In this document: one piece after another, positions 1 to 64,000 of the stretch | How the letters are laid out: each line of letters opens with the position of its first letter | Position numbering within the stretch: position 1 is the first letter of the stretch | DNA from: Rhodoferax saidenbachensis | GTDB lineage: Bacteria > Pseudomonadota > Gammaproteobacteria > Burkholderiales > Burkholderiaceae_C | Direction: 5' to 3' | Assembly (NCBI RefSeq): GCF_001955715.1 | Contig: NZ_CP019239.1 | Location: 3,596,001 to 3,660,000, forward strand | Length of the DNA stretch: 64,000 bases | Position numbers and translations under genes: made by a program | Notes under the pieces: generated by a model | Database searches by the model: none | What the model saw: only the letters and a program-made list of their open reading frames with translations | What the model was told of the DNA's origin: nothing

Positions 1-1040
1 ACGGGCTTGAGGAAGATGTCTTCGCCCAGCTCCACCATGCCGGGCATGATGCAACTGCCGCCCGTCAGCACAATGCCGCTGGACAACACTTCTTCGTAAC
101 CCGATTCGCGCATCACCTGGTTCACCAGGCTGAAAATTTCTTCAATGCGTGGCTCGATCACGCCGGCCAGCGCCTGGCGGCTCAGCATGCGTGGACCCCG
201 GTCACCCAAGCCTGGCACTTCCACCTGCGTCTCGGGATCCACCAGCAGTTGCTTGGCGTGGCCGCTTTCGACCTTGATGTCTTCCGCGTCCTTGGTGGGG
301 GTGCGCAGCGCCATGGCGATGTCGCTGGTGATCAGGTCGCCAGCAATCGGGATCACAGCTGTGTGGCGGATCGCCCCATTGGTGAAGATCGCCACGTCGG
401 TGGTGCCCGCGCCAATGTCCACCAGGCAGACGCCCAGTTCGCGCTCATCGGCGGTCAGCACGGACAGGCTGCTGGCCAGCGGGTTGAGCATGAGCTGCTC
501 CACTTCCAGACCGCAACGGCGCACACACTTGATGATGTTCTCAGCCGCACTTTGCGCGCCCGTGACGATGTGCACCTTGGCTTCCAGGCGGATGCCGCTC
601 ATACCGATGGGCTCGCGCACGTCCTGGCCATCGATGATGAATTCCTGCGGCTCCACCAGCAGCAGGCGCTGGTCGGTCGAGATGTTGATGGCCTTGGCCG
701 TTTCCACCACACGTGCCACGTCAGCCTGGGTGACCTCGCGGTCTTTCACCGCCACCATGCCACTGGAGTTGAGTCCGCGGATGTGGCTGCCGGTGATGCC
801 GGTGTAGACCCGCGTGATCTTGCAGTCGGCCATCAGCTCGGCCTCTTTCAAGGCCTGCTGGATGCTCTGCACCGTGGCATCGATGTTGACCACGACGCCG
901 CGCTTCAGGCCATTGCTCGGCGCAATGCCCAGACCGGCCAGCTTGAGCTCGCCGTTGGGCATGATCTCGGCCACCACCGCCATCACCTTGGCGGTGCCGA
1001 TGTCCAGTCCTACGACCAGGTCTTTGTACTCTTTTGCCAT
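1..1040 (-). CDS. ftsA: Cell division protein FtsA (partial, 3' end off the left edge)
   Basis: Actin-fold protein that anchors FtsZ to the inner membrane and recruits later divisome proteins. The frame opens at an ATG (1040) and leaves the window without a stop, so about 346 of the usual ~410 residues are present; the C-terminal amphipathic membrane-targeting helix is not visible. Nucleotide-binding motifs are clear: GLDIGTAKV at residues 11-19, LVDIGAGTTDVAIF at about 206-219 and GIVLTGGS at 322-329. It is the last dcw gene in the window, 21 nt after ftsQ, and ftsZ would be expected just off the edge. The family assignment is firm. Confidence 0.97.
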   Translation of the reverse strand, partial: MAKEYKDLVVGLDIGTAKVMAVVAEIMPNGELKLAGLGIAPSNGLKRGVVVNIDATVQSIQQALKEAELMADCKITRVYTGITGSHIRGLNSSGMVAVKDREVTQADVARVVETAKAINISTDQRLLLVEPQEFIIDGQDVREPIGMSGIRLEAKVHIVTGAQSAAENIIKCVRRCGLEVEQLMLNPLASSLSVLTADERELGVCLVDIGAGTTDVAIFTNGAIRHTAVIPIAGDLITSDIAMALRTPTKDAEDIKVESGHAKQLLVDPETQVEVPGLGDRGPRMLSRQALAGVIEPRIEEIFSLVNQVMRESGYEEVLSSGIVLTGGSCIMPGMVELGEDIFLKP

Positions 1041-1061
1041 ATGGGTCCTGCTACTGATTCA

Positions 1062-1847
1062 CTATCGCTTGGGGCTCTCCGGCACCAGCGTGCTCACGCC
1101 GCGCAGCCGAATTGCATATCCGTTGTCATGCCGCAAGTCCGCGGACTCGATGGCACTGGCGTGCCGACCGTAGCGCGAGGTCACCTGCGTGAGGGTCTTC
1201 AAAAATCGCTGCAAACGGGGCACCACGTCATCCACGCTGCCACGCCCCAGTTCAATCACGGCGCCCGAGTCCAGCCGCACACGCCAGCCGCCACGGCCGG
1301 ACAGCTCCAACTGCTCCACCGGCAGCTCCATGCCAGTGAACAGCGGCGCTACGGCGCGGTACATGGCCAGCACCTCTGCACCCTGGTCCTCGGGTCCGTT
1401 GAGGCGCGGCAGGGTGTCCTGGTCGACCTCGTCCACATTGGCTTCAAACACCTCGCCAAAACTGTTGATCAGGCGCAACTCACCCTCTGCACCCCAGTAC
1501 GCCACGGCCTGGTGCTCCTGCAGCGTGACACGCAGGCGGTTCGGAAAATCGCGGTGCACCACCGCGTGGCGCACCCAGGGCACGGCCTCGAAGGCGGCGC
1601 GCACCCGGGCCAGGTCCACCGTGAAAAACGTACCTGCCATGCGCGGCGCCACATTGGCGCGCAAGGTGAGTGTGTTGTTGTGGTTGACGTCACCCGTCAC
1701 CGCAATGCCCTGGATGGCAAACACCGGCAGGCGTGACAACCAGCGTGCCGCAGCCAGCCCGCCCAGGACGACAAACACCACGAACAGGACGGTAGCCGCC
1801 ATGTTCATGAGCTTGACGTCCAGCGGATTAGCCACGGCAGGTGTCAT
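1062..1847 (-). CDS. ftsQ: Cell division protein FtsQ
   Basis: Bitopic divisome protein linking cytoplasmic FtsA/FtsZ to the periplasmic FtsB/FtsL pair. 261 residues from an ATG whose A overlaps the ddl stop (ATGA at 1847-1844); this coupling decides the start over a 17-codon longer frame. A short cytoplasmic tail is followed by one membrane helix (about residues 14-32, [17 protein letters not shown]) and then a POTRA-type segment beginning [16 protein letters not shown], followed by the FtsQ/DivIB beta domain. Position between ddl and ftsA is the canonical proteobacterial one. Confidence 0.95.
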
Positions 1848-2803
1848 GCTGTTATCGCCCCCGCATCCAGTGCCGTGTTTTGCAACAGGCGCACACACAG
1901 GTCTTCGTAGCTGATGCCTGCCGCTTTGGCAGACATGGGCACCAGCGAGTGGCCGGTCATACCGGGTGAGGTGTTGATCTCCAGCAAGTAGGGCGTGCGC
2001 GTTTTCGCGTCGATCATCACGTCGGCGCGCGCCCAGCCGCGGCAGCCCAGCACCTGGTAGGCCCGGCTGACCAGGGCGCGAATGGCTTCCTCTTCACCCG
2101 TGGGTAAACCGGCGGGCACGATGTACTGCGTCACGTCGGTGAAGTACTTGTTCTGGTAGTCGTAGTTGCCCTCGGGCGCCACGATGCGGATCACCGGGAA
2201 GGCTTCGGGCTGGTCGTTCGGGCCCAGCACCGGGCAGGTGACCTCGTCGCCCGCGATGAACTGTTCACACAACACCATGGCGTCGTGCTGCGAGGCCAGC
2301 GCGTAGGCCGCGTCGCACTGATCCACCGACATCACCTTGGTGAAGCCAATGCTGGAGCCTTCGCGCGCGGGTTTGACGATCATGGGCGCACCCAGCGTGG
2401 CAAATGCCGCACGGGTCTGTTCCGCGCTGAAGACCTGGCTCCACGCCGGGGTGGACAGGCCCTCAAAACGCCAGATGCGCTTGGTCATGACCTTGTCCAT
2501 GGAGATGGCAGACGCCATGACGCCGGAGCCGGTGTAGGGAATGCCCAGCAGTTCCAGCGCGCCCTGCACCGTGCCGTCTTCACCAAAACGGCCGTGCAGC
2601 GCGATAAAGCAGCGGTCAAACCCTTCGCGCTTCAAATCGTCCAGCGGACGCTCTGACGGATCAAACGCATGAGCGTTAACGCCCTTGGACAGCAAAGCCT
2701 TGAGCACGCCGCTGCCGGACATCAGCGAGACCTCGCGCTCGGCCGAGGCGCCGCCCATCAGCACGGCGACCTTTCCTAGAGTTTTAGTATCAAATTGGCC
2801 CAT
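1844..2803 (-). CDS. ddl: D-alanine--D-alanine ligase
   Basis: ATP-grasp ligase making D-Ala-D-Ala for MurF. 319 residues, the normal DdlB length. Visible motifs: [17 protein letters not shown] (residues 14-30), the ATP-grasp stretch [34 protein letters not shown], and the Mg-binding end [19 protein letters not shown]. The stop overlaps the ftsQ start by 4 nt. The start lies only 5 nt after the murC stop, and this junction, including the ddl ATG and its upstream AAGGG, sits inside a copy of the ~57-bp dispersed repeat at 2792-2849, so the first six codons are repeat-derived. Confidence 0.96.
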
Positions 2804-2849
2804 AACCCTTATCCATGCTGCGCAAGCAGCTCCTGTTTTTGTAGCATTT
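2792..2849 (-). repeat. ~57-bp dispersed repeat, copy 1 (murC/ddl junction)
   Basis: Read on the minus strand it shows the family blocks: TGCTACAAAAACAGGAGCTG, then CTTGCGCA, then AAGGGTTATGGGCCAATTT. It encodes the last 13 residues of MurC ([13 protein letters not shown]), the MurC stop, the intercistronic gap and the start of Ddl. See the finding on the whole family. Confidence 0.85.
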
Positions 2850-4236
2850 CAGCAATCTTCCCGGGCACCGCACCGATGGACCCGGCACCCATGCACATCA
2901 GCACATCGCCGTCGCGCGCGTTGTCGATGGCGATCTGCGGCATGTCGACGATGTCGTCCACAAACAGCGGCTCCACCTTGGCCGCAACACGCAGCGCGCG
3001 CGCCAGGCTGCGGCCATCGGCCGCCACGATGGGCGCCTCGCCCGCGGCATAGACCTCGGCCAGCAGCACTGCGTCGGCGCCCGCACCAATGACCTTCACA
3101 AAATCTTCAAAACAGTCGCGTGTGCGTGTGTAGCGGTGCGGCTGGAACGCCAGCACCAGACGCCGCCCCGGGAAGGCACCGCGCGCAGCAGCCAGCGTGG
3201 CCGCCATTTCGACCGGGTGGTGGCCGTAGTCGTCAATCACCGTGACCGTGCCGCCCTGGGGCAAGAGCAGATCGCCATAGCGCTGGAAGCGCCGGCCCAC
3301 ACCCTTGAACTCGGCCAACGCTTTTTGCACCGCCGCATCGGCCACGTTGAGCTCCACCGCCACGGCAATCGCCGACAGTGCATTGAGCACGTTGTGCAGA
3401 CCGGGCAGGTTCAGCACCACGTCCATGTCGGGCAGCACCACACCGTTGCGGCGCTGCACCGTGAAATGCATCTGCCCACCCACAGCGCGCACGTTGACGG
3501 CACGCACTTGGGCGTCTTCGTTGAAGCCGTAGCTGGTCACGGGACAGGTCACCTGCTCCACGATTTCACGCACGGCGGCATCGTCGGTGCACAGGATCGC
3601 TGTGCCGTAGAAAGGCATGCGGTGCAGAAAATCGACAAAGGCCTTCTTCAGGCGGCCAAAGTCGTGGCCGTAGGTTTCCATGTGGTCGGCGTCGATATTC
3701 GTCACCACCGCCATCACGGGTAACAGGTTCAAAAAGGACGCATCAGACTCGTCCGCCTCGACCACGATGTAGTCACCACTGCCCAGACGTGCATTGGCGC
3801 CTGCGCTGTTGAGGCGCCCGCCAATCACAAAGGTCGGGTCCAGCCCGGCCTCGGCCAGCACGCTGGCCACCAGGCTGGTGGTGGTGGTCTTGCCGTGCGT
3901 CCCCGCAATCGCAATGCCTTGCTTGAGGCGCATGAGTTCAGCCAGCATCAGCGCGCGCGGCACGATGGGGATCTTCATCTCCCGTGCCTTGATGACTTCG
4001 GGGTTGTCCGACTGCACGGCGGTGGACGTGACCACGGCATCGGCGCCCGTCACATGGTCGGGCGCGTGGCCCACGTGCGTCTGGATGCCCAGCGAAGCCA
4101 GACGCCTGAGCGTGGCACTGTCCGACAGGTCCGAACCCGAAATGCGGTAGCCCAGGTTGTTGAGCACTTCGGCGATACCGGACATGCCGGAGCCGCCCAC
4201 GCCCACAAAGTGAATATGTTTGATGGCGTGTTTCAT
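2809..4236 (-). CDS. murC: UDP-N-acetylmuramate--L-alanine ligase
   Basis: First amino-acid ligase of peptidoglycan precursor synthesis, adding L-Ala to UDP-MurNAc in the cytoplasm. 475 residues. N-terminal Rossmann motif [19 protein letters not shown] (residues 8-26), Mur ligase P-loop [15 protein letters not shown], and [12 protein letters not shown] and [11 protein letters not shown] in the central domain identify MurC. The ATG at 4236 overlaps the murG stop (ATGA). The C-terminal residues [13 protein letters not shown] come from a dispersed repeat, a non-conserved tail that probably tolerates replacement. Confidence 0.97.
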
Positions 4237-5309
4237 GCGACAAGCTCCTCGCAGGCGGCGACCACGGCATCGGTGGCGCTCAGTTGCTGCATCTTTTTGG
4301 CCTCCAGCCCCCGTTGGATGAGCGCAGGCCGCTCTGTTTTTTGTAGCAAATCAGCCAACTTTTGGGGCGTCATCTGGTCCTGCGGCAGCAACCAGCCGCC
4401 GCCCTGGTCGACCAGGAAACGGGCGTTGTGGGTCTGGTGGTCATCCACCGCAGCCGGGAACGGCACAAACAGCGCAGCCGCCCCCACAGCGGCAATCTCG
4501 GTCACCGTGCTGGCACCGGCGCGGCAGATCACCAAGTCGGCATCCGCAAAGGCCTGGGCCGTGTTGTCGATAAACGGTGTGAGCGTGGCCTGCACCTGGG
4601 CTGCGGCATAGTTGGCGCGCAGCTCATCGATCTGTTTCTCACCGGCTTGGTGTGTCACCACCGGGCGCTGGGCTTCGGGAATCAGGGCCAGCGCCTGCGG
4701 CACCACGGTGTTGAGCGCACGCGCGCCCAGACTACCGCCCACCACCAACACTTTGAGCGGACCGCTGCGTCCGGCAAAGCGGACTTCGGGCGCAGACTGG
4801 TTCAGGAATTCGGTACGCAGCGGATTGCCCACCCACTGTCCTTTGGCAAACACCTTGGGGAACGCCGTGAACACACGGTCGGCCACACCGGCCAGCACCT
4901 TGTTGGCCATGCCGGCCACCGAGTTCTGCTCGTGCAACACCAACGGCTTGCCCAGCAGCACACCCATCATGCCGCCCGGGAAGGTGATGTAGCCGCCCAG
5001 GCCCAGCACCACATCGGGTTGGACGCGGCGCACCACCTGAATGCTTTGCCAGAAGGCGCGCAGCAACTTGAACGGCAGCAGCACCAGCGTCTTGAGGCCC
5101 TTGCCGCGTACGCCGGAAAAATCCACCAGCTCCAGCGGAATACCGCGGGCGGGCACCAGGCGGCTTTCCATGCTGTCGGGCGCGCCCAACCAGTGCACAC
5201 GCCAGCCTTTGTCACGCAGTGCCTGCGCCACGGCGAGGCCGGGGAAGATATGGCCACCGGTACCACCGGCCATGATCAGGGCACAAGGTTGCGAGTTAAC
5301 TTGGGTCAT
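4233..5309 (-). CDS. murG: UDP-N-acetylglucosamine--N-acetylmuramyl-(pentapeptide) pyrophosphoryl-undecaprenol N-acetylglucosamine transferase
   Basis: GT28 glycosyltransferase converting lipid I to lipid II on the inner face of the cytoplasmic membrane. 358 residues. N-terminal glycine-rich loop [19 protein letters not shown] (residues 14-32), second domain loop [12 protein letters not shown], and [15 protein letters not shown] followed by [19 protein letters not shown] are MurG signatures. It overlaps ftsW and murC by 4 nt on either side. Near the C-terminus [20 protein letters not shown] is encoded by a copy of the ~57-bp repeat (4294-4350). Confidence 0.97.
4294..4350 (-). repeat. ~57-bp dispersed repeat, copy 2 (inside murG)
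   Basis: Minus-strand reading shows TTTGCTACAAAAAACAGAGC, then CCTGCGC, then CGGGGGCTGGAGGCCAAAA. It is translated in the same frame as the murC/ddl copy, giving [20 protein letters not shown]. More diverged in the middle than most copies. Confidence 0.7.
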
Positions 5310-6562
5310 ACCCGCCCTCCCTGCATGAGTTGTCTGTTCTCGAAGTCGATGCGCAGCACCACGGCAATCGCCACCAAATTCATGAGAATGGCCGAACCGC
5401 CGTAACTCATGAGCGGCAGGGTCAGGCCCTTGGTGGGCAAGGCGCCCAGGTTCACGCCCACGTTGATGAAGGACTGAAAGCCCATCCAGATGCCCACGCC
5501 CTGCGCTACCAGCCCGGCAAATACGCGGTCCAGCGCGATGGCCTGGCGGCCGATGTGCATGATGCGGCGGGTCAGCCAGAGAAACAGGCCAATCAGGATG
5601 AGTACGCCGACCAGGCCAAACTCCTCCCCAATCACGGCGAGCAAAAAGTCGGTGTGTGCCTCGGGCAGCCAGTGCAGCTTCTCTACACTGCCGCCCAGCC
5701 CCACGCCGAAAATTTCGCCGCGCCCAATGGCAATCAGCGAATGGGTGAGCTGGTAGGCCTTGCCCAGGGCATGCTCTTCGCTCCAGGGGTTCAGGTAGGC
5801 AAAAATGCGCTCACGGCGGAATTCGCTGAAGGCAATCATCAGCGAGAAGGCCACCACGAGCGTCGCTGCAATCAGGAAGAACATGCGGGCATTGACACCG
5901 CCCAGAAACAGGATGCCCATGGCAATCACGGCGATCACCATGAAGGCGCCCATGTCCGGTTCGGCCAGCAGCAGCAGCCCCACCACCCCCACCGCCACCG
6001 CCATGGGCATGACGGCACGGAAGAAGTTCTCCTTGACCTCCATCTTGCGCACCATGTAGTCGGCGGCATACAGCAACACCGCAAACTTGGCCAGCTCGGA
6101 GGGCTGGAAGTTGGTGATGCCCAGTGGAATCCAGCGACGCGCACCGTTCACACCCTTGCCGATGAAAGGCACCAGCACGGCCATCAACAGCACCAGTGAC
6201 AGCACAAACAGCCACGGCGCCGCCTTCTCCCAGACATTCACCGGCACCTGGAATGCAATCAGCGCCGCCACAAATGCAATGCCGAGGGACACCACGTGGC
6301 GGATCAGGAAATGCGTATGGGCGTAGTTGGCAAAGCGCGGGTTGTCTGGCATCGCAATCGACGCGGAGTACACCATCACCAAGCCCCATAGCAACAGCAC
6401 CACCACAACCCAGGTCAGGGACTGGTCAAAGCCGCGCACCTGTGCGGGTGCCGTGGTGGCGGCAAACGAGCCGCGCCCGCTCAGGCGCACGGGCAGCGCG
6501 GCCGCCGCAGGCGCCACCTTGGAGGAAAACCAGCCGGACAGGGTCTGGCCCAAAGCGTTCAT
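5306..6562 (-). CDS. ftsW: Peptidoglycan glycosyltransferase FtsW (SEDS family)
   Basis: Septal peptidoglycan polymerase working with FtsI. 418 residues with about ten membrane helices; the first strong one is [24 protein letters not shown] signatures include [21 protein letters not shown], the loop [13 protein letters not shown], and [21 protein letters not shown] near the C-terminus. The N-terminal ~45 residues are a cytoplasmic Ala/Arg-rich tail. The start at 6562 overlaps the murD stop by 4 nt and the stop overlaps murG by 4 nt. Confidence 0.96.
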
Positions 6563-8463
6563 GCCAGGTTCTCCAGTTCCACGCCCTGCGACAACGCCAA
6601 CTCTTTCACCGCGGCGCAGAACACTTGGGCCCGGTGTTCGTAGTTGTCAAACATGTCAAAACTCGCGCAAGCGGGCGACATCAGCACCGCATCCCCCGCG
6701 TGGGCCAGGCGGTTGGCATGTGCCACGGCCGCTTCCATGGACTCGGCATCAACCAGCGACACATCGGAGCCTTCCAGTGCGGCACGGATCAACGCCGCGT
6801 CGCGCCCTATCAGCACCACGGCACGTGCGTAGCGGGCCACGGGGATAGCCAGCGGCGCGAAGTCCTGCCCCTTGCCTTCACCGCCCAGAATCAACACCAC
6901 CTTGCGGTCTGCACCCAGGCCCTGCAACGCGGCCACGGTGGCGCCGACATTGGTGCCCTTGCTGTCGTCAAAGAATTCCACTTCGTTGAGGATGCCGATC
7001 GGCTCCACGCGGTGCGGCTCGCCACGGTATTCGCGCAGGCCAAAAAGGATGGGGGCCAGCGCACAACCGGCGGCAGCACTGAGTGCCAGCGCAGCGAGTG
7101 CATTGGACGCGTTGTGGCGTCCGCGGATACGCAGCGCATCGGCCGGCATCAGACGCTGGATGTGCAGCTCTTCCGCATCCTCCTTGCGCTTGCGGCGGGT
7201 TTCATCGGCTTCCAGCGCACGCACCAACCAGACCATGCCGTTGACATCTTCCAGGCCAAAGTCCCCGGGGCGCTGCGGCATGTCCACGCCAAACGTGGTG
7301 TAGGTGCGCCATAGCGGTTTTTGCAGCTTGACGCGCACCGGCTCGGGCAGCATGGCCATCACGGCCGCGTCGTCGCGGTTGAGCAACATCAGACCCCGCT
7401 GGCCAAAGATCCGCGCCTTGGCCGCGGCATAGGCCTCCATGCTGCCGTGCCAGTCCAGGTGGTCCTGCGTGACGTTGAGCACCACGGCCGCCGTGGGTTC
7501 AAAACCCTCGATGCCGTCGAGCTGGAAGCTGGACAACTCCAACACCCAGACATCCGGCAGTGTGCCGGCGTCAATATGCCCAGCCAATGTGTCGAGCAGC
7601 GTGGGGCCGATATTGCCCGCCACCGCCACCGACTTGCCCGACTGGGGCACCAGTTGGCCGGTCAGCGAAGTGACCGTGGTCTTGCCATTGGTGCCGGTAA
7701 TGGCCAACACCGCAGGGGCGTAGCCGTGCGCCACACGCAAAGCCGCCAGCGCCTCGGAATACAAGCTTAACTCGCCTCCAACGCTTACTCCGCTTGCGTG
7801 AGCAGCTACCAAAACAGGAGCAATCACGTCAGGACTCAGGCCTGGTGAGCGGTACACCGCATGTAATTCTTGCCCTTCCACCAGCGTCGCGGCAAAGGCG
7901 CCCGGCACAAACCGCACCTGGGGCAGCTCTTGTTGCAGCAGTGCCAGTTGTGGGGGGGCCTCACGCGTATCCGCCACGGTAATACTGGCAGCGCCCTGGC
8001 GCACGCACCAGCGGGCCATGGCCAGGCCGGAGGCACCCAGGCCCAGGATCAGAATGTTGCGGCCCTGCAGGGATTGCTGCGCGACAGGCGACTGCGCATC
8101 GGCCACGGTGTCGGTTTGCACCTCGTCTGGCGCGGCCTCCACCTCGTCGGTCAGGGCTGCTGGGACGGACTCCACGGCATCGTCGGCAAATATCTGCGCC
8201 ACAAAGGCAGCCGCATCCGCAGCCGCTGTGAGCGTTGTGGGCAGTGCGCGAACCGCCGGGGTGGCCTTCGCTGCAGGCACCGCATGGGCCGGATCTGGTG
8301 CCGGCACTGCGGCCTCCGAGGGTTCTACCGGTTCCACAGCTTCAACAGTCTCTGCCGTTTCGACAGGCACGACGTCCTGCACCGGTGCCTCAGGCATCGG
8401 TGCTTCCTGCGCCACCTCGGGAGGCAGCGTGGGTTCGTCGTCGTGCAGGTCGTTCGGGTTCAT
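6559..8463 (-). CDS. murD: UDP-N-acetylmuramoyl-L-alanine--D-glutamate ligase with a ~130-residue N-terminal extension
   Basis: Adds D-Glu to UDP-MurNAc-L-Ala. 634 residues from an ATG at 8463 that overlaps the mraY stop (ATGA), well above the usual 440-500. The MurD core starts only near residue 134 with [21 protein letters not shown]-loop [17 protein letters not shown] follows, then [20 protein letters not shown] and [17 protein letters not shown]. Residues 1-130 are acidic, Pro/Ala/Val/Glu-rich, repetitive and probably disordered ([18 protein letters not shown]). The core also carries a charged insert around [20 protein letters not shown] dispersed repeat encodes [16 protein letters not shown] before the P-loop. 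Enzyme identity is firm; the role of the extension is unknown. Confidence 0.95.
7769..7825 (-). repeat. ~57-bp dispersed repeat, copy 3 (inside murD)
   Basis: Minus-strand reading shows ATTGCTCCTGTTTTGGTAGC, TGCTCACGCA, then AAGCGTTGGAGGCGAGTT. It encodes [18 protein letters not shown], in the same frame as the rlmI copy. Codons here (GTA, TTA, AGC, GGA) are AT-richer than the surrounding murD codons. Confidence 0.65.
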
Positions 8464-9638
8464 CGCAGTTTCAGGGTGGACAGGCCGACCAGGCACAGCA
8501 GCATGGTGATGATCCAGAAGCGCACAACCACCTGCGTTTCTTTCCAGCCTTGTTTCTCGAAGTGGTGGTGCAGCGGCGCCATCTTGAACAGGCGGCGGCC
8601 TTCGCCAAATTTTTTCTTGGTGTATTTGAAGTAAGTGACCTGCAGCATCACCGACAGGGCCTCGACGACAAAGATGCCGCCCATGATGGCCAGCACAATT
8701 TCCTGGCGCACGATCACGGCGATGGTGCCCAGCGCAGCGCCCAGCGCCAGCGCACCCACATCACCCATGAAGACCTGGGCCGGGTGCGTGTTGAACCACA
8801 GAAACGCCAACCCCGCCCCCGCCATGGCGGAGCAGAAAATCAGCAACTCGCCCGACCCGGGGATGTGCGGGAAGAACAGGTATTTGGAATACACGGCACT
8901 GCCGGTGACATAGGCAAACACGCCCAGGGCCGAGCCCACCATCACCACCGGCATGATGGCCAGACCGTCCAGGCCGTCGGTCAGGTTCACCGCATTGCTG
9001 GCGCCTACGATCACCAGGTAGGTCAGGATCACAAAGCCCAACACCCCCAGTGGGTAGCTGACTTCCTTGATGAAGGGCAGCAGCAGGCCCGCCTTGGGCG
9101 GCAGGTTCACATCAAAGCCCGAAGCCACCCAGTTGTAGAACAGCTCCATGACCTTGAAGTTGGAGCTTTCAGAAATGCTGAACACCAGGTACAGCGCGGC
9201 CAGCAGACCAATCACCGACTGCCAGAAATATTTCTCACGCGAGCGCATGCCTTCGGGGTCCTTGTGCACCACCTTGCGCCAGTCATCGACCCAGCCAATA
9301 GCGCCAAAGCCCAGCGTCACCAACAGCACAATCCAGACAAAACGGTTGGACAGGTCAAACCACAGCAACGTGGAAACCGCGATCGACAACAGGATCAGTA
9401 CGCCCCCCATGGTTGGCGTGCCGCTCTTGCTCAGGTGCGTCTCCATGCCATAACCACGGATGGGCTGGCCAATCTTGAGTTCGCGCAGGCGGCGAATCAC
9501 ATACGGGCCCGCAGCCAGGCCGATCAACAGCGCGGTCAGCGCCGCCATCACGGCGCGGAACGTCAGGTACTGGAACACCCGGAAAAATCCCATGTCGGGG
9601 GACAGGGTTTGCAGCCACTGGGCCAGACTTAACAACAT
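8460..9638 (-). CDS. mraY: Phospho-N-acetylmuramoyl-pentapeptide-transferase
   Basis: Integral membrane enzyme transferring phospho-MurNAc-pentapeptide to undecaprenyl phosphate to give lipid I. 392 residues with about ten helices. Signatures: [17 protein letters not shown], the aspartate motif [30 protein letters not shown] and [22 protein letters not shown], with [15 protein letters not shown] in the last loop. The ATG at 9638 shares its A with the murF TGA (TGATG), so it is preferred to the adjacent TTG. Confidence 0.97.
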
Positions 9639-11062
9639 CAATGTTCTCCCTTGGGAATTTCGGTGGAGCTGGCGCTGGATGCCAACACGGCCTCCACCAC
9701 GCGCTCCATGCGCATGAAGCGCGAGCCCTTGACCAACACGCTGCCGACTTGCGGCAACAAAGCCAGCACGGCAGCATTCAAGTCTTCGATAGCCGTGAAG
9801 TGGCGTGCACCCGCGCTGTGCTCCACCACGTGAAGGGTCTGCTCGCCCAGTGCCAGCACATGTTCAATGCCAAGACTGTGGGCATGGCGGCCGGCTTCGG
9901 CATGAAACGCCGGGCCCTGCTGCCCGACTTCGCCCATATCGCCCAGCACAAGTAAACGTGGCCCCGGCAAGTCCGCCAGCACATCGATGGCGGCGCGTAC
10001 CGAGTCGGGGTTGGCGTTGTAGGTATCGTCTACCAGCGTACCGGTGCGCCCCTGCACCGCAAAGGTCAGCGCGCGCGAACGGCCTTTGACCGGCACAAAA
10101 GCCGCAAGGCCCCGCACCACCGCATCGGCGGGTACACCGGCTGACAGCGCACAGGCGGCCGCGGCCAGCGAATTTTTGACGTTATGGCGTCCCGCAATGT
10201 GCAGCGCATAGCGCAGCTCCACGCCCATGCCTTGCGCATGCACCTGCCAGGCACCGTCTGCCCACTGGGCATCCACACAACCCAGATCCTGGGCCTGTGC
10301 AGGTTTGCCCACCGCAAAGCGGGCGGCAATTCTGGGCGCCGCCAGGCCTTCCCAGACTGCGGTGTAGGCATCATCGGCCGGGAACACGGCTACGCCCTGT
10401 GCACCCAATGCACTGATCACGTTGCCGTTTTCCTGCGCCACCGCTTCCACCGTGTGCATGAATTCCAGATGCTCGCGCTGCGCGTTGTTGACCAGCGCTA
10501 CCGTGGGTTTTGCCATGGCGGCCAAGGTGGCAATTTCGCCGGGGTGGTTCATGCCCAGCTCCACCACGGCAATGCGGTGGCTGGCGCGCAAGCGCAAGAG
10601 TGTGAGCGGCACACCAATGTCGTTGTTGAAGTTGCCGCGTGTTGCCAGTGCAGCGCCACCGGGCTGGAAGGACTCCAGAATGGCGGCGATCATCTGCGTG
10701 ACCGTGGTCTTGCCGTTGCTGCCAGTCACGGCAATCAAGGGCAACTGGAACTGCGCGCGCCAAGCCGTGGCCAGTTCGGCCAGGGCCAGCTTGGTATCGG
10801 GTACCTCGATGCACGGCAATACCAGCCCACCCTTGAGGCCCGCACCCGGATGACAAAGGGCTGCTGCAGCGCCTTTGTCCTTGGCTTCCTGGAGGAAGTC
10901 ATTGGCGTCAAAACGTTCACCTCTGAGCGCCACAAACAGGTCGCCCGGTTCAATGGTGCGTGTATCGGTATGCACGCGCAACACGGCCGTGTTGCCCTCG
11001 CCCACGAGCTTCGCACCGCTGAGCCACGGCAGCATCTGTTGCAGATTCAACATGGCGCTCAT
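9638..11062 (-). CDS. murF: UDP-N-acetylmuramoyl-tripeptide--D-alanyl-D-alanine ligase
   Basis: Adds the D-Ala-D-Ala made by Ddl to the UDP-MurNAc tripeptide. 474 residues. Substrate-domain motif [25 protein letters not shown] near residue 32, P-loop [18 protein letters not shown], then [26 protein letters not shown] and [16 protein letters not shown], all typical of MurF. The start at 11062 overlaps the murE stop (ATGA); the stop overlaps the mraY start (TGATG). Confidence 0.97.
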
Positions 11063-12588
11063 GGTGTAGCCCCTTCGCTGGCACGGCCACGCAAGTGCAA
11101 AGCAGCCGCCGCATGCGCACGGTCCGAAAACACATGTTTGACACCGGCGATGTCCTGGGTTTCCTCGTGGCCTTTACCGGCCAGCAGAATCACGTCCTGG
11201 GCCTGGGCCTGGGCAATGGTTTCGGCAATGGCCAGTGCACGGTCGGCCTGCACATCCACACTGTTGCGATCAGGCAAACCCAGCAAAATTTGCGCAATGA
11301 TGGTCTCGGGTTTTTCACTGCGCGGGTTGTCGCTGGTCACCACTACCTGGTCGGCCAGCTTCGCGGCAATGGCGCCCATCAACGGGCGCTTGGAGGCATC
11401 ACGGTCACCACCGCAACCAAACACACACACCAAACGACCCTTGCGCTGTGCAGCCAGCGGACGCAGCGCTTCAAGCGCCTGCCCCAATGCATCCGGCGTG
11501 TGGGCGTAGTCCACAGCCACCAACGGCTGGCCTGCGTCACCCAGACATTCCATGCGACCAGGCACCGGATGCAGCGCAGTGCAGGCCTGCACCGCATCCA
11601 TCAGCGGCACACCCAAAGCGCGCATGGCGGCCAGCACGCCCAGCAGGTTGGCCACGTTGTAGTCGCCAATCGTGCGGCTGCGCAAGGTATGGCTGGTTTC
11701 GCCCTCCTGCACCTCAAAATCCAATCCCTCGGCGCTGTAACGGATGTTGCGCGCCTGCAGGCGCGCCGGGCCTTTGCACGACACCGTCCAGACATCCAGC
11801 GCACCGGAAGCCAAGGCGTCTGCCAGCTCGATACCTTTGACGTCGTCCACATTGATGACGGCGCTACGCAAACCCGACCACGCGAACAACAGGCGCTTGG
11901 CAGCCCAATAGGCTTCCATGCTGCCGTGGTAGTCCAGGTGGTCCTGGGTGAAGTTGGTGAACACGGCCACACGAATCTGTGTGCCGTCCAGGCGACGTTC
12001 TTCAATGCCAATGGAAGAAGCCTCGATGGCGCAGGCTTGCAAACCCTGTTGCACAAACTGGCGCAAGGTGTGTTGCAGCAACACCGGGTCTGGGGTCGTC
12101 AAGCCGGTAGAGACCACTGCACGGCCTGCATCTGCTGTGGCAGTGCCAGCCGCTGGGGGTTGCCCCACCCCCAGAGTGCCAATCACACCGCAGGGCATGG
12201 CTTGCGGCAGTGCCGACAGGGCCTGGGCGAGCCACCAGGCTGTGGAGGTTTTACCGTTGGTGCCGGTCACGGCCACCACCGCCAATTGCTGCGAGGGATG
12301 GCCGAAAAACTCTGCGGCAATGGGGCCTGTGTCGGACTTCAGCCCGGCATAGCTGGCCACCGCATCGCCCTGCAGCGCAAAGGCCTCGGCGCCCTCCTGC
12401 TCAACCAGGCACGCCTTGGCACCCTGTTGCAGAGAACCCATGACAAACTTGCGCGCATCCACAGCCGCACCGGGCCAGGCGATAAAGCCATCGCCAGCCG
12501 CCAACGCGCGGCTGTCTGCGCGCAGCGTGCCGGTGACGCGCTGCTGCAGCCATTGGGCGGCCTGGATCGGTGTGTGGAGCTGCTGCAT
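11059..12588 (-). CDS. murE: UDP-N-acetylmuramoyl-L-alanyl-D-glutamate--2,6-diaminopimelate ligase
   Basis: Adds the third stem-peptide residue. 509 residues. P-loop VAVTGTNGKTSTAWWLAQ, NFTQDHLDYHGSMEAYWAAK, and the motif SDNPRSEKPETI, whose DNPR marks meso-diaminopimelate specificity; this fits the dapF gene at 29983-30870 that supplies meso-DAP. The ATG at 12588 shares its A with the ftsI stop (TGATG); the stop overlaps murF by 4 nt. Confidence 0.97.
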   Translation of the reverse strand: MQQLHTPIQAAQWLQQRVTGTLRADSRALAAGDGFIAWPGAAVDARKFVMGSLQQGAKACLVEQEGAEAFALQGDAVASYAGLKSDTGPIAAEFFGHPSQQLAVVAVTGTNGKTSTAWWLAQALSALPQAMPCGVIGTLGVGQPPAAGTATADAGRAVVSTGLTTPDPVLLQHTLRQFVQQGLQACAIEASSIGIEERRLDGTQIRVAVFTNFTQDHLDYHGSMEAYWAAKRLLFAWSGLRSAVINVDDVKGIELADALASGALDVWTVSCKGPARLQARNIRYSAEGLDFEVQEGETSHTLRSRTIGDYNVANLLGVLAAMRALGVPLMDAVQACTALHPVPGRMECLGDAGQPLVAVDYAHTPDALGQALEALRPLAAQRKGRLVCVFGCGGDRDASKRPLMGAIAAKLADQVVVTSDNPRSEKPETIIAQILLGLPDRNSVDVQADRALAIAETIAQAQAQDVILLAGKGHEETQDIAGVKHVFSDRAHAAAALHLRGRASEGATP

Positions 12589-14330
12589 CAGAAGCTTTCC
12601 TCCGTCGCATTCGCCACGATCTGCGGCTGTACCGCCATGTCGGGTTGAACCCCAAGCATGCGCAGGGTTTGCTGCACGGTTTCGCTGAACACGGGCGCCG
12701 CCACGTCGCCGCCAAAGTATTTTCCTGCGCTGGGCTCATCCAGCATCACCGCCACAATGACGCGCGGACTGTCGATGGGCGCCATGCCAACGAACCAGCT
12801 ACGGTACTTGCGATTGCCATCCGTACCGTAACCCTTGCCGATCTGTTTGTAAGCGGTGCCGGACTTGCCGCCCACCGAATAACCCAGGGTTTGCGCCTTC
12901 TGGGCGGTGCCGCCCGGACCTGCTGCCATTTGCAACATCTTGCGCACACTCGCAGCAGTCCCTGCAGAAAACACGTTCACACCCAAGGCGGGTTCGCTGC
13001 TTTTGAGCAAGGTGGCCGGGATGATCTGGCCATCGTGAGAAAACACGGTGTATGAGCGCGCCATCTGGAACAAGGACGCGGACATGCCGTAGCCGTAGGA
13101 AATGGTCGCCTGCTCAATCGGGCGCCAGCTCTTGTAGGGACGCAGACGCCCCGACACGGCCCCCGGAAACTGGATCTGCGGCTTCTGCCCAAAACCAGCC
13201 TGCGAGAAAGTCGCCCACATATCGCTTGCCGGCATTTGCATGGCGATTTTGGTGGTGCCCACGTTGCTCGACACCTGAATCACCTGCTCTACCGTCAACG
13301 CGCCATGCGGATGGGAATCGCGGATCGTGGCGCCGGTGATGGTGATCGACCCTGGCGCCGTATCGATCACGGTCTGGGGTTTGACCCGCCCGGTCTCCAG
13401 CGCCAAGCCCACCGTGAAGGGCTTCATGACCGACCCTGGTTCAAAGGTGTCGGTCAGGGCCCGGTTACGCAACTGCGCACCGGTCAGGTTCTGGCGTTTT
13501 TCCGGGTTGTAGCTGGGGTAGTTGGCCAGCGCCAGCACTTCACCGGTAATGGCGTCCAGCACCACCACGCTGCCCGCCAGTGCACGGTTGGCGATCACGG
13601 AGTCACGCAGCTTCTGGTAGGCAAAAAACTGCACCTTGCTGTCGATGCTGAGCTGCAAATCGCGCCCGGCCACCGGAGGCACCATCTCACCCACCTCTTC
13701 CACGGCGCGGCCCAGGCGGTCCTTGATCACGCGGCGCAAACCAGGGCGGCCCAAGAGGTCCTTGTTGAACAACAGTTCGACACCTTCCTGCCCGTTGTCC
13801 TCCACATTGGTAAAACCGACCACATGCGCAGCCGACTCTCCCTCGGGGTACTGGCGCTTGTACTCCTTGGTTTGGTAGATGCCCTTGATATTGAGCGCGG
13901 TTACCTGCTTGGCAATATCCGCGTCGACCTGGCGCTTGACCCAGACAAAAGACTTGTCTTCATCCTGCAGCTTCTTCGACAGCTCTGCCGTCGTCATGTC
14001 CAGCAGTTTGGCGAGTTTTTGCAGTTGCGCCTTGTCAACTTCCACATCCTCTGGAATGGCCCAGATGCTGGGCGCGGGCACGCTGGACGCCAGGATCAAT
14101 CCATTGCGGTCCAGAATACGGCCGCGCGTCGCCGGCAGGTCCAGCGTACGGGCAAAACGGACTTCCCCCTGGCGCTGGAAGAAATCGTTGGCAAACACCT
14201 GGATGTAGGCCGCGCGCGCACCCAGGCCGCAGAAAGCCAGCGCAATGGCGCCGACCACAAACTTGCTGCGCCACACCGGTGTGCGGCTGGCCAGCAGAGG
14301 ACTGGAGGTGTACTGAACGCTGCGGCTCAT
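12588..14330 (-). CDS. ftsI: Peptidoglycan D,D-transpeptidase FtsI (PBP3)
   Basis: Septum-specific class B penicillin-binding protein, partner of FtsW. 580 residues: short cytoplasmic tail, one membrane helix at about 23-43, pedestal domain starting at about 60 (RTLDLPATRGRILDRNG), then the transpeptidase domain. Active-site motifs are complete: SVMK at 300-303 (nucleophile Ser300), SSN at 354-356 and KSGT at 489-492. The ATG at 14330 overlaps by 4 nt the stop of a 21-codon reading frame that itself overlaps the ftsL stop. Confidence 0.97.
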   Translation of the reverse strand: MSRSVQYTSSPLLASRTPVWRSKFVVGAIALAFCGLGARAAYIQVFANDFFQRQGEVRFARTLDLPATRGRILDRNGLILASSVPAPSIWAIPEDVEVDKAQLQKLAKLLDMTTAELSKKLQDEDKSFVWVKRQVDADIAKQVTALNIKGIYQTKEYKRQYPEGESAAHVVGFTNVEDNGQEGVELLFNKDLLGRPGLRRVIKDRLGRAVEEVGEMVPPVAGRDLQLSIDSKVQFFAYQKLRDSVIANRALAGSVVVLDAITGEVLALANYPSYNPEKRQNLTGAQLRNRALTDTFEPGSVMKPFTVGLALETGRVKPQTVIDTAPGSITITGATIRDSHPHGALTVEQVIQVSSNVGTTKIAMQMPASDMWATFSQAGFGQKPQIQFPGAVSGRLRPYKSWRPIEQATISYGYGMSASLFQMARSYTVFSHDGQIIPATLLKSSEPALGVNVFSAGTAASVRKMLQMAAGPGGTAQKAQTLGYSVGGKSGTAYKQIGKGYGTDGNRKYRSWFVGMAPIDSPRVIVAVMLDEPSAGKYFGGDVAAPVFSETVQQTLRMLGVQPDMAVQPQIVANATEESF

Positions 14331-14392
14331 GCAAGTGCCTCCGCCTTGCAGGCTGCGGCATTATTCGCCTCGGGAACGGCCCAGCGGCTCAT
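14327..14392 (-). CDS. Possible 21-codon coupling ORF between ftsL and ftsI
   Basis: The 58-nt gap between ftsL and ftsI is filled exactly by a 21-codon frame (MSRWAVPEANNAAACKAEAL plus A). Its ATG overlaps the ftsL stop (ATGA at 14392-14389) and its stop overlaps the ftsI ATG (ATGA at 14330-14327). Both ATGs begin with the same nine bases, ATGAGCCGC. This could let ribosomes pass from ftsL to ftsI without a gap. No known protein is recognised; it may be a chance frame. Confidence 0.3.
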   Translation of the reverse strand: MSRWAVPEANNAAACKAEALA

Positions 14393-14721
14393 GGCATTCC
14401 CTCCTGACTCGCGGCCGCGGCAGGAAATGCGGCCTGGGGAGCCGTCGTGGCGGCAGGTCCGGAATACGTCACGTAGGTGGTGATGGCCGGCGTGGCCTGG
14501 CGCATCTGCAGCTTTTCACGCGCCAGCTTTTCCACACGGGCGGGCGTGGCCTGGGCCCGCTTCTCCACCTGCAGTCGCTGAAACTCTGTCTCAAGGCGAC
14601 GGGCCTCGGCACGCGATTTGTCGAGCTCCGTAAACAGGCGGCGCGAATCGTATTGCACGCCGACCAAATACACGGCGCTGGCCAAGACAGCCAGAAGCAG
14701 GACAAGGTTGATCCTGATCAT
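14389..14721 (-). CDS. ftsL: Cell division protein FtsL
   Basis: Small bitopic divisome protein that pairs with FtsB and binds FtsQ and FtsWI. 110 residues from ATG 14721: almost no cytoplasmic tail, a membrane helix at about 4-21 (INLVLLLAVLASAVYLVG), then a charged leucine-zipper-like coiled coil (TELDKSRAEARRLETEFQR) and the FtsL/FtsB-type stretch EKLAREKLQMRQAT, ending in an Ala-rich tail. A longer in-frame start is possible but would translate the GC-rich repeat at 14728-14807, so the ATG at 14721 is chosen. Identification rests on position and topology. Confidence 0.9.
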   Translation of the reverse strand: MIRINLVLLLAVLASAVYLVGVQYDSRRLFTELDKSRAEARRLETEFQRLQVEKRAQATPARVEKLAREKLQMRQATPAITTYVTYSGPAATTAPQAAFPAAAASQEGMP

Positions 14722-14727
14722 GACATG

Positions 14728-14807
14728 GCCCCCACGCTTGTCACCGCGTGTACTGCGCTGCCCCCCGAGGGGGCCATCGCGCCTTGGAGCGGTCCGGCGG
14801 CGCTCAC
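14728..14807. repeat. GC-rich palindromic dispersed repeat, copy 1 (rsmH/ftsL gap)
   Basis: About 80 bp nearly identical to 29190-29269. Plus-strand blocks are GCCCCCACGCTTG, CTGCGCTGCCCCCCGAGGGG (with a CCCCC-GA-GGGGG palindrome) and CTTGGAGCGGTCCGGCG. It fills the intercistronic space between rsmH and ftsL and supplies the rsmH stop codon. Confidence 0.85.
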
Positions 14808-15745
14808 GCGTCCGTCCTCTGCGCCACACGCATGATGGCGCTGCGTGCGCGGGGATTGCCAGTGACTTCGGCCGCGCTGGGCTTGATACGGTCCAACGCC
14901 TTGAGCTTCATGACCTTGGGTGCAGCAAATGGAGCACGGCGGTCGTACTCATCGCGCGAATGCTTCGCGATGAATTGTTTGACGATGCGGTCTTCCAGCG
15001 AATGGAAGCTGATCACCGCCAGACGACCTCCTGCTTGCAACACGTCCAGGCTCCCCTCTAACGCTTGTTGCAGCTCTTCAAGCTCGGCGTTGATGAAAAT
15101 CCGAAAAGCCTGAAATGTGCGCGTTGCAGGGTCCTTGCCCGGCTCGCGGGTTTTGACCGTGTCAGCCACGAGTTGGGCCAACTCGGTGGTGGTTGAAATT
15201 GGGCCCCGTTCCTGTCGGCGAGCAACAATCGCCTTTGCAATTGCCCCAGCAAACCGTTCTTCACCATATTCACGTATCACCTCCGCGATTTGATTGAGTT
15301 CGGCTGTCTCCAGCCACTGGGCCACACTCTCGCCACGCGTCGTGTCCATGCGCATGTCCAACGGACCTTCGAAACGAAAACTGAAACCGCGCGCCGGGTT
15401 GTCGATCTGCGGCGAACTCACGCCCAGATCCATCAACAAACCGGCCACACTGGCCCGCGGCAATTCGCCCAGATGCGAAAAGCCTTCTTGGCGGATGGAA
15501 AATCGCGGGTCCTGGATGGCTCCGGACTGGGCCACGGCATCCGGGTCGCGGTCGAAAGCGATCAGGCGCCCCTGGGGCGACAAACGGGAGAGGATGAGAC
15601 GGGAATGTCCTCCGCGTCCAAATGTGGCATCCACGTACGTCCCGTCGGCCAGGGCTTCGGGCGTACCGGCGTCGCTGTTGAACAAGGCATCGACCGCTTC
15701 GTTCAACAGGACGGTGGAGTGAGTCCATGCAGCGTCCACCGTCAC
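14804..15745 (-). CDS. rsmH: 16S rRNA (cytosine(1402)-N(4))-methyltransferase
   Basis: Methylates N4 of C1402 in the 30S P site using S-adenosylmethionine. 313 residues. [13 protein letters not shown] near the N-terminus, SAM motif [16 protein letters not shown] at about 37-52, then [19 protein letters not shown], and C-terminal [14 protein letters not shown] are RsmH signatures. The start is a GTG 3 nt after the mraZ TAA, with AAGG overlapping the mraZ stop. The stop lies in the GC-rich repeat separating it from ftsL. Confidence 0.96.
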
Positions 15746-15748
15746 ACC

Positions 15749-16177
15749 TTAGAAGGAAAAGTCCTTGAAGACATCGGGCATCTCGCCCTGCATGGCCTTC
15801 GCTTCCTGCGCGTCATAGGTGCTCTTGTCCCACAACTCGAAGTGGTTGCCCATGCCCAGCAGCACGGTGTCCTTGGCGATGCCCGCAGCTTCGCGCAGTT
15901 CTGGCGACACCAGCACGCGTCCGGTGGCATCCATTTCCACGTCCATGGCGTTGCCCAGAAAAATACGCTTCCACCACTGGGCCGACATGGGCAAGGCGGC
16001 AATGCGTTCCCGGAATTTCTCCCACTCCGGGCGGGGAAAGACCATGAGACACCCGTGCGGGTGTTTGGTGATGGTGATTTGACCGGCAGCCGTCGCACTC
16101 AGGACGTCACGGTGCCGGGTCGGCACAGAAAGCCGACCCTTTGCATCCAGACTGAGAGACGAAGCCCCTTGAAACAC
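15749..16177 (-). CDS. mraZ: Transcriptional regulator MraZ
   Basis: AbrB-fold DNA-binding protein, first gene of the dcw cluster and its autoregulator in E. coli. 142 residues, the family's normal length, from a GTG at 16177 preceded by AGAGG; the GTG is chosen because the protein then begins [19 protein letters not shown] as in other MraZ. Both SpoVT/AbrB-like repeats are present: [14 protein letters not shown] and [16 protein letters not shown]. The matching operator is at 16227-16260. Confidence 0.96.
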
Positions 16178-16226
16178 GACAGAACACCTCTTTTGGCGAA
16201 AACACAGACGCAAGGCAATTCGGAGG

Positions 16227-16260
16227 CACTTTTCACCACTTAATTGCACTTTTTTGCACT
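16227..16260 (-). promoter_or_regulatory. MraZ operator: four AGTG boxes at exact 10-bp spacing
   Basis: On the plus strand CACT ends at 16230, 16240, 16250 and 16260; on the minus strand this is AGTG repeated four times with 10-bp periodicity, 50-83 bp upstream of the mraZ start. MraZ of other bacteria binds short direct repeats at this spacing, so autoregulation is the natural reading. Confidence 0.75.
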
Positions 16261-16285
16261 GTATCAGCAAAAGACGCGCTTGCAA
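16258..16285 (-). promoter_or_regulatory. Candidate sigma-70 promoter for the dcw cluster
   Basis: Minus strand: TTGCAA (-35, 16285-16280), 16 bp, TACAGT (-10, 16263-16258). The -10 abuts and overlaps the first AGTG operator box, so MraZ bound there would block initiation. Matches are imperfect. Confidence 0.35.
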
Positions 16286-16469
16286 TAGGGCAATTGCGAA
16301 TTTTTTCCAATGAAATCAACGACTTAGAAGCGATTTTGGAGGTCGACTTGCTGCAAAAATCGTTCTAAATTAAGCACTTAGCGCGCTATGTGAAAGTGAT
16401 GCTTGAAGCGCAGCCACTTTATCTGTTACACAATACCGCTCCAGCAAGCAGCACCGCAGATTTGTAACG

Positions 16470-18251
16470 CTACAGCGAGCGCGGCACCACGCGTGCGTGT
16501 TCGCTGATGCCAATCACGCTGAAAAATGCCGCGACCATGCGGTTGACGTCGCGGAACTGAACCTGGCAGCCTTCTGACTGACGCACCGCCACCCAATTGA
16601 GGATGCTGCCCGCGGCCGAGAAATCCACGCGCACCAGCGCACTGCACGACACCACAATCGCATCGCCACTGCGGTGTGTGCCGTCCAGCCCGGCCAGTGC
16701 CTGGGTAGCGTCACCCAATACCTCGCCGCGCAACTCCAGTTTGGTTGCCGGGCCACCATCCAGCCCCATAGGCGCCGTCGCTGCGTTCGCACCTCCAGAA
16801 GCCCACCCGGCATCTTGTGTAACCGCGGTGTCTGCGGGCACACTTTCGCACTGGCAGCGGGCCTCTACCCAAGCAGGCGGCGCCACTTCGTACGTCACGC
16901 AATAGTCCAGTGCGGCCAATTCAAATTCGTCCTGCAACTGCAGAGTGCGCAAAGCATTCAGCCGCACATCCCACCACACCGCATCCACGCCCCGGTCACC
17001 CGAAGGTGTCATGGCACGCAGAAGCTGCACCAGGTTGTTCGCGCCACTGAAACGCAGGCTCACGGGCTCATTACACAGGCTGCTGAAAAGCCCTGCCAGC
17101 AAAGGCATTGCGTCGGCCGATATCTGCTCGAGCGACGACCACCCCAGATGCCAGGGCATGGGGCGCGAAGACATGGCCTCGCGCAATGCCTCCATGGCGG
17201 CCACATTCAAATCGGCTGGGCATTCCCAGATCACGCTACTGCGGGCAGAGGCTGCAAGCGGCGCGTTTCCAGTGGCGTGTTGCGAAGCCTGAGCAGGAAC
17301 GCCATCTGCCAGAGACGACCACACCGGGGTGGTCTTTTCAAAACGGGCGCCGAATTCTGCCAGCGCATGGTCAAACTGGGCACGTTTGTTTGTCGCGCGG
17401 TACAAATCCAGCAGAGCCGCAGACCAGGACAGTGCGACATCGGGCAACAGAGCATCCCCACGTAACGCATCCAGCAGACCGCCTTCTGCACCGGCATCGT
17501 CCCCATTGGCAAAACGGATGGCGGCCTCTTCCAGCTCTGGGTCGGTGGCCATGTCATCGACTTCAATGGCAAACAGTTTGGACGTGGAGAAGCCGACTTC
17601 GGAGCCGTCATAGCCCTGCGCCATGGCCCCCATGGCCACCCGTGCCGGAATGGAGCGATCTGCCGAAGACGGAGAGAGGGACATGGGCGCCATGCCGGAG
17701 CCCATTTCGGTAGGCGCAAATTCGGTGGCCCCGGAAGGAGGGCGAGATGACATGATTTCCGACGCTTCCGTGCGCTCAAAATGCACAGAAGGCACCGAGG
17801 GCGCCAGCGTGGAATGGGCCGTTGAGCCAGCGGGTGCGCCTTCCACAGGATTGGCAACCGGGAATCCGGGACCCTGGGGGCCACCTGCGGAATCCTGCTT
17901 GCCCTTCCACCACTGCTTGGACATCTGGGCCTCGATCTCATCGATTTTTTTCAGGGTCACCGCACGCCCATCCGGATCGGTGGAGATGCTGGTCTGAAAA
18001 AACGAGGCGCGTGCCATGCCTGCCATGGCAGCGGGATCGCGGTTGCGCAACTTGCGCAGTTGGTCAAACTCACGCTTGCGGACAAAGTCGTTTTGCCGCT
18101 TGCGCTCGATCATGGCCTTGAGGGCCTGCTTGTCATAACCGCTTTCCTGCTCCTGCTCCGGGTTGTCCAGCTCCGACCAGTCCTTGGTCGGATTGCGGAC
18201 AAACATGGCCACCTTGGAAAGCAAACCGGGACGATCGTCTTTGGTGGCCAT
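16470..18251 (-). CDS. STAS-domain protein of unknown function
   Basis: 593 residues, no signal peptide or membrane helix seen. The N-terminal ~120 residues are highly charged (ALKAMIERKRQNDFVRKREF, then KKIDEIEAQMSKQWWKGKQ), followed by a Pro/Ser/Gly-rich linker to about 200, a predicted helical middle region, and a C-terminal STAS-like segment (SGDAIVVSCSALVRVDFSAA, then SILNWVAVRQSEGCQVQFRD). STAS domains usually act in anti-sigma antagonism, lipid-transport or sensory complexes; the partner here is not evident. It follows dksA by 43 nt in the same direction. Cellular role not known to me. Confidence 0.7.
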   Translation of the reverse strand: MATKDDRPGLLSKVAMFVRNPTKDWSELDNPEQEQESGYDKQALKAMIERKRQNDFVRKREFDQLRKLRNRDPAAMAGMARASFFQTSISTDPDGRAVTLKKIDEIEAQMSKQWWKGKQDSAGGPQGPGFPVANPVEGAPAGSTAHSTLAPSVPSVHFERTEASEIMSSRPPSGATEFAPTEMGSGMAPMSLSPSSADRSIPARVAMGAMAQGYDGSEVGFSTSKLFAIEVDDMATDPELEEAAIRFANGDDAGAEGGLLDALRGDALLPDVALSWSAALLDLYRATNKRAQFDHALAEFGARFEKTTPVWSSLADGVPAQASQHATGNAPLAASARSSVIWECPADLNVAAMEALREAMSSRPMPWHLGWSSLEQISADAMPLLAGLFSSLCNEPVSLRFSGANNLVQLLRAMTPSGDRGVDAVWWDVRLNALRTLQLQDEFELAALDYCVTYEVAPPAWVEARCQCESVPADTAVTQDAGWASGGANAATAPMGLDGGPATKLELRGEVLGDATQALAGLDGTHRSGDAIVVSCSALVRVDFSAAGSILNWVAVRQSEGCQVQFRDVNRMVAAFFSVIGISEHARVVPRSL

Positions 18252-18294
18252 AGAAGCGGGTTAGGAGGCTCGGCGTGTGATGGCGTTGGCGTGG

Positions 18295-19374
18295 TCAGTC
18301 GCCAAACATCTTCTGCTTGAGTTCGCGGCGCTGCTGTGCTTCAAGCGACAGGGTGGCCGTAGGGCGTGCCAGCAAGCGGCCCACACCGATGGGCTCGCCC
18401 GTCTCATCGCAATAACCATAGTCGCCAGCATCAATGCGGGAAATGGATTGCTCGATCTTCTTGAGCAGCTTGCGTTCGCGGTCGCGTGTGCGCAGCTCCA
18501 GCGCATGTTCTTCTTCGATGGTGGCGCGGTCGGCCGGGTCAGGCACCACGGAGGTGTCTTCGCGCAGGTGCTCGGTGGTTTCACCGGCGCTGTTGAGGAT
18601 GTCGCGCTTGAGAACTGACAGCTTCAGGCGAAAGGCCGCCATCTGCACTTCGTTCATGTACTCCGAATCGGGCATGGCCATCAAATCCGCATCTGTCAGC
18701 TCAGCCACGGGTTTGGTTTTCCAGTTGTTGGCCAGCTTGGGGTCCTTCTTGATGGAGGAAGGCAGAGCCGGAACGATCACATGGGTAGGTGCCGATTGGG
18801 TGTAGCTGGCCTTGGCAGCGGTGGATGCCACCGATTGCGCCATGGAGGGCACGGTCAGGGATGCCAGACGCGACGAAGGGCGTCCCGCCTTGGCAGGAAC
18901 GGCGGCAGGCACGGGAACAGGGGAAACGGGGGCAGCTTTGACTGCAGTAGGAGCGACGGACAACGGAGTTTTTTCCTTGATTTTGACGGGAGCAGGTACC
19001 GGTTTGGCCGGTACTTTGGCAACGGGTTTTGCGACCGGTTTGGCAACAGCCTTGGGTGTTGGTTTGGCCACGGGCTTCACCAGCTTGCCAACACTTTTGG
19101 CCACTGGCTTGGCCGGGGCTTTGGCGGCTGGTTTGGCTGGCTTTGCAACAGGCTTTGCCGGGGCTTTCTTGGCCACAGGTTTTGCCACGGGTTTCGCCTT
19201 GGCAGCAGGTTTGGCGACGGCTTTGACAGGGGCCTTGGCTACGGGTTTTGCCACAGGCTTGACCGGTTTCGCAACAGGCTTCGCCGGGGCTTTTGGGGCC
19301 ACTGGCTTGGCAACGGGTTTCGCCTTGCCCTTGGGGGCAATCGCTTTGGTATTTTTCCCGGATTTGGCTTTCAC
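18295..19374 (-). CDS. dksA: RNA polymerase-binding transcription factor DksA, zinc-finger-less, with long Lys/Pro/Ala N-terminal tail
   Basis: Secondary-channel regulator of RNA polymerase that works with ppGpp. Only the last ~150 residues are DksA: YMNEVQMAAFRLKLSVLKRD, coiled-coil tip DPADRATIEEEHALELRTRD, and GYCDETGEPIGVGRLLARPT. The four-Cys zinc finger of E. coli DksA is reduced to one Cys. Ahead lies a basic tail of AKPVAKP-type repeats resembling histone H1 or alginate-regulatory AlgP-type tails. I choose a GTG at 19374 (359 residues) because AGGAG sits 7 nt upstream; an ATG at 19488, with GGGAG upstream, gives 397 residues and cannot be excluded. It lies downstream of a COG0523 GTPase. 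Confidence 0.9.
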   Translation of the reverse strand: MKAKSGKNTKAIAPKGKAKPVAKPVAPKAPAKPVAKPVKPVAKPVAKAPVKAVAKPAAKAKPVAKPVAKKAPAKPVAKPAKPAAKAPAKPVAKSVGKLVKPVAKPTPKAVAKPVAKPVAKVPAKPVPAPVKIKEKTPLSVAPTAVKAAPVSPVPVPAAVPAKAGRPSSRLASLTVPSMAQSVASTAAKASYTQSAPTHVIVPALPSSIKKDPKLANNWKTKPVAELTDADLMAMPDSEYMNEVQMAAFRLKLSVLKRDILNSAGETTEHLREDTSVVPDPADRATIEEEHALELRTRDRERKLLKKIEQSISRIDAGDYGYCDETGEPIGVGRLLARPTATLSLEAQQRRELKQKMFGD

Positions 19375-19525
19375 TTCTTGTCTCCTGGCAGAGCTGGCCT
19401 GCGCGTGCTCGGTGGGGGTTTCTCCGGCGCGCGAGTGTACAGGTTTCGTCTTCGTAAAACCCATCAGTTGCAAAATCGAGACAATCATTGCACTCCCTGC
19501 GAGAAATTAAAGTTTTTCATACGAA

Positions 19526-20590
19526 CTACACCAGCGATTGCTCCAGCCCCTGCAACAGGATGTCCTTGGGCAGATCAATACCGATAAAGACCATTTTGCT
19601 GCATTTGGTCTCGCCTTCCGACCAGGCCGGGCCCAAATCACTGCCCATGAGCTGGTGCACGCCCTGGAAGATCACTTTGCGCTCGGTGCCCTTCATATAG
19701 AGCACACCCTTGTAACGCAGCATGCGTGGACCGTAGATGTTGACGATGGCCCCCAGGAAGTCTTCCAGTTTGGCAGCGTCAAAGGGGCGCTCGGACTTGA
19801 AGACAAAACTTTTGACATCGTCGTCATGGTGATGGTGGTGGCCATGCCCATGGTCGTCGTGGCTGTGCGACGGGTGGTCGCAATGTTCACCGTGCTCATG
19901 GTCGTGGTGGTCATGCCCATGGTCGTGGCTGTCATCCTTGAGGAAGTCGGGATCGATGTCCAGCTTGGCGTTCAGGTTGAAGCCGCGCAGGTCAAACACC
20001 TCTGACAGGGCCACGTCACCAAAGTGCACCGCCCGTTGGGGTGCACGCGGGTTCATGTGTTTGATGCGGTGCATCAGCGCGTCGAGGTCGTCCTTGGACA
20101 CCAAGTCAGCCTTGCTGATGAAAATCTGGTCGGCAAAACCGATCTGGCGGCGCGCTTCCTGGCGGTCGTTGAGCTGCTGCACGGCGTGTTTGGCGTCGAC
20201 CAGCGTCAGGATGGAGTCCAGCAGGTAGCTCTCGGCGATCTCGTCGTCCATGAAAAAGGTTTGTGCCACGGGGCCGGGATCGGCCACGCCCGTGGTCTCG
20301 ATCACCACGCGCTCAAAGTCCAGCTCGCCCTTGCGTTTCTTCTCAGCCAGGTCTTTCAGGGTGGTGCGCAGATCTTCGCGGATGGTGCAGCAGACGCAGC
20401 CGTTGCTCATCTGGATGATCTGCTCATTGGTGTCGCTCACCAGAATGTCGCTGTCGATGTTTTCCTCACCGAACTCGTTTTCAATAACGGCGATTTTCTG
20501 GCCATGGGCCTCGGCGAGCACGCGTTTGAGGAGCGTGGTTTTACCGGAGCCGAGAAAACCCGTAAGGATGGTGGCAGGAATCAAGCTCAT
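19526..20590 (-). CDS. COG0523-family GTPase (CobW/YjiA-like metallochaperone)
   Basis: G3E P-loop GTPase of the family that delivers metal, often zinc or cobalt, to client proteins. 354 residues from ATG 20590 (a TTG four codons earlier is less likely). Walker A ILTGFLGSGKTTLLKRVL, the family metal motif GCVCC within MSNGCVCCTIREDL, switch ETTGVADPGPV, and SKADLV (NKxD equivalent) are present. A His/Asp-rich loop (HDHGHDHHDHEHGEHCDHPS and more) separates the GTPase from the CobW C-terminal domain, indicating metal storage or binding. It precedes a zinc-finger-less dksA, a pairing also known in zinc-starvation loci of Pseudomonas; no Zur box was identified. Confidence 0.9.
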   Translation of the reverse strand: MSLIPATILTGFLGSGKTTLLKRVLAEAHGQKIAVIENEFGEENIDSDILVSDTNEQIIQMSNGCVCCTIREDLRTTLKDLAEKKRKGELDFERVVIETTGVADPGPVAQTFFMDDEIAESYLLDSILTLVDAKHAVQQLNDRQEARRQIGFADQIFISKADLVSKDDLDALMHRIKHMNPRAPQRAVHFGDVALSEVFDLRGFNLNAKLDIDPDFLKDDSHDHGHDHHDHEHGEHCDHPSHSHDDHGHGHHHHHDDDVKSFVFKSERPFDAAKLEDFLGAIVNIYGPRMLRYKGVLYMKGTERKVIFQGVHQLMGSDLGPAWSEGETKCSKMVFIGIDLPKDILLQGLEQSLV

Positions 20591-20636
20591 CGTGGAATCC
20601 AAAATTCAGCAGGTGGGGAGTGTAGCGGTCTATTCA

Positions 20637-20686
20637 AGCCCCCCGCTCTGGGGGGCTCTTCACCGCCGGACCGTCCCAAGGTGAAG
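20637..20686. repeat. Two tandem hairpins between rlmI and the COG0523 gene
   Basis: First hairpin AGCCCCCC/GGGGGGCT (20637-20644 with 20650-20657), second CTTCACC/GGTGAAG (20658-20664 with 20680-20686). Composition and the CTTGGGACGGTCCGGCGG block on the minus strand suggest a diverged relative of the GC-rich repeat at 14728 and 29190. It could attenuate rlmI read-through, but no T-run follows. Confidence 0.5.
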
Positions 20687-20696
20687 GGAGCCACAT

Positions 20697-21878
20697 TCAT
20701 TTGCGCATCACCACCAGCCCCTTCAAATACTCCCCTTCGGGAAAGGCAATGGTCATCGGGTGGTCAGGCGCGCCGCCCATGCGCTCGGTGATGAAGCCGT
20801 CCACCCCCGCGTCCGAGCCCGCAGAGGCCACAATCTTGTGGAACAGGTCCGCGCTGATGCCGCCCGAGCAGGAGTAAGTGAACAACACGCCACCTGGCTC
20901 CAGCAGCTTGAACGCCAGGCGGTTGATGTCCTTGTAGGCCCGTGCGGCGCGCTCGGCGTGCGCCACCGTGGGTGCGAACTTGGGCGGATCAAGCACGATG
21001 GCATCAAAAGTACGGCCCTCGGTGGCGAACTGGCGCAGAGATGCGTTCACGTCGGCGTCCATGAACGTGGCGCGCTCAGGGGCAAAGCCGTTGAGCGCCA
21101 CGTTGGCCTGCGCCTTCTCGATGGCCGGTCCGCTAGAGTCAATCGAGGTCACGTGCGCCGCGCCGCCCGACAACGCCGCCACGGTGAAACCGCCCGTGTA
21201 GCAATAACAGTTCAACACGCGCTGGAACTGCAGGCGCTGCGCCGCATCGGCAAAGCGTTTGCGGCTGTCGCGCTGGTCCAGGTAGAAACCCGTCTTGTGG
21301 CCCTCAGCCACGCTCAGGGCCAGCTTCCAGTTGTGCTCTTGCAGGATCAGGTTGGTCTCGCCGCTGCCACGCAACCAGCCTTTGACCTCGGGCAGCCCCT
21401 CCAGCCCACGGCTGCTGGCGTCGGAGCGCTCGTACAAACGCGTGAGCCCCGTCTCGGCCAGGAGCGCGTCGGCCAGCACATCCTTCCAGCGTTCGGCGCC
21501 CGCAGACGTGAACTGCGCCACCAAGGTGTCGCCATACCGGTCCACGATCAACCCGGGCAGGCCGTCGGATTCGCCGTGGACTAGCCGCACGCCGTCACTT
21601 TTTATGTCAAATCGCCCTCTAGCCCTTATGGATTGTGCGCAAGCAGCTATTAAAAACGGAGCATCTATGCGCTGCTGCTCGTCAAAACTCCAGATCCGCG
21701 CGCGGATTTTTGACGCGGGGCTGAATGCGGCCCAGGCCAGGAACTGACCCTCGGACGACTCCACGCGCACGGTTTCACCAGGATCACCACCGCCGCGCTG
21801 AATCGCCGATTCAAAAATCCAGGGATGGTGACGTAATAGGGAGCGCTCTTTCCCGGCGCGCAGTCTTAGGGTTTTCAT
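20697..21878 (-). CDS. rlmI: 23S rRNA (cytosine(1962)-C(5))-methyltransferase RlmI-like
   Basis: SAM-dependent rRNA m5C methyltransferase. 393 residues, matching E. coli RlmI (396), from ATG 21878. N-terminal PUA-like segment (LRLRAGKERSLLRHHPWIFE), RlmI-type middle segment GESDGLPGLIVDRYGDTLV, Rossmann methylase motif VLNCYCYTGGFTVAALSGG, catalytic-loop motifs VLDPPKF and FTYSCSGGIS. A copy of the ~57-bp repeat encodes DAPFLIAACAQSIRARGRFD in the variable region before GESDG. Transcribed towards the COG0523 gene. Confidence 0.93.
   Translation of the reverse strand: MKTLRLRAGKERSLLRHHPWIFESAIQRGGGDPGETVRVESSEGQFLAWAAFSPASKIRARIWSFDEQQRIDAPFLIAACAQSIRARGRFDIKSDGVRLVHGESDGLPGLIVDRYGDTLVAQFTSAGAERWKDVLADALLAETGLTRLYERSDASSRGLEGLPEVKGWLRGSGETNLILQEHNWKLALSVAEGHKTGFYLDQRDSRKRFADAAQRLQFQRVLNCYCYTGGFTVAALSGGAAHVTSIDSSGPAIEKAQANVALNGFAPERATFMDADVNASLRQFATEGRTFDAIVLDPPKFAPTVAHAERAARAYKDINRLAFKLLEPGGVLFTYSCSGGISADLFHKIVASAGSDAGVDGFITERMGGAPDHPMTIAFPEGEYLKGLVVMRK
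21609..21665 (-). repeat. ~57-bp dispersed repeat, copy 4 (inside rlmI)
   Basis: Minus-strand reading shows GATGCTCCG, TAGCTGCTTGCGCACAATCC and AAGGGCTAGAGGGCGATTT. One of the closest copies to the apparent consensus. Translated as DAPFLIAACAQSIRARGRFD, the same frame as the murD copy. Confidence 0.85.
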
Positions 21879-22018
21879 AGGGCGATTGTGCGCCACGAGC
21901 GGCTGTGGCAGTCGTACAGTCAGCCGGGTGCGGACTCGCATAGGCAGCACAAATTTCTGCTGCAGGCACAACGGCGGTGCTATTCTTTTCGGACCGATAA
22001 AAAAGGTTGGATGTCACT

Positions 22019-23572
22019 ATGAACTTCAATGACATGAAACTATCCACCCGTCTTGCCATGGGCTTCTCGGTGCTGGTGGCCATCGTCGCCTTCATGGCGG
22101 GCTTCGGAATCTACGAAGTCAAAATCACGAACGCGTCCATAGGGACCATCTACAACGACCGGGTGGTCCCCCTCAAACAGCTCAAGATCGTGTCGGACAT
22201 GTACGCTGTCAACATCGTGGACAGCGCCAACAAGGTCGGCGCCGGCATCCTGGACCCCAAGGCGGCCCTGGCCCTGGTCAGCGCGAGTACCGGCACCATC
22301 AAGGAGCAGTGGAGCGCCTACATCGCCACCGAGCTCACCGCCGAGGAAAAAACCGGCGTTGACAAAGTGACGGCCATGATGGCCAAGGCAGACCCCGTGG
22401 TGGCCAGCCTGCGCGCCGCGCTGGAAGCGGGCGACAAGGACAAGGTGGTCAGCCTGATCAAGCCGATTTATGAGGCCATCGACCCGCTGACCAATGAAGT
22501 CGGCGATCTGGTCGATATCCAGTTGACTGAAGCCAAATCCGCCTATGACCGATCCAGCATCCAGTACAGCAACACGCTGACACTGTTCACCGTCCTGGTG
22601 GTACTGGCCATCGCCCTTGGCATCGCGATTGGTTGGATGCTGGTCCGGGCGATCACCGTCCCCCTGAACCAGGTCGTGAACATCGCCAGCAGCGTAGCTG
22701 CCGGCGACCTGACCATGGACATCGACAACTCCGGACGTAGCGAAACCGGCCTGGTGCTGGCCGCCCTCAGCGACATGCAAGGCAGCCTGGTGAATGTGGT
22801 GTCCACAGTGCGCGCCGGCTCGGAAGGTGTGGCCGCGGCCAGCTCCGAAATCGCCCTGGGCAACCACGACCTCTCTGCCCGCACAGAACAACAGGCCAGC
22901 GCGCTTGAAGAAACCGCCGCGAGCATGGAAGAGCTCAGCGCCACGGTCAAACAAAACGCCGACTCGGCCAGCCAGGCCAACCAATTGGCCAGGAGCGCCT
23001 CCACCGTCGCCATCAAGGGCGGCACCGTCGTCGGCCAGGTGGTCGAGACGATGAAGGGCATCAACGAATCCAGCCGCAAAATCAGCGACATCATCAGCGT
23101 GATCGACGGCATCGCCTTCCAGACCAACATCCTGGCGCTGAATGCTGCCGTCGAAGCGGCCCGCGCCGGTGAGCAAGGCCGCGGATTTGCGGTGGTGGCC
23201 AGTGAAGTCCGCTCCCTGGCCGGTCGCTCTGCCGAAGCCGCCAAGGAGATCAAGAACCTGATCAACACCAGCGTGGACCGTGTGGAACAAGGCTCCACCC
23301 TGGTGGACCAGGCCGGCGTCACCATGACCGAGGTGGTCAGCAGCATCCAACGTGTGACCGACATCATGGGTGAGATCACTGCCGCCAGCAACGAACAGGC
23401 CATGGGCGTGCAGCAAGTGGGCGAAGCGGTGATGCAGATGGACCAGGCCACGCAGCAGAACGCGGCGTTGGTGGAAGAGATGGCGGCAGCCGCTTCCAGC
23501 CTGAAAAACCTGGCCGCCGAGCAGGTGGCCGCAGTCGCCGTATTCAAGCTGCCAGGCGGTCGCCGGTCTTGA
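22019..23572 (+). CDS. Methyl-accepting chemotaxis protein
   Basis: Inner-membrane chemoreceptor. 517 residues from ATG 22019. TM1 at about 12-33, a ~150-residue periplasmic region of four-helix-bundle (4HB_MCP) type, TM2 [20 protein letters not shown] near 185-205, HAMP segment ([20 protein letters not shown]), then the cytoplasmic helical hairpin. Its tip, [20 protein letters not shown] followed by [18 protein letters not shown], is the invariant CheA/CheW contact region. No C-terminal NWETF-type pentapeptide for CheR/CheB docking. Ligand unknown. No che genes are near, but a hybrid kinase follows 28 nt downstream. Confidence 0.95.
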
Positions 23573-23600
23573 TCCCCCTTCTGCAGAGGCGCCGTGCCCA

Positions 23601-26600
23601 GTGACCACTGACTTGTTACGCCGATTCAAGGTAGGCCACCGCCTGCGCCTGCTCATCATCATCTTCTCCCTGGGGCTGCTGGCCTACGGCTTCTGGTCTT
23701 TCCGCACGCTCAACCAACTCAAGGTGGGTGGCCCCATCTTCCAGCGCATTGAGAGCAGCCAGATCCTGGTCTCCGATGTGCTGCCGCCCCCGGCCTACAT
23801 CATCGAGTCCTACCTGGTGTGCCTGCAGCTCACCACCGCAGTGGACGGCATGAAACAGGGCGTGCTGATAGACCGCCTGAAAAAACTGGAACAGGACTAC
23901 CAGCAACGCCACGAATTCTGGCTTAAGGCCAACCTGGAGGATGCGCTGGCGGATGCTCTGCTCAAACAGGCCTACGCACCGGCCCTGGCTTTCTACGGTT
24001 TGGCCTCCAAGGAGTTTTTGCCAGCCTTGTACCTGAATGACCGACCGCGCATGGAGCGGGCGCTGGCCCAGATGACCCGGCACTATGAGAACCACCGCGC
24101 AGCCATCGACAAGGTGGTGGTCATGGCCAAGGAGCGCGCGGCGCTGGACGAGGAAAAGGCACGCGCACAGATTGACCACGCAACCAAACTGCAACTGGCC
24201 ATCCTGTTCGGCACACTGGCGGCCGCCATCGCCGTATCGGCGCTGATCCGGCGCAGCATCCTGTCCCCGCTGCGCCAGGCGGTCCATATCGCACGCAGCG
24301 TGGCCGCAGGCGACTTCCAGATCCAGGACACCGAGCCCTATGCCGACGAGGCGGGGCAACTGCTGGCAGCCCTGCGGGAGATGAGCGACGGCCTGCACAC
24401 CTCGATGGTGGCGCTGGAATGTGAGGAAATCAACTCACGCCAGGCCAAGGAGATGCTGGAGCGCCTGATCGACACCGCCAGCGTCATGGTGGTGGGGGTG
24501 GACTCGCATGGTTGCGTGAGCATCTTCAACACGGCGGCAGAAGAAGGAACCGGCTACCAGCGCAGCGAGGTGATGGGCAAGAAGTGGGCACAACTGCCGC
24601 TGCTGCCCGTGCCCGCAGTCTGGCAAATGCGCACCTTCAGTGACATCGCCGCCGACGTGCCGCAATCGCAGACGCAGGACATCCTGACCAAAGCCGGCGA
24701 GCGGCGCATGATCGCCTGGCGCAACAGCGTGCAGTCGGCCACCCAGGACTCCCGCGTGGCGCTGATCTCTTTCGGGCTGGACGCCACCGAACGCATCCGC
24801 GCCGAAGAAGCCATGCTGGAAGCCAAGCGCCTGGCCGAGGCCGCCAACCAGAGCAAGAGCGATTTCCTGGCCAACATGAGCCACGAAATCCGCACCCCCA
24901 TGAATGCCGTGCTCGGCATGACGGGCCTCGCCCTGCGCACCGAGTTGACGCCCAAACAACGCAACTACCTGGAGAAAGCCAACACCGCCGCCCAGGGCTT
25001 GCTGGGCATCATCAACGACGTACTCGACTTCTCCAAGATCGAGGCCGGAAAACTCCACTTTGAGCAGCGTAATTTCTCGCTCGAACATGCGCTGGAGCAT
25101 CTGGCAGCTGTCTCGGTACTCAAAGCCCAGGACAAGGGACTGGAGCTGCTGTTCGACGTGGCGCCCGAAGTGCCCACTGAACTGGTGGGTGACGAACTGC
25201 GCCTGGGCCAGGTGCTGCTCAATTTGATGAACAACGCGATCAAGTTCACGCACCAGGGCGAAATCCGCCTGCGTGTGAAGTGTCTGGAAAAAAGCGCGCA
25301 AAGCGCCATGCTGCGCTTTGAGGTGCAGGACACCGGTATCGGCATTTCACCCGAACAAATTGCCAAGCTGTTCACGGCCTTTGTACAGGCAGACTCCTCC
25401 ACCACACGGCAGTACGGCGGGACCGGCCTGGGCCTGACCATCACCCGCCGGCTGGTGGAGATGATGGAAGGCAAGGTCTGGGTCGAGAGTGAAGTGGGCG
25501 TGGGTAGCCGTTTCTTCTTTACCGCGCGCCTGGGACTGCAGGCCCAACAAAAAGACAACACCCCCGCCGAAAATCCGGCCCTGCGCAAACTGCGGGTGCT
25601 GGTGGTGGACGACAACGGCAGCGCGCGCGAGATTTTGTCCGGCATCATTGATTCGTTGCACCTGCAGGTGCACTCGGTCGCCGATGGTGCCAGCGCCATC
25701 GCCGAGCTGCAATCCGCACAACAACTCGGCCACCCCTACCACCTGGTGCTGATGGATTGGCAGATGCCCGGCATGGACGGCGTGGAAACCATTCGCCGTA
25801 TCCGCAGCAACGAAGGCATTTCCGAAACCCTGGCCACCGTGATGGTCACCGCCTACAGCCGCGACGATTTGATCGAAAAGGCCAGCGACGTCCGTATTGA
25901 CGGCATTCTGGAAAAACCGGTCAACCCCTCGGCCGTGCTCAACACGATTTCCCTGGCACTGGGCCACACCCGCCAGATCGCCAGCCCCCCCCTGCGCCGG
26001 GCCACCTACGAGGCCATGGCCGCCCAGTTGCGGGGCGCCCATGTGCTGCTGGTGGAAGACAACGAAGTCAACCAGGAGCTGGCCACCGAAATCCTGACCG
26101 AGGCGGGCTTGACGGTGGACCTGGCCAGCGATGGCGCCCAGGCCGTCGATAAGGTCGCAAAAAACGCCTACGACGCTGTATTGATGGACTGGCAAATGCC
26201 GGTGATGGACGGCTTTGAGGCCACCCGGCGCATCCGTTCCGACCCGCGGTTTGCCGACCTGCCCATCCTGGCCATGACGGCCAACGCCATGGCCGGTGAC
26301 CGCGAGAAATGCTTGGCCGTGGGCATGAACGACCACATCTCCAAACCCATCGTGGTGGAGCTGTTGCTGGAAACCCTGCTGCGCTGGATGCGCCCCGGGC
26401 GCGTCAACGCGACACAGACAACACCTTCGGTAGCCGCCGCACCAACCGCCGCCAACGCGCAGCCCCTGCCCGACTTGCCGGGGGTGGATGTGCGTGGCGC
26501 CCTGCAGCGCCTGCGCGGCAACCAGGCGCAGTACCGCCGCCTGCTGGACCGCTTCACCCAGGGCCACGCCCACACCGTGCAGGACATCCGCAGCGCCATG

Positions 26601-27119
26601 AACCGCGATGACTTTGACAGCGCCCACCGCCTGGCCCACACGCTCAAAGGCCTGGCCGCCAACATCGGCGCCGATTCTCTGGTGCAGGCAGCGCAGGCCC
26701 TGGAAAACGCCCTGAAACAAGGCGCCTCCAGCAACGCCTACGCACTGGTGGGGTCGCTGGTGCAACCCCTGGAGTTGCTGCACCGCGCGATTGCGGCCCT
26801 GCCATCCATGGAGACGCCACCACCCCATGGCACAGACCTTGCACAGCCTTTGACAGCGCAAGACCGCGCCGCCTTGCAGGCGCAGTTGCGCACCATGGCG
26901 GAGTTGCTGGGCCAAGATGACAGCGCGGCAGCCAAGCTGGTAGCGCCCCTGACCGCACTGCTGCAAGGTCGCGTGACTGCGTCGGCACTCAACCGATGGG
27001 CTGATCTGGTGCGACAGTATGAGTTTGAAGGTGCGCTGGAAGCGCTCCAGGTTCTGGAAGGGGAGTTGGACAAGCACGATGGGGATACCCCACTTGAGAA
27101 AGGCCCCGCTGCGCCATGA
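23601..27119 (+). CDS. Hybrid sensor histidine kinase (HAMP-PAS-HisKA-HATPase-REC-REC-Hpt)
   Basis: Multi-step phosphorelay kinase, 1172 residues, start GTG 23601 (weak AGAGG upstream; start uncertain by a few codons). Order: TM1 about 16-34, periplasmic sensor region, TM2 about 195-213, HAMP, PAS ([20 protein letters not shown]), HisKA with [20 protein letters not shown], HATPase with [10 protein letters not shown] and [16 protein letters not shown], receiver 1 ([27 protein letters not shown]), receiver 2 ([27 protein letters not shown]), then an Hpt domain with [14 protein letters not shown]. All phosphotransfer residues appear present. Its end overlaps the next gene by 4 nt, pointing to the HD-GYP regulator as a co-expressed partner. 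Confidence 0.95.
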
Positions 27120-28201
27120 CAGCCCATCAGTCTCCCCACACCTTGTTGGTGGTCGATGACGCGCCGGAAAACATAGACCTGCTGTGTGCCATTCTGGAAC
27201 CCCACTACAACCTCAAGATCGCCACCCATGGCGAGAAGGCGCTCAAGATCGTCCTGTCGGACACACCGCCTGACCTGATCCTGCTGGACATCGTGATGCC
27301 TGGCATGGACGGCTACGAGGTCTGCAAACGCATCAAGGCGCACCCGGAGCGCCACCACATTCCCATCATGTTTGTCACGGCCAAGGAGCAGCAGGAAGAC
27401 GAAGAGCTGGGGCTGACCCTGGGTGCAGAGGACTACATCACCAAACCCTTCAGCGCGCCCATCGTGCTGGCCCGTGTTCGCACCCATCTGGCCCTGTACG
27501 ACCAAACACGTGAACTGGAACGCCGCGTCAACGAACGCACCCGTGAACTGCAGGACTCGCGCCTGGAGATTCTCAGGCGCCTGGGGCGTGCCGCCGAATT
27601 CCGCGACAACGAAACCGGACACCATGTACTGCGCATGTCGCACTACTCACGTTTGATAGCGCTGGCCGCGGGCCTGGGTGAAGCCTTTGCAGAGCAGCTT
27701 TTCCGGGCTGCCCCGATGCATGACATCGGCAAGATTGGTACGCCCGATTACGTCCTGCTCAAGCCTGGCAAACTCGACGCCGACGAGTGGGAGATCATGA
27801 AGCTGCATGTCAATATGGGCGCGGAAATCCTGGGGGACCATCCGGACGAGTTGCTGTCCATGGCACGCACCGTAGCCCTGTCCCACCATGAAAAGTGGGA
27901 TGGGTCTGGCTACCCACTGGGCCTCCAAGGCAAGGAGATCCCCGTAGTGGGGCAAATCGTTGCCATGGCCGACGTGTTTGACGCGCTGAGTTCAGAACGC
28001 CCTTACAAAAAGGCCTGGCCTATTGCCGAGGCGGTCAAGGCCATTGAAGACAGCGCGGGGAGCCATTTCGACCCTGCGCTGATTCCCGCCTTTCGCACGG
28101 CCCTGCCCGAGATGCTGAAGATACGGGAACAGTACACCGAGTCGCCTGTCGCACTGGCCTATCACCCGGCCCGTATGCACAAGCCCGGACAAACGCATTG
28201 A
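27116..28201 (+). CDS. Response regulator with HD-GYP c-di-GMP phosphodiesterase domain (RpfG-like)
   Basis: 361 residues. Receiver domain 9-125 with VVDDAPEN, phosphoacceptor Asp58 in [14 protein letters not shown] and Lys110 (ITKPFSAP); a coiled linker ([20 protein letters not shown]); then HD-GYP with [11 protein letters not shown] (His202-Asp203) and the full signature [16 protein letters not shown]. Such proteins hydrolyse cyclic di-GMP to GMP when phosphorylated. The ATG overlaps the stop of the hybrid kinase (ATGA), so the pair is probably one phosphorelay lowering c-di-GMP in response to the kinase's signal. Confidence 0.95.
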
Positions 28202-28219
28202 GGCCCCAGCGCCCCAGGC

Positions 28220-29269
28220 TCAGGGCGCGTCTTCCCGGTTTTTTTTGCGGCCCAACTTTGCACGCGGATGCGCTGCGTCATAGGCCTTGGCAAGGTGCTG
28301 AAAATCCAGCCGCGTATAGACCTGGGTGGTCGTGATGTTGGCATGGCCCAGCAGTTCCTGCACGGCCCGCAAATCCCCACTGCTTTGCAGCATATGACTG
28401 GCAAACGAATGGCGCAGCATGTGCGGGTGCACCGGTGTGGCCATGCCTGCCATCAGGCTGCGCCGCTTGAGCCGTTGCCAGACCGACTGGGCGGTCAGCC
28501 GGGTTCCATTGCGACCGGTAAACAGGGCGCTGGCCGCATCGGCCTGCGTGGCGGCTACGGGTGCCGCCGTTTGTGTGCCGCTGGGGCCGCGCAGCTGAAG
28601 CCAGCGCTCCAGCGCCTGCAACGCCACCTTGCCTACGGGAGCAGTGCGGCGTTTGGAACCCTTGCCCAGTACATGCGCCTCGGCGGCCTGCATGTCGACC
28701 CAGCCGCGTGCCGTGGTGCTGGCCACCACGTCCAGCCCCACCAGCTCGCCCACACGCAGGCCACTGCCGTACAGCAGCTCGACCATGGCCGCATCACGGG
28801 CTTCCAGCCAGGCGTCGTCGTCACTCTGGAAATCGGCAAACTGCACCGCGTCGTCCACGGCCAGTGCCTTGGGCAGGGGTTTGGGGGCTTTGGGGGAGCG
28901 CACATCCTGCACCGGGTTGCTGGCCACCAGCCCCTGGCGCCCCAGCCAGGTGTAAAAGCCACGCCAGCCCGACAGAATCAGCGCAATACCGCGTCCGCTG
29001 CGCCCACCACTGTGCATCTGTGCAACCCAGCGGCGGATATGGTTGTTTTTGACGTCCGGCAGCGCAACCGGGACCTTGGCGGCAAAGCTGCTGAGTTTTT
29101 GCAGATCCAGCGCATAGAGCTCTACCGTGCGCGCGGCCAGCCGTTTCTCGACGCGCACATATTCGAGGTATTTCTCGATCAGGTCTGTCGCCCCCACGCT
29201 TGCCACTGCGTGTGCTGCGCTGCCCCCCGAGGGGGCCTTCGCAACTTGGGGCGGCCCGGCGTTGCTCAT
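28220..29269 (-). CDS. xerC: Site-specific tyrosine recombinase XerC
   Basis: Acts with XerD at dif to resolve chromosome dimers. 349 residues. N-terminal SAM-like domain (IEKYLEYVRVEKRLAARTVE), catalytic domain with Arg in LLYGSGLRVGELVGLD, Lys in VLGKGSKRR, HPHMLRHSFASH, LLGHANITTTQVYTR (Tyr nucleophile). The first 27 residues are encoded by the GC-rich repeat at 29190-29269, whose last bases form the ATG; family members usually begin close to DLIEKYLEY, so a later GTG within the repeat is an alternative start. It is third in dapF-DUF484-xerC, the usual proteobacterial order, and is not a phage integrase. Confidence 0.93.
   Translation of the reverse strand: MSNAGPPQVAKAPSGGSAAHAVASVGATDLIEKYLEYVRVEKRLAARTVELYALDLQKLSSFAAKVPVALPDVKNNHIRRWVAQMHSGGRSGRGIALILSGWRGFYTWLGRQGLVASNPVQDVRSPKAPKPLPKALAVDDAVQFADFQSDDDAWLEARDAAMVELLYGSGLRVGELVGLDVVASTTARGWVDMQAAEAHVLGKGSKRRTAPVGKVALQALERWLQLRGPSGTQTAAPVAATQADAASALFTGRNGTRLTAQSVWQRLKRRSLMAGMATPVHPHMLRHSFASHMLQSSGDLRAVQELLGHANITTTQVYTRLDFQHLAKAYDAAHPRAKLGRKKNREDAP
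29190..29269. repeat. GC-rich palindromic dispersed repeat, copy 2 (xerC N-terminus)
   Basis: Closely matches 14728-14807 over its whole length: GCCCCCACGCTTGCCACTGC, GCTGCCCCCCGAGGGGGCC, ACTTGGGGCGGCCCGGCG. On the minus strand its last bases give the xerC ATG and it encodes the N-terminal residues MSNAGPPQVAKAPSGGSAAH and following. Confidence 0.85.
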
Positions 29270-29287
29270 GCAGCATCACCCACGTTA

Positions 29288-29986
29288 TTACCTCAAGCGA
29301 GACAGCGCCGCACCGGCCAGTTCACCAATGCGGGCCAGGAACTCGGTGCCCATGCCGCTGTTGAAACGGTAGGCATCGCTGGAGGCCAGCACCAGCATGC
29401 CAAAGGCGGGTTCTGCGCTGCCAGCCGGGCCATTGCGCAGGGGGATCAGCGCCAGGGACGCGACCGCCTTGGGGTCTTCCACCCAGTTCACGGCTTCAAA
29501 GCCGGTGTTGAGGCCGCAGAACGGCTCCGTCAGGGACGAGGCAAACACCTTGGCATCGTCGCTCACGCCCTGGGCAATGCCGAGGCCAGCATGTTCGGGC
29601 GCCACATCCCAGAGGCGCAGGCCCACCTGGGGCACGGCGAAGTGCACGGTGAGTTCCAGCACGATTTGCTCGGGCAGCGACAACGCGTCGTTGGACAGCA
29701 ACAGCGTACGGGCCCAGCGCAAAATCTTGTCCGACAGCAGCACGTTTTCATTGCCGTTGCGGATCATCTCCATCATGCGCTGCTCCAGCAGCTTGATCTT
29801 CTCGCGCAGCATCTCGGCCTGGCGCTCCTGCAGGCTCACCGCGCGGTGGCTGTGCGGGCTGGTGAACTGCACCGCGGCCAACAACTCGGCGTGGCGCTGG
29901 AAGAAGTCCGGCGTATTGGCCAGGTAGTGGGCAATGTCGTCTTCGGTGATGGGGTTGTTCAAGGCGGAATTCTCTGGAGTGGTCAT
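29288..29986 (-). CDS. DUF484 family protein
   Basis: 232 residues, cytoplasmic. N-terminal helix [20 protein letters not shown], then the DUF484 hallmark [20 protein letters not shown] and a GAF-like C-terminal half ([13 protein letters not shown], then [20 protein letters not shown]). The family is found between dapF and xerC in many proteobacteria but its function is not established. The start overlaps the dapF stop (4 nt); 18 nt separate it from xerC. Confidence 0.93.
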
Positions 29987-30870
29987 GGGTTGTCTGTCAA
30001 GTTGTCAGGTAGTTCAATTTCACCCTGGAACACGGTGGTGGCCGGCCCCGTCATGAAGACCGGTGCATCCGCACCAGCCCAGTTAATGGTCAGCACACCG
30101 CCGTGGGTTTGCACGTCCACCGTGGCATCCAGCAGCCCCAGGCGAATACCGGCCACCACGGCCGCGCAGGCACCCGTGCCGCAGGCCAGCGTTTCACCCA
30201 CGCCGCGCTCAAACACCCGCAGGCGGATGTGGCTGCGGTTCACCACCTGCATGAAGCCCACGTTCACGCCTTCGGGAAACCGCGGGCTGGCCTGCACCTG
30301 CGGGCCCTGTGCAACTACAGGCGCCGTGTCCACGTTGTCCACCAGGGTCACCGCATGCGGGTTACCCATGGACACAGTTGCTATCAAAAGCGGAGCTACT
30401 TGCGCACTATCCACAAGGACTAGAGGCCAATTTCCCCATGAACCCATAGGTTGCCAGGCCAAACCGGCGCCATCAAACGGAATGTCTTCCAGCACAAAAC
30501 GCGGCGGCCCCATGTCGACCGTCACGCGGCCATCGGCCGTGAGGCGGGGCGCAATCACGCCCTTCATGGTCTGCACGCGGATGGTGTCTTTGGTGGTCAG
30601 GCCGCGGTCGTGCACAAAACGGGCAAAGCAGCGCGCGCCATTGCCACACTGCTCCACCTCGTTGCCATCGGCGTTGTGGATCACGTATTCAAAGTCCACA
30701 TCGGCGGACGGTGCGGGCCGCACGGTCAGTATCTGGTCCGCGCCCACCCCAAAGTGGCGGTCGCCCAGAAAGCGGTAGTGCGCAGCGCCCAGGCCCAGGC
30801 GGCCTTGGGTTTCGTCCAGCACAACAAAGTCGTTGCCGGCCCCCTGCATTTTGGTGAATGGAATGCGCAT
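29983..30870 (-). CDS. dapF: Diaminopimelate epimerase
   Basis: Converts LL- to meso-diaminopimelate for lysine and for the MurE step, without a cofactor. 295 residues from ATG 30870 (beginning [19 protein letters not shown]); E. coli DapF has 274. Catalytic Cys75 lies in [13 protein letters not shown] and the second Cys in [13 protein letters not shown]. Between LAWQPMGSW and [12 protein letters not shown] the stretch [19 protein letters not shown] is encoded by a ~57-bp repeat lying antisense to the gene (30378-30433), which accounts for some of the extra length. Confidence 0.96.
30378..30433 (+). repeat. ~57-bp dispersed repeat, copy 5 (inside dapF)
   Basis: Plus-strand reading shows TTGCTATCAAAAGCGGAGCT, ACTTGCGCACTATCCACAAG and GACTAGAGGCCAATTT. 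It is antisense to dapF, which reads it as [19 protein letters not shown] immediately before the conserved SMGNPH motif. Confidence 0.85.
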
Positions 30871-31034
30871 GCGGCAATTATCGCCCTCCCAGACCACTCC
30901 ACGCAGCGAAGAGCTGACGGTCTGTGCGTTTTGCGTAGGTAAAGGGGGAGCCCGCAAAGCGGGCGGAGGACACGGAGCAAAACGTACAGGCCGTCAGCCC
31001 CCACACACGCCGCCGCAGCGTGTTTGGCGTCACA

Positions 31035-31970
31035 ATGCCCCGCATGACCCGTCCCCACCAACTTCTTGCCAGCGGCGTCCCCACCACAGGCGATTGGCAA
31101 ACCGACGCGCCGGTGCCGCTCTTGCGCAACGTGCTGCGCCTGACCGCACCCAACCCCGGCGTGATGACCGGCCCCGGCACCAACAGCTACCTGGTAGGCG
31201 ACGCACACACCGGCTTCACCGCCATCGACCCCGGCCCGGCCGACGCCGACCACATCGCCCGCCTGTGGCGCGCCGCGGTACACCCGGACGGCAGCGGCGG
31301 CAACCTGCTGCGCATCGTCTGCACCCACTCGCACCCCGACCATTCGCCCGGCGCTGCACCGCTGCAGGCGCTGTGCGCGCACCAACCGCCCATCCTGGGC
31401 CTGCCATCGGCCCCCACAGCGCGTGCGGCGAGCGCCTTCACACCCGACAGATCGCTATCAAATCAGGAGCTTCTTGCGCATACCCCACGCGGGCCAGAGG
31501 CCAATTTGGCACTGAATTCACACACCTTGCAGGTGATCCACACCCCGGGCCACGCGGCCAACCACCTGTGTTTGCTGCTGCAGGAAGACGGCCTGCTGTT
31601 CACTGGTGACCATGTGCTCAACGGCAGCACCACGGTGGTAGACCCGCCCGACGGCAACATGGCGGACTACATCAACTCGCTGGACACACTGAGCGCGGCC
31701 TGTGCGGAGCACCACGTGCGCTTCATCCTGCCCGCGCACGGCCATGTGATCGACGGCGCGCTGGGGGCGATTGCCCAGCTCAAGGCCCACCGCCTCAAAC
31801 GCGAGGCCAAGATTGCCGCCGTGATGCAGGCCAATCCGCAGGGCACGCTGGACGACTGGCTGCCGCTGGCCTACGACGATGTGCCCTCGCGCATCTGGCC
31901 CGTGGCCAAGCGCTCGCTGCTGGCGCACGTGGAACGTATCCAGTCGCTGCAGGGGCGCCCAGCCCCTTGA
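31035..31970 (+). CDS. Metallo-beta-lactamase-fold hydrolase (LACTB2-like)
   Basis: 311 residues from ATG 31035 (a second ATG three codons later is equally possible; no good Shine-Dalgarno). N-terminal PNPGVMTGPGTNSYLVG followed by AIDPGPADADHIARL, metal motif THSHPDHSPGA, then HTPGHAANHLCL, FTGDHVLNGSTTVV and ILPAHGHVI are typical of the LACTB2/GloB-like branch. C-terminal winged-helix-like tail (LKAHRLKREAKIAAVMQANP). Substrate not determinable. A dispersed repeat encodes DRSLSNQELLAHTPRGPEAN in a variable loop after the first metal motif. Divergent from dapF. Confidence 0.9.
   Translation: MPRMTRPHQLLASGVPTTGDWQTDAPVPLLRNVLRLTAPNPGVMTGPGTNSYLVGDAHTGFTAIDPGPADADHIARLWRAAVHPDGSGGNLLRIVCTHSHPDHSPGAAPLQALCAHQPPILGLPSAPTARAASAFTPDRSLSNQELLAHTPRGPEANLALNSHTLQVIHTPGHAANHLCLLLQEDGLLFTGDHVLNGSTTVVDPPDGNMADYINSLDTLSAACAEHHVRFILPAHGHVIDGALGAIAQLKAHRLKREAKIAAVMQANPQGTLDDWLPLAYDDVPSRIWPVAKRSLLAHVERIQSLQGRPAP
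31452..31507 (+). repeat. ~57-bp dispersed repeat, copy 6 (inside the MBL-fold gene)
   Basis: Plus-strand reading shows TCGCTATCAAATCAGGAGCT, TCTTGCGCATACCC and GGGCCAGAGGCCAATTT. Sense orientation, read as SLSNQELLAHTPRGPEANL, the same frame as the murC and murG copies. Confidence 0.85.
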
Positions 31971-32029
31971 AAAGCGGACCTGCCATGCCCAGATGCAGGC
32001 TTGCTCCACTTCGCGTTTAGGCGCACGCC

Positions 32030-32848
32030 ATGCCTCTTCTGGTCCTCACGCTCCTGGCGGCGCTGTTTGCCGTCTGGCTGCTTGGCCAGCCCTACTGGCT
32101 GGCGCGCAAACGCGCGGCCATTGCCGCCCAGCCGTTTCCCGATGCCTGGCGCGACATATTGCGCCGACGCGTGCCGTATGTGCGCGCCATGCCGGCCGAT
32201 CTGCAGTTGCAGCTCAAAAAACACATCCAGGTCTTTATTGCCGAAAAGGCCTTTCTTGGCTGTGCGGGCCAGGTCATCACCGACGAGGTGCGCGTCACGA
32301 TTGCGGCCCAGGCCTGCCTGTTGCTGCTGAACCGCCCGGCGCACTACTACCCCGGGCTGCGCCAGATCCTGGTCTACCCCGGGAGTTTTGTGGTGCCGCG
32401 TGCCCACACCGATAGCGCGGGTGTGGCCCACAGTGGCCGCGATGTGCTGGCCGGTGAGTCCTGGGCGCACGGGCAGGTGGTGCTGTCCTGGCAGGACGCG
32501 CTGGAGGGCGCAGCCACCGTGGACGACGGACGCAACGTGGTGATCCACGAATTCGCCCACCAACTGGACCAGGAAACCGGCAGCGCCAACGGCGCCCCTG
32601 TGCTCTCGCGCACAGAACACTATGCGCGCTGGGCAGCCGTGCTGCAGGCCGAGTTCGAAGCCCTGCAGCACAGCACCGAGCAACACGAGGAAACGTTGTT
32701 CGACGCGTATGGCGCCACCGAGCCGGCCGAGTTCTTCGCGGTGGTGTCCGAGGTGTTTTTTGAACAACCTCAGCGTATGGCCACGGAGCACCCGGCGCTG
32801 TACCAAGAGCTGGCGCAGTTTTATCGGCTTGACCCGCAAAGCTGGTAA
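32030..32848 (+). CDS. mtfA: MtfA-like zinc-dependent peptidase
   Basis: 272 residues. E. coli MtfA binds and inactivates the glucose-PTS repressor Mlc and has aminopeptidase activity. N-terminal hydrophobic helix at 2-19 may anchor it to the membrane; RDILRRRVPYVRAMPADLQLQ is a family block; the metal site is HEFAH at 173-177 with the downstream Glu in AEFFAVVSEVFFEQP. No PTS genes are in the window, so the physiological partner here is open. The next gene starts 49 nt downstream. Confidence 0.9.
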   Translation: MPLLVLTLLAALFAVWLLGQPYWLARKRAAIAAQPFPDAWRDILRRRVPYVRAMPADLQLQLKKHIQVFIAEKAFLGCAGQVITDEVRVTIAAQACLLLLNRPAHYYPGLRQILVYPGSFVVPRAHTDSAGVAHSGRDVLAGESWAHGQVVLSWQDALEGAATVDDGRNVVIHEFAHQLDQETGSANGAPVLSRTEHYARWAAVLQAEFEALQHSTEQHEETLFDAYGATEPAEFFAVVSEVFFEQPQRMATEHPALYQELAQFYRLDPQSW

Positions 32849-32897
32849 ACGCCCACGCGGCATGTCACAAGGGTGGCGATGGCTTTACCATCGCAGC

Positions 32898-33677
32898 ATG
32901 ACAGTCCCACGTAAATTCTCCCGCGCCACACCGGCCAAGCCCACCGCAGCGCCAGCGGCCACGGGCGAACGCCTGTCCAAACAGGTGATGCAGCTCAAAG
33001 CCTGCTCGCGCAGCGAGGCCGAGCAGTACATCGCGGGCGGCTGGGTGCAGGTGGACGGCGTGGTGGTGGAAGAGCCGGCGTTCCGCGTGCTGCGGCAACG
33101 CGTTGTCGTAGACCCCAGCGCCAGCCTGTTGAACCTCACGCCCATCACGCTGGTGCTGCACAAACCCGCAGGGCTGACCCAGGAGAAGGCGACCGCCCTG
33201 CTGGGCCTGGCCACGCTGTGGGCGCAGGACGCATCGGGCACACGCCCCCTCAAACGCCATTTCAGCAACCTGGAATCTGCCGTGCCGCTGGAAAACGGCG
33301 CCAGCGGGCTGCTGGTGTTCACGCAGGACTGGCGCACCACGCGCAAGCTCACCGAAGACATGGACGCCATGGAGCACGAACTGATTGCCGAGGTGCGTGG
33401 CGAAGTCGGCCCGGAGGCCCTGCAGAAATTGGACCGCGCCCTGAACAACGAGCGCGACCCGCTGCCCCACGCCAAATGCAGCATCGGCAGCAGCAACCCC
33501 GAGAGCAGCAAGCTGCGCTTCGCCATCAAGGGCGCCCACCCAGGCTTGGTGGCCTACCTGTGTGAGAAAACCCAGTTGGAGTTGCTGGGCCTGCGCCGCA
33601 TCCGCCTGGGCCGTGTGGCGCTGCGTGATTTACCGGTGGGCCAATGGCGTTACCTGACGGGACATGAGCGCTTTTGA
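32898..33677 (+). CDS. S4-domain pseudouridine-synthase-like protein lacking the catalytic aspartate
   Basis: 259 residues from ATG 32898. After a Pro/Ala-rich tail, an S4 RNA-binding domain (ERLSKQVMQLKACSRSEAEQ, about 24-70) precedes a fold like the RsuA/RluB/RluF family (VLHKPAGLT, then FTQDWRTTRKLTEDMD, and LGLRRIRLGRVALRDLPVG near the end). The family's catalytic motif GRLDxxTxGL is here VPLENGASGL, so the nucleophilic Asp is replaced by Glu132. It may therefore be an RNA-binding protein without isomerase activity, or use Glu in an unusual way. Family assignment good, activity doubtful. Confidence 0.8.
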   Translation: MTVPRKFSRATPAKPTAAPAATGERLSKQVMQLKACSRSEAEQYIAGGWVQVDGVVVEEPAFRVLRQRVVVDPSASLLNLTPITLVLHKPAGLTQEKATALLGLATLWAQDASGTRPLKRHFSNLESAVPLENGASGLLVFTQDWRTTRKLTEDMDAMEHELIAEVRGEVGPEALQKLDRALNNERDPLPHAKCSIGSSNPESSKLRFAIKGAHPGLVAYLCEKTQLELLGLRRIRLGRVALRDLPVGQWRYLTGHERF

Positions 33678-33836
33678 CGCTATTCGCATAACGCGCCGAA
33701 CTGGACAAATACCCCCGATTTACCCCCCAGCCCACGCCCTTGCCCAGCGCTTCTGCGCCTATGATGTGAGGATGTGTTATCTCGTCTTGCTGCCACAGTC
33801 CTGGGCGGCGTTGTCTATCCAAAGAGGAAGTGAACC

Positions 33837-34433
33837 ATGCGAACCCTGATCACCCGCACCGCCATCGCCCTGGCTGCCACCGCCTGCCTCTCCAGCACTG
33901 CCTGGGCCGGCGACAAATACATCGTGGTGAGCGCTGGTGCCACCACCTACAGCGGCACGGCACAAGCGGACAACGATGCCGCACTGGTACGCGCCGGCGC
34001 ATCCAATGTGCAATCCAACATGGGCAGCAATGGCAGCGGTTACAAGTTTCTGCTGGGCTACCAGTTCACGCCCAACTTTGCCGTCGAAGGCGGTTATCTG
34101 GACCTGGGTTCCATGAGCTACAGCGCAACCCACGCGACCGGCACGCTGAACACAGACATCAAGACCATCGGTTACACCGTGGCGGCCGTGGGCATTGCAC
34201 CTGTGAACAACGACCTGTCCTTCTTCGGCAAGGCCGGCCTGACGATGGCCAATGTCAAAGGTACAGGTTCCGGTGGCGGCATCACGGTCAGCACCAACGA
34301 AGACAAGAGCAGCCTGAGCTACGGTGTGGGCTTGACTTACCAATTCAATGACAAGTTGGGCCTGCGCACCGAACTGGAACGTGTCGCAACCGACATCAAC
34401 CTGTTCAGCCTGGGCCTGCAGATCAAGTACTGA
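33837..34433 (+). CDS. Outer-membrane beta-barrel protein (OmpA/OmpW-like small porin fold)
   Basis: 198 residues with a Sec signal peptide (MRTLITRTAIALAATACLSS..., cleavage after AWA at about 24), then alternating amphipathic strands such as GYKFLLGYQFTPNFAVEGGY and a last strand INLFSLGLQIKY, typical of 8-stranded barrels. AGAGGAAG lies just upstream of the ATG, and a strong intrinsic terminator follows 36 nt after the stop, so it is monocistronic. Function not assignable beyond barrel class. Confidence 0.85.
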   Translation: MRTLITRTAIALAATACLSSTAWAGDKYIVVSAGATTYSGTAQADNDAALVRAGASNVQSNMGSNGSGYKFLLGYQFTPNFAVEGGYLDLGSMSYSATHATGTLNTDIKTIGYTVAAVGIAPVNNDLSFFGKAGLTMANVKGTGSGGGITVSTNEDKSSLSYGVGLTYQFNDKLGLRTELERVATDINLFSLGLQIKY

Positions 34434-34471
34434 AGCGCGCTTGGCGCGGTCTGGGTCACGCACCCATGTAA

Positions 34472-34498
34472 AAAAGCCCGGCACGCCGGGCTTTTTTT
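34472..34498 (+). terminator. Intrinsic terminator after the beta-barrel gene
   Basis: AAGCCCGGC-AC-GCCGGGCTT followed by a run of T; A-run on the other side makes it usable also by the CBS gene converging from the right. Confidence 0.92.
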
Positions 34499-34508
34499 GT
34501 GAGCACCC

Positions 34509-34937
34509 TCAGGACGCGATGTAATTCTGCAACTGGGTGATGGTCTGCTCGCGGTCCTGGATGATGTCGTCCATCAGGTCGCGGATCGAAATCATGCCCA
34601 GCACCTTGTCACCCTCCACCACCGGCAAGTGGCGGATCTTCTTCTGGCTCATCAGTGCCATGCAGTCATCGGTAGAGGTTTTGGGGGTCACGGTGAGAAC
34701 CCGGGCCGTCATGATTTCCGCCACGCGGGTATCACGCGAGGCCTTGCCCGCCAGTGCGATTTTGCGGGTGTAGTCACGCTCGGAGAACACGCCCACCAGG
34801 CGCCCCTCCTCCATCACCATCAGCGCGCCCACGTCCTTGTCGGACAGGGATTTCAGCGCGTCATATACGGTTTCCTGAGGATGCAGGCTCCATATCGTAC
34901 CGCCGTGTTTTTTCAACAATTCTGCAATCGGTCGCAT
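34509..34937 (-). CDS. Tandem CBS-domain protein
   Basis: 142 residues from ATG 34937 with GAGGGGG at a good distance upstream. Two CBS motifs fill the protein: ETVYDALKSLSDKDVGALMV with GVFSERDYTRKI, then TPKTSTDDCMALMSQKKIRH with GMISIRDLMDDII. Stand-alone CBS pairs usually bind adenine nucleotides and regulate other proteins; the target is unknown. It converges on the beta-barrel gene and shares its terminator; rnpB lies 51 nt upstream on the same strand. Confidence 0.93.
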   Translation of the reverse strand: MRPIAELLKKHGGTIWSLHPQETVYDALKSLSDKDVGALMVMEEGRLVGVFSERDYTRKIALAGKASRDTRVAEIMTARVLTVTPKTSTDDCMALMSQKKIRHLPVVEGDKVLGMISIRDLMDDIIQDREQTITQLQNYIAS

Positions 34938-34988
34938 GGTGTCCCCCTCAAAGAACAATGGAAGGTTAACCATACAACAAAATAAGTG

Positions 34989-35424
34989 TGAAGCCCACCG
35001 ATAAGCCGGATTCTGTGCATGCGGGTTTCCCCGCATGTGACCACCATTAATCTGGGCCGCTGGTCACCCAGCGGCTCGGTGCTACCTACCCGCACACTCC
35101 GGGGGCCCCGTCAACGTGTGCCTACTTGGTATTGCTGCGCGTAGAGATTGCCCGTTTCACCCAATGCGGGCCTTGCCCGCATTGGGTGGCTACGCGTTCC
35201 CGGTTGCCCGGGGCACGGCTTGCGCCGCGCTGTACGCGTAGAACACCCGACGGGATGCCTACATTGACTCGTCTCTGTTGCTCTAATCCTCACCTTAGGG
35301 CCCACCACTTGCGTGGAAAGCTTGTCAGTGGACAGTCGTTAACTGCTACGCTGCCCTGTGCAGTCCGGACGTTCCTCCAGTGCCTGGTTTCCCAGATTGC
35401 ACCAGCGGTGGTCTGGCGGGCTTC
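34989..35424 (-). ncRNA. rnpB: RNase P RNA (bacterial class A)
   Basis: Catalytic RNA of RNase P, which trims tRNA 5' leaders. On the minus strand the 5' region reads GAAGCCCGCCAGACC, followed by GGGAAACCAG, the conserved GAGGAACGTCCGGACTGCAC block and GGCAGCGTAGCAGTTAACG; the 3' half has GGTAGGTAGCACCGAGCC, and the end is AGAATCCGGCTTATCGGTGG followed by GCTTC. The 5' GAAGCCCGCC pairs with GGTGGGCTTC at the 3' end. About 436 nt, slightly long for the class. Ends are placed to within a few bases. Confidence 0.93.
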
Positions 35425-35426
35425 AC

Positions 35427-35519
35427 CCCCCGATTATCGGGGACGCGGATATGCATATACCGGTTCTGATTGAAGATTTGGCACAGAATGGGGTTGTTGT
35501 CACTCTTTCGGAGCCTTCC
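35427..35519. promoter_or_regulatory. Divergent region between rnpB and cysK
   Basis: 93 bp shared by the rnpB (minus) and cysK (plus) transcription starts. It holds a short perfect palindrome CCCCGAT-T-ATCGGGG beside the rnpB 5' end and a TATATGCATAT stretch suitable as an rnpB -10 region. Exact promoters cannot be fixed by eye. Confidence 0.35.
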
Positions 35520-36437
35520 ATGCCATTCGAAAACATCCTGCAAACCATCGGCAATACCCCGCATGTGCGCATCAACCGCCTGTTTGGCAGCACGCACAAG
35601 GTATTTGTGAAATCAGAACGCAGCAACCCCGGCGGCTCCATCAAGGACCGCATCGCGCTGGCCATGGTGGAAGACGCCGAGAAAAGCGGCGCCCTGAAAC
35701 CCGGCGCCACCATCATCGAACCCACCTCGGGCAACACCGGTGTCGGTCTGGCGCTGGTAGCCGCAGTCAAGGGTTACAAACTCATTCTTGTCATGCCCGA
35801 CAGCATGTCCATTGAGCGCCGCCGCCTGATGCTGGCCTACGGCGCCACCTTCGACCTGACACCGCGTGAAAAGGGCATGAAAGGCGCTATCGCCCGCGCG
35901 CAGGAACTGGCGGAGCAAACGCCCGGTGCGTGGATTCCGCAACAGTTTGAAAACCCCGCCAACATCGAAGTACACGAACGCACCACAGCCCAGGAAATCC
36001 TGGCGGATTTCCCCCATGGGATCGACGTCATCATCACCGGCGTAGGCACCGGCGGCCACATCAGTGGTGTGGCCAAAGTGCTCAAGGCAAAGTGGCCGCA
36101 GCTCAAGGTCTACGCGGTGGAGCCCACCGCTTCCCCGGTGATATCGGGCGGTGCACCGTCCCCCCACCCCATCCAGGGCATTGGTGCGGGCTTCATCCCG
36201 AAGAATCTGAAGACGGAATTGCTGGACGGCGTGATCCAGGTCGACGCCGAGCCGGCCCGCGAATACGCACGTCGCAGCGCACGTGAAGAGGGCGTCCTGG
36301 TGGGCATCTCCAGCGGTGCCACGCTGGCCGCCATCGCGCAGAAGCTACCCGAGATTCCCGCAGGCAGCACGGTGCTGGGGTTCAACTACGACACCGGTGA
36401 GCGTTATTTGTCCGTCGAAGGTTTCTTGCCGGCCTGA
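35520..36437 (+). CDS. cysK: Cysteine synthase A (O-acetylserine sulfhydrylase)
   Basis: PLP enzyme making L-cysteine from O-acetylserine and sulfide. 305 residues from ATG 35520 with GGAG upstream. PLP-lysine is Lys42 in [12 protein letters not shown]; the substrate loop [13 protein letters not shown], phosphate-binding GTGGHISG and [16 protein letters not shown] favour CysK over CysM. Ends [16 protein letters not shown] diverged second copy of its last ~27 codons lies at 40119-40200. Confidence 0.93.
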
Positions 36438-36467
36438 GCCACCGCCGTTATCCGGCACCAAGGACCC

Positions 36468-36492
36468 AGCCCTGCTACGCAGGGCTTTTTTT
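36468..36492 (+). terminator. Intrinsic terminator after cysK
   Basis: AGCCCTGC-TAC-GCAGGGCT followed by TTTTTT, 31 nt after the cysK stop. Confidence 0.92.
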
Positions 36493-36605
36493 GTGCATGT
36501 GCGCATGCGCGCCTGACCCAAACACAAGGGTTTTACCGGGCATGGCTATTCCAGGCCCCGAGGCGCACAATGGCTTTGCAGTCAGGAGTTCAAGGGAGCA
36601 AAAAA

Positions 36606-39600
36606 ATGAAACCCTCCATGACACATTTCGCCAGCTTCGAAGTCAAGGTACTGGTGGCATTTGGCGCAGCCATGCTGGTGGTGACAAGCCTTGCCACCAC
36701 CACTTGGCGGATGTCCAAGGATGAAGAAGAGGCTTCGCGCCTCGTTGCGCATACCCATGCAGTGCTTGACGGCCTGGCACGTACACGCGTAGCAACCTTG
36801 CAGATTGAATACGCCACACAGAGCTACCGCATTTCCGGTGACCCTGCCCGCATTGCCGAGCGGAATACAGCCATCGCCGAACGGGAAGTGTTGTTGGGCA
36901 AGCTCAAAGCGTTGACATCCAACAACCCCAACCAAGAGGCGCGCTGGGACCAACTGCGCGGAGTTCTCAACCAACGACTTGCCCTTTCCCGAAAAATCGA
37001 GGAACTTCGCAAGACTGAGGGTTCTGCCGCAGCGAACGCCTTTGTGGCGACAGCCCCATTGCAGCAGACACGGGAGGCTGTCTACCAGATTCTCGATGCC
37101 ATGGACGAGGAAGAACATCGCTTGCTGCAACAACGGACTGCCGGACAGTTGCAAGCGCGCAAAACTCTGGTGGTAGCGGGGGCTGTGGTGTCGGGTTTAT
37201 TGCTCTTGCTTCTCACTGGCACGTATGCAGTCATCCGGCGACAGGTACGCGCAACGGCGGCCAGCCAGCGCGCACTGGCCGAAAGCGAAGAAAACCTGTC
37301 CATCACCCTGTATTCCATTGGTGACGCCGTCATGGCGACAGACGCCCATGCGCGCATCACGCGCATGAATCCGGTGGCGGAAACCCTGACAGGCTGGGCC
37401 ATGGCTGACGCACTGGGCCACAGTGTGGATGAGGTGTTCAACATCATCAACGAATTCACGCGTCGGCCCGCTGTAGTGCCCGTAGCCCAGGCGCTGGAAA
37501 CCGGTGAAACGCAGGAGTTGGAGCAGCATACAGTGCTCATTGCACGCGATGGCAGCGAGCGCCCCATATCCGACAGTGCAGCCCCGATTCGCAACGCCAC
37601 TGGAACGGTGACGGGCGTAGTTCTGGTTTTTCGTGATGTGACGGCCGCCCGCCAGGCAGAACACACCATCCGCCAGCAAAACGAGTTGCTGGAACAGCGC
37701 GTAGCGCAGCGCACGGAGCAGTTGCGTGACAGCGAGGACCATTTGCGCAGCGTCATCAACAACCTGCCGGCCCTGATTGCCTATGTGGATGCGGACCAAC
37801 GTTATGTCTACGCCAACGCCCAGTACCACGGCCGTTTTGCACCAGAGCGTGCAGAAATCACAGGTTGCACAGTACGTGAGATTCTTGGCGACGCTCTCTA
37901 CACGACGGTTGCCCCCATGATTGCCGATGTCCTGCAAGGTAATCCGCGGAGCTACGACTGGCAGCCGTTCCCGGACGCCTGGCAGCTTGTCAGTTATGTA
38001 CCGAAACGCACCGCACAAAACCAGGTCCTGGGTTACTACGTACTCATATCGGATATCACCGAGCGTAAGCACGCCGAAGAAAAAATCCAGACACTCAACA
38101 CCGAGCTGGAACACCATATCCACACACTGGAGCGCACGGGCCGTGCACTAAAGACCCTTAGCGCAGGCAATCGGTCCATGCTGCGCGCCGCGGATGAACA
38201 GGATTTGCTTGACAGCATGTGCCGGGCCATTGTGGATGCGGGCAGCTACCCGGCGGTAGCGGTCTGGTACAAAAATAATGACGCGTCCCAATCGCTGACA
38301 CCTATGGCTGGCGAAGGTTATCCAGCGGGCCTGTCAGCACTGAACCAGTTGAAAGTCACCTGGGCGGACAACGAAAAAGGACAGGGCGCCGTTGCCAAGG
38401 CCATCCGTACCGGCCAAACGCAGGCTGTCACCAATATGCTCGCTGATGCGAGTTATCACCAATGGCGCGATAGCCTGCACGGCATAGCCTGCGTGGTCGC
38501 ATGCCCGGTGCAGGTGGGCGGAGAAGTCATCGGCACACTGGCCATCTATGGCGCAGAACCGGATGCCATCAGCCTGGACGAGCAAGCACTGTTAACCGAA
38601 CTGGCCGATGACCTTGCATTCGGCATTTCCACGCTGCGCACCCGTCAGGCGCAGCGGGAAACCCAGGAGGCCATGCACCGACTGACGCGTTACGACAAAC
38701 TTACCAGCCTGCCCAATGAGACCCAGTTTTCGGATTTTTTGACGGCAGCCATTGAAAGCGGCAGGCAGTTCAATCAAGCCTTCGCCTTGCTGCAGGTCAA
38801 CATTGACCGCCTGAATGAGATCAACGATGCGCTGGGTTTCAGTCACGGCGATCAGTTGTTGAGGGCATTCAGCGCACGGCTAGTCGCAACCGTGCCAGAT
38901 ACGGCTTTGGTAGCACGTCTGCGCGGTGACGAATTTGCCATCCTGCTGCCTGATAGCCATGCTGAAGCCGCTTTGGCAATCGTGCAACAGGTCGGCGCAG
39001 TGCTGGCACAACCCTTTCCTATTGCGGACATTCCACTGGATGTCTCTGCCCGCATTGGGGTGGCATTTTTCCCGGAGCATGGGGCCACGCCCCATGACTT
39101 GTACCGCCACGTCGACAGCGCAGTGAACCAAGCCAAACGCCAGGGCATCAGCCACGTCATTTTTGATCCTGCGCAGAGCCAGGAGCAGTCACGCCGCCTG
39201 AGCGTCGCCAGTGAGCTGCGGCGTGCCATCGAAAACGGTGACTTGCTGCTGTACCTGCAACCCAAAGTTGAAGTGGCCAGCGGCAAAGTCTGTGGCGCCG
39301 AAGGACTGGTGCGCTGGAAGCATGCCGAACGTGGCCTGATTCCCCCCAGTGAATTCATCAGTCTGGCGGAGCACACCGGCCTGATCAAACCCCTCACGGA
39401 ATGGGTTATAGAGACTGGACTGCGCCTGAACCATGCATGGCAACGCCAGGGCTGCGCGTTGCCCATTGCGCTGAACCTGTCGGCACGTAATCTGCGCGAT
39501 GAAAACCTGCTGGAAAAGATTCGCCAGCTCCGCGCCACCTGGAGTGCCGGTGCAGGTCTATTGGAACTGGAGATCACCGAGAGCTCCGTCATGGACGACC

Positions 39601-39998
39601 CGGAATTTGCACTCCAGGTGCTGCACAGTTTGCGCAACGAAGGCATTCCGCTCTACGTCGATGACTTCGGTACCGGCTACTCCTCCCTGGCCTACCTGCA
39701 GAAAATGCCGGTGGACTACATCAAGATCGACCAGTCGTTTGTTCGAAGCATGTCGACCAGCAAAGACTCCGCGCTCATCGTGAGATCGACCATTGACCTA
39801 GTGCACGACCTGGGCCGCAAGGCAGTTGCAGAAGGCGTGGAAACCCAGGGCGACTGGGACCAGTTGGCGGCCTTGGGGTGCGACTTCATACAGGGCTATT
39901 TCATCGCCAAACCCATGCCCTCCCAGGACCTGCCCGCCTGGATCGCGCAGTATCAGCCGCCCATCACTGGATTGCCACAGTCCCCCATTCGCGTGTAG
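36606..39998 (+). CDS. CHASE3-PAS-PAS-GAF-GGDEF-EAL signalling protein
   Basis: 1130 residues from ATG 36606 with GGGAG 8 nt upstream; an ATG at 36570 lacks this. TM1 about 14-34, periplasmic CHASE3-type helical region, TM2 about 185-206, PAS 1 (SIGDAVMATDAHARITRMNP), coiled coil, PAS 2 (VINNLPALIAYVDADQRYVY), GAF (MLRAADEQDLLDSMCRAIVD), GGDEF and EAL. The GGDEF site reads LRGDEFAILL, with Arg for the first Gly. The EAL site reads AEGLVRWKH but keeps its Glu, and DDFGTGYSSLAYL and AEGVET are intact. Likely a membrane-bound c-di-GMP phosphodiesterase with a regulatory GGDEF; activity unproven. Confidence 0.92.
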   Translation: MKPSMTHFASFEVKVLVAFGAAMLVVTSLATTTWRMSKDEEEASRLVAHTHAVLDGLARTRVATLQIEYATQSYRISGDPARIAERNTAIAEREVLLGKLKALTSNNPNQEARWDQLRGVLNQRLALSRKIEELRKTEGSAAANAFVATAPLQQTREAVYQILDAMDEEEHRLLQQRTAGQLQARKTLVVAGAVVSGLLLLLLTGTYAVIRRQVRATAASQRALAESEENLSITLYSIGDAVMATDAHARITRMNPVAETLTGWAMADALGHSVDEVFNIINEFTRRPAVVPVAQALETGETQELEQHTVLIARDGSERPISDSAAPIRNATGTVTGVVLVFRDVTAARQAEHTIRQQNELLEQRVAQRTEQLRDSEDHLRSVINNLPALIAYVDADQRYVYANAQYHGRFAPERAEITGCTVREILGDALYTTVAPMIADVLQGNPRSYDWQPFPDAWQLVSYVPKRTAQNQVLGYYVLISDITERKHAEEKIQTLNTELEHHIHTLERTGRALKTLSAGNRSMLRAADEQDLLDSMCRAIVDAGSYPAVAVWYKNNDASQSLTPMAGEGYPAGLSALNQLKVTWADNEKGQGAVAKAIRTGQTQAVTNMLADASYHQWRDSLHGIACVVACPVQVGGEVIGTLAIYGAEPDAISLDEQALLTELADDLAFGISTLRTRQAQRETQEAMHRLTRYDKLTSLPNETQFSDFLTAAIESGRQFNQAFALLQVNIDRLNEINDALGFSHGDQLLRAFSARLVATVPDTALVARLRGDEFAILLPDSHAEAALAIVQQVGAVLAQPFPIADIPLDVSARIGVAFFPEHGATPHDLYRHVDSAVNQAKRQGISHVIFDPAQSQEQSRRLSVASELRRAIENGDLLLYLQPKVEVASGKVCGAEGLVRWKHAERGLIPPSEFISLAEHTGLIKPLTEWVIETGLRLNHAWQRQGCALPIALNLSARNLRDENLLEKIRQLRATWSAGAGLLELEITESSVMDDPEFALQVLHSLRNEGIPLYVDDFGTGYSSLAYLQKMPVDYIKIDQSFVRSMSTSKDSALIVRSTIDLVHDLGRKAVAEGVETQGDWDQLAALGCDFIQGYFIAKPMPSQDLPAWIAQYQPPITGLPQSPIRV

Positions 39999-40040
39999 CG
40001 CGCGTGTCCAACGGGCGTACACCCCTTATCACTGCGGTCA

Positions 40041-40114
40041 GCTTGATAACCACAAGCCCACATGATCCGCATTACCGAACCCAAACTCCCGCTCGCCGCC
40101 CTGCCGGTAGAGGC
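40041..40114 (+). pseudogene. 5' fragment of the COG2509 flavoprotein gene
   Basis: GCTTGATAACCACAAGCCCA, then ATG 40062 and MIRITEPKLPLAALPVEA: a close copy of the upstream region and first ~18 codons of the full gene at 45133 (MIRITELKLPLSALPVEA). It stops abruptly at 40114 and is fused to a cysK-like 3' fragment. Confidence 0.85.
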
Positions 40115-40118
40115 TGTG

Positions 40119-40200
40119 GGAAATTCCTGCGGGTGCCACGGTGCTGGGCTTCAACTACGACACGGGTGAGCGCGACCTCCCGGCTGAGGGTTTCTTGCCC
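40119..40200 (+). pseudogene. 3' fragment of a cysK-like gene
   Basis: Reads [20 protein letters not shown] and then PAEGFLP, matching the end of CysK at 36351-36437 ([28 protein letters not shown]). The frame is still open but it has no start of its own and is diverged, so it looks like an old remnant. Confidence 0.85.
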
Positions 40201-40237
40201 CCCCCAAAGCGCCTGGCCTCGCCATACATGGCGTGGC

Positions 40238-41077
40238 TCACGCAAGCAAGAAGTTACTGTGCGCCACCGCCAACGTGTTCGGCGCCGTGGCCGTTTCGTC
40301 TTTCAAATCAACCCCGGAGAGCTTGCGTTGACGCGCCTGCGTCAGCAGGTAATGCAGCTTGAAGGCGGCGGCGTCATACGAAAGACCCGCCGGGCGCACA
40401 TTCGAAATACAGTTGCGGCTGGCATCCGTCAGCCCCACACGGGGCATCCAGGTCAGATATAAGCCCATGCTGTCGGGTGAACTCAGGCCCGGGCGCTCGC
40501 CAATCAGCACCACCACCGCCTTGGCGCCCAGCACCTGGCCGATCTCATCACCCACGGCCACCCGGGCCTCGCGCACCAAACACAGGGGCGCTACGCGCCA
40601 GCCGTCATCGGCCATGCGCGCGCGCAGTGCCGCCAAAAATGGCGCTGCGTTTTGTGCAATGGCCAAGGCCGATAGCCCATCGGCAACGACCAACGCCAGG
40701 TCAAACGTGCGCGTTTCGATGTCGGCAGCGTCTGACGGTGCAGGGCAGGCCTTTTCCAGACGCTCGCGTGAGGCGACATCCAGGCGGCGCCCCAGATCGG
40801 GCCGCTGCAGGTACTGGTTGCGGTCCGTTACCGCACTGTGCAATGACAAGGGGGCAGCGCCCGCATCGGGCCAAGCCGCTTGGAGCGGCCCCGCCAGCGC
40901 GTCAACATCCAAAGGACGATGCACAGCATCCCGCGCTTGGGCATGGGCTAGCTGAAACTCCAGATGGGCCGCAGTGGGCAAACTGGTGCCGGCCCGCCCC
41001 AAGGCGATCCGGGCGTCGGTGAACTGGCGCAAGGCCGCCCACGGGTTGGCAGTGACAGGAGAAACCGAATCGCGCAT
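40238..41077 (-). CDS. eutC: Ethanolamine ammonia-lyase small subunit
   Basis: Light chain of the adenosylcobalamin-dependent lyase that splits ethanolamine to acetaldehyde and ammonia. 279 residues. [20 protein letters not shown] and [14 protein letters not shown] at the N-terminus, [19 protein letters not shown] in the centre, [20 protein letters not shown] and [20 protein letters not shown] near the C-terminus are EutC hallmarks. It starts 9 nt after eutB, the last gene of eat-eutB-eutC. No carboxysome-like shell genes accompany it. Confidence 0.96.
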
Positions 41078-41086
41078 GCGTAATTT

Positions 41087-42487
41087 TCAGCCGATCTGTT
41101 GCAGTGCTTTTTCAAAAGCAGAAGGCAGGCCGGGGTGCAGCGTCAATGCGTCGCCTTCGCCTTGAAAGATCTGCATGCGCTGTAACCAAACTTCGAACTC
41201 TGGCGCCGGGCGCAAACCCAGCACCTTGCGCACATACAGCGCATCGTGGAAAGACGTGGTCTGGTAGTTGAGCATGATGTCGTCAGACCCAGGAATGCCC
41301 ATCACAAAATTGCAGCCGGCAGCCCCCAGCAGGGTCAGCAACACATCCATATCGTTTTGATCGGCTTCCGCATGGTTGGTGTAACAAACGTCACACCCCA
41401 TCGGCAGACCCAGCAGCTTGGCGCAGAAGTGGTCTTCCAATCCCGCGCGGATGATTTGTTTGCCATCAAACAGGTATTCAGGGCCGATGAAGCCGACCAC
41501 CGTATTGACCAACAAGGGCTTGAACTGCCGCGCCACGGCGTAGGCCCGAGCCTCGCAGGTTTGCTGGTCCATGCCATGGTGGGCATTGGCCGACAAAGCG
41601 CTGCCCTGCCCGGTCTCGAAATACATGACGTTGTCGCCCACCGTGCCACGCCGCAATGAGAGGGCTGCACTGCGCGCCTCGGCCAGCAAGGCCAGATTCA
41701 AGCCGAAGCTGCTGTTGGTGGCCTCTGTGCCGCCGATGGACTGGAACACCAGGTCCACAGGAGCTCCGCGCTCAATCGCCTGAATGGTGTTGGTAACGTG
41801 GGTCAACACACACGACTGGGTAGGTATCTCGTAGTGCGCAATGATGTCGGCCATCATGTGCACCAGCTTCATCACCTGCGCCACGTTGTCGGTCGCAGGG
41901 TTGATGCCAATGACGGCATCTCCACTGCCGTACAACAGCCCGTCGAGCAGGCTTGCAGCGATGCCCGTGGCATCGTCGGTGGGATGGTTGGGCTGCAAGC
42001 GCGTGGACATGCGGCCCTGCAGGCCTACCGTATTGCGAAAGGCAGTGACAACCCGGCATTTCTTGGCAACCAAAATCAAGTCCTGGTTGCGCATGAGCTT
42101 GCTGACTCCGGCCGCCATTTCCGGCGTGATGCCCGGCGCCAGCGCCTGCAGCGCTGCCGTGTTCGCCGCATCGCTCAAGAGCCAGTTGCGGAAATCGCCC
42201 ACGGTCAGGTGGGCGACGGGTGCAAATGCCTGGGCGTCATGCGAATCAAGAATCAGCCGGGTGACTTCATCGGATTCATAGGGCACCAGTGCTTCATTCA
42301 AAAAAGTACGCAACGGGATCGCCGCCAACGCCATTTGCGCGGCCGCACGCTCCTGGGCACTGTGTGCGGCCACGCCCGCCAGCACATCTCCGGACCGCAA
42401 AGGTGTGGCCTTGGCCATCAGGTCTTTGAGGTCATGAAACCCGTAGGTCTGACGGCCTACGGTGTGGCGATAGGAGTGTGTTGGCAA
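41087..42487 (-). CDS. eutB: Ethanolamine ammonia-lyase large subunit
   Basis: Catalytic heavy chain with the ethanolamine-binding TIM barrel. 466 residues if started at the TTG 42487, the only start that restores the conserved N-terminus YGFHDLKDLMAKATPLRSGD; no good Shine-Dalgarno, so the start is uncertain. Conserved blocks: SGDAVIGINPATDN, PTQSCVLTHVTNTIQAIERG, YFETGQGSALSANAHHGMDQ, NTVVGFIGPEYLFDGKQIIR, and GCDVCYTNHAEADQNDMD. Lies 29 nt after the permease gene and 9 nt before eutC. Confidence 0.96.
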   Translation of the reverse strand: MPTHSYRHTVGRQTYGFHDLKDLMAKATPLRSGDVLAGVAAHSAQERAAAQMALAAIPLRTFLNEALVPYESDEVTRLILDSHDAQAFAPVAHLTVGDFRNWLLSDAANTAALQALAPGITPEMAAGVSKLMRNQDLILVAKKCRVVTAFRNTVGLQGRMSTRLQPNHPTDDATGIAASLLDGLLYGSGDAVIGINPATDNVAQVMKLVHMMADIIAHYEIPTQSCVLTHVTNTIQAIERGAPVDLVFQSIGGTEATNSSFGLNLALLAEARSAALSLRRGTVGDNVMYFETGQGSALSANAHHGMDQQTCEARAYAVARQFKPLLVNTVVGFIGPEYLFDGKQIIRAGLEDHFCAKLLGLPMGCDVCYTNHAEADQNDMDVLLTLLGAAGCNFVMGIPGSDDIMLNYQTTSFHDALYVRKVLGLRPAPEFEVWLQRMQIFQGEGDALTLHPGLPSAFEKALQQIG

Positions 42488-42516
42488 GGCAAATGGGGGG
42501 ACTTGGCCCCGTTTAT

Positions 42517-43914
42517 TTACTTGGCAATGGGCGCTGCCATGTCAATTGGCAAGGCCGCAGCGCGTTGTTGTCCTGTCATCTTAAAGTAGCCGTAGCCCAG
42601 CACCAGGAAGCCCACAAACAAACCGAAGATCAGCGGGTTGTAGTAAATCATGGTGGCCATGCACACCAATGCACCAAACAGGGCAAACGCCGGGAAATAG
42701 GGGTACAGAGGCGCACGGAAAGGGCGCACCATGTCAGGCTCTGAACGGCGCAATTTGAACAAGCTCAGCATGCTCAAGATGTACATCAGGATGGCGCCGA
42801 ATACCGACATGGTGACGATATTCGCCGTCAGGGACTGGCCGCCAATGGTGATCAACTCGTCACTGTAGATGGCCGCAATACCAATGACGCCGCCGGCCAA
42901 AATGGCGCGGTGTGGCGTCTTGAAGCGGGGGTGCACCTTGGCGAAGTACGCGGGCAAATAGGCCTCGCGAGACAGTGCATAGATCTGGCGGGAGTAGCCC
43001 AAAATGATGCCGTGGAACGAGGCCACCAAACCAAACAGGCCCAACCACACCAGCATGTGCAACCAGCCGCTGTTTTCACCCACGATCAACTTCATGGCTT
43101 GGGGCAAGGGGTCATTGATATTGGCGAGCTTGGTCCAGTCGCCGGCACCACCGGCAAACACCATCACGCCCACGGCCAAAAATACCAGCGTCAAAATGCC
43201 CGCGATGTAAGCGATCGGGATAGAGCGCTTGGGGTCTTTGGCCTCTTCAGCGGCCATGGCCACGCCTTCAATCGCCAGGAAAAACCAGATGGCAAACGGA
43301 ATCGCGGCAAACATGCCGGGAATGGCTGCGAGGCTGAAGCTGTCCTGACCGGACCAGCCGCCTTTGGTGAAATTGGCCATGGAGAAACCGGGAGACACCA
43401 CACCCATGAACACCAGCAACTCGAAGATGGCCAAGATGGTCACACACAGCTCAAAAGTCGCCGCAATTTGCACGCCAACAATATTGAGCGTCATGAACAC
43501 CAGATAGGCGCCCAAAGCGGCCAACTTGGGGTCTAGTCCGGGGAACTGCACATTGAGGTAAGCACCAATCGCCAAGGAGATGGCAGGCGGGGCAAACACA
43601 AACTCCACCAAGGTTGCCGCGCCAGCCAGGTACCCGCCCGTGGGCCCAAATGCACGCTTGCTATAGGCAAAAGGACCGCCGGCGTGCGGAATGGACGTCG
43701 TCAGCTCGGTGAAGCTGAAAATGAACGTGGCGTACATGGCGGCAATGAACAAAGCCGTGACGGTAAAGCCCAGGGTGCCGGCAGACGCCCACCCGAAACT
43801 CCAGCCGAAATACTCGCCCGAGATCACCAGGCCGACCGCGATCCCCCAGAGTTGCAGGGTGCTGAGCACCGGTTTGAGCACATGGGTGCCCGAAGATGAA
43901 TTGCCAGCTTGCAT
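42517..43914 (-). CDS. eat: Ethanolamine permease (APC superfamily, EAT type)
   Basis: 465 residues, about twelve membrane helices; brings ethanolamine into the cell. N-terminal LWGIAVGLVISGEYFGWSFG, SIPHAGGPFAYSKRAFGPTG and EFVFAPPAISLAIGAYLN resemble known EAT permeases, and linkage to eutBC settles the substrate. Strong GGAGG ahead of the ATG. First gene of the eat-eutB-eutC unit, transcribed away from the AraC regulator. Confidence 0.92.
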   Translation of the reverse strand: MQAGNSSSGTHVLKPVLSTLQLWGIAVGLVISGEYFGWSFGWASAGTLGFTVTALFIAAMYATFIFSFTELTTSIPHAGGPFAYSKRAFGPTGGYLAGAATLVEFVFAPPAISLAIGAYLNVQFPGLDPKLAALGAYLVFMTLNIVGVQIAATFELCVTILAIFELLVFMGVVSPGFSMANFTKGGWSGQDSFSLAAIPGMFAAIPFAIWFFLAIEGVAMAAEEAKDPKRSIPIAYIAGILTLVFLAVGVMVFAGGAGDWTKLANINDPLPQAMKLIVGENSGWLHMLVWLGLFGLVASFHGIILGYSRQIYALSREAYLPAYFAKVHPRFKTPHRAILAGGVIGIAAIYSDELITIGGQSLTANIVTMSVFGAILMYILSMLSLFKLRRSEPDMVRPFRAPLYPYFPAFALFGALVCMATMIYYNPLIFGLFVGFLVLGYGYFKMTGQQRAAALPIDMAAPIAK

Positions 43915-44081
43915 GAAATTCCTCCGACATGGATAGAAAAAGAGAGCCCCCTAAATCGGCACGGGCTTTGCATGCGACGAATGTAGGCAGTCCTGTCCCG
44001 GCGCGGTATCGAAATTCGGCAAAGTTGCATCCCGCACTTTGACGGTGCGCTGGTGCATGGACTGGGCGACCGGAACACACC

Positions 44082-45032
44082 ATGACCATCCACTACCCGC
44101 TGCCACTGCAGACCCGCATCGTTGAAGCCACCGATGCGGATGAGCACGCCAACAACCTGACCAACTGGGAGCAGCGTTATGACCAGATGACAGCGGGCGT
44201 TTTCCATGGCTTGCTGGAAGAACTGCAGTTGCCCCACATGCAGGTTTTTCGGGAGAGCACGAGCCAGGGCATGCACCAGTCCTGTTGCGTCTGGCCAGAT
44301 GCCGTTTGGTTTGGCCTGCCCTACTCGGCCCAGGCCACGCGCATCAATGGCCGCGTGGCAGAGAAAGACGCCATCATGGTGCGCCCGGGTGCCTGCGAGT
44401 TTGAGTTGATGACACCGGCCGATTACACGATCTATGGCGTGGTGGTCCGTCTGGACGCCCTGCAGAATGCGGCGGACCGCGGGGGCTACGCACTGGATTG
44501 GAACCAGTTGGGTCGCACGGAACGTGTGCATGCCCACCCAGGCCTCCGTCGCACATGCGTGCATGCCCTGGCAGAGCTACTGCAGCCCATGGCGCCCCAC
44601 AACGAGGCAAACACCGCACAGCAATGCGTATTTGACGCACTGCTGCCCTTGCTCGACACGCGTGCGCCCGATGCGGCCATGCCCACCAGCTTTGCCCGGC
44701 GCCAGCGCATTGTCGCGAAGGCACAGGACTACGTGCGGGAGCACCACGACCAGGCCCTGACCGTACCCGCGCTGTGCGACAAGCTGTTTGTAAGCCGCCG
44801 CACGCTGCAATACTGCTTTGAGGACGTGCTGGGCATCAACCCTATGCAGTACCTGCGCATCGTGCGACTCAATGGTGCACGCAGGCATTTGCGCGACGCT
44901 GCAGCCGCGTCGAAAACGGTGCGCGATGTGGCGGCGGACTGGGGCTTCTGGCATTTCAGCCAGTTCTCCAACGACTACAAAAAACTGTTTGGCCACAGCC
45001 CCTCTGAGATGCTGCGCCAGCGCCGCCACTGA
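44082..45032 (+). CDS. AraC-family regulator, probable activator of the ethanolamine genes (EutR-like)
   Basis: 316 residues. N-terminal sensor region (about 1-210), then a C-terminal AraC double helix-turn-helix: VPALCDKLFVSRRTLQYCFE and RDVAADWGFWHFSQFSNDYK followed by KLFGHSPSEMLRQ. Divergent from eat across 167 bp, the classic arrangement of a local activator sensing ethanolamine and B12. The effector is inferred from context, not from sequence. Confidence 0.87.
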   Translation: MTIHYPLPLQTRIVEATDADEHANNLTNWEQRYDQMTAGVFHGLLEELQLPHMQVFRESTSQGMHQSCCVWPDAVWFGLPYSAQATRINGRVAEKDAIMVRPGACEFELMTPADYTIYGVVVRLDALQNAADRGGYALDWNQLGRTERVHAHPGLRRTCVHALAELLQPMAPHNEANTAQQCVFDALLPLLDTRAPDAAMPTSFARRQRIVAKAQDYVREHHDQALTVPALCDKLFVSRRTLQYCFEDVLGINPMQYLRIVRLNGARRHLRDAAAASKTVRDVAADWGFWHFSQFSNDYKKLFGHSPSEMLRQRRH

Positions 45033-45132
45033 ATCTTTGCATAAGCCGCAATGTGCGGTGCGGGGTTCGACAGACAGAACCGGCACCGCAAGAAACTAAA
45101 ATTGGGGTTCTGCTTGATAACTACGAGCCCCC

Positions 45133-46938
45133 ATGATCCGCATTACCGAACTCAAACTCCCGCTATCCGCCCTGCCCGTAGAGGCCCGCCGCGCCGCCGA
45201 TGCGCCCACGGAAACCGAAGCCGACCGTGCACCGGTCGCCCACCCCATCCCTGCGCTGAAGCAAATGTGCGCGAGTGCGCTGGGCGTGGATGCCGCAGAC
45301 ATCGCCGACCTGCAGGTGTTCAAACGCAGCTTTGACGCACGCAAGGCGGAGCTGCTGGCGGTCTATATCGCCGATATCACGCTAGCGCAACCTGCGCAGG
45401 AAACCGCCTTGCTGGCCCGTTTTCCCGGGCACCCCCATATCGGGCCCACGCCCGACATGGCGTACCGCCCGGTCGCCCAGGCCCCAGCAGATTTGCAGGA
45501 GCGCCCCGTGGTCGTGGGCTTTGGCCCCTGCGGCATGTTTGCGGCGCTGGTGCTGGCACAAATGGGCTTCAGGCCCATCGTGTTGGAACGCGGCAAGACC
45601 GTGCGTGAACGCACCAAGGACACCTGGGGCCTGTGGCGCAAGAAGACGCTGAACCCCGAAAGCAATGTGCAGTTTGGCGAAGGCGGTGCCGGTACCTTTT
45701 CGGACGGCAAGCTTTACAGCCAGATCAAGGACCCGCGTTTTCTGGGCCGCAAGGTGATGCACGAGTTTGTGGAACACGGCGCGCCCGCCGAAATCCTGTA
45801 CGAAGCACACCCGCACATCGGTACCTTCAAGCTGGTGAAGGTGGTGGAGGGCATCCGCGCGCAGATCATTGCGCTGGGCGGTGAGATCCGGTTTGAGCAG
45901 CGCGTCGTTGATGTGCTATTAAAAAATGAGCTGGGTACGCAATCCCTGTGCGGGCTAGAGGTCGAAAATCTTCAGAATGGCAGCATCACCACGCTGCCCG
46001 CCCGCCACGTGGTCATGGCCCTGGGCCACAGCGCCCGCGACACCTTTGCCATGCTCTACGAGCGCGGCGTGGCCATGCACGCCAAACCCTTCTCGGTGGG
46101 CTTTCGCATTGAACATCCGCAAGGCGTGATCGACCGCGCACGCTGGGGCCGCCACGCCGGCCACCCGCTCTTGGGCGCGGCCGACTACAAGCTGGTGCAC
46201 CACGCGGCCAACGGGCGCTCGGTCTACAGCTTCTGCATGTGCCCCGGCGGCACCGTGGTGGCCGCCACCAGCGAACCCGGGCGCGTGGTCACCAACGGCA
46301 TGAGCCAGTACTCGCGTAATGAACGCAATGCCAATGCAGGCATCGTGGTGGGCATTGACCCGCCCGACTACCCCGATGACGAAGCCGCCATGGTGCACGC
46401 CTTTGGCGAAGAAAAGGGCCGGCGTTATGCGCAGGAAGCCGCCACGCTGAAGGCGGGCGACGCGAAAGCGGCCCATCCCATGTCGGGCATCGCGCTGCAG
46501 CGCCAGCTCGAATCCAGCGCCTACATGTTGGGCGGCGCCACCTACGAAGCGCCGGGGCAACTGGTGGGCGACTTCATAACCGCCAAGCCATCCAGCGCCT
46601 TTGGCAGCGTGCAGCCCTCCTACAAACCGGGCGTGAAACTGGGCGACCTGGCACCGAGCCTGCCCGGCTACGCCATTGAAGCGATCCGCGAAGCCCTGCC
46701 CGCCTTTGGCAAGAAGATCAAAGGCTTTGACATGGCCGACGCCGTACTCACCGGCGTGGAAACCCGCACCTCCAGCCCCATCAAAATCCCGCGCGGCGAA
46801 GACCTGCAATGCAGCAACGTACGCGGCCTCTACCCGGCAGGTGAAGGCGCTTCTTATGCGGGCGGCATTCTGTCAGCCGGGGTCGACGGCATCCGGGTGG
46901 CGGAAGCGCTGGCACTTTCGCTGTTGGAACAGGCATAA
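45133..46938 (+). CDS. NAD(P)/FAD-dependent oxidoreductase (COG2509 family)
   Basis: 601 residues. N-terminal ~95 residues form a small domain (MIRITELKLPLSALPVEARR, LQVFKRSFDARK); FAD-binding VVVGFGPCGMFAALVLAQMG at about 125-144, ERGKTVRERTKDTW, NVQFGEGGAGTFSDGKLY, VVMALGHSARDTFAMLYERG and the C-terminal FAD contact LYPAGEGASYAGGILSAGVD. The family is widespread; its substrate is not established. A ~57-bp repeat encodes VLLKNELGTQSLCGLEVEN within it. Its 5' end is duplicated as a fragment at 40041-40114. A strong terminator follows. Confidence 0.9.
   Translation: MIRITELKLPLSALPVEARRAADAPTETEADRAPVAHPIPALKQMCASALGVDAADIADLQVFKRSFDARKAELLAVYIADITLAQPAQETALLARFPGHPHIGPTPDMAYRPVAQAPADLQERPVVVGFGPCGMFAALVLAQMGFRPIVLERGKTVRERTKDTWGLWRKKTLNPESNVQFGEGGAGTFSDGKLYSQIKDPRFLGRKVMHEFVEHGAPAEILYEAHPHIGTFKLVKVVEGIRAQIIALGGEIRFEQRVVDVLLKNELGTQSLCGLEVENLQNGSITTLPARHVVMALGHSARDTFAMLYERGVAMHAKPFSVGFRIEHPQGVIDRARWGRHAGHPLLGAADYKLVHHAANGRSVYSFCMCPGGTVVAATSEPGRVVTNGMSQYSRNERNANAGIVVGIDPPDYPDDEAAMVHAFGEEKGRRYAQEAATLKAGDAKAAHPMSGIALQRQLESSAYMLGGATYEAPGQLVGDFITAKPSSAFGSVQPSYKPGVKLGDLAPSLPGYAIEAIREALPAFGKKIKGFDMADAVLTGVETRTSSPIKIPRGEDLQCSNVRGLYPAGEGASYAGGILSAGVDGIRVAEALALSLLEQA
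45912..45969 (+). repeat. ~57-bp dispersed repeat, copy 7 (inside the COG2509 gene)
   Basis: Plus-strand reading shows TGTGCTATTAAAAAATGAGC, ACGCAATCCCTGTGC and GGGCTAGAGGTCGAAAAT. Sense orientation, read as VLLKNELGTQSLCGLEVEN, the murC/murG frame. Confidence 0.8.
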
Positions 46939-46982
46939 AAAAGCCGCCGACCACCCTCGTGAGAGGATGGGTCGGCGGTTTA
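46937..46982. terminator. Bidirectional intrinsic terminator between the flavoprotein and porin genes
   Basis: AAGCCGCCGACC and GGGTCGGCGGTTT form a stem around a 16-nt loop that contains a smaller hairpin; A-run on the left, T-run on the right. Serves the flavoprotein gene on the plus strand and the porin gene on the minus strand. Confidence 0.88.
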
Positions 46983-47032
46983 ACCTTGGTATCTGTCTAC
47001 TGGGCTGTCGTGATGACAGCCGTGCGGGCTAC

Positions 47033-48133
47033 TTAAAAGTTGTAGCGAATGCCTACGCCCAGAACGCGGGGATCGTCCCCACCCACGGGCGAGTACTTGT
47101 TCTCACCGGCTTCAAAACGGGCCTTGCCGTTGCTGTTGTTGACGATCTGGGTCCAGTAGCCGTACAGCGTGACCGTCTTGTCCAGAGCGTAGTCCACGCC
47201 GAGAGCCACCATGGTGTAGTCGTCCGCCGCACCACTCTGGGTTTCGGTCGAAGCACCGTAGGTCCCCTTGTAGGTGAGATCGCCGACCTTGTACGTAGTG
47301 GCCACAACCCAGTTGTTGTTCAGGCGCCCAACGGTACCGTTCAGACCGTTGTCAATGGTGCTGAGCGCCAGGCCCGCCGTGAAATCACCCCACTTGCCCC
47401 CCACTGTCAGTTTGCGGGCAGAGAGGTTGCCAAAAGGTGCGGTGCCAGCGGTCACCGGGTTGGTTGCGTTTTCCTTGTTCTCAAACGCCAAGCCAGCATT
47501 CCATGTGCCGTCATCGTATTCAACCGAAGTGCCCCACACAGGCGCGCGGGTGGTGACGGCGGCAGCAGGTTCATCCAGTCCGTAAGCAGCCTTGACCACC
47601 ACGTTCGAGAACTTGGGGCTCGTGTAGTGCACCACATTGGTCTGGCGGGTGTGAATATTGGCGAACTGCGAAGCAGTGGCGACGCTGTTCTTGGTGCCCT
47701 TGCCGTTCACCACCACTTCGAGCGCGTCTGCGCTGCCGTACATGGGGCCTGCGGTCCCCTGCAAGTCTTTCAGCGGCATGTCGTAGGTACCCATCAGAAA
47801 ACGCCCCCAGGAGTCTGCCTTCAGGCCCACAAAACTGTTGCGGCTGGCAAAGGCCTTGCTGTTGGCGGTATCGTCCGCGGCGATGGAAGTTTCCACCTGG
47901 AAAATGCCGGTCAGATCACCCTTGAGGCGCTTCTCGCCCTTGATGCCCAGACGGGAACCATAGCTCTGCGAAAGATTGCGAACCAGTTTGCCGTCATCGT
48001 TGTTTTCAACGCCCATATCGATGCGTCCGTACCAGGTGAATTCGGGCGCCGCTTGGGCCATGGCATGGCCGCTGGCCATGACGATACCGAGACAAGCCAA
48101 GCGTGAAACGAGCTTGCTTTTCTTGAATTGCAT
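47033..48133 (-). CDS. General porin (Gram-negative 16-stranded, Burkholderiales type)
   Basis: Outer-membrane diffusion channel. 366 residues from ATG 48133 with AGGAA upstream. Signal peptide 1-27 (SRLACLGIVMASGHAMAQA, cleavage AMA-QA); mature start APEFTWYGRIDMGVENND; SYGSRLGIKGEKRLKGDLTG and FASRNSFVGLKADSWGRFLM are the usual L2/L3-region signatures; ends VLGVGIRYNF with the C-terminal Phe needed by the BAM machinery. Monocistronic. Confidence 0.95.
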   Translation of the reverse strand: MQFKKSKLVSRLACLGIVMASGHAMAQAAPEFTWYGRIDMGVENNDDGKLVRNLSQSYGSRLGIKGEKRLKGDLTGIFQVETSIAADDTANSKAFASRNSFVGLKADSWGRFLMGTYDMPLKDLQGTAGPMYGSADALEVVVNGKGTKNSVATASQFANIHTRQTNVVHYTSPKFSNVVVKAAYGLDEPAAAVTTRAPVWGTSVEYDDGTWNAGLAFENKENATNPVTAGTAPFGNLSARKLTVGGKWGDFTAGLALSTIDNGLNGTVGRLNNNWVVATTYKVGDLTYKGTYGASTETQSGAADDYTMVALGVDYALDKTVTLYGYWTQIVNNSNGKARFEAGENKYSPVGGDDPRVLGVGIRYNF

Positions 48134-48483
48134 ATTGATTCCTAATTGCCTGTTGTAGAGAATTTCGCACCACATGTTGCGAAGACCCGAAGCGTAGAAA
48201 CCATGCGTGACACTTTGATTGCGCACACCGAAGCCCTTGCGATGTGCGGGGCTGCACCACCCCGTCATAGGCAGGTCATGGAACGCCGTTATTCGTGGGC
48301 GCGTGCGCTACATCAGAGCGGTTATGTCAAAGAGTTTCTGGATGCCGACATACCGCTTCCGAGCCCGGCCAAGACACCGTGCTACGGTGTCTGCTCAACA
48401 AAACGCTGGACGTATTTCCCCACGCCGACGTGGCAAAAAAAGAGCGCCCTGCAGACGCTCTTGAACCGCTACCGCCAAGACCT
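48134..48483. other. 350-base intergenic stretch between porin and LysE genes
   Basis: Contains the porin leader (AT-rich near 48134-48180) and, at its right end, the LysE terminator. Open frames exist in several directions but none has a family, a Shine-Dalgarno or consistent codon use. I see no RNA gene here. Confidence 0.5.
48435..48463 (-). terminator. Intrinsic terminator after the LysE-family gene
   Basis: Minus strand AAGAGCG-TCTGCAGGG-CGCTCTT then TTTTT, about 20 nt after the stop of the LysE gene. Confidence 0.85.
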
Positions 48484-49113
48484 TCAGGCTGCGCGTTTGA
48501 AGAACGCCAGCAAGGTGCCTGCTGCGACGAAGAGGCCGCCAAACACGCGGTTCATGGCGCGCAGGTGTGACTCGGACTTGAGCGCGCGCAGCACACGCGC
48601 CGCCAGTGCGGTGTAGCCACCCATCACGACCAGATCGGTAAAGCCCAGCGTGGCACCGATAACGAGATACTGCGGTGCCAGCGGTGCGGATAGGTCCAGG
48701 AATTGCGGCACCACGGCCAACAGAAACACCGTGCCCTTGGGATTAACCGCGTTGATCATCCAGGCACGCAGGACCATGGTGCGCACGCTGACCTGGCTGC
48801 CCTCTTCGGTCTGCGCCGCCATGGGCACGGCGGGCGCGCGCCACTGTGCAATACCCAGCCAGACCAGGTAAGCCACGCCTAACCACTTGATCACCAAAAA
48901 CGCCGTGCCGGAGGCCGCGACCACCGCACCCAGCCCCACTCCCACCACGAGAATCTGCGTCCAGATGCCCAGCACCAGCCCGATGGTGGTGATGTAGCCG
49001 CGCTTGAAGCCGTGGTTCAAGCCCGCACTCATGGCTGCAACCGCACCAGCGCCGGGTGAAATGCTGATAGCCCAGGAAGCAGCAAAGAAGGCGAGCCAGG
49101 TAGAGAGTTCCAT
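48484..49113 (-). CDS. LysE/RhtB-family amino-acid exporter
   Basis: 209 residues, six predicted membrane helices. LAFFAASWAISISPGAGAVA near the N-terminus is the family motif (SPGP type), with GFKRGYITTIGLVLGIWTQI and NPKGTVFLLAVVPQFLD also typical. Start ATG 49113 is preferred; an upstream in-frame extension has no family match. Exported substrate unknown. Followed by an intrinsic terminator. Confidence 0.92.
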   Translation of the reverse strand: MELSTWLAFFAASWAISISPGAGAVAAMSAGLNHGFKRGYITTIGLVLGIWTQILVVGVGLGAVVAASGTAFLVIKWLGVAYLVWLGIAQWRAPAVPMAAQTEEGSQVSVRTMVLRAWMINAVNPKGTVFLLAVVPQFLDLSAPLAPQYLVIGATLGFTDLVVMGGYTALAARVLRALKSESHLRAMNRVFGGLFVAAGTLLAFFKRAA

Positions 49114-49224
49114 GAAAGTGTGCGCGTAGTGGATAGATAGTGGGGCCAAGCGTGCCCCAAAAACAAAACCCCTTTGCGCCAATGACACAAAGGGGTTGAA
49201 GGCGCAGCCGCGAGGCCGCGCCGG

Positions 49225-50103
49225 TCAGGTATTGGATGCCGTCTGCAGCGCAGCAATACGCTCTTCGATCGGCGGGTGGGTCGAGAACAACTGGCCGATG
49301 CCACCGGCAATACCCATGGCCGCCACGCTCTTGGGCAACTCACCGGGCGTCATGCCACCCAGACGCGCCAGCGCGTTGATCATGGGTTGTTTGCGGCCCA
49401 TCAGTTGGGCGGCGCCTGCGTCGGCACGGAACTCGCGCTGGCGCGAGAACCAGGCCACCACGATGGCGGCAGCAAAACCGAGCACGATGTCCAGTACGAT
49501 GGTGCTGATGTAATAGCCGATACCGGGGCCGGAGCTGCGGTCATCACCCTTACGCAGGAAGCTGTCCACCGCGTAGCCGATCACACGGCTCAGGAACACC
49601 ACAAAGGTGTTCATCACGCCCTGGATCAACGTCATGGTGACCATGTCGCCATTCGCCACGTGGGCGATTTCGTGGCCGATCACGGCCTCGATTTCTTCGC
49701 GGGTCATGCCTTGCAACAGGCCTGTGGACACCGCCACCAAAGCGGAGTTCTTGAACGCACCCGTAGCAAAGGCGTTAGGTGCGCCGTCAAAAATGCCGAC
49801 TTCGGGCATGCCGATGCCGGCCTTGTCAGCGAACTTGCGCACGGTTTCCACAATCCAGGCTTCGTCCACGTTTTGTGGTTGCTCGATCACGCGCACACCC
49901 GAGGTCCACTTGGCCATGGGCTTGCTGATCAGCAGGGAGATGATGGCGCCACCAAACCCCATGACCAGGGCGAAGCCCAGCAGGGAGACCAGGTTCAGGC
50001 CATTGGAGGTGAGAAAACGGTTGACCCCGAGCAGGCTGGCCACAATGCCCAGCACGGCTACGACCATTACGTTGGTCAGGACAAACAGAAGAATGCGTTT
50101 CAT
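49225..50103 (-). CDS. htpX: Membrane zinc metalloprotease HtpX
   Basis: Inner-membrane M48 protease in quality control of membrane proteins. 292 residues from ATG 50103. Two N-terminal helices (about 4-25 and 37-58), zinc motif HEIAH at 144-148 ([14 protein letters not shown]), two further helices around 160 and 200, and the third ligand region [18 protein letters not shown] pair of CTTGAAA motifs upstream suggests heat-shock control. Confidence 0.96.
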
Positions 50104-50139
50104 GGTTTCTTTCAAAAACGACGGGTAACAAAAGTCGTT

Positions 50140-50200
50140 GCCGGGAATGGTAAGGGCGCTTTCACGGATTTCAAGGTTTTCGGGGCAAATTGGCCCCGGA
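50140..50200 (-). promoter_or_regulatory. htpX: Candidate heat-shock (sigma-32-like) promoter region of htpX
   Basis: Minus strand shows CTTGAAA twice (ending near 50169 and near 50204), the -35 core of sigma-32 promoters, with CCCC or CTTACCATT segments 14-16 nt downstream. A GGGGC-CAATTT-GCCCC hairpin lies between them. htpX is a heat-shock gene in E. coli. The -10 matches are weak. Confidence 0.3.
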
Positions 50201-50249
50201 TTTTCAAGGCATTTAGGGCCTGGTCTGTCACCCGCATGTGGCGCAGGGC

Positions 50250-50981
50250 TCAGATGCGCGGCGGGCGAAACACACTGGTATCGGCATAAAAATCCGGCGC
50301 GGCATTGGCGACCCACCAGCCAGGAACGCCCAGCACCGGCAAATGTACAAACGGCTTGCCTGCCAGCTTCTCGGCACTGATGTCCTGCGCCATCCAGTCA
50401 TCCAGATTTGCTACTGAATTGATAGCTTCTTGCGCACGGTAGACGTGGGCTGTGATCGCTTTTCGTGGAGAAACCAGCTTCTCCAAAAGCGCGTGGCCAA
50501 AGAGCACCAGGTGCGCCTCGTCCCACAACGGGCGCAGATTGCCAAACACTGCGCCCCAGTCTTTGGCCGCCAGCGCGTCCCACAACGCGTCGGGTGCCTG
50601 CAAAAAGGCTGCATTCTCGTCAAACACCGTCAGCGCATCCCGTGCAGGCCCGCGCACGGGCTGTATGCCGGTCTGCGCAATCTGCGCGGCCTGCAGTTGG
50701 TTGAGTTTTGTCTTGGTGGCCGGGAAGTGCAGCCAACACAGACCGTTGAAAAAATCATGCAGGCCGTCACGTGTGGGCACCTGCTGCGTATCGAAGATGA
50801 ACTGTTCGTAGGCCACGCCTGTGGGCAAGGCGGATTGCGGCACAAAGCGCACGGGGCTTACACCCGTGTTGAGTGCTTCAGCACAACTCTGCCCTGCATC
50901 TACATGACTGGCCAACTGGGCCCCTTGCGCCCTGTAGGGCGCCAGCCAGGGCGCAGACCAGTCAATGGCCTTTATGTCCAT
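50250..50981 (-). CDS. DUF3025 family protein
   Basis: 243 residues, cytoplasmic. The DUF3025 hallmark [20 protein letters not shown] is at about 73-92, with [17 protein letters not shown] and [20 protein letters not shown] later. Function unknown. Transcribed after pyrC, from which it is separated by a perfect 24-bp-arm palindrome. A copy of the ~57-bp repeat, antisense to the gene, encodes [19 protein letters not shown]. Confidence 0.9.
50407..50463 (+). repeat. ~57-bp dispersed repeat, copy 8 (inside the DUF3025 gene)
   Basis: Plus-strand reading shows TTTGCTACTGAATTGATAGC, TTCTTGCGCACGG and GTGGGCTGTGATCGCTTTT; the 3' third is diverged. Antisense to the gene, read as [19 protein letters not shown], the same frame as the dapF copy. 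Confidence 0.65.
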
Positions 50982-50990
50982 TGCTAAATA

Positions 50991-51040
50991 CCGTTCGCCC
51001 TGAGCTTGTCGAAGCCCTTCGACAAGCTCAGGGCGAACGG
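50991..51040. repeat. Perfect inverted repeat, 24-bp arms (REP-like element)
   Basis: CCGTTCGCCCTGAGCTTGTC plus GAAG, 2-nt centre CC, then the exact reverse complement. This palindrome, with TTCGACAAGCTCAGG, resembles a repetitive element I have seen in many proteobacterial genomes. It sits between pyrC and the DUF3025 gene and could fold in RNA as a long hairpin or terminator-like block. Confidence 0.9.
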
Positions 51041-51062
51041 GAGTGCCATGCGCTAAAACGCA

Positions 51063-52097
51063 TCAACCCACCAAACGCCACTGCAAGGGTTCACCACCGG
51101 CCAGGGGTTTGAGGTTGGCTTCGCCAAAGGCGTAGCTCTCGGGCGGCGTCCAGGCTTCGCGTTTGAGTGTGATGCTGCCAGCGTTGCGCGGCAGGCCGTA
51201 GAAATCGGCACCATGAAAGCTGGCAAAACCTTCCAGCTTGTCGAGTGCACCCGCGGTGTCAAAGGCCTGCGCATACAGCTCCATCGCCGCGTGTGCGGTG
51301 TAACAACCGGCGCAGCCGCTGGCGTGTTCTTTCAGGTGTGCAGCGTGTGGTGCGCTGTCGGTGCCCAGGAAAAATTTGGGCGACCCGCTGGTTGCCGCTT
51401 GCACCAGCGCCTGGCGGTGTGTCTCGCGTTTCAACACGGGCAGGCAATAGTAGTGCGGGCGGATGCCGCCGGTGAAGATGGCGTTGCGGTTGTAGAGCAG
51501 GTGGTGGGCGGTGATGGTCGCACCCGTGAACCGGTCCGACGCCGCCACGTACTGCGCAGCCTCTTTCGTCGTGATGTGCTCGAAGACGATCTTCAGTTCC
51601 GGGAAGTCCTTGCGCAGCGGAATGATCTGGGTATCGATGAACACGGCTTCGCGGTCGAACAGGTCAATGTCGCTGCTGGTCACTTCGCCGTGCACCAGCA
51701 GCAGCAGGCCGGCCTTTTGCATGGCTTCCAGCGTCTTGTAGGTCTTGCGCAAGTCGGTCACACCTGCGTCGCTATTGGTCGTGGCGCCAGCGGGGTAGAG
51801 TTTGGCGGCCACCACACCAGCGTCTTTGGCGCGTGCGACCTCGTCAGCGGGCAAGTTGTCGGTGAGGTACAGCGTCATCAACGGCTCAAAGGCCACACCG
51901 GCAGGCACGGCCGCCTGGATGCGGGCCTTGTAGGCCAGTGCCTGCGCCGCAGTGGTCACCGGCGGCTTCAGGTTGGGCATGATGATGGCGCGGCCAAACT
52001 GGGCGGCGGTGTGGGGCACTACGGTGTGCAGGGCGTCGCCGTCGCGCACATGCAGGTGCCAGTCGTCAGGGCGGGTCAGGGTGATGGAAGAGGTCAT
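51063..52097 (-). CDS. pyrC: Dihydroorotase
   Basis: Third step of pyrimidine synthesis: carbamoyl-aspartate to dihydroorotate. 344 residues, class II (PyrC) length. Metal motif [23 protein letters not shown], carboxylated-lysine region [50 protein letters not shown] and the catalytic-Asp segment [16 protein letters not shown]. All expected metal ligands are visible. Confidence 0.97.
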
Positions 52098-52138
52098 ACC
52101 CGCTATTGTCCCAAATCACGGCCCCGCCTCAGGCCAGC

Positions 52139-53041
52139 TTAAAACGGCACAAAGTCCGACGGGTATTTCCAGAAGTCCTTGAGCAGGTAACTCACGGGCA
52201 TGTTCAGCGATGTGCCCTTGGGCGGAATCGGTTGCAGGAACCATTTTTCATAAATCGGATTGATGTCGCGGCTCAGGATCAGCCGGCGCATCTCTTCGTC
52301 CACGACCTTCTTGAACTCAGGATCATCCTTGGGCAGCATGATGGCCAGGGGCTCGGTGGTCAAAAACTTGCCCACCACCTTGAGGGCGGCCGGGTTCTTG
52401 CGGCTCGCTGCCAGGCCGTAGAGCAACACGTCGTCCATGATGAAGGCGTCGGCCTCACCGCTCTCCACCATGTCCACGCCCTTGGCGTGGTCTGCAGACT
52501 GCAGGATGGTGACGTTCAGCAGCCGTTCCCGGTTGGCCTGCTCGGCAGCCTTGAGGGGCGTGGTGTCTTTGGTAGACACCAGTTTTTTGTTGCTCAGGTC
52601 TTCAATCCGTACGACGGGGCTTTCTGCGCGCACCAGCAGGCGTGCGCCGGTGATGAAATGCGGAATGGTGAAGGCCACTTTGGCGCGGCGTTCCTGGTTG
52701 TTGGTGGTGGAGCCACACTCCAGATCGGCCTTGCCCTGTTCAATGGTGGCGATGCGGTTGGCCGAGGTGACCATCAGGAACTCCACCGCCATGTTCTTGG
52801 CACCGGTTTTCTTGCGCACCGCGTCAGCAATCTTCAGGCACAGGTCGATGGCGTAACCCACCGGCTGTTTGTTGCCGTCTAGGTAGGAGAACGGAATGGA
52901 CGACTCGCGGTGCGCGATGACCAGCTTGCCACCGCTGGCAATCCGCTCCAGGATGGGGGTTGCGCCGGCTGCGGTCGACACTCCCGCTACAGCGACCAGA
53001 CAGACCAGCGCGGCCTGTGAAATTTTCTTTGAAATATGCAT
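52139..53041 (-). CDS. Periplasmic amino-acid-binding protein (GltI-like, ABC transporter)
   Basis: 300 residues with a Sec signal peptide (KKISQAALVCLVAVAGVSTA, cleavage near AGA). SBP_bac_3 fold: GKLVIAHRESSIPFSYLDGN, PVGYAIDLCLKIADAVRKKT, ECGSTTNNQERRAKVAFTIP, GEADAFIMDDVLLYGLAAS, ending YEKWFLQPIPPKGTSLNMPV. Closest in style to glutamate/aspartate-binding GltI. No permease or ATPase genes adjoin it, so it is an orphan component here. Confidence 0.92.
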   Translation of the reverse strand: MHISKKISQAALVCLVAVAGVSTAAGATPILERIASGGKLVIAHRESSIPFSYLDGNKQPVGYAIDLCLKIADAVRKKTGAKNMAVEFLMVTSANRIATIEQGKADLECGSTTNNQERRAKVAFTIPHFITGARLLVRAESPVVRIEDLSNKKLVSTKDTTPLKAAEQANRERLLNVTILQSADHAKGVDMVESGEADAFIMDDVLLYGLAASRKNPAALKVVGKFLTTEPLAIMLPKDDPEFKKVVDEEMRRLILSRDINPIYEKWFLQPIPPKGTSLNMPVSYLLKDFWKYPSDFVPF

Positions 53042-53112
53042 GTTTAAAGACCCAACGAACTTTCGATTCTCACATTTACGCAAAACCCGTGCCTTGAGCG
53101 CCTGCTGACGAT

Positions 53113-54060
53113 CTATGCGGTCTTGCTTTGTGTCTGCAGATACGCCCACAGCGCCTGCGCGGCACTTTTGGGCGCTTTGCCACTGTAGGCTTCCTTGCCC
53201 AGCGGCTTTTCGCGGTAGGCCCGCATGTCCATGGTGATTTGCATGCCCGACATACCCGCCGGGGCAGCGCTCACCAGCTTTTTGGCACGCAACTCCTTGC
53301 GGATGGCGCTTTGCGGCAAAAAGGCAATGCCGTGCCCTTCCATCGCCATGGCCTTCAGACCTTCGGCCATATCGGTCTCATACACCCGGTCCAGGTGCAT
53401 GGCCACACCCGATTGCTTCAAGATCAATTCAGCCACCTGACCCAGGTAAGCGCCCGGCGCATAACCCAGGTACGGCAGAGGCTGCTCCAGGCGCCCCGGC
53501 AGACGAAACAGCGGTTCGCCATTGGCATCGGCGCGTGCATACGGCGCAATCACCTCTTCACCCAGACTCACCATCTCGTAACGGTCCGCGTCCAGCTGGA
53601 ACGGCTGGGCGCTGTGGTGGTAAGCGATCAGCAAGTCACAACTGCCCTCCACCAGGCGCATCACGGCGTCATGCACGTTGAGCGCAATCAGGCGGCTCTT
53701 GATGGGGCCAAAGTTCTCGCGCAGGCTGCTGACCCAGGCCGGAAAGAAGGTGAAGGCCAGCGTATGCGGCACCGCGAATTCAATGAAATCCTGCCCCGCC
53801 GCGGTGTGGCCGCGCAGCATGGCGCGTGTGCTTTGCAGCGACTGCAGCATCTCCAGCGACTGGCCGTACAGGGTCTCGCCCGCAGGTGTCAGACGCGTGG
53901 GGTAGGAGCTGCGGTCCACCAGATCGGTACCAGCCCACGCCTCCAGCGACTGGATACGCCGCGAGAAGGCAGGTTGCGTGACATGGCGCAGTTGCGCGGA
54001 GCGGCTGAAACTGCGGGTTTCCGCCAGACTGACGAAGTCTTCAAGCCATTTGGTTTCCAT
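53113..54060 (-). CDS. LysR-family transcriptional regulator (HypT/YjiE-like)
   Basis: 315 residues from ATG 54060, beginning METKWLEDFVSLAETRSFSR, then SAQLRHVTQPAFSRRIQSLE, the LysR helix-turn-helix. The start and the C-terminal LKAMAMEGHGIAFLPQSAIR resemble the E. coli hypochlorite sensor HypT, but sensing by Met oxidation cannot be inferred from the sequence alone. Divergent from a GGDEF/EAL gene (109-bp gap); the gene next downstream is a GltI-like binding protein. Confidence 0.9.
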   Translation of the reverse strand: METKWLEDFVSLAETRSFSRSAQLRHVTQPAFSRRIQSLEAWAGTDLVDRSSYPTRLTPAGETLYGQSLEMLQSLQSTRAMLRGHTAAGQDFIEFAVPHTLAFTFFPAWVSSLRENFGPIKSRLIALNVHDAVMRLVEGSCDLLIAYHHSAQPFQLDADRYEMVSLGEEVIAPYARADANGEPLFRLPGRLEQPLPYLGYAPGAYLGQVAELILKQSGVAMHLDRVYETDMAEGLKAMAMEGHGIAFLPQSAIRKELRAKKLVSAAPAGMSGMQITMDMRAYREKPLGKEAYSGKAPKSAAQALWAYLQTQSKTA

Positions 54061-54168
54061 ACCCGGATTATCCGCGCAGGCTTGGGACTCGACGCCGGGC
54101 ACAGGTTGGGCGTAAACTGGTCGCCACCCCCGCCCCTGTACCTTGCTGAAAGAAGACCAACTGTTGCC

Positions 54169-56277
54169 GTGGCTACTTTCAAGACCTTCCGCCTGACACG
54201 CTATTTTTCGGTGCTGTCTATGGCACTGATTCTGGTCGCCGGTGGGGTGCTGGGTCTGTCGGCACGCCACCAGGCCACGCAGCAAGTCAACAAGATGGCC
54301 GAGGGGCACAACGAGGCCATGGGGCAGGTTTTCATCAACCAGCTGTGGCCCGAGTTTTCTGTGCTGCTGGCCGATTCCACCGGGCGCTCCGGCGACGCAC
54401 TGCGCGCCGACGCGCGCATGGCCGACCTGCAGGAACGCACCGCCACACTGATGGCGCGCTCCCACATCATCAAGGTCAAGGTCTATAACCGCGACGGGCT
54501 GACGGTGTTCTCTTCCGACCCACGCCAGATCGGTGAAGACAAGCGCGGCAACGCCGGTTTTCAGGCCGCGCTGGCCGGCCGCAGCGCCAGCGAGCTGACA
54601 CACCGCAACCAATTCGACAGCTTCGAGGGCACGCTATCCGACATTGAGGTGGTCTCCAGCTACCTGCCCTTGCCCGCCCCGGACCGTGTGACGGGTGTGC
54701 TGGAGGTCTACCAGGATGTGACACCCGCCATGCACAACCTGGGCCGGGTGCTGCTGGAGGTGGTGGTGTCCGGCTCGCTGGTGATGGTGGTGCTGTACCT
54801 GGTGCAGCTACTGGTGGTGCGCTACGCCCAGGAGGTGCTGCGCAACCAGGAAGAACGCCTGGTGGAGTCCAACCGCGAACTGGACGCACGTGTGGCCGAG
54901 CGCACCGCAGAGCTGGGCACCATCAACGACAAACTGCAGGAAGAGGTAGCCGAGCGCAAGCGTGCCGAAACGCGGCTGGAGCACCTGGCCCACCACGATC
55001 CGCTGACCGGCCTGCCCAACCGCCTGCTGTTCACCGAGCAGTTGCCGCGCAGCGTGGGCAATGCGCAGCGGCACAAACACCAGGTCGGGGTGTTGTTCAT
55101 TGACCTGGACCGTTTCAAGGAAGTCAACGACACCATGGGCCACAGCGCGGGCGATGAGTTGCTGCGCGAAGTGTCTACCCGCCTGAGCCAACATTTGCGC
55201 AGCGGTGATCTGCTGGCCCGCCTGGGCGGTGACGAGTTTGTCTGTGTGCTGGAAAACCTGCAGGCTCCGTTTGAGGCCAGCCAGGTCGCCGAGAAACTGA
55301 TTGCCTGTGTGGCCAGCCCGATGACCCTGCGTGGCCATGAGGTGCGCATTTCTGCCAGCATCGGCATCAGCCTGTACCCGGCCGACGGCACCACGCCCGA
55401 TGACCTGTTGCGCGCGGCCGATACGGCCATGTACCAGGCCAAAAAACACGGCCGCAATACCTACCACTTCTACACGCCAGAGATGACCCAGTCGGCGCGC
55501 GAACGCGCCCAACTGGACCGGCTGCTGCGCCACGCCATCACGAACAACGAGCTCGATGTGCACTACCAGATCAAGATGGCGCTGGGCAGCCAGGCCACGC
55601 CCAGCGGGGCAGAGGCCCTGGTGCGCTGGACCAACCCCGAGCTGGGTGCCGTGCCACCGGCGCGTTTTATCCCAATTGCGGAAGAGTCGGGTTATATCGT
55701 CGAGCTGGGTGAATGGGTGCTGCGCCAGGCCTGCAGCCAACTGGCGCTTTGGCGCGCGCAAGGCGTAGACATTCCGCAAATCTCGGTCAACCTGTCGGTG
55801 CGGCAACTGGAGCGCGCCGACATCCTGGAAACCGTGCGCAGCGCCTTGCAAGAAAACGGCCTGGCACCCGAGATGCTGGAGCTGGAGATCACCGAGTCCG
55901 TCATCATGGACGCGGACGATGCCATCAGCGTGATGAAACAACTCTCGGAACTGGGCGTGCGGCTCGCGGTGGACGACTTTGGGACGGGTTATTCCTCGCT
56001 GTCGTACCTGAAGCTGTTGCCGATCCAGACGCTGAAGATAGACCGGTCGTTTGTCGTGGGTATCGGTGACAACGGCGGCGACGAATCCATCATCCGCGCC
56101 GTGATCGGCATGGCGCAGAGCCTGGGCCTGTCCACCGTGGCCGAGGGGGTGGAGACACTGGCCCAACTGGCATTTCTGCAACAGGCGGGGTGCGAACAGA
56201 TCCAGGGCTACCTGTTTGGCAAGCCGCAACCGGCTGACGTTTTCCTGGAAGGCTGGAACGCCCGGCCCCTCACATAG
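54169..56277 (+). CDS. Membrane GGDEF-EAL protein (diguanylate cyclase/phosphodiesterase)
   Basis: 702 residues from GTG 54169; the frame is open further upstream but that part is antisense to the LysR gene. TM1 at about 10-29, periplasmic region with a Cache-like KVKVYNRDGLTVFSSDPRQI, TM2 at about 200-222, coiled coil (NRELDARVAERTAELGTIND), GGDEF with DPLTGLPNRLLF and intact LGGDEFVCVL, EAL with intact EALVRW, LEITESVIMD, DDFGTGYSSLSYL and VAEGVET. Both catalytic sites look competent, unlike the protein at 36606. Ligand and dominant activity unknown. Confidence 0.92.
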   Translation: MATFKTFRLTRYFSVLSMALILVAGGVLGLSARHQATQQVNKMAEGHNEAMGQVFINQLWPEFSVLLADSTGRSGDALRADARMADLQERTATLMARSHIIKVKVYNRDGLTVFSSDPRQIGEDKRGNAGFQAALAGRSASELTHRNQFDSFEGTLSDIEVVSSYLPLPAPDRVTGVLEVYQDVTPAMHNLGRVLLEVVVSGSLVMVVLYLVQLLVVRYAQEVLRNQEERLVESNRELDARVAERTAELGTINDKLQEEVAERKRAETRLEHLAHHDPLTGLPNRLLFTEQLPRSVGNAQRHKHQVGVLFIDLDRFKEVNDTMGHSAGDELLREVSTRLSQHLRSGDLLARLGGDEFVCVLENLQAPFEASQVAEKLIACVASPMTLRGHEVRISASIGISLYPADGTTPDDLLRAADTAMYQAKKHGRNTYHFYTPEMTQSARERAQLDRLLRHAITNNELDVHYQIKMALGSQATPSGAEALVRWTNPELGAVPPARFIPIAEESGYIVELGEWVLRQACSQLALWRAQGVDIPQISVNLSVRQLERADILETVRSALQENGLAPEMLELEITESVIMDADDAISVMKQLSELGVRLAVDDFGTGYSSLSYLKLLPIQTLKIDRSFVVGIGDNGGDESIIRAVIGMAQSLGLSTVAEGVETLAQLAFLQQAGCEQIQGYLFGKPQPADVFLEGWNARPLT

Positions 56278-56345
56278 GACAGAGGAAGCAGACGCCATAA
56301 AACCGCAGTGACAATCAGCGGAGAAATCACCCGAGGAAAAACACC

Positions 56346-57038
56346 ATGACCGAACTTGTTTCTTACCAACTGGACGATGGCATTGCCACGCTAACGCTGG
56401 CCAACGGCAAAGCCAACGCCATCTCGCCCGACGTCATCACCGCACTGAATGCCGCGTTGGACCGCGCCACAGAGGACAAGGCCATCGTCATCCTGACCGG
56501 CCAGCCCGGCATGTTGTCGGCCGGTTACGACCTCAAGGTGATGACGGCATCACCGCAAGACGCAATCACACTGGTCACTGCGGGCAGCACGCTTGCGCGG
56601 CGCATGCTGGCCCACCCTACCCCCATCATCGTGGCCTGCTCCGGCCACGCGGTGGCCAAGGGCGCGTTTCTGCTGCTCAGCGCGGACTACCGCGTGGGCG
56701 TAGAAGGGGCGTTCACCATCGGGCTGAACGAAGTGCAGATCGGCATCACCATGCACCACGTGGGCATCGCGTTGGCGCGCGACCGGCTGCGCAAGACAGC
56801 CTTCCAGCGCGCCGTCATCAACGCCGAAATGTTCAATCCGCAGTCCGCCATGGGCGCGGGCTTTCTGGACGCGGTGGTGGCCCCCGAAGAACTGATGCCC
56901 GCCGCGTTGGCCATGGCCCGGCACTTCAAGAAAATCAACCTCAAGTCACACGCGGCCACCAAACTCAAGGTGCGCAAGACGCTGCTGGACACGCTGGACG
57001 CGGCCATCGCGCAGGACCAGATCAGCGGGCTGACTTAG
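56346..57038 (+). CDS. Crotonase-like protein (enoyl-CoA hydratase/isomerase family)
   Basis: 230 residues. LDDGIATLTLANGKANAISP, oxyanion-hole loop LSAGYDLKVM, and ACSGHAVAKGAFLLLSADYR place it in the crotonase superfamily. The Glu equivalent to rat hydratase E144 (normally in GGGCEL) is missing (AKGAFL), while Glu in GLNEVQIG may match E164, so simple hydratase activity is doubtful; an isomerase or hydrolase role is possible. Its last 4 nt overlap the end of the convergent gene. Confidence 0.9.
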   Translation: MTELVSYQLDDGIATLTLANGKANAISPDVITALNAALDRATEDKAIVILTGQPGMLSAGYDLKVMTASPQDAITLVTAGSTLARRMLAHPTPIIVACSGHAVAKGAFLLLSADYRVGVEGAFTIGLNEVQIGITMHHVGIALARDRLRKTAFQRAVINAEMFNPQSAMGAGFLDAVVAPEELMPAALAMARHFKKINLKSHAATKLKVRKTLLDTLDAAIAQDQISGLT

Positions 57039-57640
57039 CCAGCCAGCACCGCGTTGTAGGACTTGCGCGTCTGCGGTGACACCGCCTCCAGCACCTGCGC
57101 ATACGCTGTCTGGTGGCGCAACAGCAGGCGGGCCGAGGCCACGCCCTTGGAGCGGCAGAACCAGTGGCAGGTGTGCTGCATCAACATCAGCTCGGCCAAG
57201 AGCGTGAAGGCCCGACCCCTGGGGTTTTGCTGCAGGCTGTTGTTGGCGGCCTGGGTCAAGCCGGTGGCGTGCACACGCAGCGCGGCACGCACATCGAAGG
57301 TAGCGCCCGGCGCCCACTGCGTGGCGTAGGGCACGGCAATGGGCAGCGTACTCACACGCGCCTGCGCGGCATCCACTTGGGCAAAGCCATCGGCAAACCG
57401 CTGAAACTGGCCACTCAGGCGCGCCTCAGCGCTGGCCTGCAGCTCCCATATCTGCGTCTGGCGCGCGGCATCGACCTCGCCCAGCGCGCGCTGGTACGCC
57501 GCAGTCAGCGTCTCCATCAGGCTCTCGATCTCATAGGCACCCAGATGGCTGCCCAGCAGGGCAATGCGGCGGCGCTGCTCGCGCAATTTCAGAAAGTGCG
57601 CGGCAAGGGCCAGAAGCGACAGGGCAAGCAGGAAATCCAT
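57035..57640 (-). CDS. Hypothetical membrane-anchored protein
   Basis: 201 residues from ATG 57640. One N-terminal membrane helix (DFLLALSLLALAAHFL), then a charged helix (REQRRRIALLG), a helical Ala/Gln-rich region (ARQTQIWELQASAEARLSGQ) and a C-terminal conserved-looking stretch (LAELMLMQHTCHWFCRSKGV). No family recognised. Convergent with the crotonase gene (stops overlap by 4 nt) and divergent from a thioesterase gene (88-bp gap). Confidence 0.7.
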   Translation of the reverse strand: MDFLLALSLLALAAHFLKLREQRRRIALLGSHLGAYEIESLMETLTAAYQRALGEVDAARQTQIWELQASAEARLSGQFQRFADGFAQVDAAQARVSTLPIAVPYATQWAPGATFDVRAALRVHATGLTQAANNSLQQNPRGRAFTLLAELMLMQHTCHWFCRSKGVASARLLLRHQTAYAQVLEAVSPQTRKSYNAVLAG

Positions 57641-57728
57641 GGGGAAGATCGGTCCATTGAAAAGAGCAGGGAGTGTAGCGGGGCCGCCATCTGGCGGTAG
57701 GATGGTGCCAGTACACACCGCGCTCACC

Positions 57729-58157
57729 ATGCCACGCATCCAACTCACTCCCGCCAATACATACCCGTTTGCCACCGACATCCAGATCTACATCAGCCAC
57801 GTCAACCAGGGCGGGCACTTGGACAACGCGCAACTGCTCACACTGGTGTCGGAGGCGCGGGTGCGCTTTTTCAAGGCGCTGGGCTACTTTGAATCGGGTG
57901 TGGAAGGTGCGCTGATCGTGGTGGGTGACATCGTGGCGCAGTACAAGTCCGAAGGCTTCCACGGCGAGACCATGCAGGTGGAGATGGGGCCGACCGATTT
58001 CAACAAATACGGCTTTGACCTGCAGTTTCGTATGCGCGAGAAAGAAACCCACCGCGACGTGGCGTTGGGCAAGATCGGCATCGTCTTCATCACCGCGCAC
58101 GACCGCAAGGTGATGCCGGTACCGCCTGCGTTTCTGCAGCGCTTGGGCACGCTTTAG
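57729..58157 (+). CDS. Hotdog-fold thioesterase (4HBT family)
   Basis: 142 residues from ATG 57729. YISHVNQGGHLDNAQLLTLV with SEARVRFFKALGY carries the 4-hydroxybenzoyl-CoA-thioesterase pattern of HxNxxxYxxxxExAR type, with Asn/Asp changes; DIVAQYKSEGFHGETMQVEM and GKIGIVFITAHDRK complete the hotdog fold. Presumably hydrolyses an acyl-CoA; substrate unknown. Confidence 0.85.
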   Translation: MPRIQLTPANTYPFATDIQIYISHVNQGGHLDNAQLLTLVSEARVRFFKALGYFESGVEGALIVVGDIVAQYKSEGFHGETMQVEMGPTDFNKYGFDLQFRMREKETHRDVALGKIGIVFITAHDRKVMPVPPAFLQRLGTL

Positions 58158-58198
58158 TCCTCTCGGCGCTGTTGCGCCTTCGTGCAAGCCGCCCCAAA

Positions 58199-58256
58199 TC
58201 GCTATTATTTGTATAGCTGCTTGCGAACAATCCATGAGGCCTAGAGGCCTAAAAAA
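58199..58256 (+). repeat. ~57-bp dispersed repeat, copy 9 (intergenic)
   Basis: Plus-strand reading shows TCGCTATTATTTGTATAGCT, GCTTGCGAACAATCCATGAG and GCCTAGAGGCCTAAAAA. Between the thioesterase stop and the ABC exporter stop, a convergent intergenic site. Confidence 0.85.
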
Positions 58257-58264
58257 CTTAAAAC

Positions 58265-60091
58265 TTACTCCGTACTCTGCTGCATTGCCCACATGGCCGC
58301 ATAACGGCCATTGGTCGCCATCAGCTGGGCGTGGTTGCCACGTTCGATGATGCGGCCGGCGTCCATGACCAAGATTTCGTGCGCGTCCACCACGGTGGAG
58401 AGGCGGTGTGCGATGACCAGAGTGGTTTTGTTGTGGGCCACGTTTTGCAGCTCGGCCTGGATGGCGCGTTCGTTGGCGCTGTCCAGCGCGCTGGTGGCTT
58501 CGTCGAAGATCATGATGGGCGGGTTCTTCAGCAGCGTGCGGGCAATCGCCACGCGCTGCTTCTCGCCACCGGACAACTTCAGCCCGCGCTCGCCGACCAT
58601 GGTGTCGTAGCCCTTGGGCGCGGCGGAGATGAAGCCGTGGATGTGCGCAGCCCGTGCCGCCGCCTCCACCTCGGCACGACCGGCGCCGGGGCGACCGTAG
58701 GCGATGTTGTATTCCACCGTGTCGTTGAACAACACGGTGTCTTGCGGCACGATGCCCAGAGCCTGGCGCACGCTGCTTTGGGTGACCTGCTTGATGTCCT
58801 GCCCACCAATCACGATGCGACCGTGCTGCACGTCATAGAAGCGAAACAACAGCCGTGCCAGCGTGGACTTGCCCGAGCCGCTGGGCCCGACCACGGCGAC
58901 GGTCTTGCCGGCAGGAATCTCGAAGCTGATGTGGTGCAAGATGGTTCTGGCGGGGTCGTAGCCGAAGGTAACGTCCTCAAACTGCACGCTGGCGTCCTTC
59001 GCGCCGTGGGGCAACGACAGCGCCTGTGCACCGGGCACGTCGGCAATCTCGCGCTCTCGCTCCATCAGCGTGAACATCTTTTCCAGGTCGGTCAGGCTCT
59101 GCTTGATCTCGCGGTAGATCACGCCCAAAAAGTTCAGCGGGATGTAGAGCTGGATCATGAAGGCGTTGACCATCACCAGGTCGCCCAGCGTCATGCGCCC
59201 TTCCACCACACCCTGGGTGGCGCGCCACAGCATGGTGACCAGGGCCACGGCGATGATGAGTTGCTGGCCGGTGTTGAGCAATGAGAGCGTGGTCTGGCTC
59301 TTGACCGCAGCACGGCGGTAACGCTCCAGGTTTTCGTCGTAACGGGCAGCTTCGAACTCTTCGTTGTTGAAGTACTTGACGGTCTCGTAGTTCAGCAACG
59401 AGTCGATGGCACGGCTGTGGGCCGTGGAATCCATATCATTCATCTTCTTGCGGAACTGTGTGCGCCACTCGGTCACGCTGATGGTGAAGGCGATGTAGAC
59501 CACCAGCGCCACGATGGTGATGCCGGCAAACCAGACGTCAAACTTGACCGCCAGGAGCGTGAGCACCAGTGTCACTTCGATCAGCGTAGGGATGATGCTG
59601 TAGAGCGAATAACTGATGAGTTGGTGCACACCGCGCGTGCCGCGTTCGATGTCGCGTGTCATGCCGCCGGTCTGGCGTTCCAAATGGAAGCGCAGGCTCA
59701 GGGCGTGCAGGTGGCGAAACACTTCTAGGCTGATGCTGCGCGACGCGCCTTCCGTAGCTTTCGCAAACACCAGCTCACGCAGCTCGGCAAACAGCGAAGT
59801 GGACAGGCGCAGCGCGCCATACCCCAGCAGCAATGCCACCGGCACCACCAGCAGGGCTGTGGCATCACCGGGTTTGAGCGTCATTGCGTCCACCAGGGTC
59901 TTGAGCAGCAGCGGCACCCCCACGTTGGCCAGCTTGGCACCAATCATGAAGGCCAGCGCCGCTATCACGCGCCATTTGTAAACCCACAGATAAGGGAACA
60001 GGCGGCGCAATGTGGCCCAGTCGGATTTGGGGGGGGCAGAGGCAGCGGGGGGCGCGGCGAGGGGCAAGGCAGAAGGGGCAGAGGCGCGCAT
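58265..60091 (-). CDS. ABC exporter of the Atm1/HMT1 type (fused TMD-NBD)
   Basis: 608 residues from ATG 60091. After a Pro/Ala-rich tail, six membrane helices; the half-transporter shows Atm1-type features: FHLERQTGGMTRDIERGTRG, SLLNYETVKYFNNEEFEAAR and AVKSQTTLSLLNTGQQLIIA. ATPase domain with Walker A VVGPSGSGKSTLARLL, Q-loop VPQDTVLFN, signature KLSGGEKQRVAIARTLL, Walker B PIMIFDEATSALDSANE and His-switch VIAHRLSTV. Bacterial Atm1 relatives export glutathione conjugates or metal-glutathione complexes; the substrate here is inferred. Confidence 0.93.
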   Translation of the reverse strand: MRASAPSALPLAAPPAASAPPKSDWATLRRLFPYLWVYKWRVIAALAFMIGAKLANVGVPLLLKTLVDAMTLKPGDATALLVVPVALLLGYGALRLSTSLFAELRELVFAKATEGASRSISLEVFRHLHALSLRFHLERQTGGMTRDIERGTRGVHQLISYSLYSIIPTLIEVTLVLTLLAVKFDVWFAGITIVALVVYIAFTISVTEWRTQFRKKMNDMDSTAHSRAIDSLLNYETVKYFNNEEFEAARYDENLERYRRAAVKSQTTLSLLNTGQQLIIAVALVTMLWRATQGVVEGRMTLGDLVMVNAFMIQLYIPLNFLGVIYREIKQSLTDLEKMFTLMEREREIADVPGAQALSLPHGAKDASVQFEDVTFGYDPARTILHHISFEIPAGKTVAVVGPSGSGKSTLARLLFRFYDVQHGRIVIGGQDIKQVTQSSVRQALGIVPQDTVLFNDTVEYNIAYGRPGAGRAEVEAAARAAHIHGFISAAPKGYDTMVGERGLKLSGGEKQRVAIARTLLKNPPIMIFDEATSALDSANERAIQAELQNVAHNKTTLVIAHRLSTVVDAHEILVMDAGRIIERGNHAQLMATNGRYAAMWAMQQSTE

Positions 60092-60132
60092 GGGAAAATT
60101 CGTTATTTCGTGTTCAGAATAGGATTGTGACC

Positions 60133-60543
60133 ATGTCCAGCCCCAACAGCCCCCTCCCCGTTTCATTACCCACTGACGCCGAGTTGGTGCTCAAAGTGAT
60201 TCCCATGCCCGCCGACACCAATGGCAATGGCGATATCTTTGGCGGTTGGGTCATGGCCCAGGTGGACTTGGCCGGATCGGTACTGCCCGCCCGCATCGCC
60301 GACGGGCGCCTGGCCACGGTGGCGGTGAACGAGTTCATCTTCAAACAACCGGTGCGCGTGGGCGACATTCTCTCGCTCTACGCCCGCGTCACACGGGTGG
60401 GCCGTACCTCCATCACGGTCAAGGTCGAGGCCTATACCGAGCGCTTCCGCACACAGGGGCAGTACATCAAGGTGACCGAGGCATCGCTGACCTACGTGGC
60501 AATTGACGACAACGGGCAACCCCGGGAAATACCCAAGCGCTGA
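60133..60543 (+). CDS. Acyl-CoA thioesterase YciA-like
   Basis: 136 residues from ATG 60133. The YciA/BACH hotdog motif PADTNGNGDIFGGWVMAQVD is at 24-43, with VAVNEFIFKQPVRVGDILSL and the strand TSITVKVEAYTERFR. Broad acyl-CoA hydrolase in the cytoplasm. Divergent from the ABC exporter, 41 nt between starts. Confidence 0.93.
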   Translation: MSSPNSPLPVSLPTDAELVLKVIPMPADTNGNGDIFGGWVMAQVDLAGSVLPARIADGRLATVAVNEFIFKQPVRVGDILSLYARVTRVGRTSITVKVEAYTERFRTQGQYIKVTEASLTYVAIDDNGQPREIPKR

Positions 60544-60617
60544 ATCGGCTTTTTCCCCTATATTGGCCGCAGGCCCGCGCCCGCGGGGTCAGGCGAATAT
60601 GGGGGAGAACCGGATCC

Positions 60618-61718
60618 ATGCGACACACCTACCTGACTTGGGCTCTGCTGACTGTGGCCTGCGGCACTGCCCAGGCCCAGGCGTGGTACCAGATGGACAG
60701 CCCCGAGAGAATCCAGTCCGGCCTGGTCACCCACGCCTCACGCCTGCATGTATTCAAGCCCGCCGCCTCTCTGCGCGTGCTCCCGCCCGCGCCCGCTACC
60801 GAGAACACGCAACGGCTTGCCCGCGAAGGCAAATCCTTCGCCAGCAGCGCCTATTCCGCCCTGCTCATTGAGAACGGGAACCTGGTTTTCGAGGAGTACG
60901 CGCAGGGAGCCTCGGCGCAAACACCGCTGAACGCCTATTCGATGACCAAAAGCTGGCCCGCGCTGGCGGTGGGCGAGGCGCTGTGTGCAGGAAAGATCAA
61001 GAGCCTGGATGACCCGGCCCAGCTCTATGCGCCGCAGCTCAAAGGGACCGCTTACGGCGAGGCCAGTGTGCGCAATCTGCTGCGCTACACCAGCGGTGCT
61101 GAAGACCCGGGTGGCAACGGCTATGTCGGCATTCACAGCCTGCCAGCTTTCAAAAGCATGACCGAACACAAGATGTCGCTGGTGGAGCTTCTCAAAAAGT
61201 ACGGCGGCAGCGGTCGCTTCAAGGCGGGCGAGAAGTTTGTCTACAACGGCCTGGATTCGGAAGCACTCAGCATCGTGGTGCGCGAGGCCACAGGCATGGC
61301 ATTACCCGCCTGGTTCGAAGCCACGGTCTGGCAGCAGGCGGGGGGCGAATCTCCGGCTGCCTGGTACCTGGACAGTGAGGGCAATGGCATCGCGGAAGTT
61401 TTGCTCTTTGCCACCACCCGGGACTTTGCCCGCATAGGGCTGTATGTACTGGAGCGCCTGACCGACAAAGCGGGTAGCCCTTGCATGCAGGAATTTGTGA
61501 AGGAAGCCGCCAAACCACTGGTCGCCAAAGGCTACTGGGACGCCGCACCGCAATGGGGGCTCGGACTGCACACGGGTGCTGACGGCAACACCTGGATGTT
61601 TGGACACGCGGGCCAACGCGTCGGCATCAACGTCAAGAACGGTCGCGTTTTTGCAACCAACTCCATGCGGGACACCACCATGACCGACTCCAGCGCACGC
61701 AGCTTGCTGGCCCGCTGA
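60618..61718 (+). CDS. Secreted serine hydrolase (beta-lactamase/esterase class C fold)
   Basis: 366 residues with a signal peptide (TWALLTVACGTAQA, cleavage after AQA near 20). Catalytic SxxK motif SMTK in NAYSMTKSWPALAVGEALC; second motif Tyr in FVYNGLDSEAL; third-motif equivalent GHAGQRVGINV. Related to 6-aminohexanoate-dimer hydrolases and EstB-type esterases rather than true beta-lactamases. Substrate unknown. Confidence 0.85.
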   Translation: MRHTYLTWALLTVACGTAQAQAWYQMDSPERIQSGLVTHASRLHVFKPAASLRVLPPAPATENTQRLAREGKSFASSAYSALLIENGNLVFEEYAQGASAQTPLNAYSMTKSWPALAVGEALCAGKIKSLDDPAQLYAPQLKGTAYGEASVRNLLRYTSGAEDPGGNGYVGIHSLPAFKSMTEHKMSLVELLKKYGGSGRFKAGEKFVYNGLDSEALSIVVREATGMALPAWFEATVWQQAGGESPAAWYLDSEGNGIAEVLLFATTRDFARIGLYVLERLTDKAGSPCMQEFVKEAAKPLVAKGYWDAAPQWGLGLHTGADGNTWMFGHAGQRVGINVKNGRVFATNSMRDTTMTDSSARSLLAR

Positions 61719-61828
61719 GACGTTTTGGCGGGTACTGGGCGCGTCACGGCAGTTGCCGCATGGCCGAACGATACGGCTGCAAGTGTTCAAAGAAAATAGG
61801 GGCGGCAGCTCCGACGGTCAGGCTTGTA

Positions 61829-61885
61829 TTTGCTCCTGATTTCGTAGCTGCTTGCGCAATGCCCACGGGGGCTAGAGGCTAATTT
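61829..61885 (+). repeat. ~57-bp dispersed repeat, copy 10 (intergenic)
   Basis: Plus-strand reading shows TTTGCTCCTGATTTCGTAGC, TGCTTGCGCAATGCCCACG and GGGGCTAGAGGCTAATTT. Between the serine hydrolase and DUF1428 genes; a full, well-conserved copy in non-coding DNA. Confidence 0.88.
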
Positions 61886-61975
61886 CTTGTGTATTTCTCA
61901 GGGAAGCACCCGGCTTGACGCAACGCTACGGTGCGGCTCCAATGCAGTTCCAACGGTCCTCAAGGAGCTAGCAGC

Positions 61976-62329
61976 ATGACCTATGTTGACGGATTTGTAG
62001 CCGCCGTGCCCACGGAAAAACGCGCGGAATACCTGGCCTATGCGACCCAGTTCGCTGCGTTGTTCAAGAAGCATGGCGCGCTCAAGATTGTGGAGAACTG
62101 GGGCGACGACGTGCCCGAAGGCAAGCAGACCTCCTTCCCTTTGGCCGTGCAACGCGAACCGCATGAGAGTGTGGTGTTTTCCTGGGTCGTTTGGCCCTCG
62201 CGCGAAGCACGCGACACTGCCTGGAAAACACTGATGGAAGAACCCGCCATGCAGCCCGGCGCCAGCCCCATGCCGTTTGACGGCAAACGCATGATTTACG
62301 GTGGCTTCCAGACCATCCTCGAAACCTGA
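61976..62329 (+). CDS. DUF1428 family protein
   Basis: 117 residues from ATG 61976 with AAGGAG upstream. YVDGFVAAVPTEKRAEYLAY, ENWGDDVPEGKQTSFPLAV, FSWVVWPSREARD and PFDGKRMIYGGFQTIL are the family blocks; the fold is a ferredoxin-like alpha/beta barrel dimer. Function unknown. First of three genes with short gaps leading to the inositol oxygenase. Confidence 0.92.
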   Translation: MTYVDGFVAAVPTEKRAEYLAYATQFAALFKKHGALKIVENWGDDVPEGKQTSFPLAVQREPHESVVFSWVVWPSREARDTAWKTLMEEPAMQPGASPMPFDGKRMIYGGFQTILET

Positions 62330-62354
62330 AACCCTTCAACCGAAGAGCCAAGCC

Positions 62355-62831
62355 ATGTCCACTCCCACTTCTTCTGCCGATCCCCGCGAGCTGGTGCTCA
62401 CGCGTCTGATTGCGGTACCGCGCGAGAAACTCTTTCGCTGCTGGACCGAGCCTGCCCTCATCGTGCAGTGGTTCACCCCGCCGCCCTGGAAAACCATCCG
62501 CGCCGAGATGGATTTGCGCGCCGGTGGCGCCAGCAACATCGTGATGCAAGGCCCCGACGGCACCGAAATGCAAAACCCCGGCATCTACCTGGAGGTGGTG
62601 AAAAACGAACGCCTGGTGTTCACCGACGCCTACACCGGTGCCTGGGTGCCGTCCGCCAAACCCTTCTTCACCGGCGTATTGACCTTTGAAGATGAGGGCG
62701 GCAAGACGCGTTACACCGCGCGGGCGCGGCACTGGACGGCAGAAGATGCCAAGGCCCACGAAGACATGGGTTTCCATGTCGGCTGGGGCATCGCGACCGA
62801 CCAGCTCGCCGCACTGGCAGCAACGCTGTAG
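62355..62831 (+). CDS. SRPBCC/AHSA1-domain protein
   Basis: 158 residues from ATG 62355. TRLIAVPREKLFRCWTEPAL followed by VQWFTPPPWKT at the N-terminus and a C-terminal long helix (HEDMGFHVGWGIATDQLAAL) mark the helix-grip fold of the AHSA1 branch, which binds hydrophobic ligands or assists protein folding. Lies 25 nt after the DUF1428 gene and 25 nt before the inositol oxygenase gene, so probably co-transcribed. Confidence 0.9.
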   Translation: MSTPTSSADPRELVLTRLIAVPREKLFRCWTEPALIVQWFTPPPWKTIRAEMDLRAGGASNIVMQGPDGTEMQNPGIYLEVVKNERLVFTDAYTGAWVPSAKPFFTGVLTFEDEGGKTRYTARARHWTAEDAKAHEDMGFHVGWGIATDQLAALAATL

Positions 62832-62856
62832 CGCCCCTTTTGAGGAGACCTCCACC

Positions 62857-63678
62857 ATGAACACAGCAACCGCCACAGAGCCCAACCAGTGGCTGGCCGA
62901 AGAGGACGAACGCACGGCGTTTCGGGACTACAGCACCCCGGAAATCGAACGCGTGCGGCAGTTCTACCGGACCAACCATATCCACCAGACCTACGACTTC
63001 GTGCTGCAGAAGAAAAAGCAGTGGCTGGCGTTCAACCAGCGCACGATGACGCCCTGGGCAGCGCTGGACTACCTCAATACGCTGGTCGACGAGTCCGACC
63101 CCGATATCAACCTGCCGCAAATCAGCCACCTGCTGCAAACGGCAGAAGCCATCCGCGCAGACGGACACCCGGACTGGTTTGTACTCACCGGGTTTATCCA
63201 TGACCTGGGCAAAGTGTTGTGCCTGTTTGGCGAACCGCAATGGTCGGTGGTGGGCGACACCTTTCCGGTGGGATGCAGGCACTCCGACAAGATTGTGTTT
63301 CCCGAATTTTTCGCGCTAAACCCCGACCACAGCAATCCGCAATACGACACGCCCTGCGGCGTGTACACGGCTGGCTGTGGTCTGGGCAACATCCATATGT
63401 CCTGGGGGCACGACGAGTACCTCTACCACCTGCTCAAGGACTGTCTGCCGGAGCCTGCGCTGTACATGATCCGTTACCACTCGTTCTACGCGTGGCACCG
63501 CGAAGGCCAGTACACGCAACTGACCGATGCCACGGACCGGGCCAACCTGCACTGGGTGCAGAAGTTCAACCCCTACGACCTGTACTCCAAGAACCCGAAT
63601 CCGCCGGTGCTCTCCGAACTCAAGCCGTATTACGAAGACCTGATGGCGAAGTACCTGCCAGCCGAACTGCAGCTCTGA
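62857..63678 (+). CDS. myo-Inositol oxygenase (MIOX, animal/plant type)
   Basis: Mixed-valent diiron oxygenase converting myo-inositol to D-glucuronate. 273 residues (human MIOX 285) from ATG 62857 with TGAGGAG upstream. The fold is HD-like. All six iron ligands of the mammalian enzyme have equivalents: His91, His115, Asp116 (IHDLGKVL), His185 (MSWGHDEYLYH), His208 (MIRYHSFYAWH) and Asp241 (YDLYSKNP). Long identities with the human protein are evident, e.g. FGEPQW, VVGDTFPVGC and DESDPD. No glucuronate or inositol genes adjoin it within the window. Confidence 0.93.
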   Translation: MNTATATEPNQWLAEEDERTAFRDYSTPEIERVRQFYRTNHIHQTYDFVLQKKKQWLAFNQRTMTPWAALDYLNTLVDESDPDINLPQISHLLQTAEAIRADGHPDWFVLTGFIHDLGKVLCLFGEPQWSVVGDTFPVGCRHSDKIVFPEFFALNPDHSNPQYDTPCGVYTAGCGLGNIHMSWGHDEYLYHLLKDCLPEPALYMIRYHSFYAWHREGQYTQLTDATDRANLHWVQKFNPYDLYSKNPNPPVLSELKPYYEDLMAKYLPAELQL

Positions 63679-63680
63679 CG

Positions 63681-64000
63681 CTAGCTGCGAATCTCGACTT
63701 CGCCCTCAATCTCCACCGGAATATCAAACGGCAGCTCGGCCATACCCACCGCGCTGCGCGAATGCGCGCCAGCTTCTGAGCCCCAGAGTTCAAGGATGAG
63801 GTCAGAGAAGCCGTTGATCACACTGGGCTGCTGGTTAAAGCCCGGGCCGGAATTCACCATGCCGAACACACGCACCCAGTTGGTGATGCGATCCAGGTCG
63901 CCCAGAGTGCGCTGCAAACTGCCCAGAATGGACAGCGCGGTCAGCCGTGCAGCGGTGTAGCCCTGCGCCACAGTGAGATCACGCCCGAGCTTGCCCAGCG
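63681..64000 (-). CDS. RidA (YjgF/YER057c/UK114) family protein, partial
   Basis: The frame enters from the right edge without a start and ends at 63681, giving about 106 C-terminal residues (LGKLGRDLTVAQGYTAARLT at the visible beginning). ALSILGSLQRTLGDLDRITN, FNQQPSVINGFSDLILELWG and AHSRSAVGMAELPFDIPVEI match the RidA-like fold of the longer COG0251 branch. Whether the enamine/imine deaminase site is intact cannot be fully seen. Convergent with the inositol oxygenase gene, 2 nt between stops. Confidence 0.88.
   Translation of the reverse strand, partial: LGKLGRDLTVAQGYTAARLTALSILGSLQRTLGDLDRITNWVRVFGMVNSGPGFNQQPSVINGFSDLILELWGSEAGAHSRSAVGMAELPFDIPVEIEGEVEIRS

What the first reader, a model, noticed from the sequence alone, without database searches (positions are those of the whole stretch)
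2792..61885. A ~57-bp dispersed repeat with ten copies in 64 kb, eight of them in protein-coding genes
Copies at 2792, 4294, 7769, 21609, 30378, 31452, 45912, 50407, 58199 and 61829 share three blocks in fixed order: T(T)TGCT(AT/CC), then AGCTGCTTGCGCA, then GGGCTAGAGGCCAATTT. Both orientations occur. Only two copies are intergenic; the others lie in or across murC/ddl, murG, murD, rlmI, dapF, an MBL-fold gene, a COG2509 gene and a DUF3025 gene. The length (about 57, i.e. 19 codons) keeps frame. I recall similar elements in Comamonadaceae genomes but know of no name, mechanism or function. It looks like a mobile or gene-converting element that tolerates translation. Inference: spread by an unknown in-trans activity, or maintained as a chromosomal signal site.
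Basis: partly seen in the sequence, partly recalled or inferred. Interest (0 to 1): 0.85.

Follow-up and report, generated by a model that had tools for sequence, protein, structure and literature searches.

The report
Probable DNA-uptake watermark in Comamonadaceae
Several hundred copies of a 70-base DNA signal are written into this bacterium's genes and gene gaps by ordinary base changes rather than by insertion, and they behave like the "self-DNA" tags that Haemophilus and Neisseria use to choose which DNA to take up, but in an unrelated and much longer form.

Summary
The repeat is real: all ten reported copies match a profile built from 30 copies elsewhere in the genome (E 5e-16 to 4e-5). 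The unit is about 70 bp, not 57; 70 copies in 464 kb imply roughly 640 per genome.

It is not inserted. Where relatives lack it, the site usually keeps its length (RlmI gap-free in 27 of 28 orthologues; no 70-bp gap in nine anchored "absent" comparisons). Positions are conserved between species of 77% identity and, in RlmI, across genera.

It is a double-stranded signal: no hairpin, no strand bias, A-tracts that avoid TpA, and one column that switches from G to C between species while the sites stay put.

Copies are enriched between genes. Both element-free 20-kb bins hold likely acquired loci. It occurs in 53 of 126 sampled genera of its family and is abundant or absent within one genus.

Best reading: an uptake signal sequence for natural transformation. 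Pilus-dependent, sequence-selective uptake is published for Comamonadaceae without a named signal (PMC4212676, passages). Uptake was not tested and no receptor was found. Insertion, hairpin and gene-conversion models fit poorly.

The parts
2780..2850 (-). element copy 1, across the ddl start / murC end
   Evidence: profile 51.4 bits; same site in G001 and G007
4282..4352 (-). element copy 2, inside murG
   Evidence: profile 25.9 bits; gap-free with 18 relatives; only element-rich relatives keep partial scores, 3.6-17.5 bits in five of 18
7756..7826 (-). element copy 3, inside murD
   Evidence: profile 21.5 bits; gap-free across the element in 24 relative rows; 14-35 bits in six element-rich relatives
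21597..21667 (-). element copy 4, inside rlmI
   Evidence: profile 56.5 bits; 27 of 28 orthologues gap-free; score at least 16.8 bits in 8 of 9 element-rich Rhodoferax and 8 of 10 other genera, at most 7.4 in 9 low/zero-copy Rhodoferax
30375..30445 (+). element copy 5, inside dapF (gene on - strand)
   Evidence: profile 46.4 bits; low/zero-copy relatives 6-12 nt shorter here in 8 of 9
   Evidence: profile 52.2 bits; length-variable stretch, element-poor relatives -24 to +33 nt
   Evidence: profile 22.3 bits; same site in G001 and G007
   Evidence: profile 30.3 bits; same site in G001 and G007
58196..58266 (+). element copy 9, intergenic
   Evidence: profile 41.1 bits; no copy seen at this place in G001 or G007
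61827..61897 (+). element copy 10, intergenic
   Evidence: profile 53.1 bits; outside the syntenic blocks compared

Best explanation
The element is a double-stranded DNA recognition site about 70 bp long (AT-rich blocks near columns 3, 14, 58 and 68 around two conserved cores, AGCTGCTTGCGCA and GGGCTAGAGGCC), written into existing sequence by base substitution and kept up at the same places over long times (shown). It most likely works as an uptake signal sequence for natural transformation: a type IV pilus minor pilin or similar receptor prefers DNA that carries it, recombination then replaces weaker sites by stronger ones, and the motif accumulates by molecular drive, avoiding newly acquired DNA and drifting into dialects when the receptor changes (inferred). 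It works like Haemophilus USS and Neisseria DUS but is an independent and longer kind.
For: Shown: about 640 copies per genome estimated (70 in 464 kb; 532 v 34 control). In-place origin. Fixed positions between species at 77% identity: 16 of 25 and 18 of 24 G000 sites shared, 13 of each at the identical aligned base. Dialect: column 44 is G in 64 of 70 own copies and C in 32 of 35 in G007; 10 of 14 orthologous pairs are G-to-C. A-tract rule: TpA in 3 and 1 of 70 copies against 21 and 24 expected; AA/TT/AT steps peak at 10.9 bp (P 0.0003-0.023 by shuffle type). No strand bias (43:49; 13:15 against genes). Intergenic excess 20 of 69 against 8.0%. Bin counts under-dispersed (index 0.48, P=0.006). 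Both empty 20-kb bins hold likely acquired loci. Plasmids 3 of 72,556 and phages 0 of 50,697. [quoted passage not shown] USS are not insertions, tested the same way (PMC1626085); DUS dialects (PMC3630211). Verminephrobacter eiseniae uptake is pilus-dependent and selective, and Acidovorax temperans transformed only with own-species DNA (PMC4212676).
Against: No uptake was measured and no receptor found. ComEC is nearly universal (246 of 250; 89 of 90 element-bearing genomes), so it does not track the element; the ComEA model was uninformative. 70 bp and 69 bits is far longer than known 9-12 bp cores or the roughly 31-bp USS. Gap lengths between copies have CV 0.90, near random, despite the even bin counts. 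Element-poor genomes showed no replacement motif in the one sampled (G018, 342.5 kb). Conserved sites were selected by both copies being detectable, which inflates their identity.
Confidence: 0.58

Rival explanations
1. A chromosome-wide binding site for a nucleoid, segregation or supercoiling protein (for example a gyrase-like wrapping complex), kept at hundreds of places by selection for chromosome structure.
For: Length, phased A-tracts, fixed positions, under-dispersed bin counts, scarcity on plasmids and phages and dialects all fit a protein that bends or wraps DNA.
Against: No replichore orientation. Selection would have to act on each of hundreds of sites inside enzymes such as MurD and RlmI.
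Confidence: 0.25
2. A drive motif for another transfer route, such as gene transfer agent or generalised-transducing packaging, where DNA with the site is exported or packaged preferentially.
For: The same population-level signature as uptake: in-place accumulation, dialects, scarcity in acquired DNA.
Against: No packaging genes were looked for or linked; only 7 stretches among 2.9 million viral contigs hold an exact 28-base pattern that 8 of 70 sampled own copies match.
Confidence: 0.07
3. A selfish repeat family homogenised by ectopic gene conversion between copies.
For: Species-wide change at columns 44 and 27 resembles concerted evolution.
Against: Low-information columns inside orthologous copies keep 0.56-0.60 identity, similar to the right flank (0.53-0.57) and not far below the left (0.69-0.70); blockwise copying from unrelated copies should randomise them (13 and 14 site pairs). 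New sites show no length change.
Confidence: 0.06
4. A non-autonomous mobile element (MITE, REP or Rickettsia-palindrome type) inserted in trans.
For: High copy number, both orientations and some intergenic preference.
Against: No palindrome or covarying stem; no 70-bp empty site in nine usable comparisons; most sites shared between species.
Confidence: 0.03

Closest known systems
Haemophilus/Pasteurellaceae uptake signal sequence (USS)
   Same: High-copy motif on both strands; core plus AT-tracts one helical turn apart; arises by substitution, not insertion (PMC1626085 section 7); depleted in acquired DNA and coding sequence (PMC7811141 passages); lineage variants.
   Different: About 70 bp against a 9-bp core or roughly 31-bp motif; different sequence (only TGCG is common to both cores, a recalled comparison); Comamonadaceae; uptake not tested; receptor unknown.
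Neisseria DNA uptake sequence (DUS) and its dialects
   Same: Family-wide motif with species-constant dialects (PMC3630211 abstract and passages); betaproteobacterial host (family placement recalled).
   Different: Unrelated, far longer sequence with A-tracts; no ComP receptor shown.
BRE, the Betaproteobacterial repeat element of Hot et al. 2011 (PMC3110155, section 14 read)
   Same: Dispersed repeat in Comamonadaceae, sometimes inside genes.
   Different: BRE is about 90 bp, 69% GC, often tandem and variable in number; this element is 46% GC, has no neighbour closer than 1 kb among 34 gaps, and numbers hundreds rather than at most 29. The BRE sequence itself was not compared.
REP/BIME and MITE repeats; Rickettsia palindromic elements (the last recalled)
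   Same: Short, high-copy, partly intragenic.
   Different: Those are palindromic or inserted; neither property is met here.

Membership tests
DNA uptake sequence (USS/DUS) | Strongly over-represented motif scattered over the chromosome | tested here: met
   532 v 34 control; 70 copies in 464 kb
DNA uptake sequence (USS/DUS) | Arises in place by substitution, not insertion | tested here: met
   RlmI 27 of 28 gap-free; murG 18 and murD 24 rows gap-free across the element; none of nine usable absent comparisons near -70. Small differences at dapF and the 31.45-kb gene
DNA uptake sequence (USS/DUS) | Both orientations, no replication bias | tested here: met
   43 leading: 49 lagging of 92
DNA uptake sequence (USS/DUS) | Under-represented in coding sequence | tested here: met
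   28 of 69 fully inside genes against 82.8% of random 70-mers (own crude gene calls)
DNA uptake sequence (USS/DUS) | Depleted in newly acquired DNA | tested here: inconclusive
   Both of 2 empty bins of 32 hold likely acquired loci; 25 of 35 copies in the 54% of a 264-kb region that aligns to G001, P=0.03; few plasmid and phage matches, but the number of Comamonadaceae records is unknown
DNA uptake sequence (USS/DUS) | Lineage-specific dialects | tested here: met
   Columns 44 and 27; other genera
DNA uptake sequence (USS/DUS) | Promotes preferential DNA uptake by competent cells | not testable with these tools
   Needs an uptake assay
DNA uptake sequence (USS/DUS) | Cognate receptor on the type IV pilus | not tested
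   No receptor candidate; ComEC and ComEA searches did not discriminate
DNA uptake sequence (USS/DUS) | Short core of 9-12 bp (or a 31-bp extended USS) | tested here: not met
   About 70 conserved columns. A descriptive trait rather than the functional definition
REP / MITE | Palindrome or terminal inverted repeats | tested here: not met
   No long-range covariation, no consensus fold, dyad score 3.2 against null 95% 10.1
Mobile insertion (MITE, RPE) | Empty sites shorter by the element length, with or without target duplication | tested here: not met
   Nine usable absent comparisons, none near -70
BRE | About 90 bp, 69% GC, tandem arrays | tested here: not met
   46% GC; no gap under 1 kb of 34; features of BRE

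The most novel reading that the evidence does not exclude
The motif is not an uptake tag but a new kind of chromosome-wide site, recognised over seven helical turns by sequence and A-tract shape, that either organises the chromosome or drives its own spread by a transfer route not yet described, with receptor-matched dialects across a whole bacterial family.
Probability: 0.3. Interest if true: 0.92.

Novelty: new variant of a known kind. Interest (0 to 1): 0.85.

Why it matters
Uptake sequences are described for Pasteurellaceae and Neisseriaceae (PMC7811141 passages). A third, independently evolved system in a large environmental family would show that self-tagging of genomes recurs, with a recognition site several times longer than any known, and with element-rich and element-free species in one genus for natural comparison. 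It also offers a candidate for the missing signal behind published selective transformation in Verminephrobacter and Acidovorax temperans (PMC4212676). For annotators: the motif translates into recurring peptides (IAACAxSxRARG; NWPLALxDSAQAA) that appear in unrelated proteins and can mislead homology searches.

Tried and rejected
Hairpin RNA or REP-like structure: no long-range mutual information in 94 copies, only neighbouring columns; RNAalifold gave two invariant pairs; no Rfam match except RNase P at gathering threshold. Dyad symmetry of the own dialect: not above shuffled columns, although G212 copies look more symmetric (GCGCTT...AAGCGC, by eye). Overall AT periodicity: an 11.0-bp peak, but an equal one at 7.9 bp and P 0.15-0.22 with block shuffles; only the AA/TT/AT steps gave P 0.015-0.023 with blocks. 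RNA-level signal: orientation to genes 13:15. Alternative dialect in an element-free genome: none evident among over-represented 9- and 11-mers of G018. Competence genes as a correlate: ComEC present in 89 of 90 element-bearing and 157 of 160 other genomes; ComEA hits were mostly below cut-off and in frames of about 800 aa. RlmI tree: label changes 3 (bootstrap 3-4), but well-supported branches force only 1, so repeated loss or gain is suggested, not shown. Strict pattern with at most 3 mismatches over 41 bases: none in the own genome, because copies vary more than that.

Caveats: sampled stretches in G148, G129 and G212 were partly chosen around known matches, so their densities are not unbiased. 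Six of the 70 sampled own copies were also profile seeds. In one search one of 125 comparisons (G001 site 55302) produced an empty target and a stale score; it is dropped. Four others are one locus in reversed orientation and are counted neither as shared nor as absent.

Papers: not-in-print statements rest, an open-licence PMC library only. PMC7811141, PMC3630211 and PMC2346458: passages (and the abstract of PMC3630211). PMC1626085: passages and section 7. PMC4212676: passages and section 21. PMC3110155: passages and section 14. PMC12616744: abstract and outline. Others: search listings.
Full report
What is there. A profile built from 30 copies outside the window finds all ten reported sites. 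In the window plus 20 regularly spaced 20-kb stretches (464 kb) it finds 70 copies at E below 0.01, six of which had served as seeds; that density implies about 640 in the 4.26-Mb chromosome. The conserved part runs over about 70 columns with 69 bits and is 46% GC in a window of 62% GC. The consensus is (A)AATTGCTATTAAATTAGTAGCTGCTTGCGCACTATCCATGAGGGCTAGAGGCCAATTTGACTCAAAAT.

Not a structure-forming or RNA element. In 94 distinct copies only neighbouring columns depend on one another; no consensus fold appears; the own dialect has no significant dyad. Copies inside genes run 13 with and 15 against the gene, and 43:49 relative to replication. What varies together are A-tract triplets: AAA, AAT, ATT and TTT are common at columns 13-15, but a TpA step occurs in 3 of 70 copies where 21 steps are expected, and at 57-59 in 1 where 24 are expected. 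AA/TT/AT steps recur with a 10.9-bp period. This is what a protein reading rigid, narrow-groove A-tracts on one face of double-stranded DNA would leave.

Not an insertion. In murG and murD, relatives with no or few elements have the same length and ordinary GC-rich codons. In RlmI, 27 of 28 orthologues are gap-free across the site (one has 12 extra bases). The profile scores at least 16.8 bits there in 8 of 9 element-rich Rhodoferax and 8 of 10 element-rich other genera, and at most 7.4 bits in all 9 low- or zero-copy Rhodoferax; G009, G138 and G129 are element-rich yet score 0-8.9. The other-genus genomes had been picked as element-rich, and 6 of 34 genomes gave no RlmI match at the threshold. 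At dapF, 8 of 9 low- or zero-copy relatives are 6-12 bases shorter, and in the gene at 31.45 kb lengths vary by -24 to +33, so small indels do occur there. DapF in the PDB comparison is also 11 residues shorter around this place, while MurG, MurD and RlmI align with few gaps. In three species at 77% identity, 125 anchored comparisons (both directions counted) gave 111 with the element in the same place (66 with no length difference, 88 within 3 bases), one invalid, four that are a single locus in reversed orientation, and nine absent: differences 0 (five), -1, -9 and +227 (two). None is near -70. Some absent sites are visibly half-eroded rather than empty.

Old, fixed and yet evolving in concert. 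Of G000 copies lying in syntenic alignments, 16 of 25 recur in G001 and 18 of 24 in G007, 13 of each at the identical aligned base. High-information columns are 0.79 identical there, low-information columns 0.56-0.60, flanks 0.53-0.70 (the first figure is inflated because both copies had to be detectable). Yet column 44 is G in 64 of 70 own copies and C in 32 of 35 in G007, with 10 of 14 orthologous pairs changed; G001 is mixed, 17 C and 16 G. Column 27 shifts from T (59 of 70) to C (25 of 35). Other genera have further variants. Hundreds of unlinked sites following one species-specific preference is the signature of a shared reader.

Where it occurs. Exact 36-base matches in 84,980 species genomes gave 54 stretches, named Rhodoferax, Polaromonas, Curvibacter or unclassified Pseudomonadota, Burkholderiales and betaproteobacterial bins. 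In 300 genomes of the order, one genome outside the family has a single match. A plain blastn of the consensus hits 3 of 72,556 plasmids and 0 of 50,697 phages; the same search gives 31 rows for the 70 own copies, so it is about half-sensitive for this dialect and less for others.

Placement. Of 69 sampled own copies, 20 are intergenic and 21 straddle a gene end, against 8.0% and 9.2% for random 70-mers. Intergenic copies score higher (mean 49 against 39 bits). Counts per 20 kb are under-dispersed (index 0.48, P=0.006), and no two of 35 neighbouring copies lie within 1 kb, though the overall gap distribution is near exponential (CV 0.90). The two empty bins of 32 correspond to a stretch with a phage integrase and a type I restriction system beside ordinary genes and to a surface-polysaccharide locus. 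In coding copies one frame per orientation dominates (8 of 13 and 13 of 15), those with the fewest stop codons.

Mechanism. These are the traits reported for USS and DUS: they arise by substitution (PMC1626085 section 7), are underrepresented in newly acquired and coding DNA, can be explained by molecular drive from biased uptake, and in Haemophilus pair a core with rigid AT-tracts (PMC7811141 passages); dialects mark lineages (PMC3630211). In Comamonadaceae, type IV-pilus-dependent and selective transformation was reported for Verminephrobacter eiseniae, and Acidovorax temperans was transformed only by own-species DNA; the passages I saw name no signal (PMC4212676). I therefore favour an uptake signal (0.58). 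Not shown: uptake itself, a receptor, or any gene that tracks presence; ComEC does not. A chromosome-architecture site remains the main rival (0.25).

Noticed in passing
14728-14809 and 29190-29271: A second, GC-rich dispersed repeat of about 82 bp (87% identical pair); size and GC resemble the published BRE, but the sequences were not compared.
   Followed up: no
50991-51040: Perfect 24-bp inverted repeat with TTCGACAAGCTCAGG; TTCGACAGGCT/TTCGACAAGCT 11-mers are strongly over-represented in the own-genome sample (15 and 10 against 0.2 and 0.14 expected), a probable REP-like family.
   Followed up: partly
30908-30995: A stretch around the dapF start and adjacent gap that matches elsewhere in G009 (87%, two contigs) and G022 (94%): another dispersed repeat.
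   Followed up: no
genome position about 3,746,900-3,746,975 (L164, about 6,900-6,975): The element sits at the same intergenic spot in G000 and in G001/G007 but in opposite orientation: in-place inversion or independent gain.
   Followed up: partly
18998-19327: Short degenerate repeats of 12-bp steps inside the gene called at 18295-19488, a low-complexity protein tail.
   Followed up: no
34986-35424: RNase P RNA class A on the - strand.
   Followed up: no
L036 4,000-20,000: Element-free stretch with an integrase, type I restriction-modification genes and two PF00144 (beta-lactamase-family) genes.
   Followed up: partly
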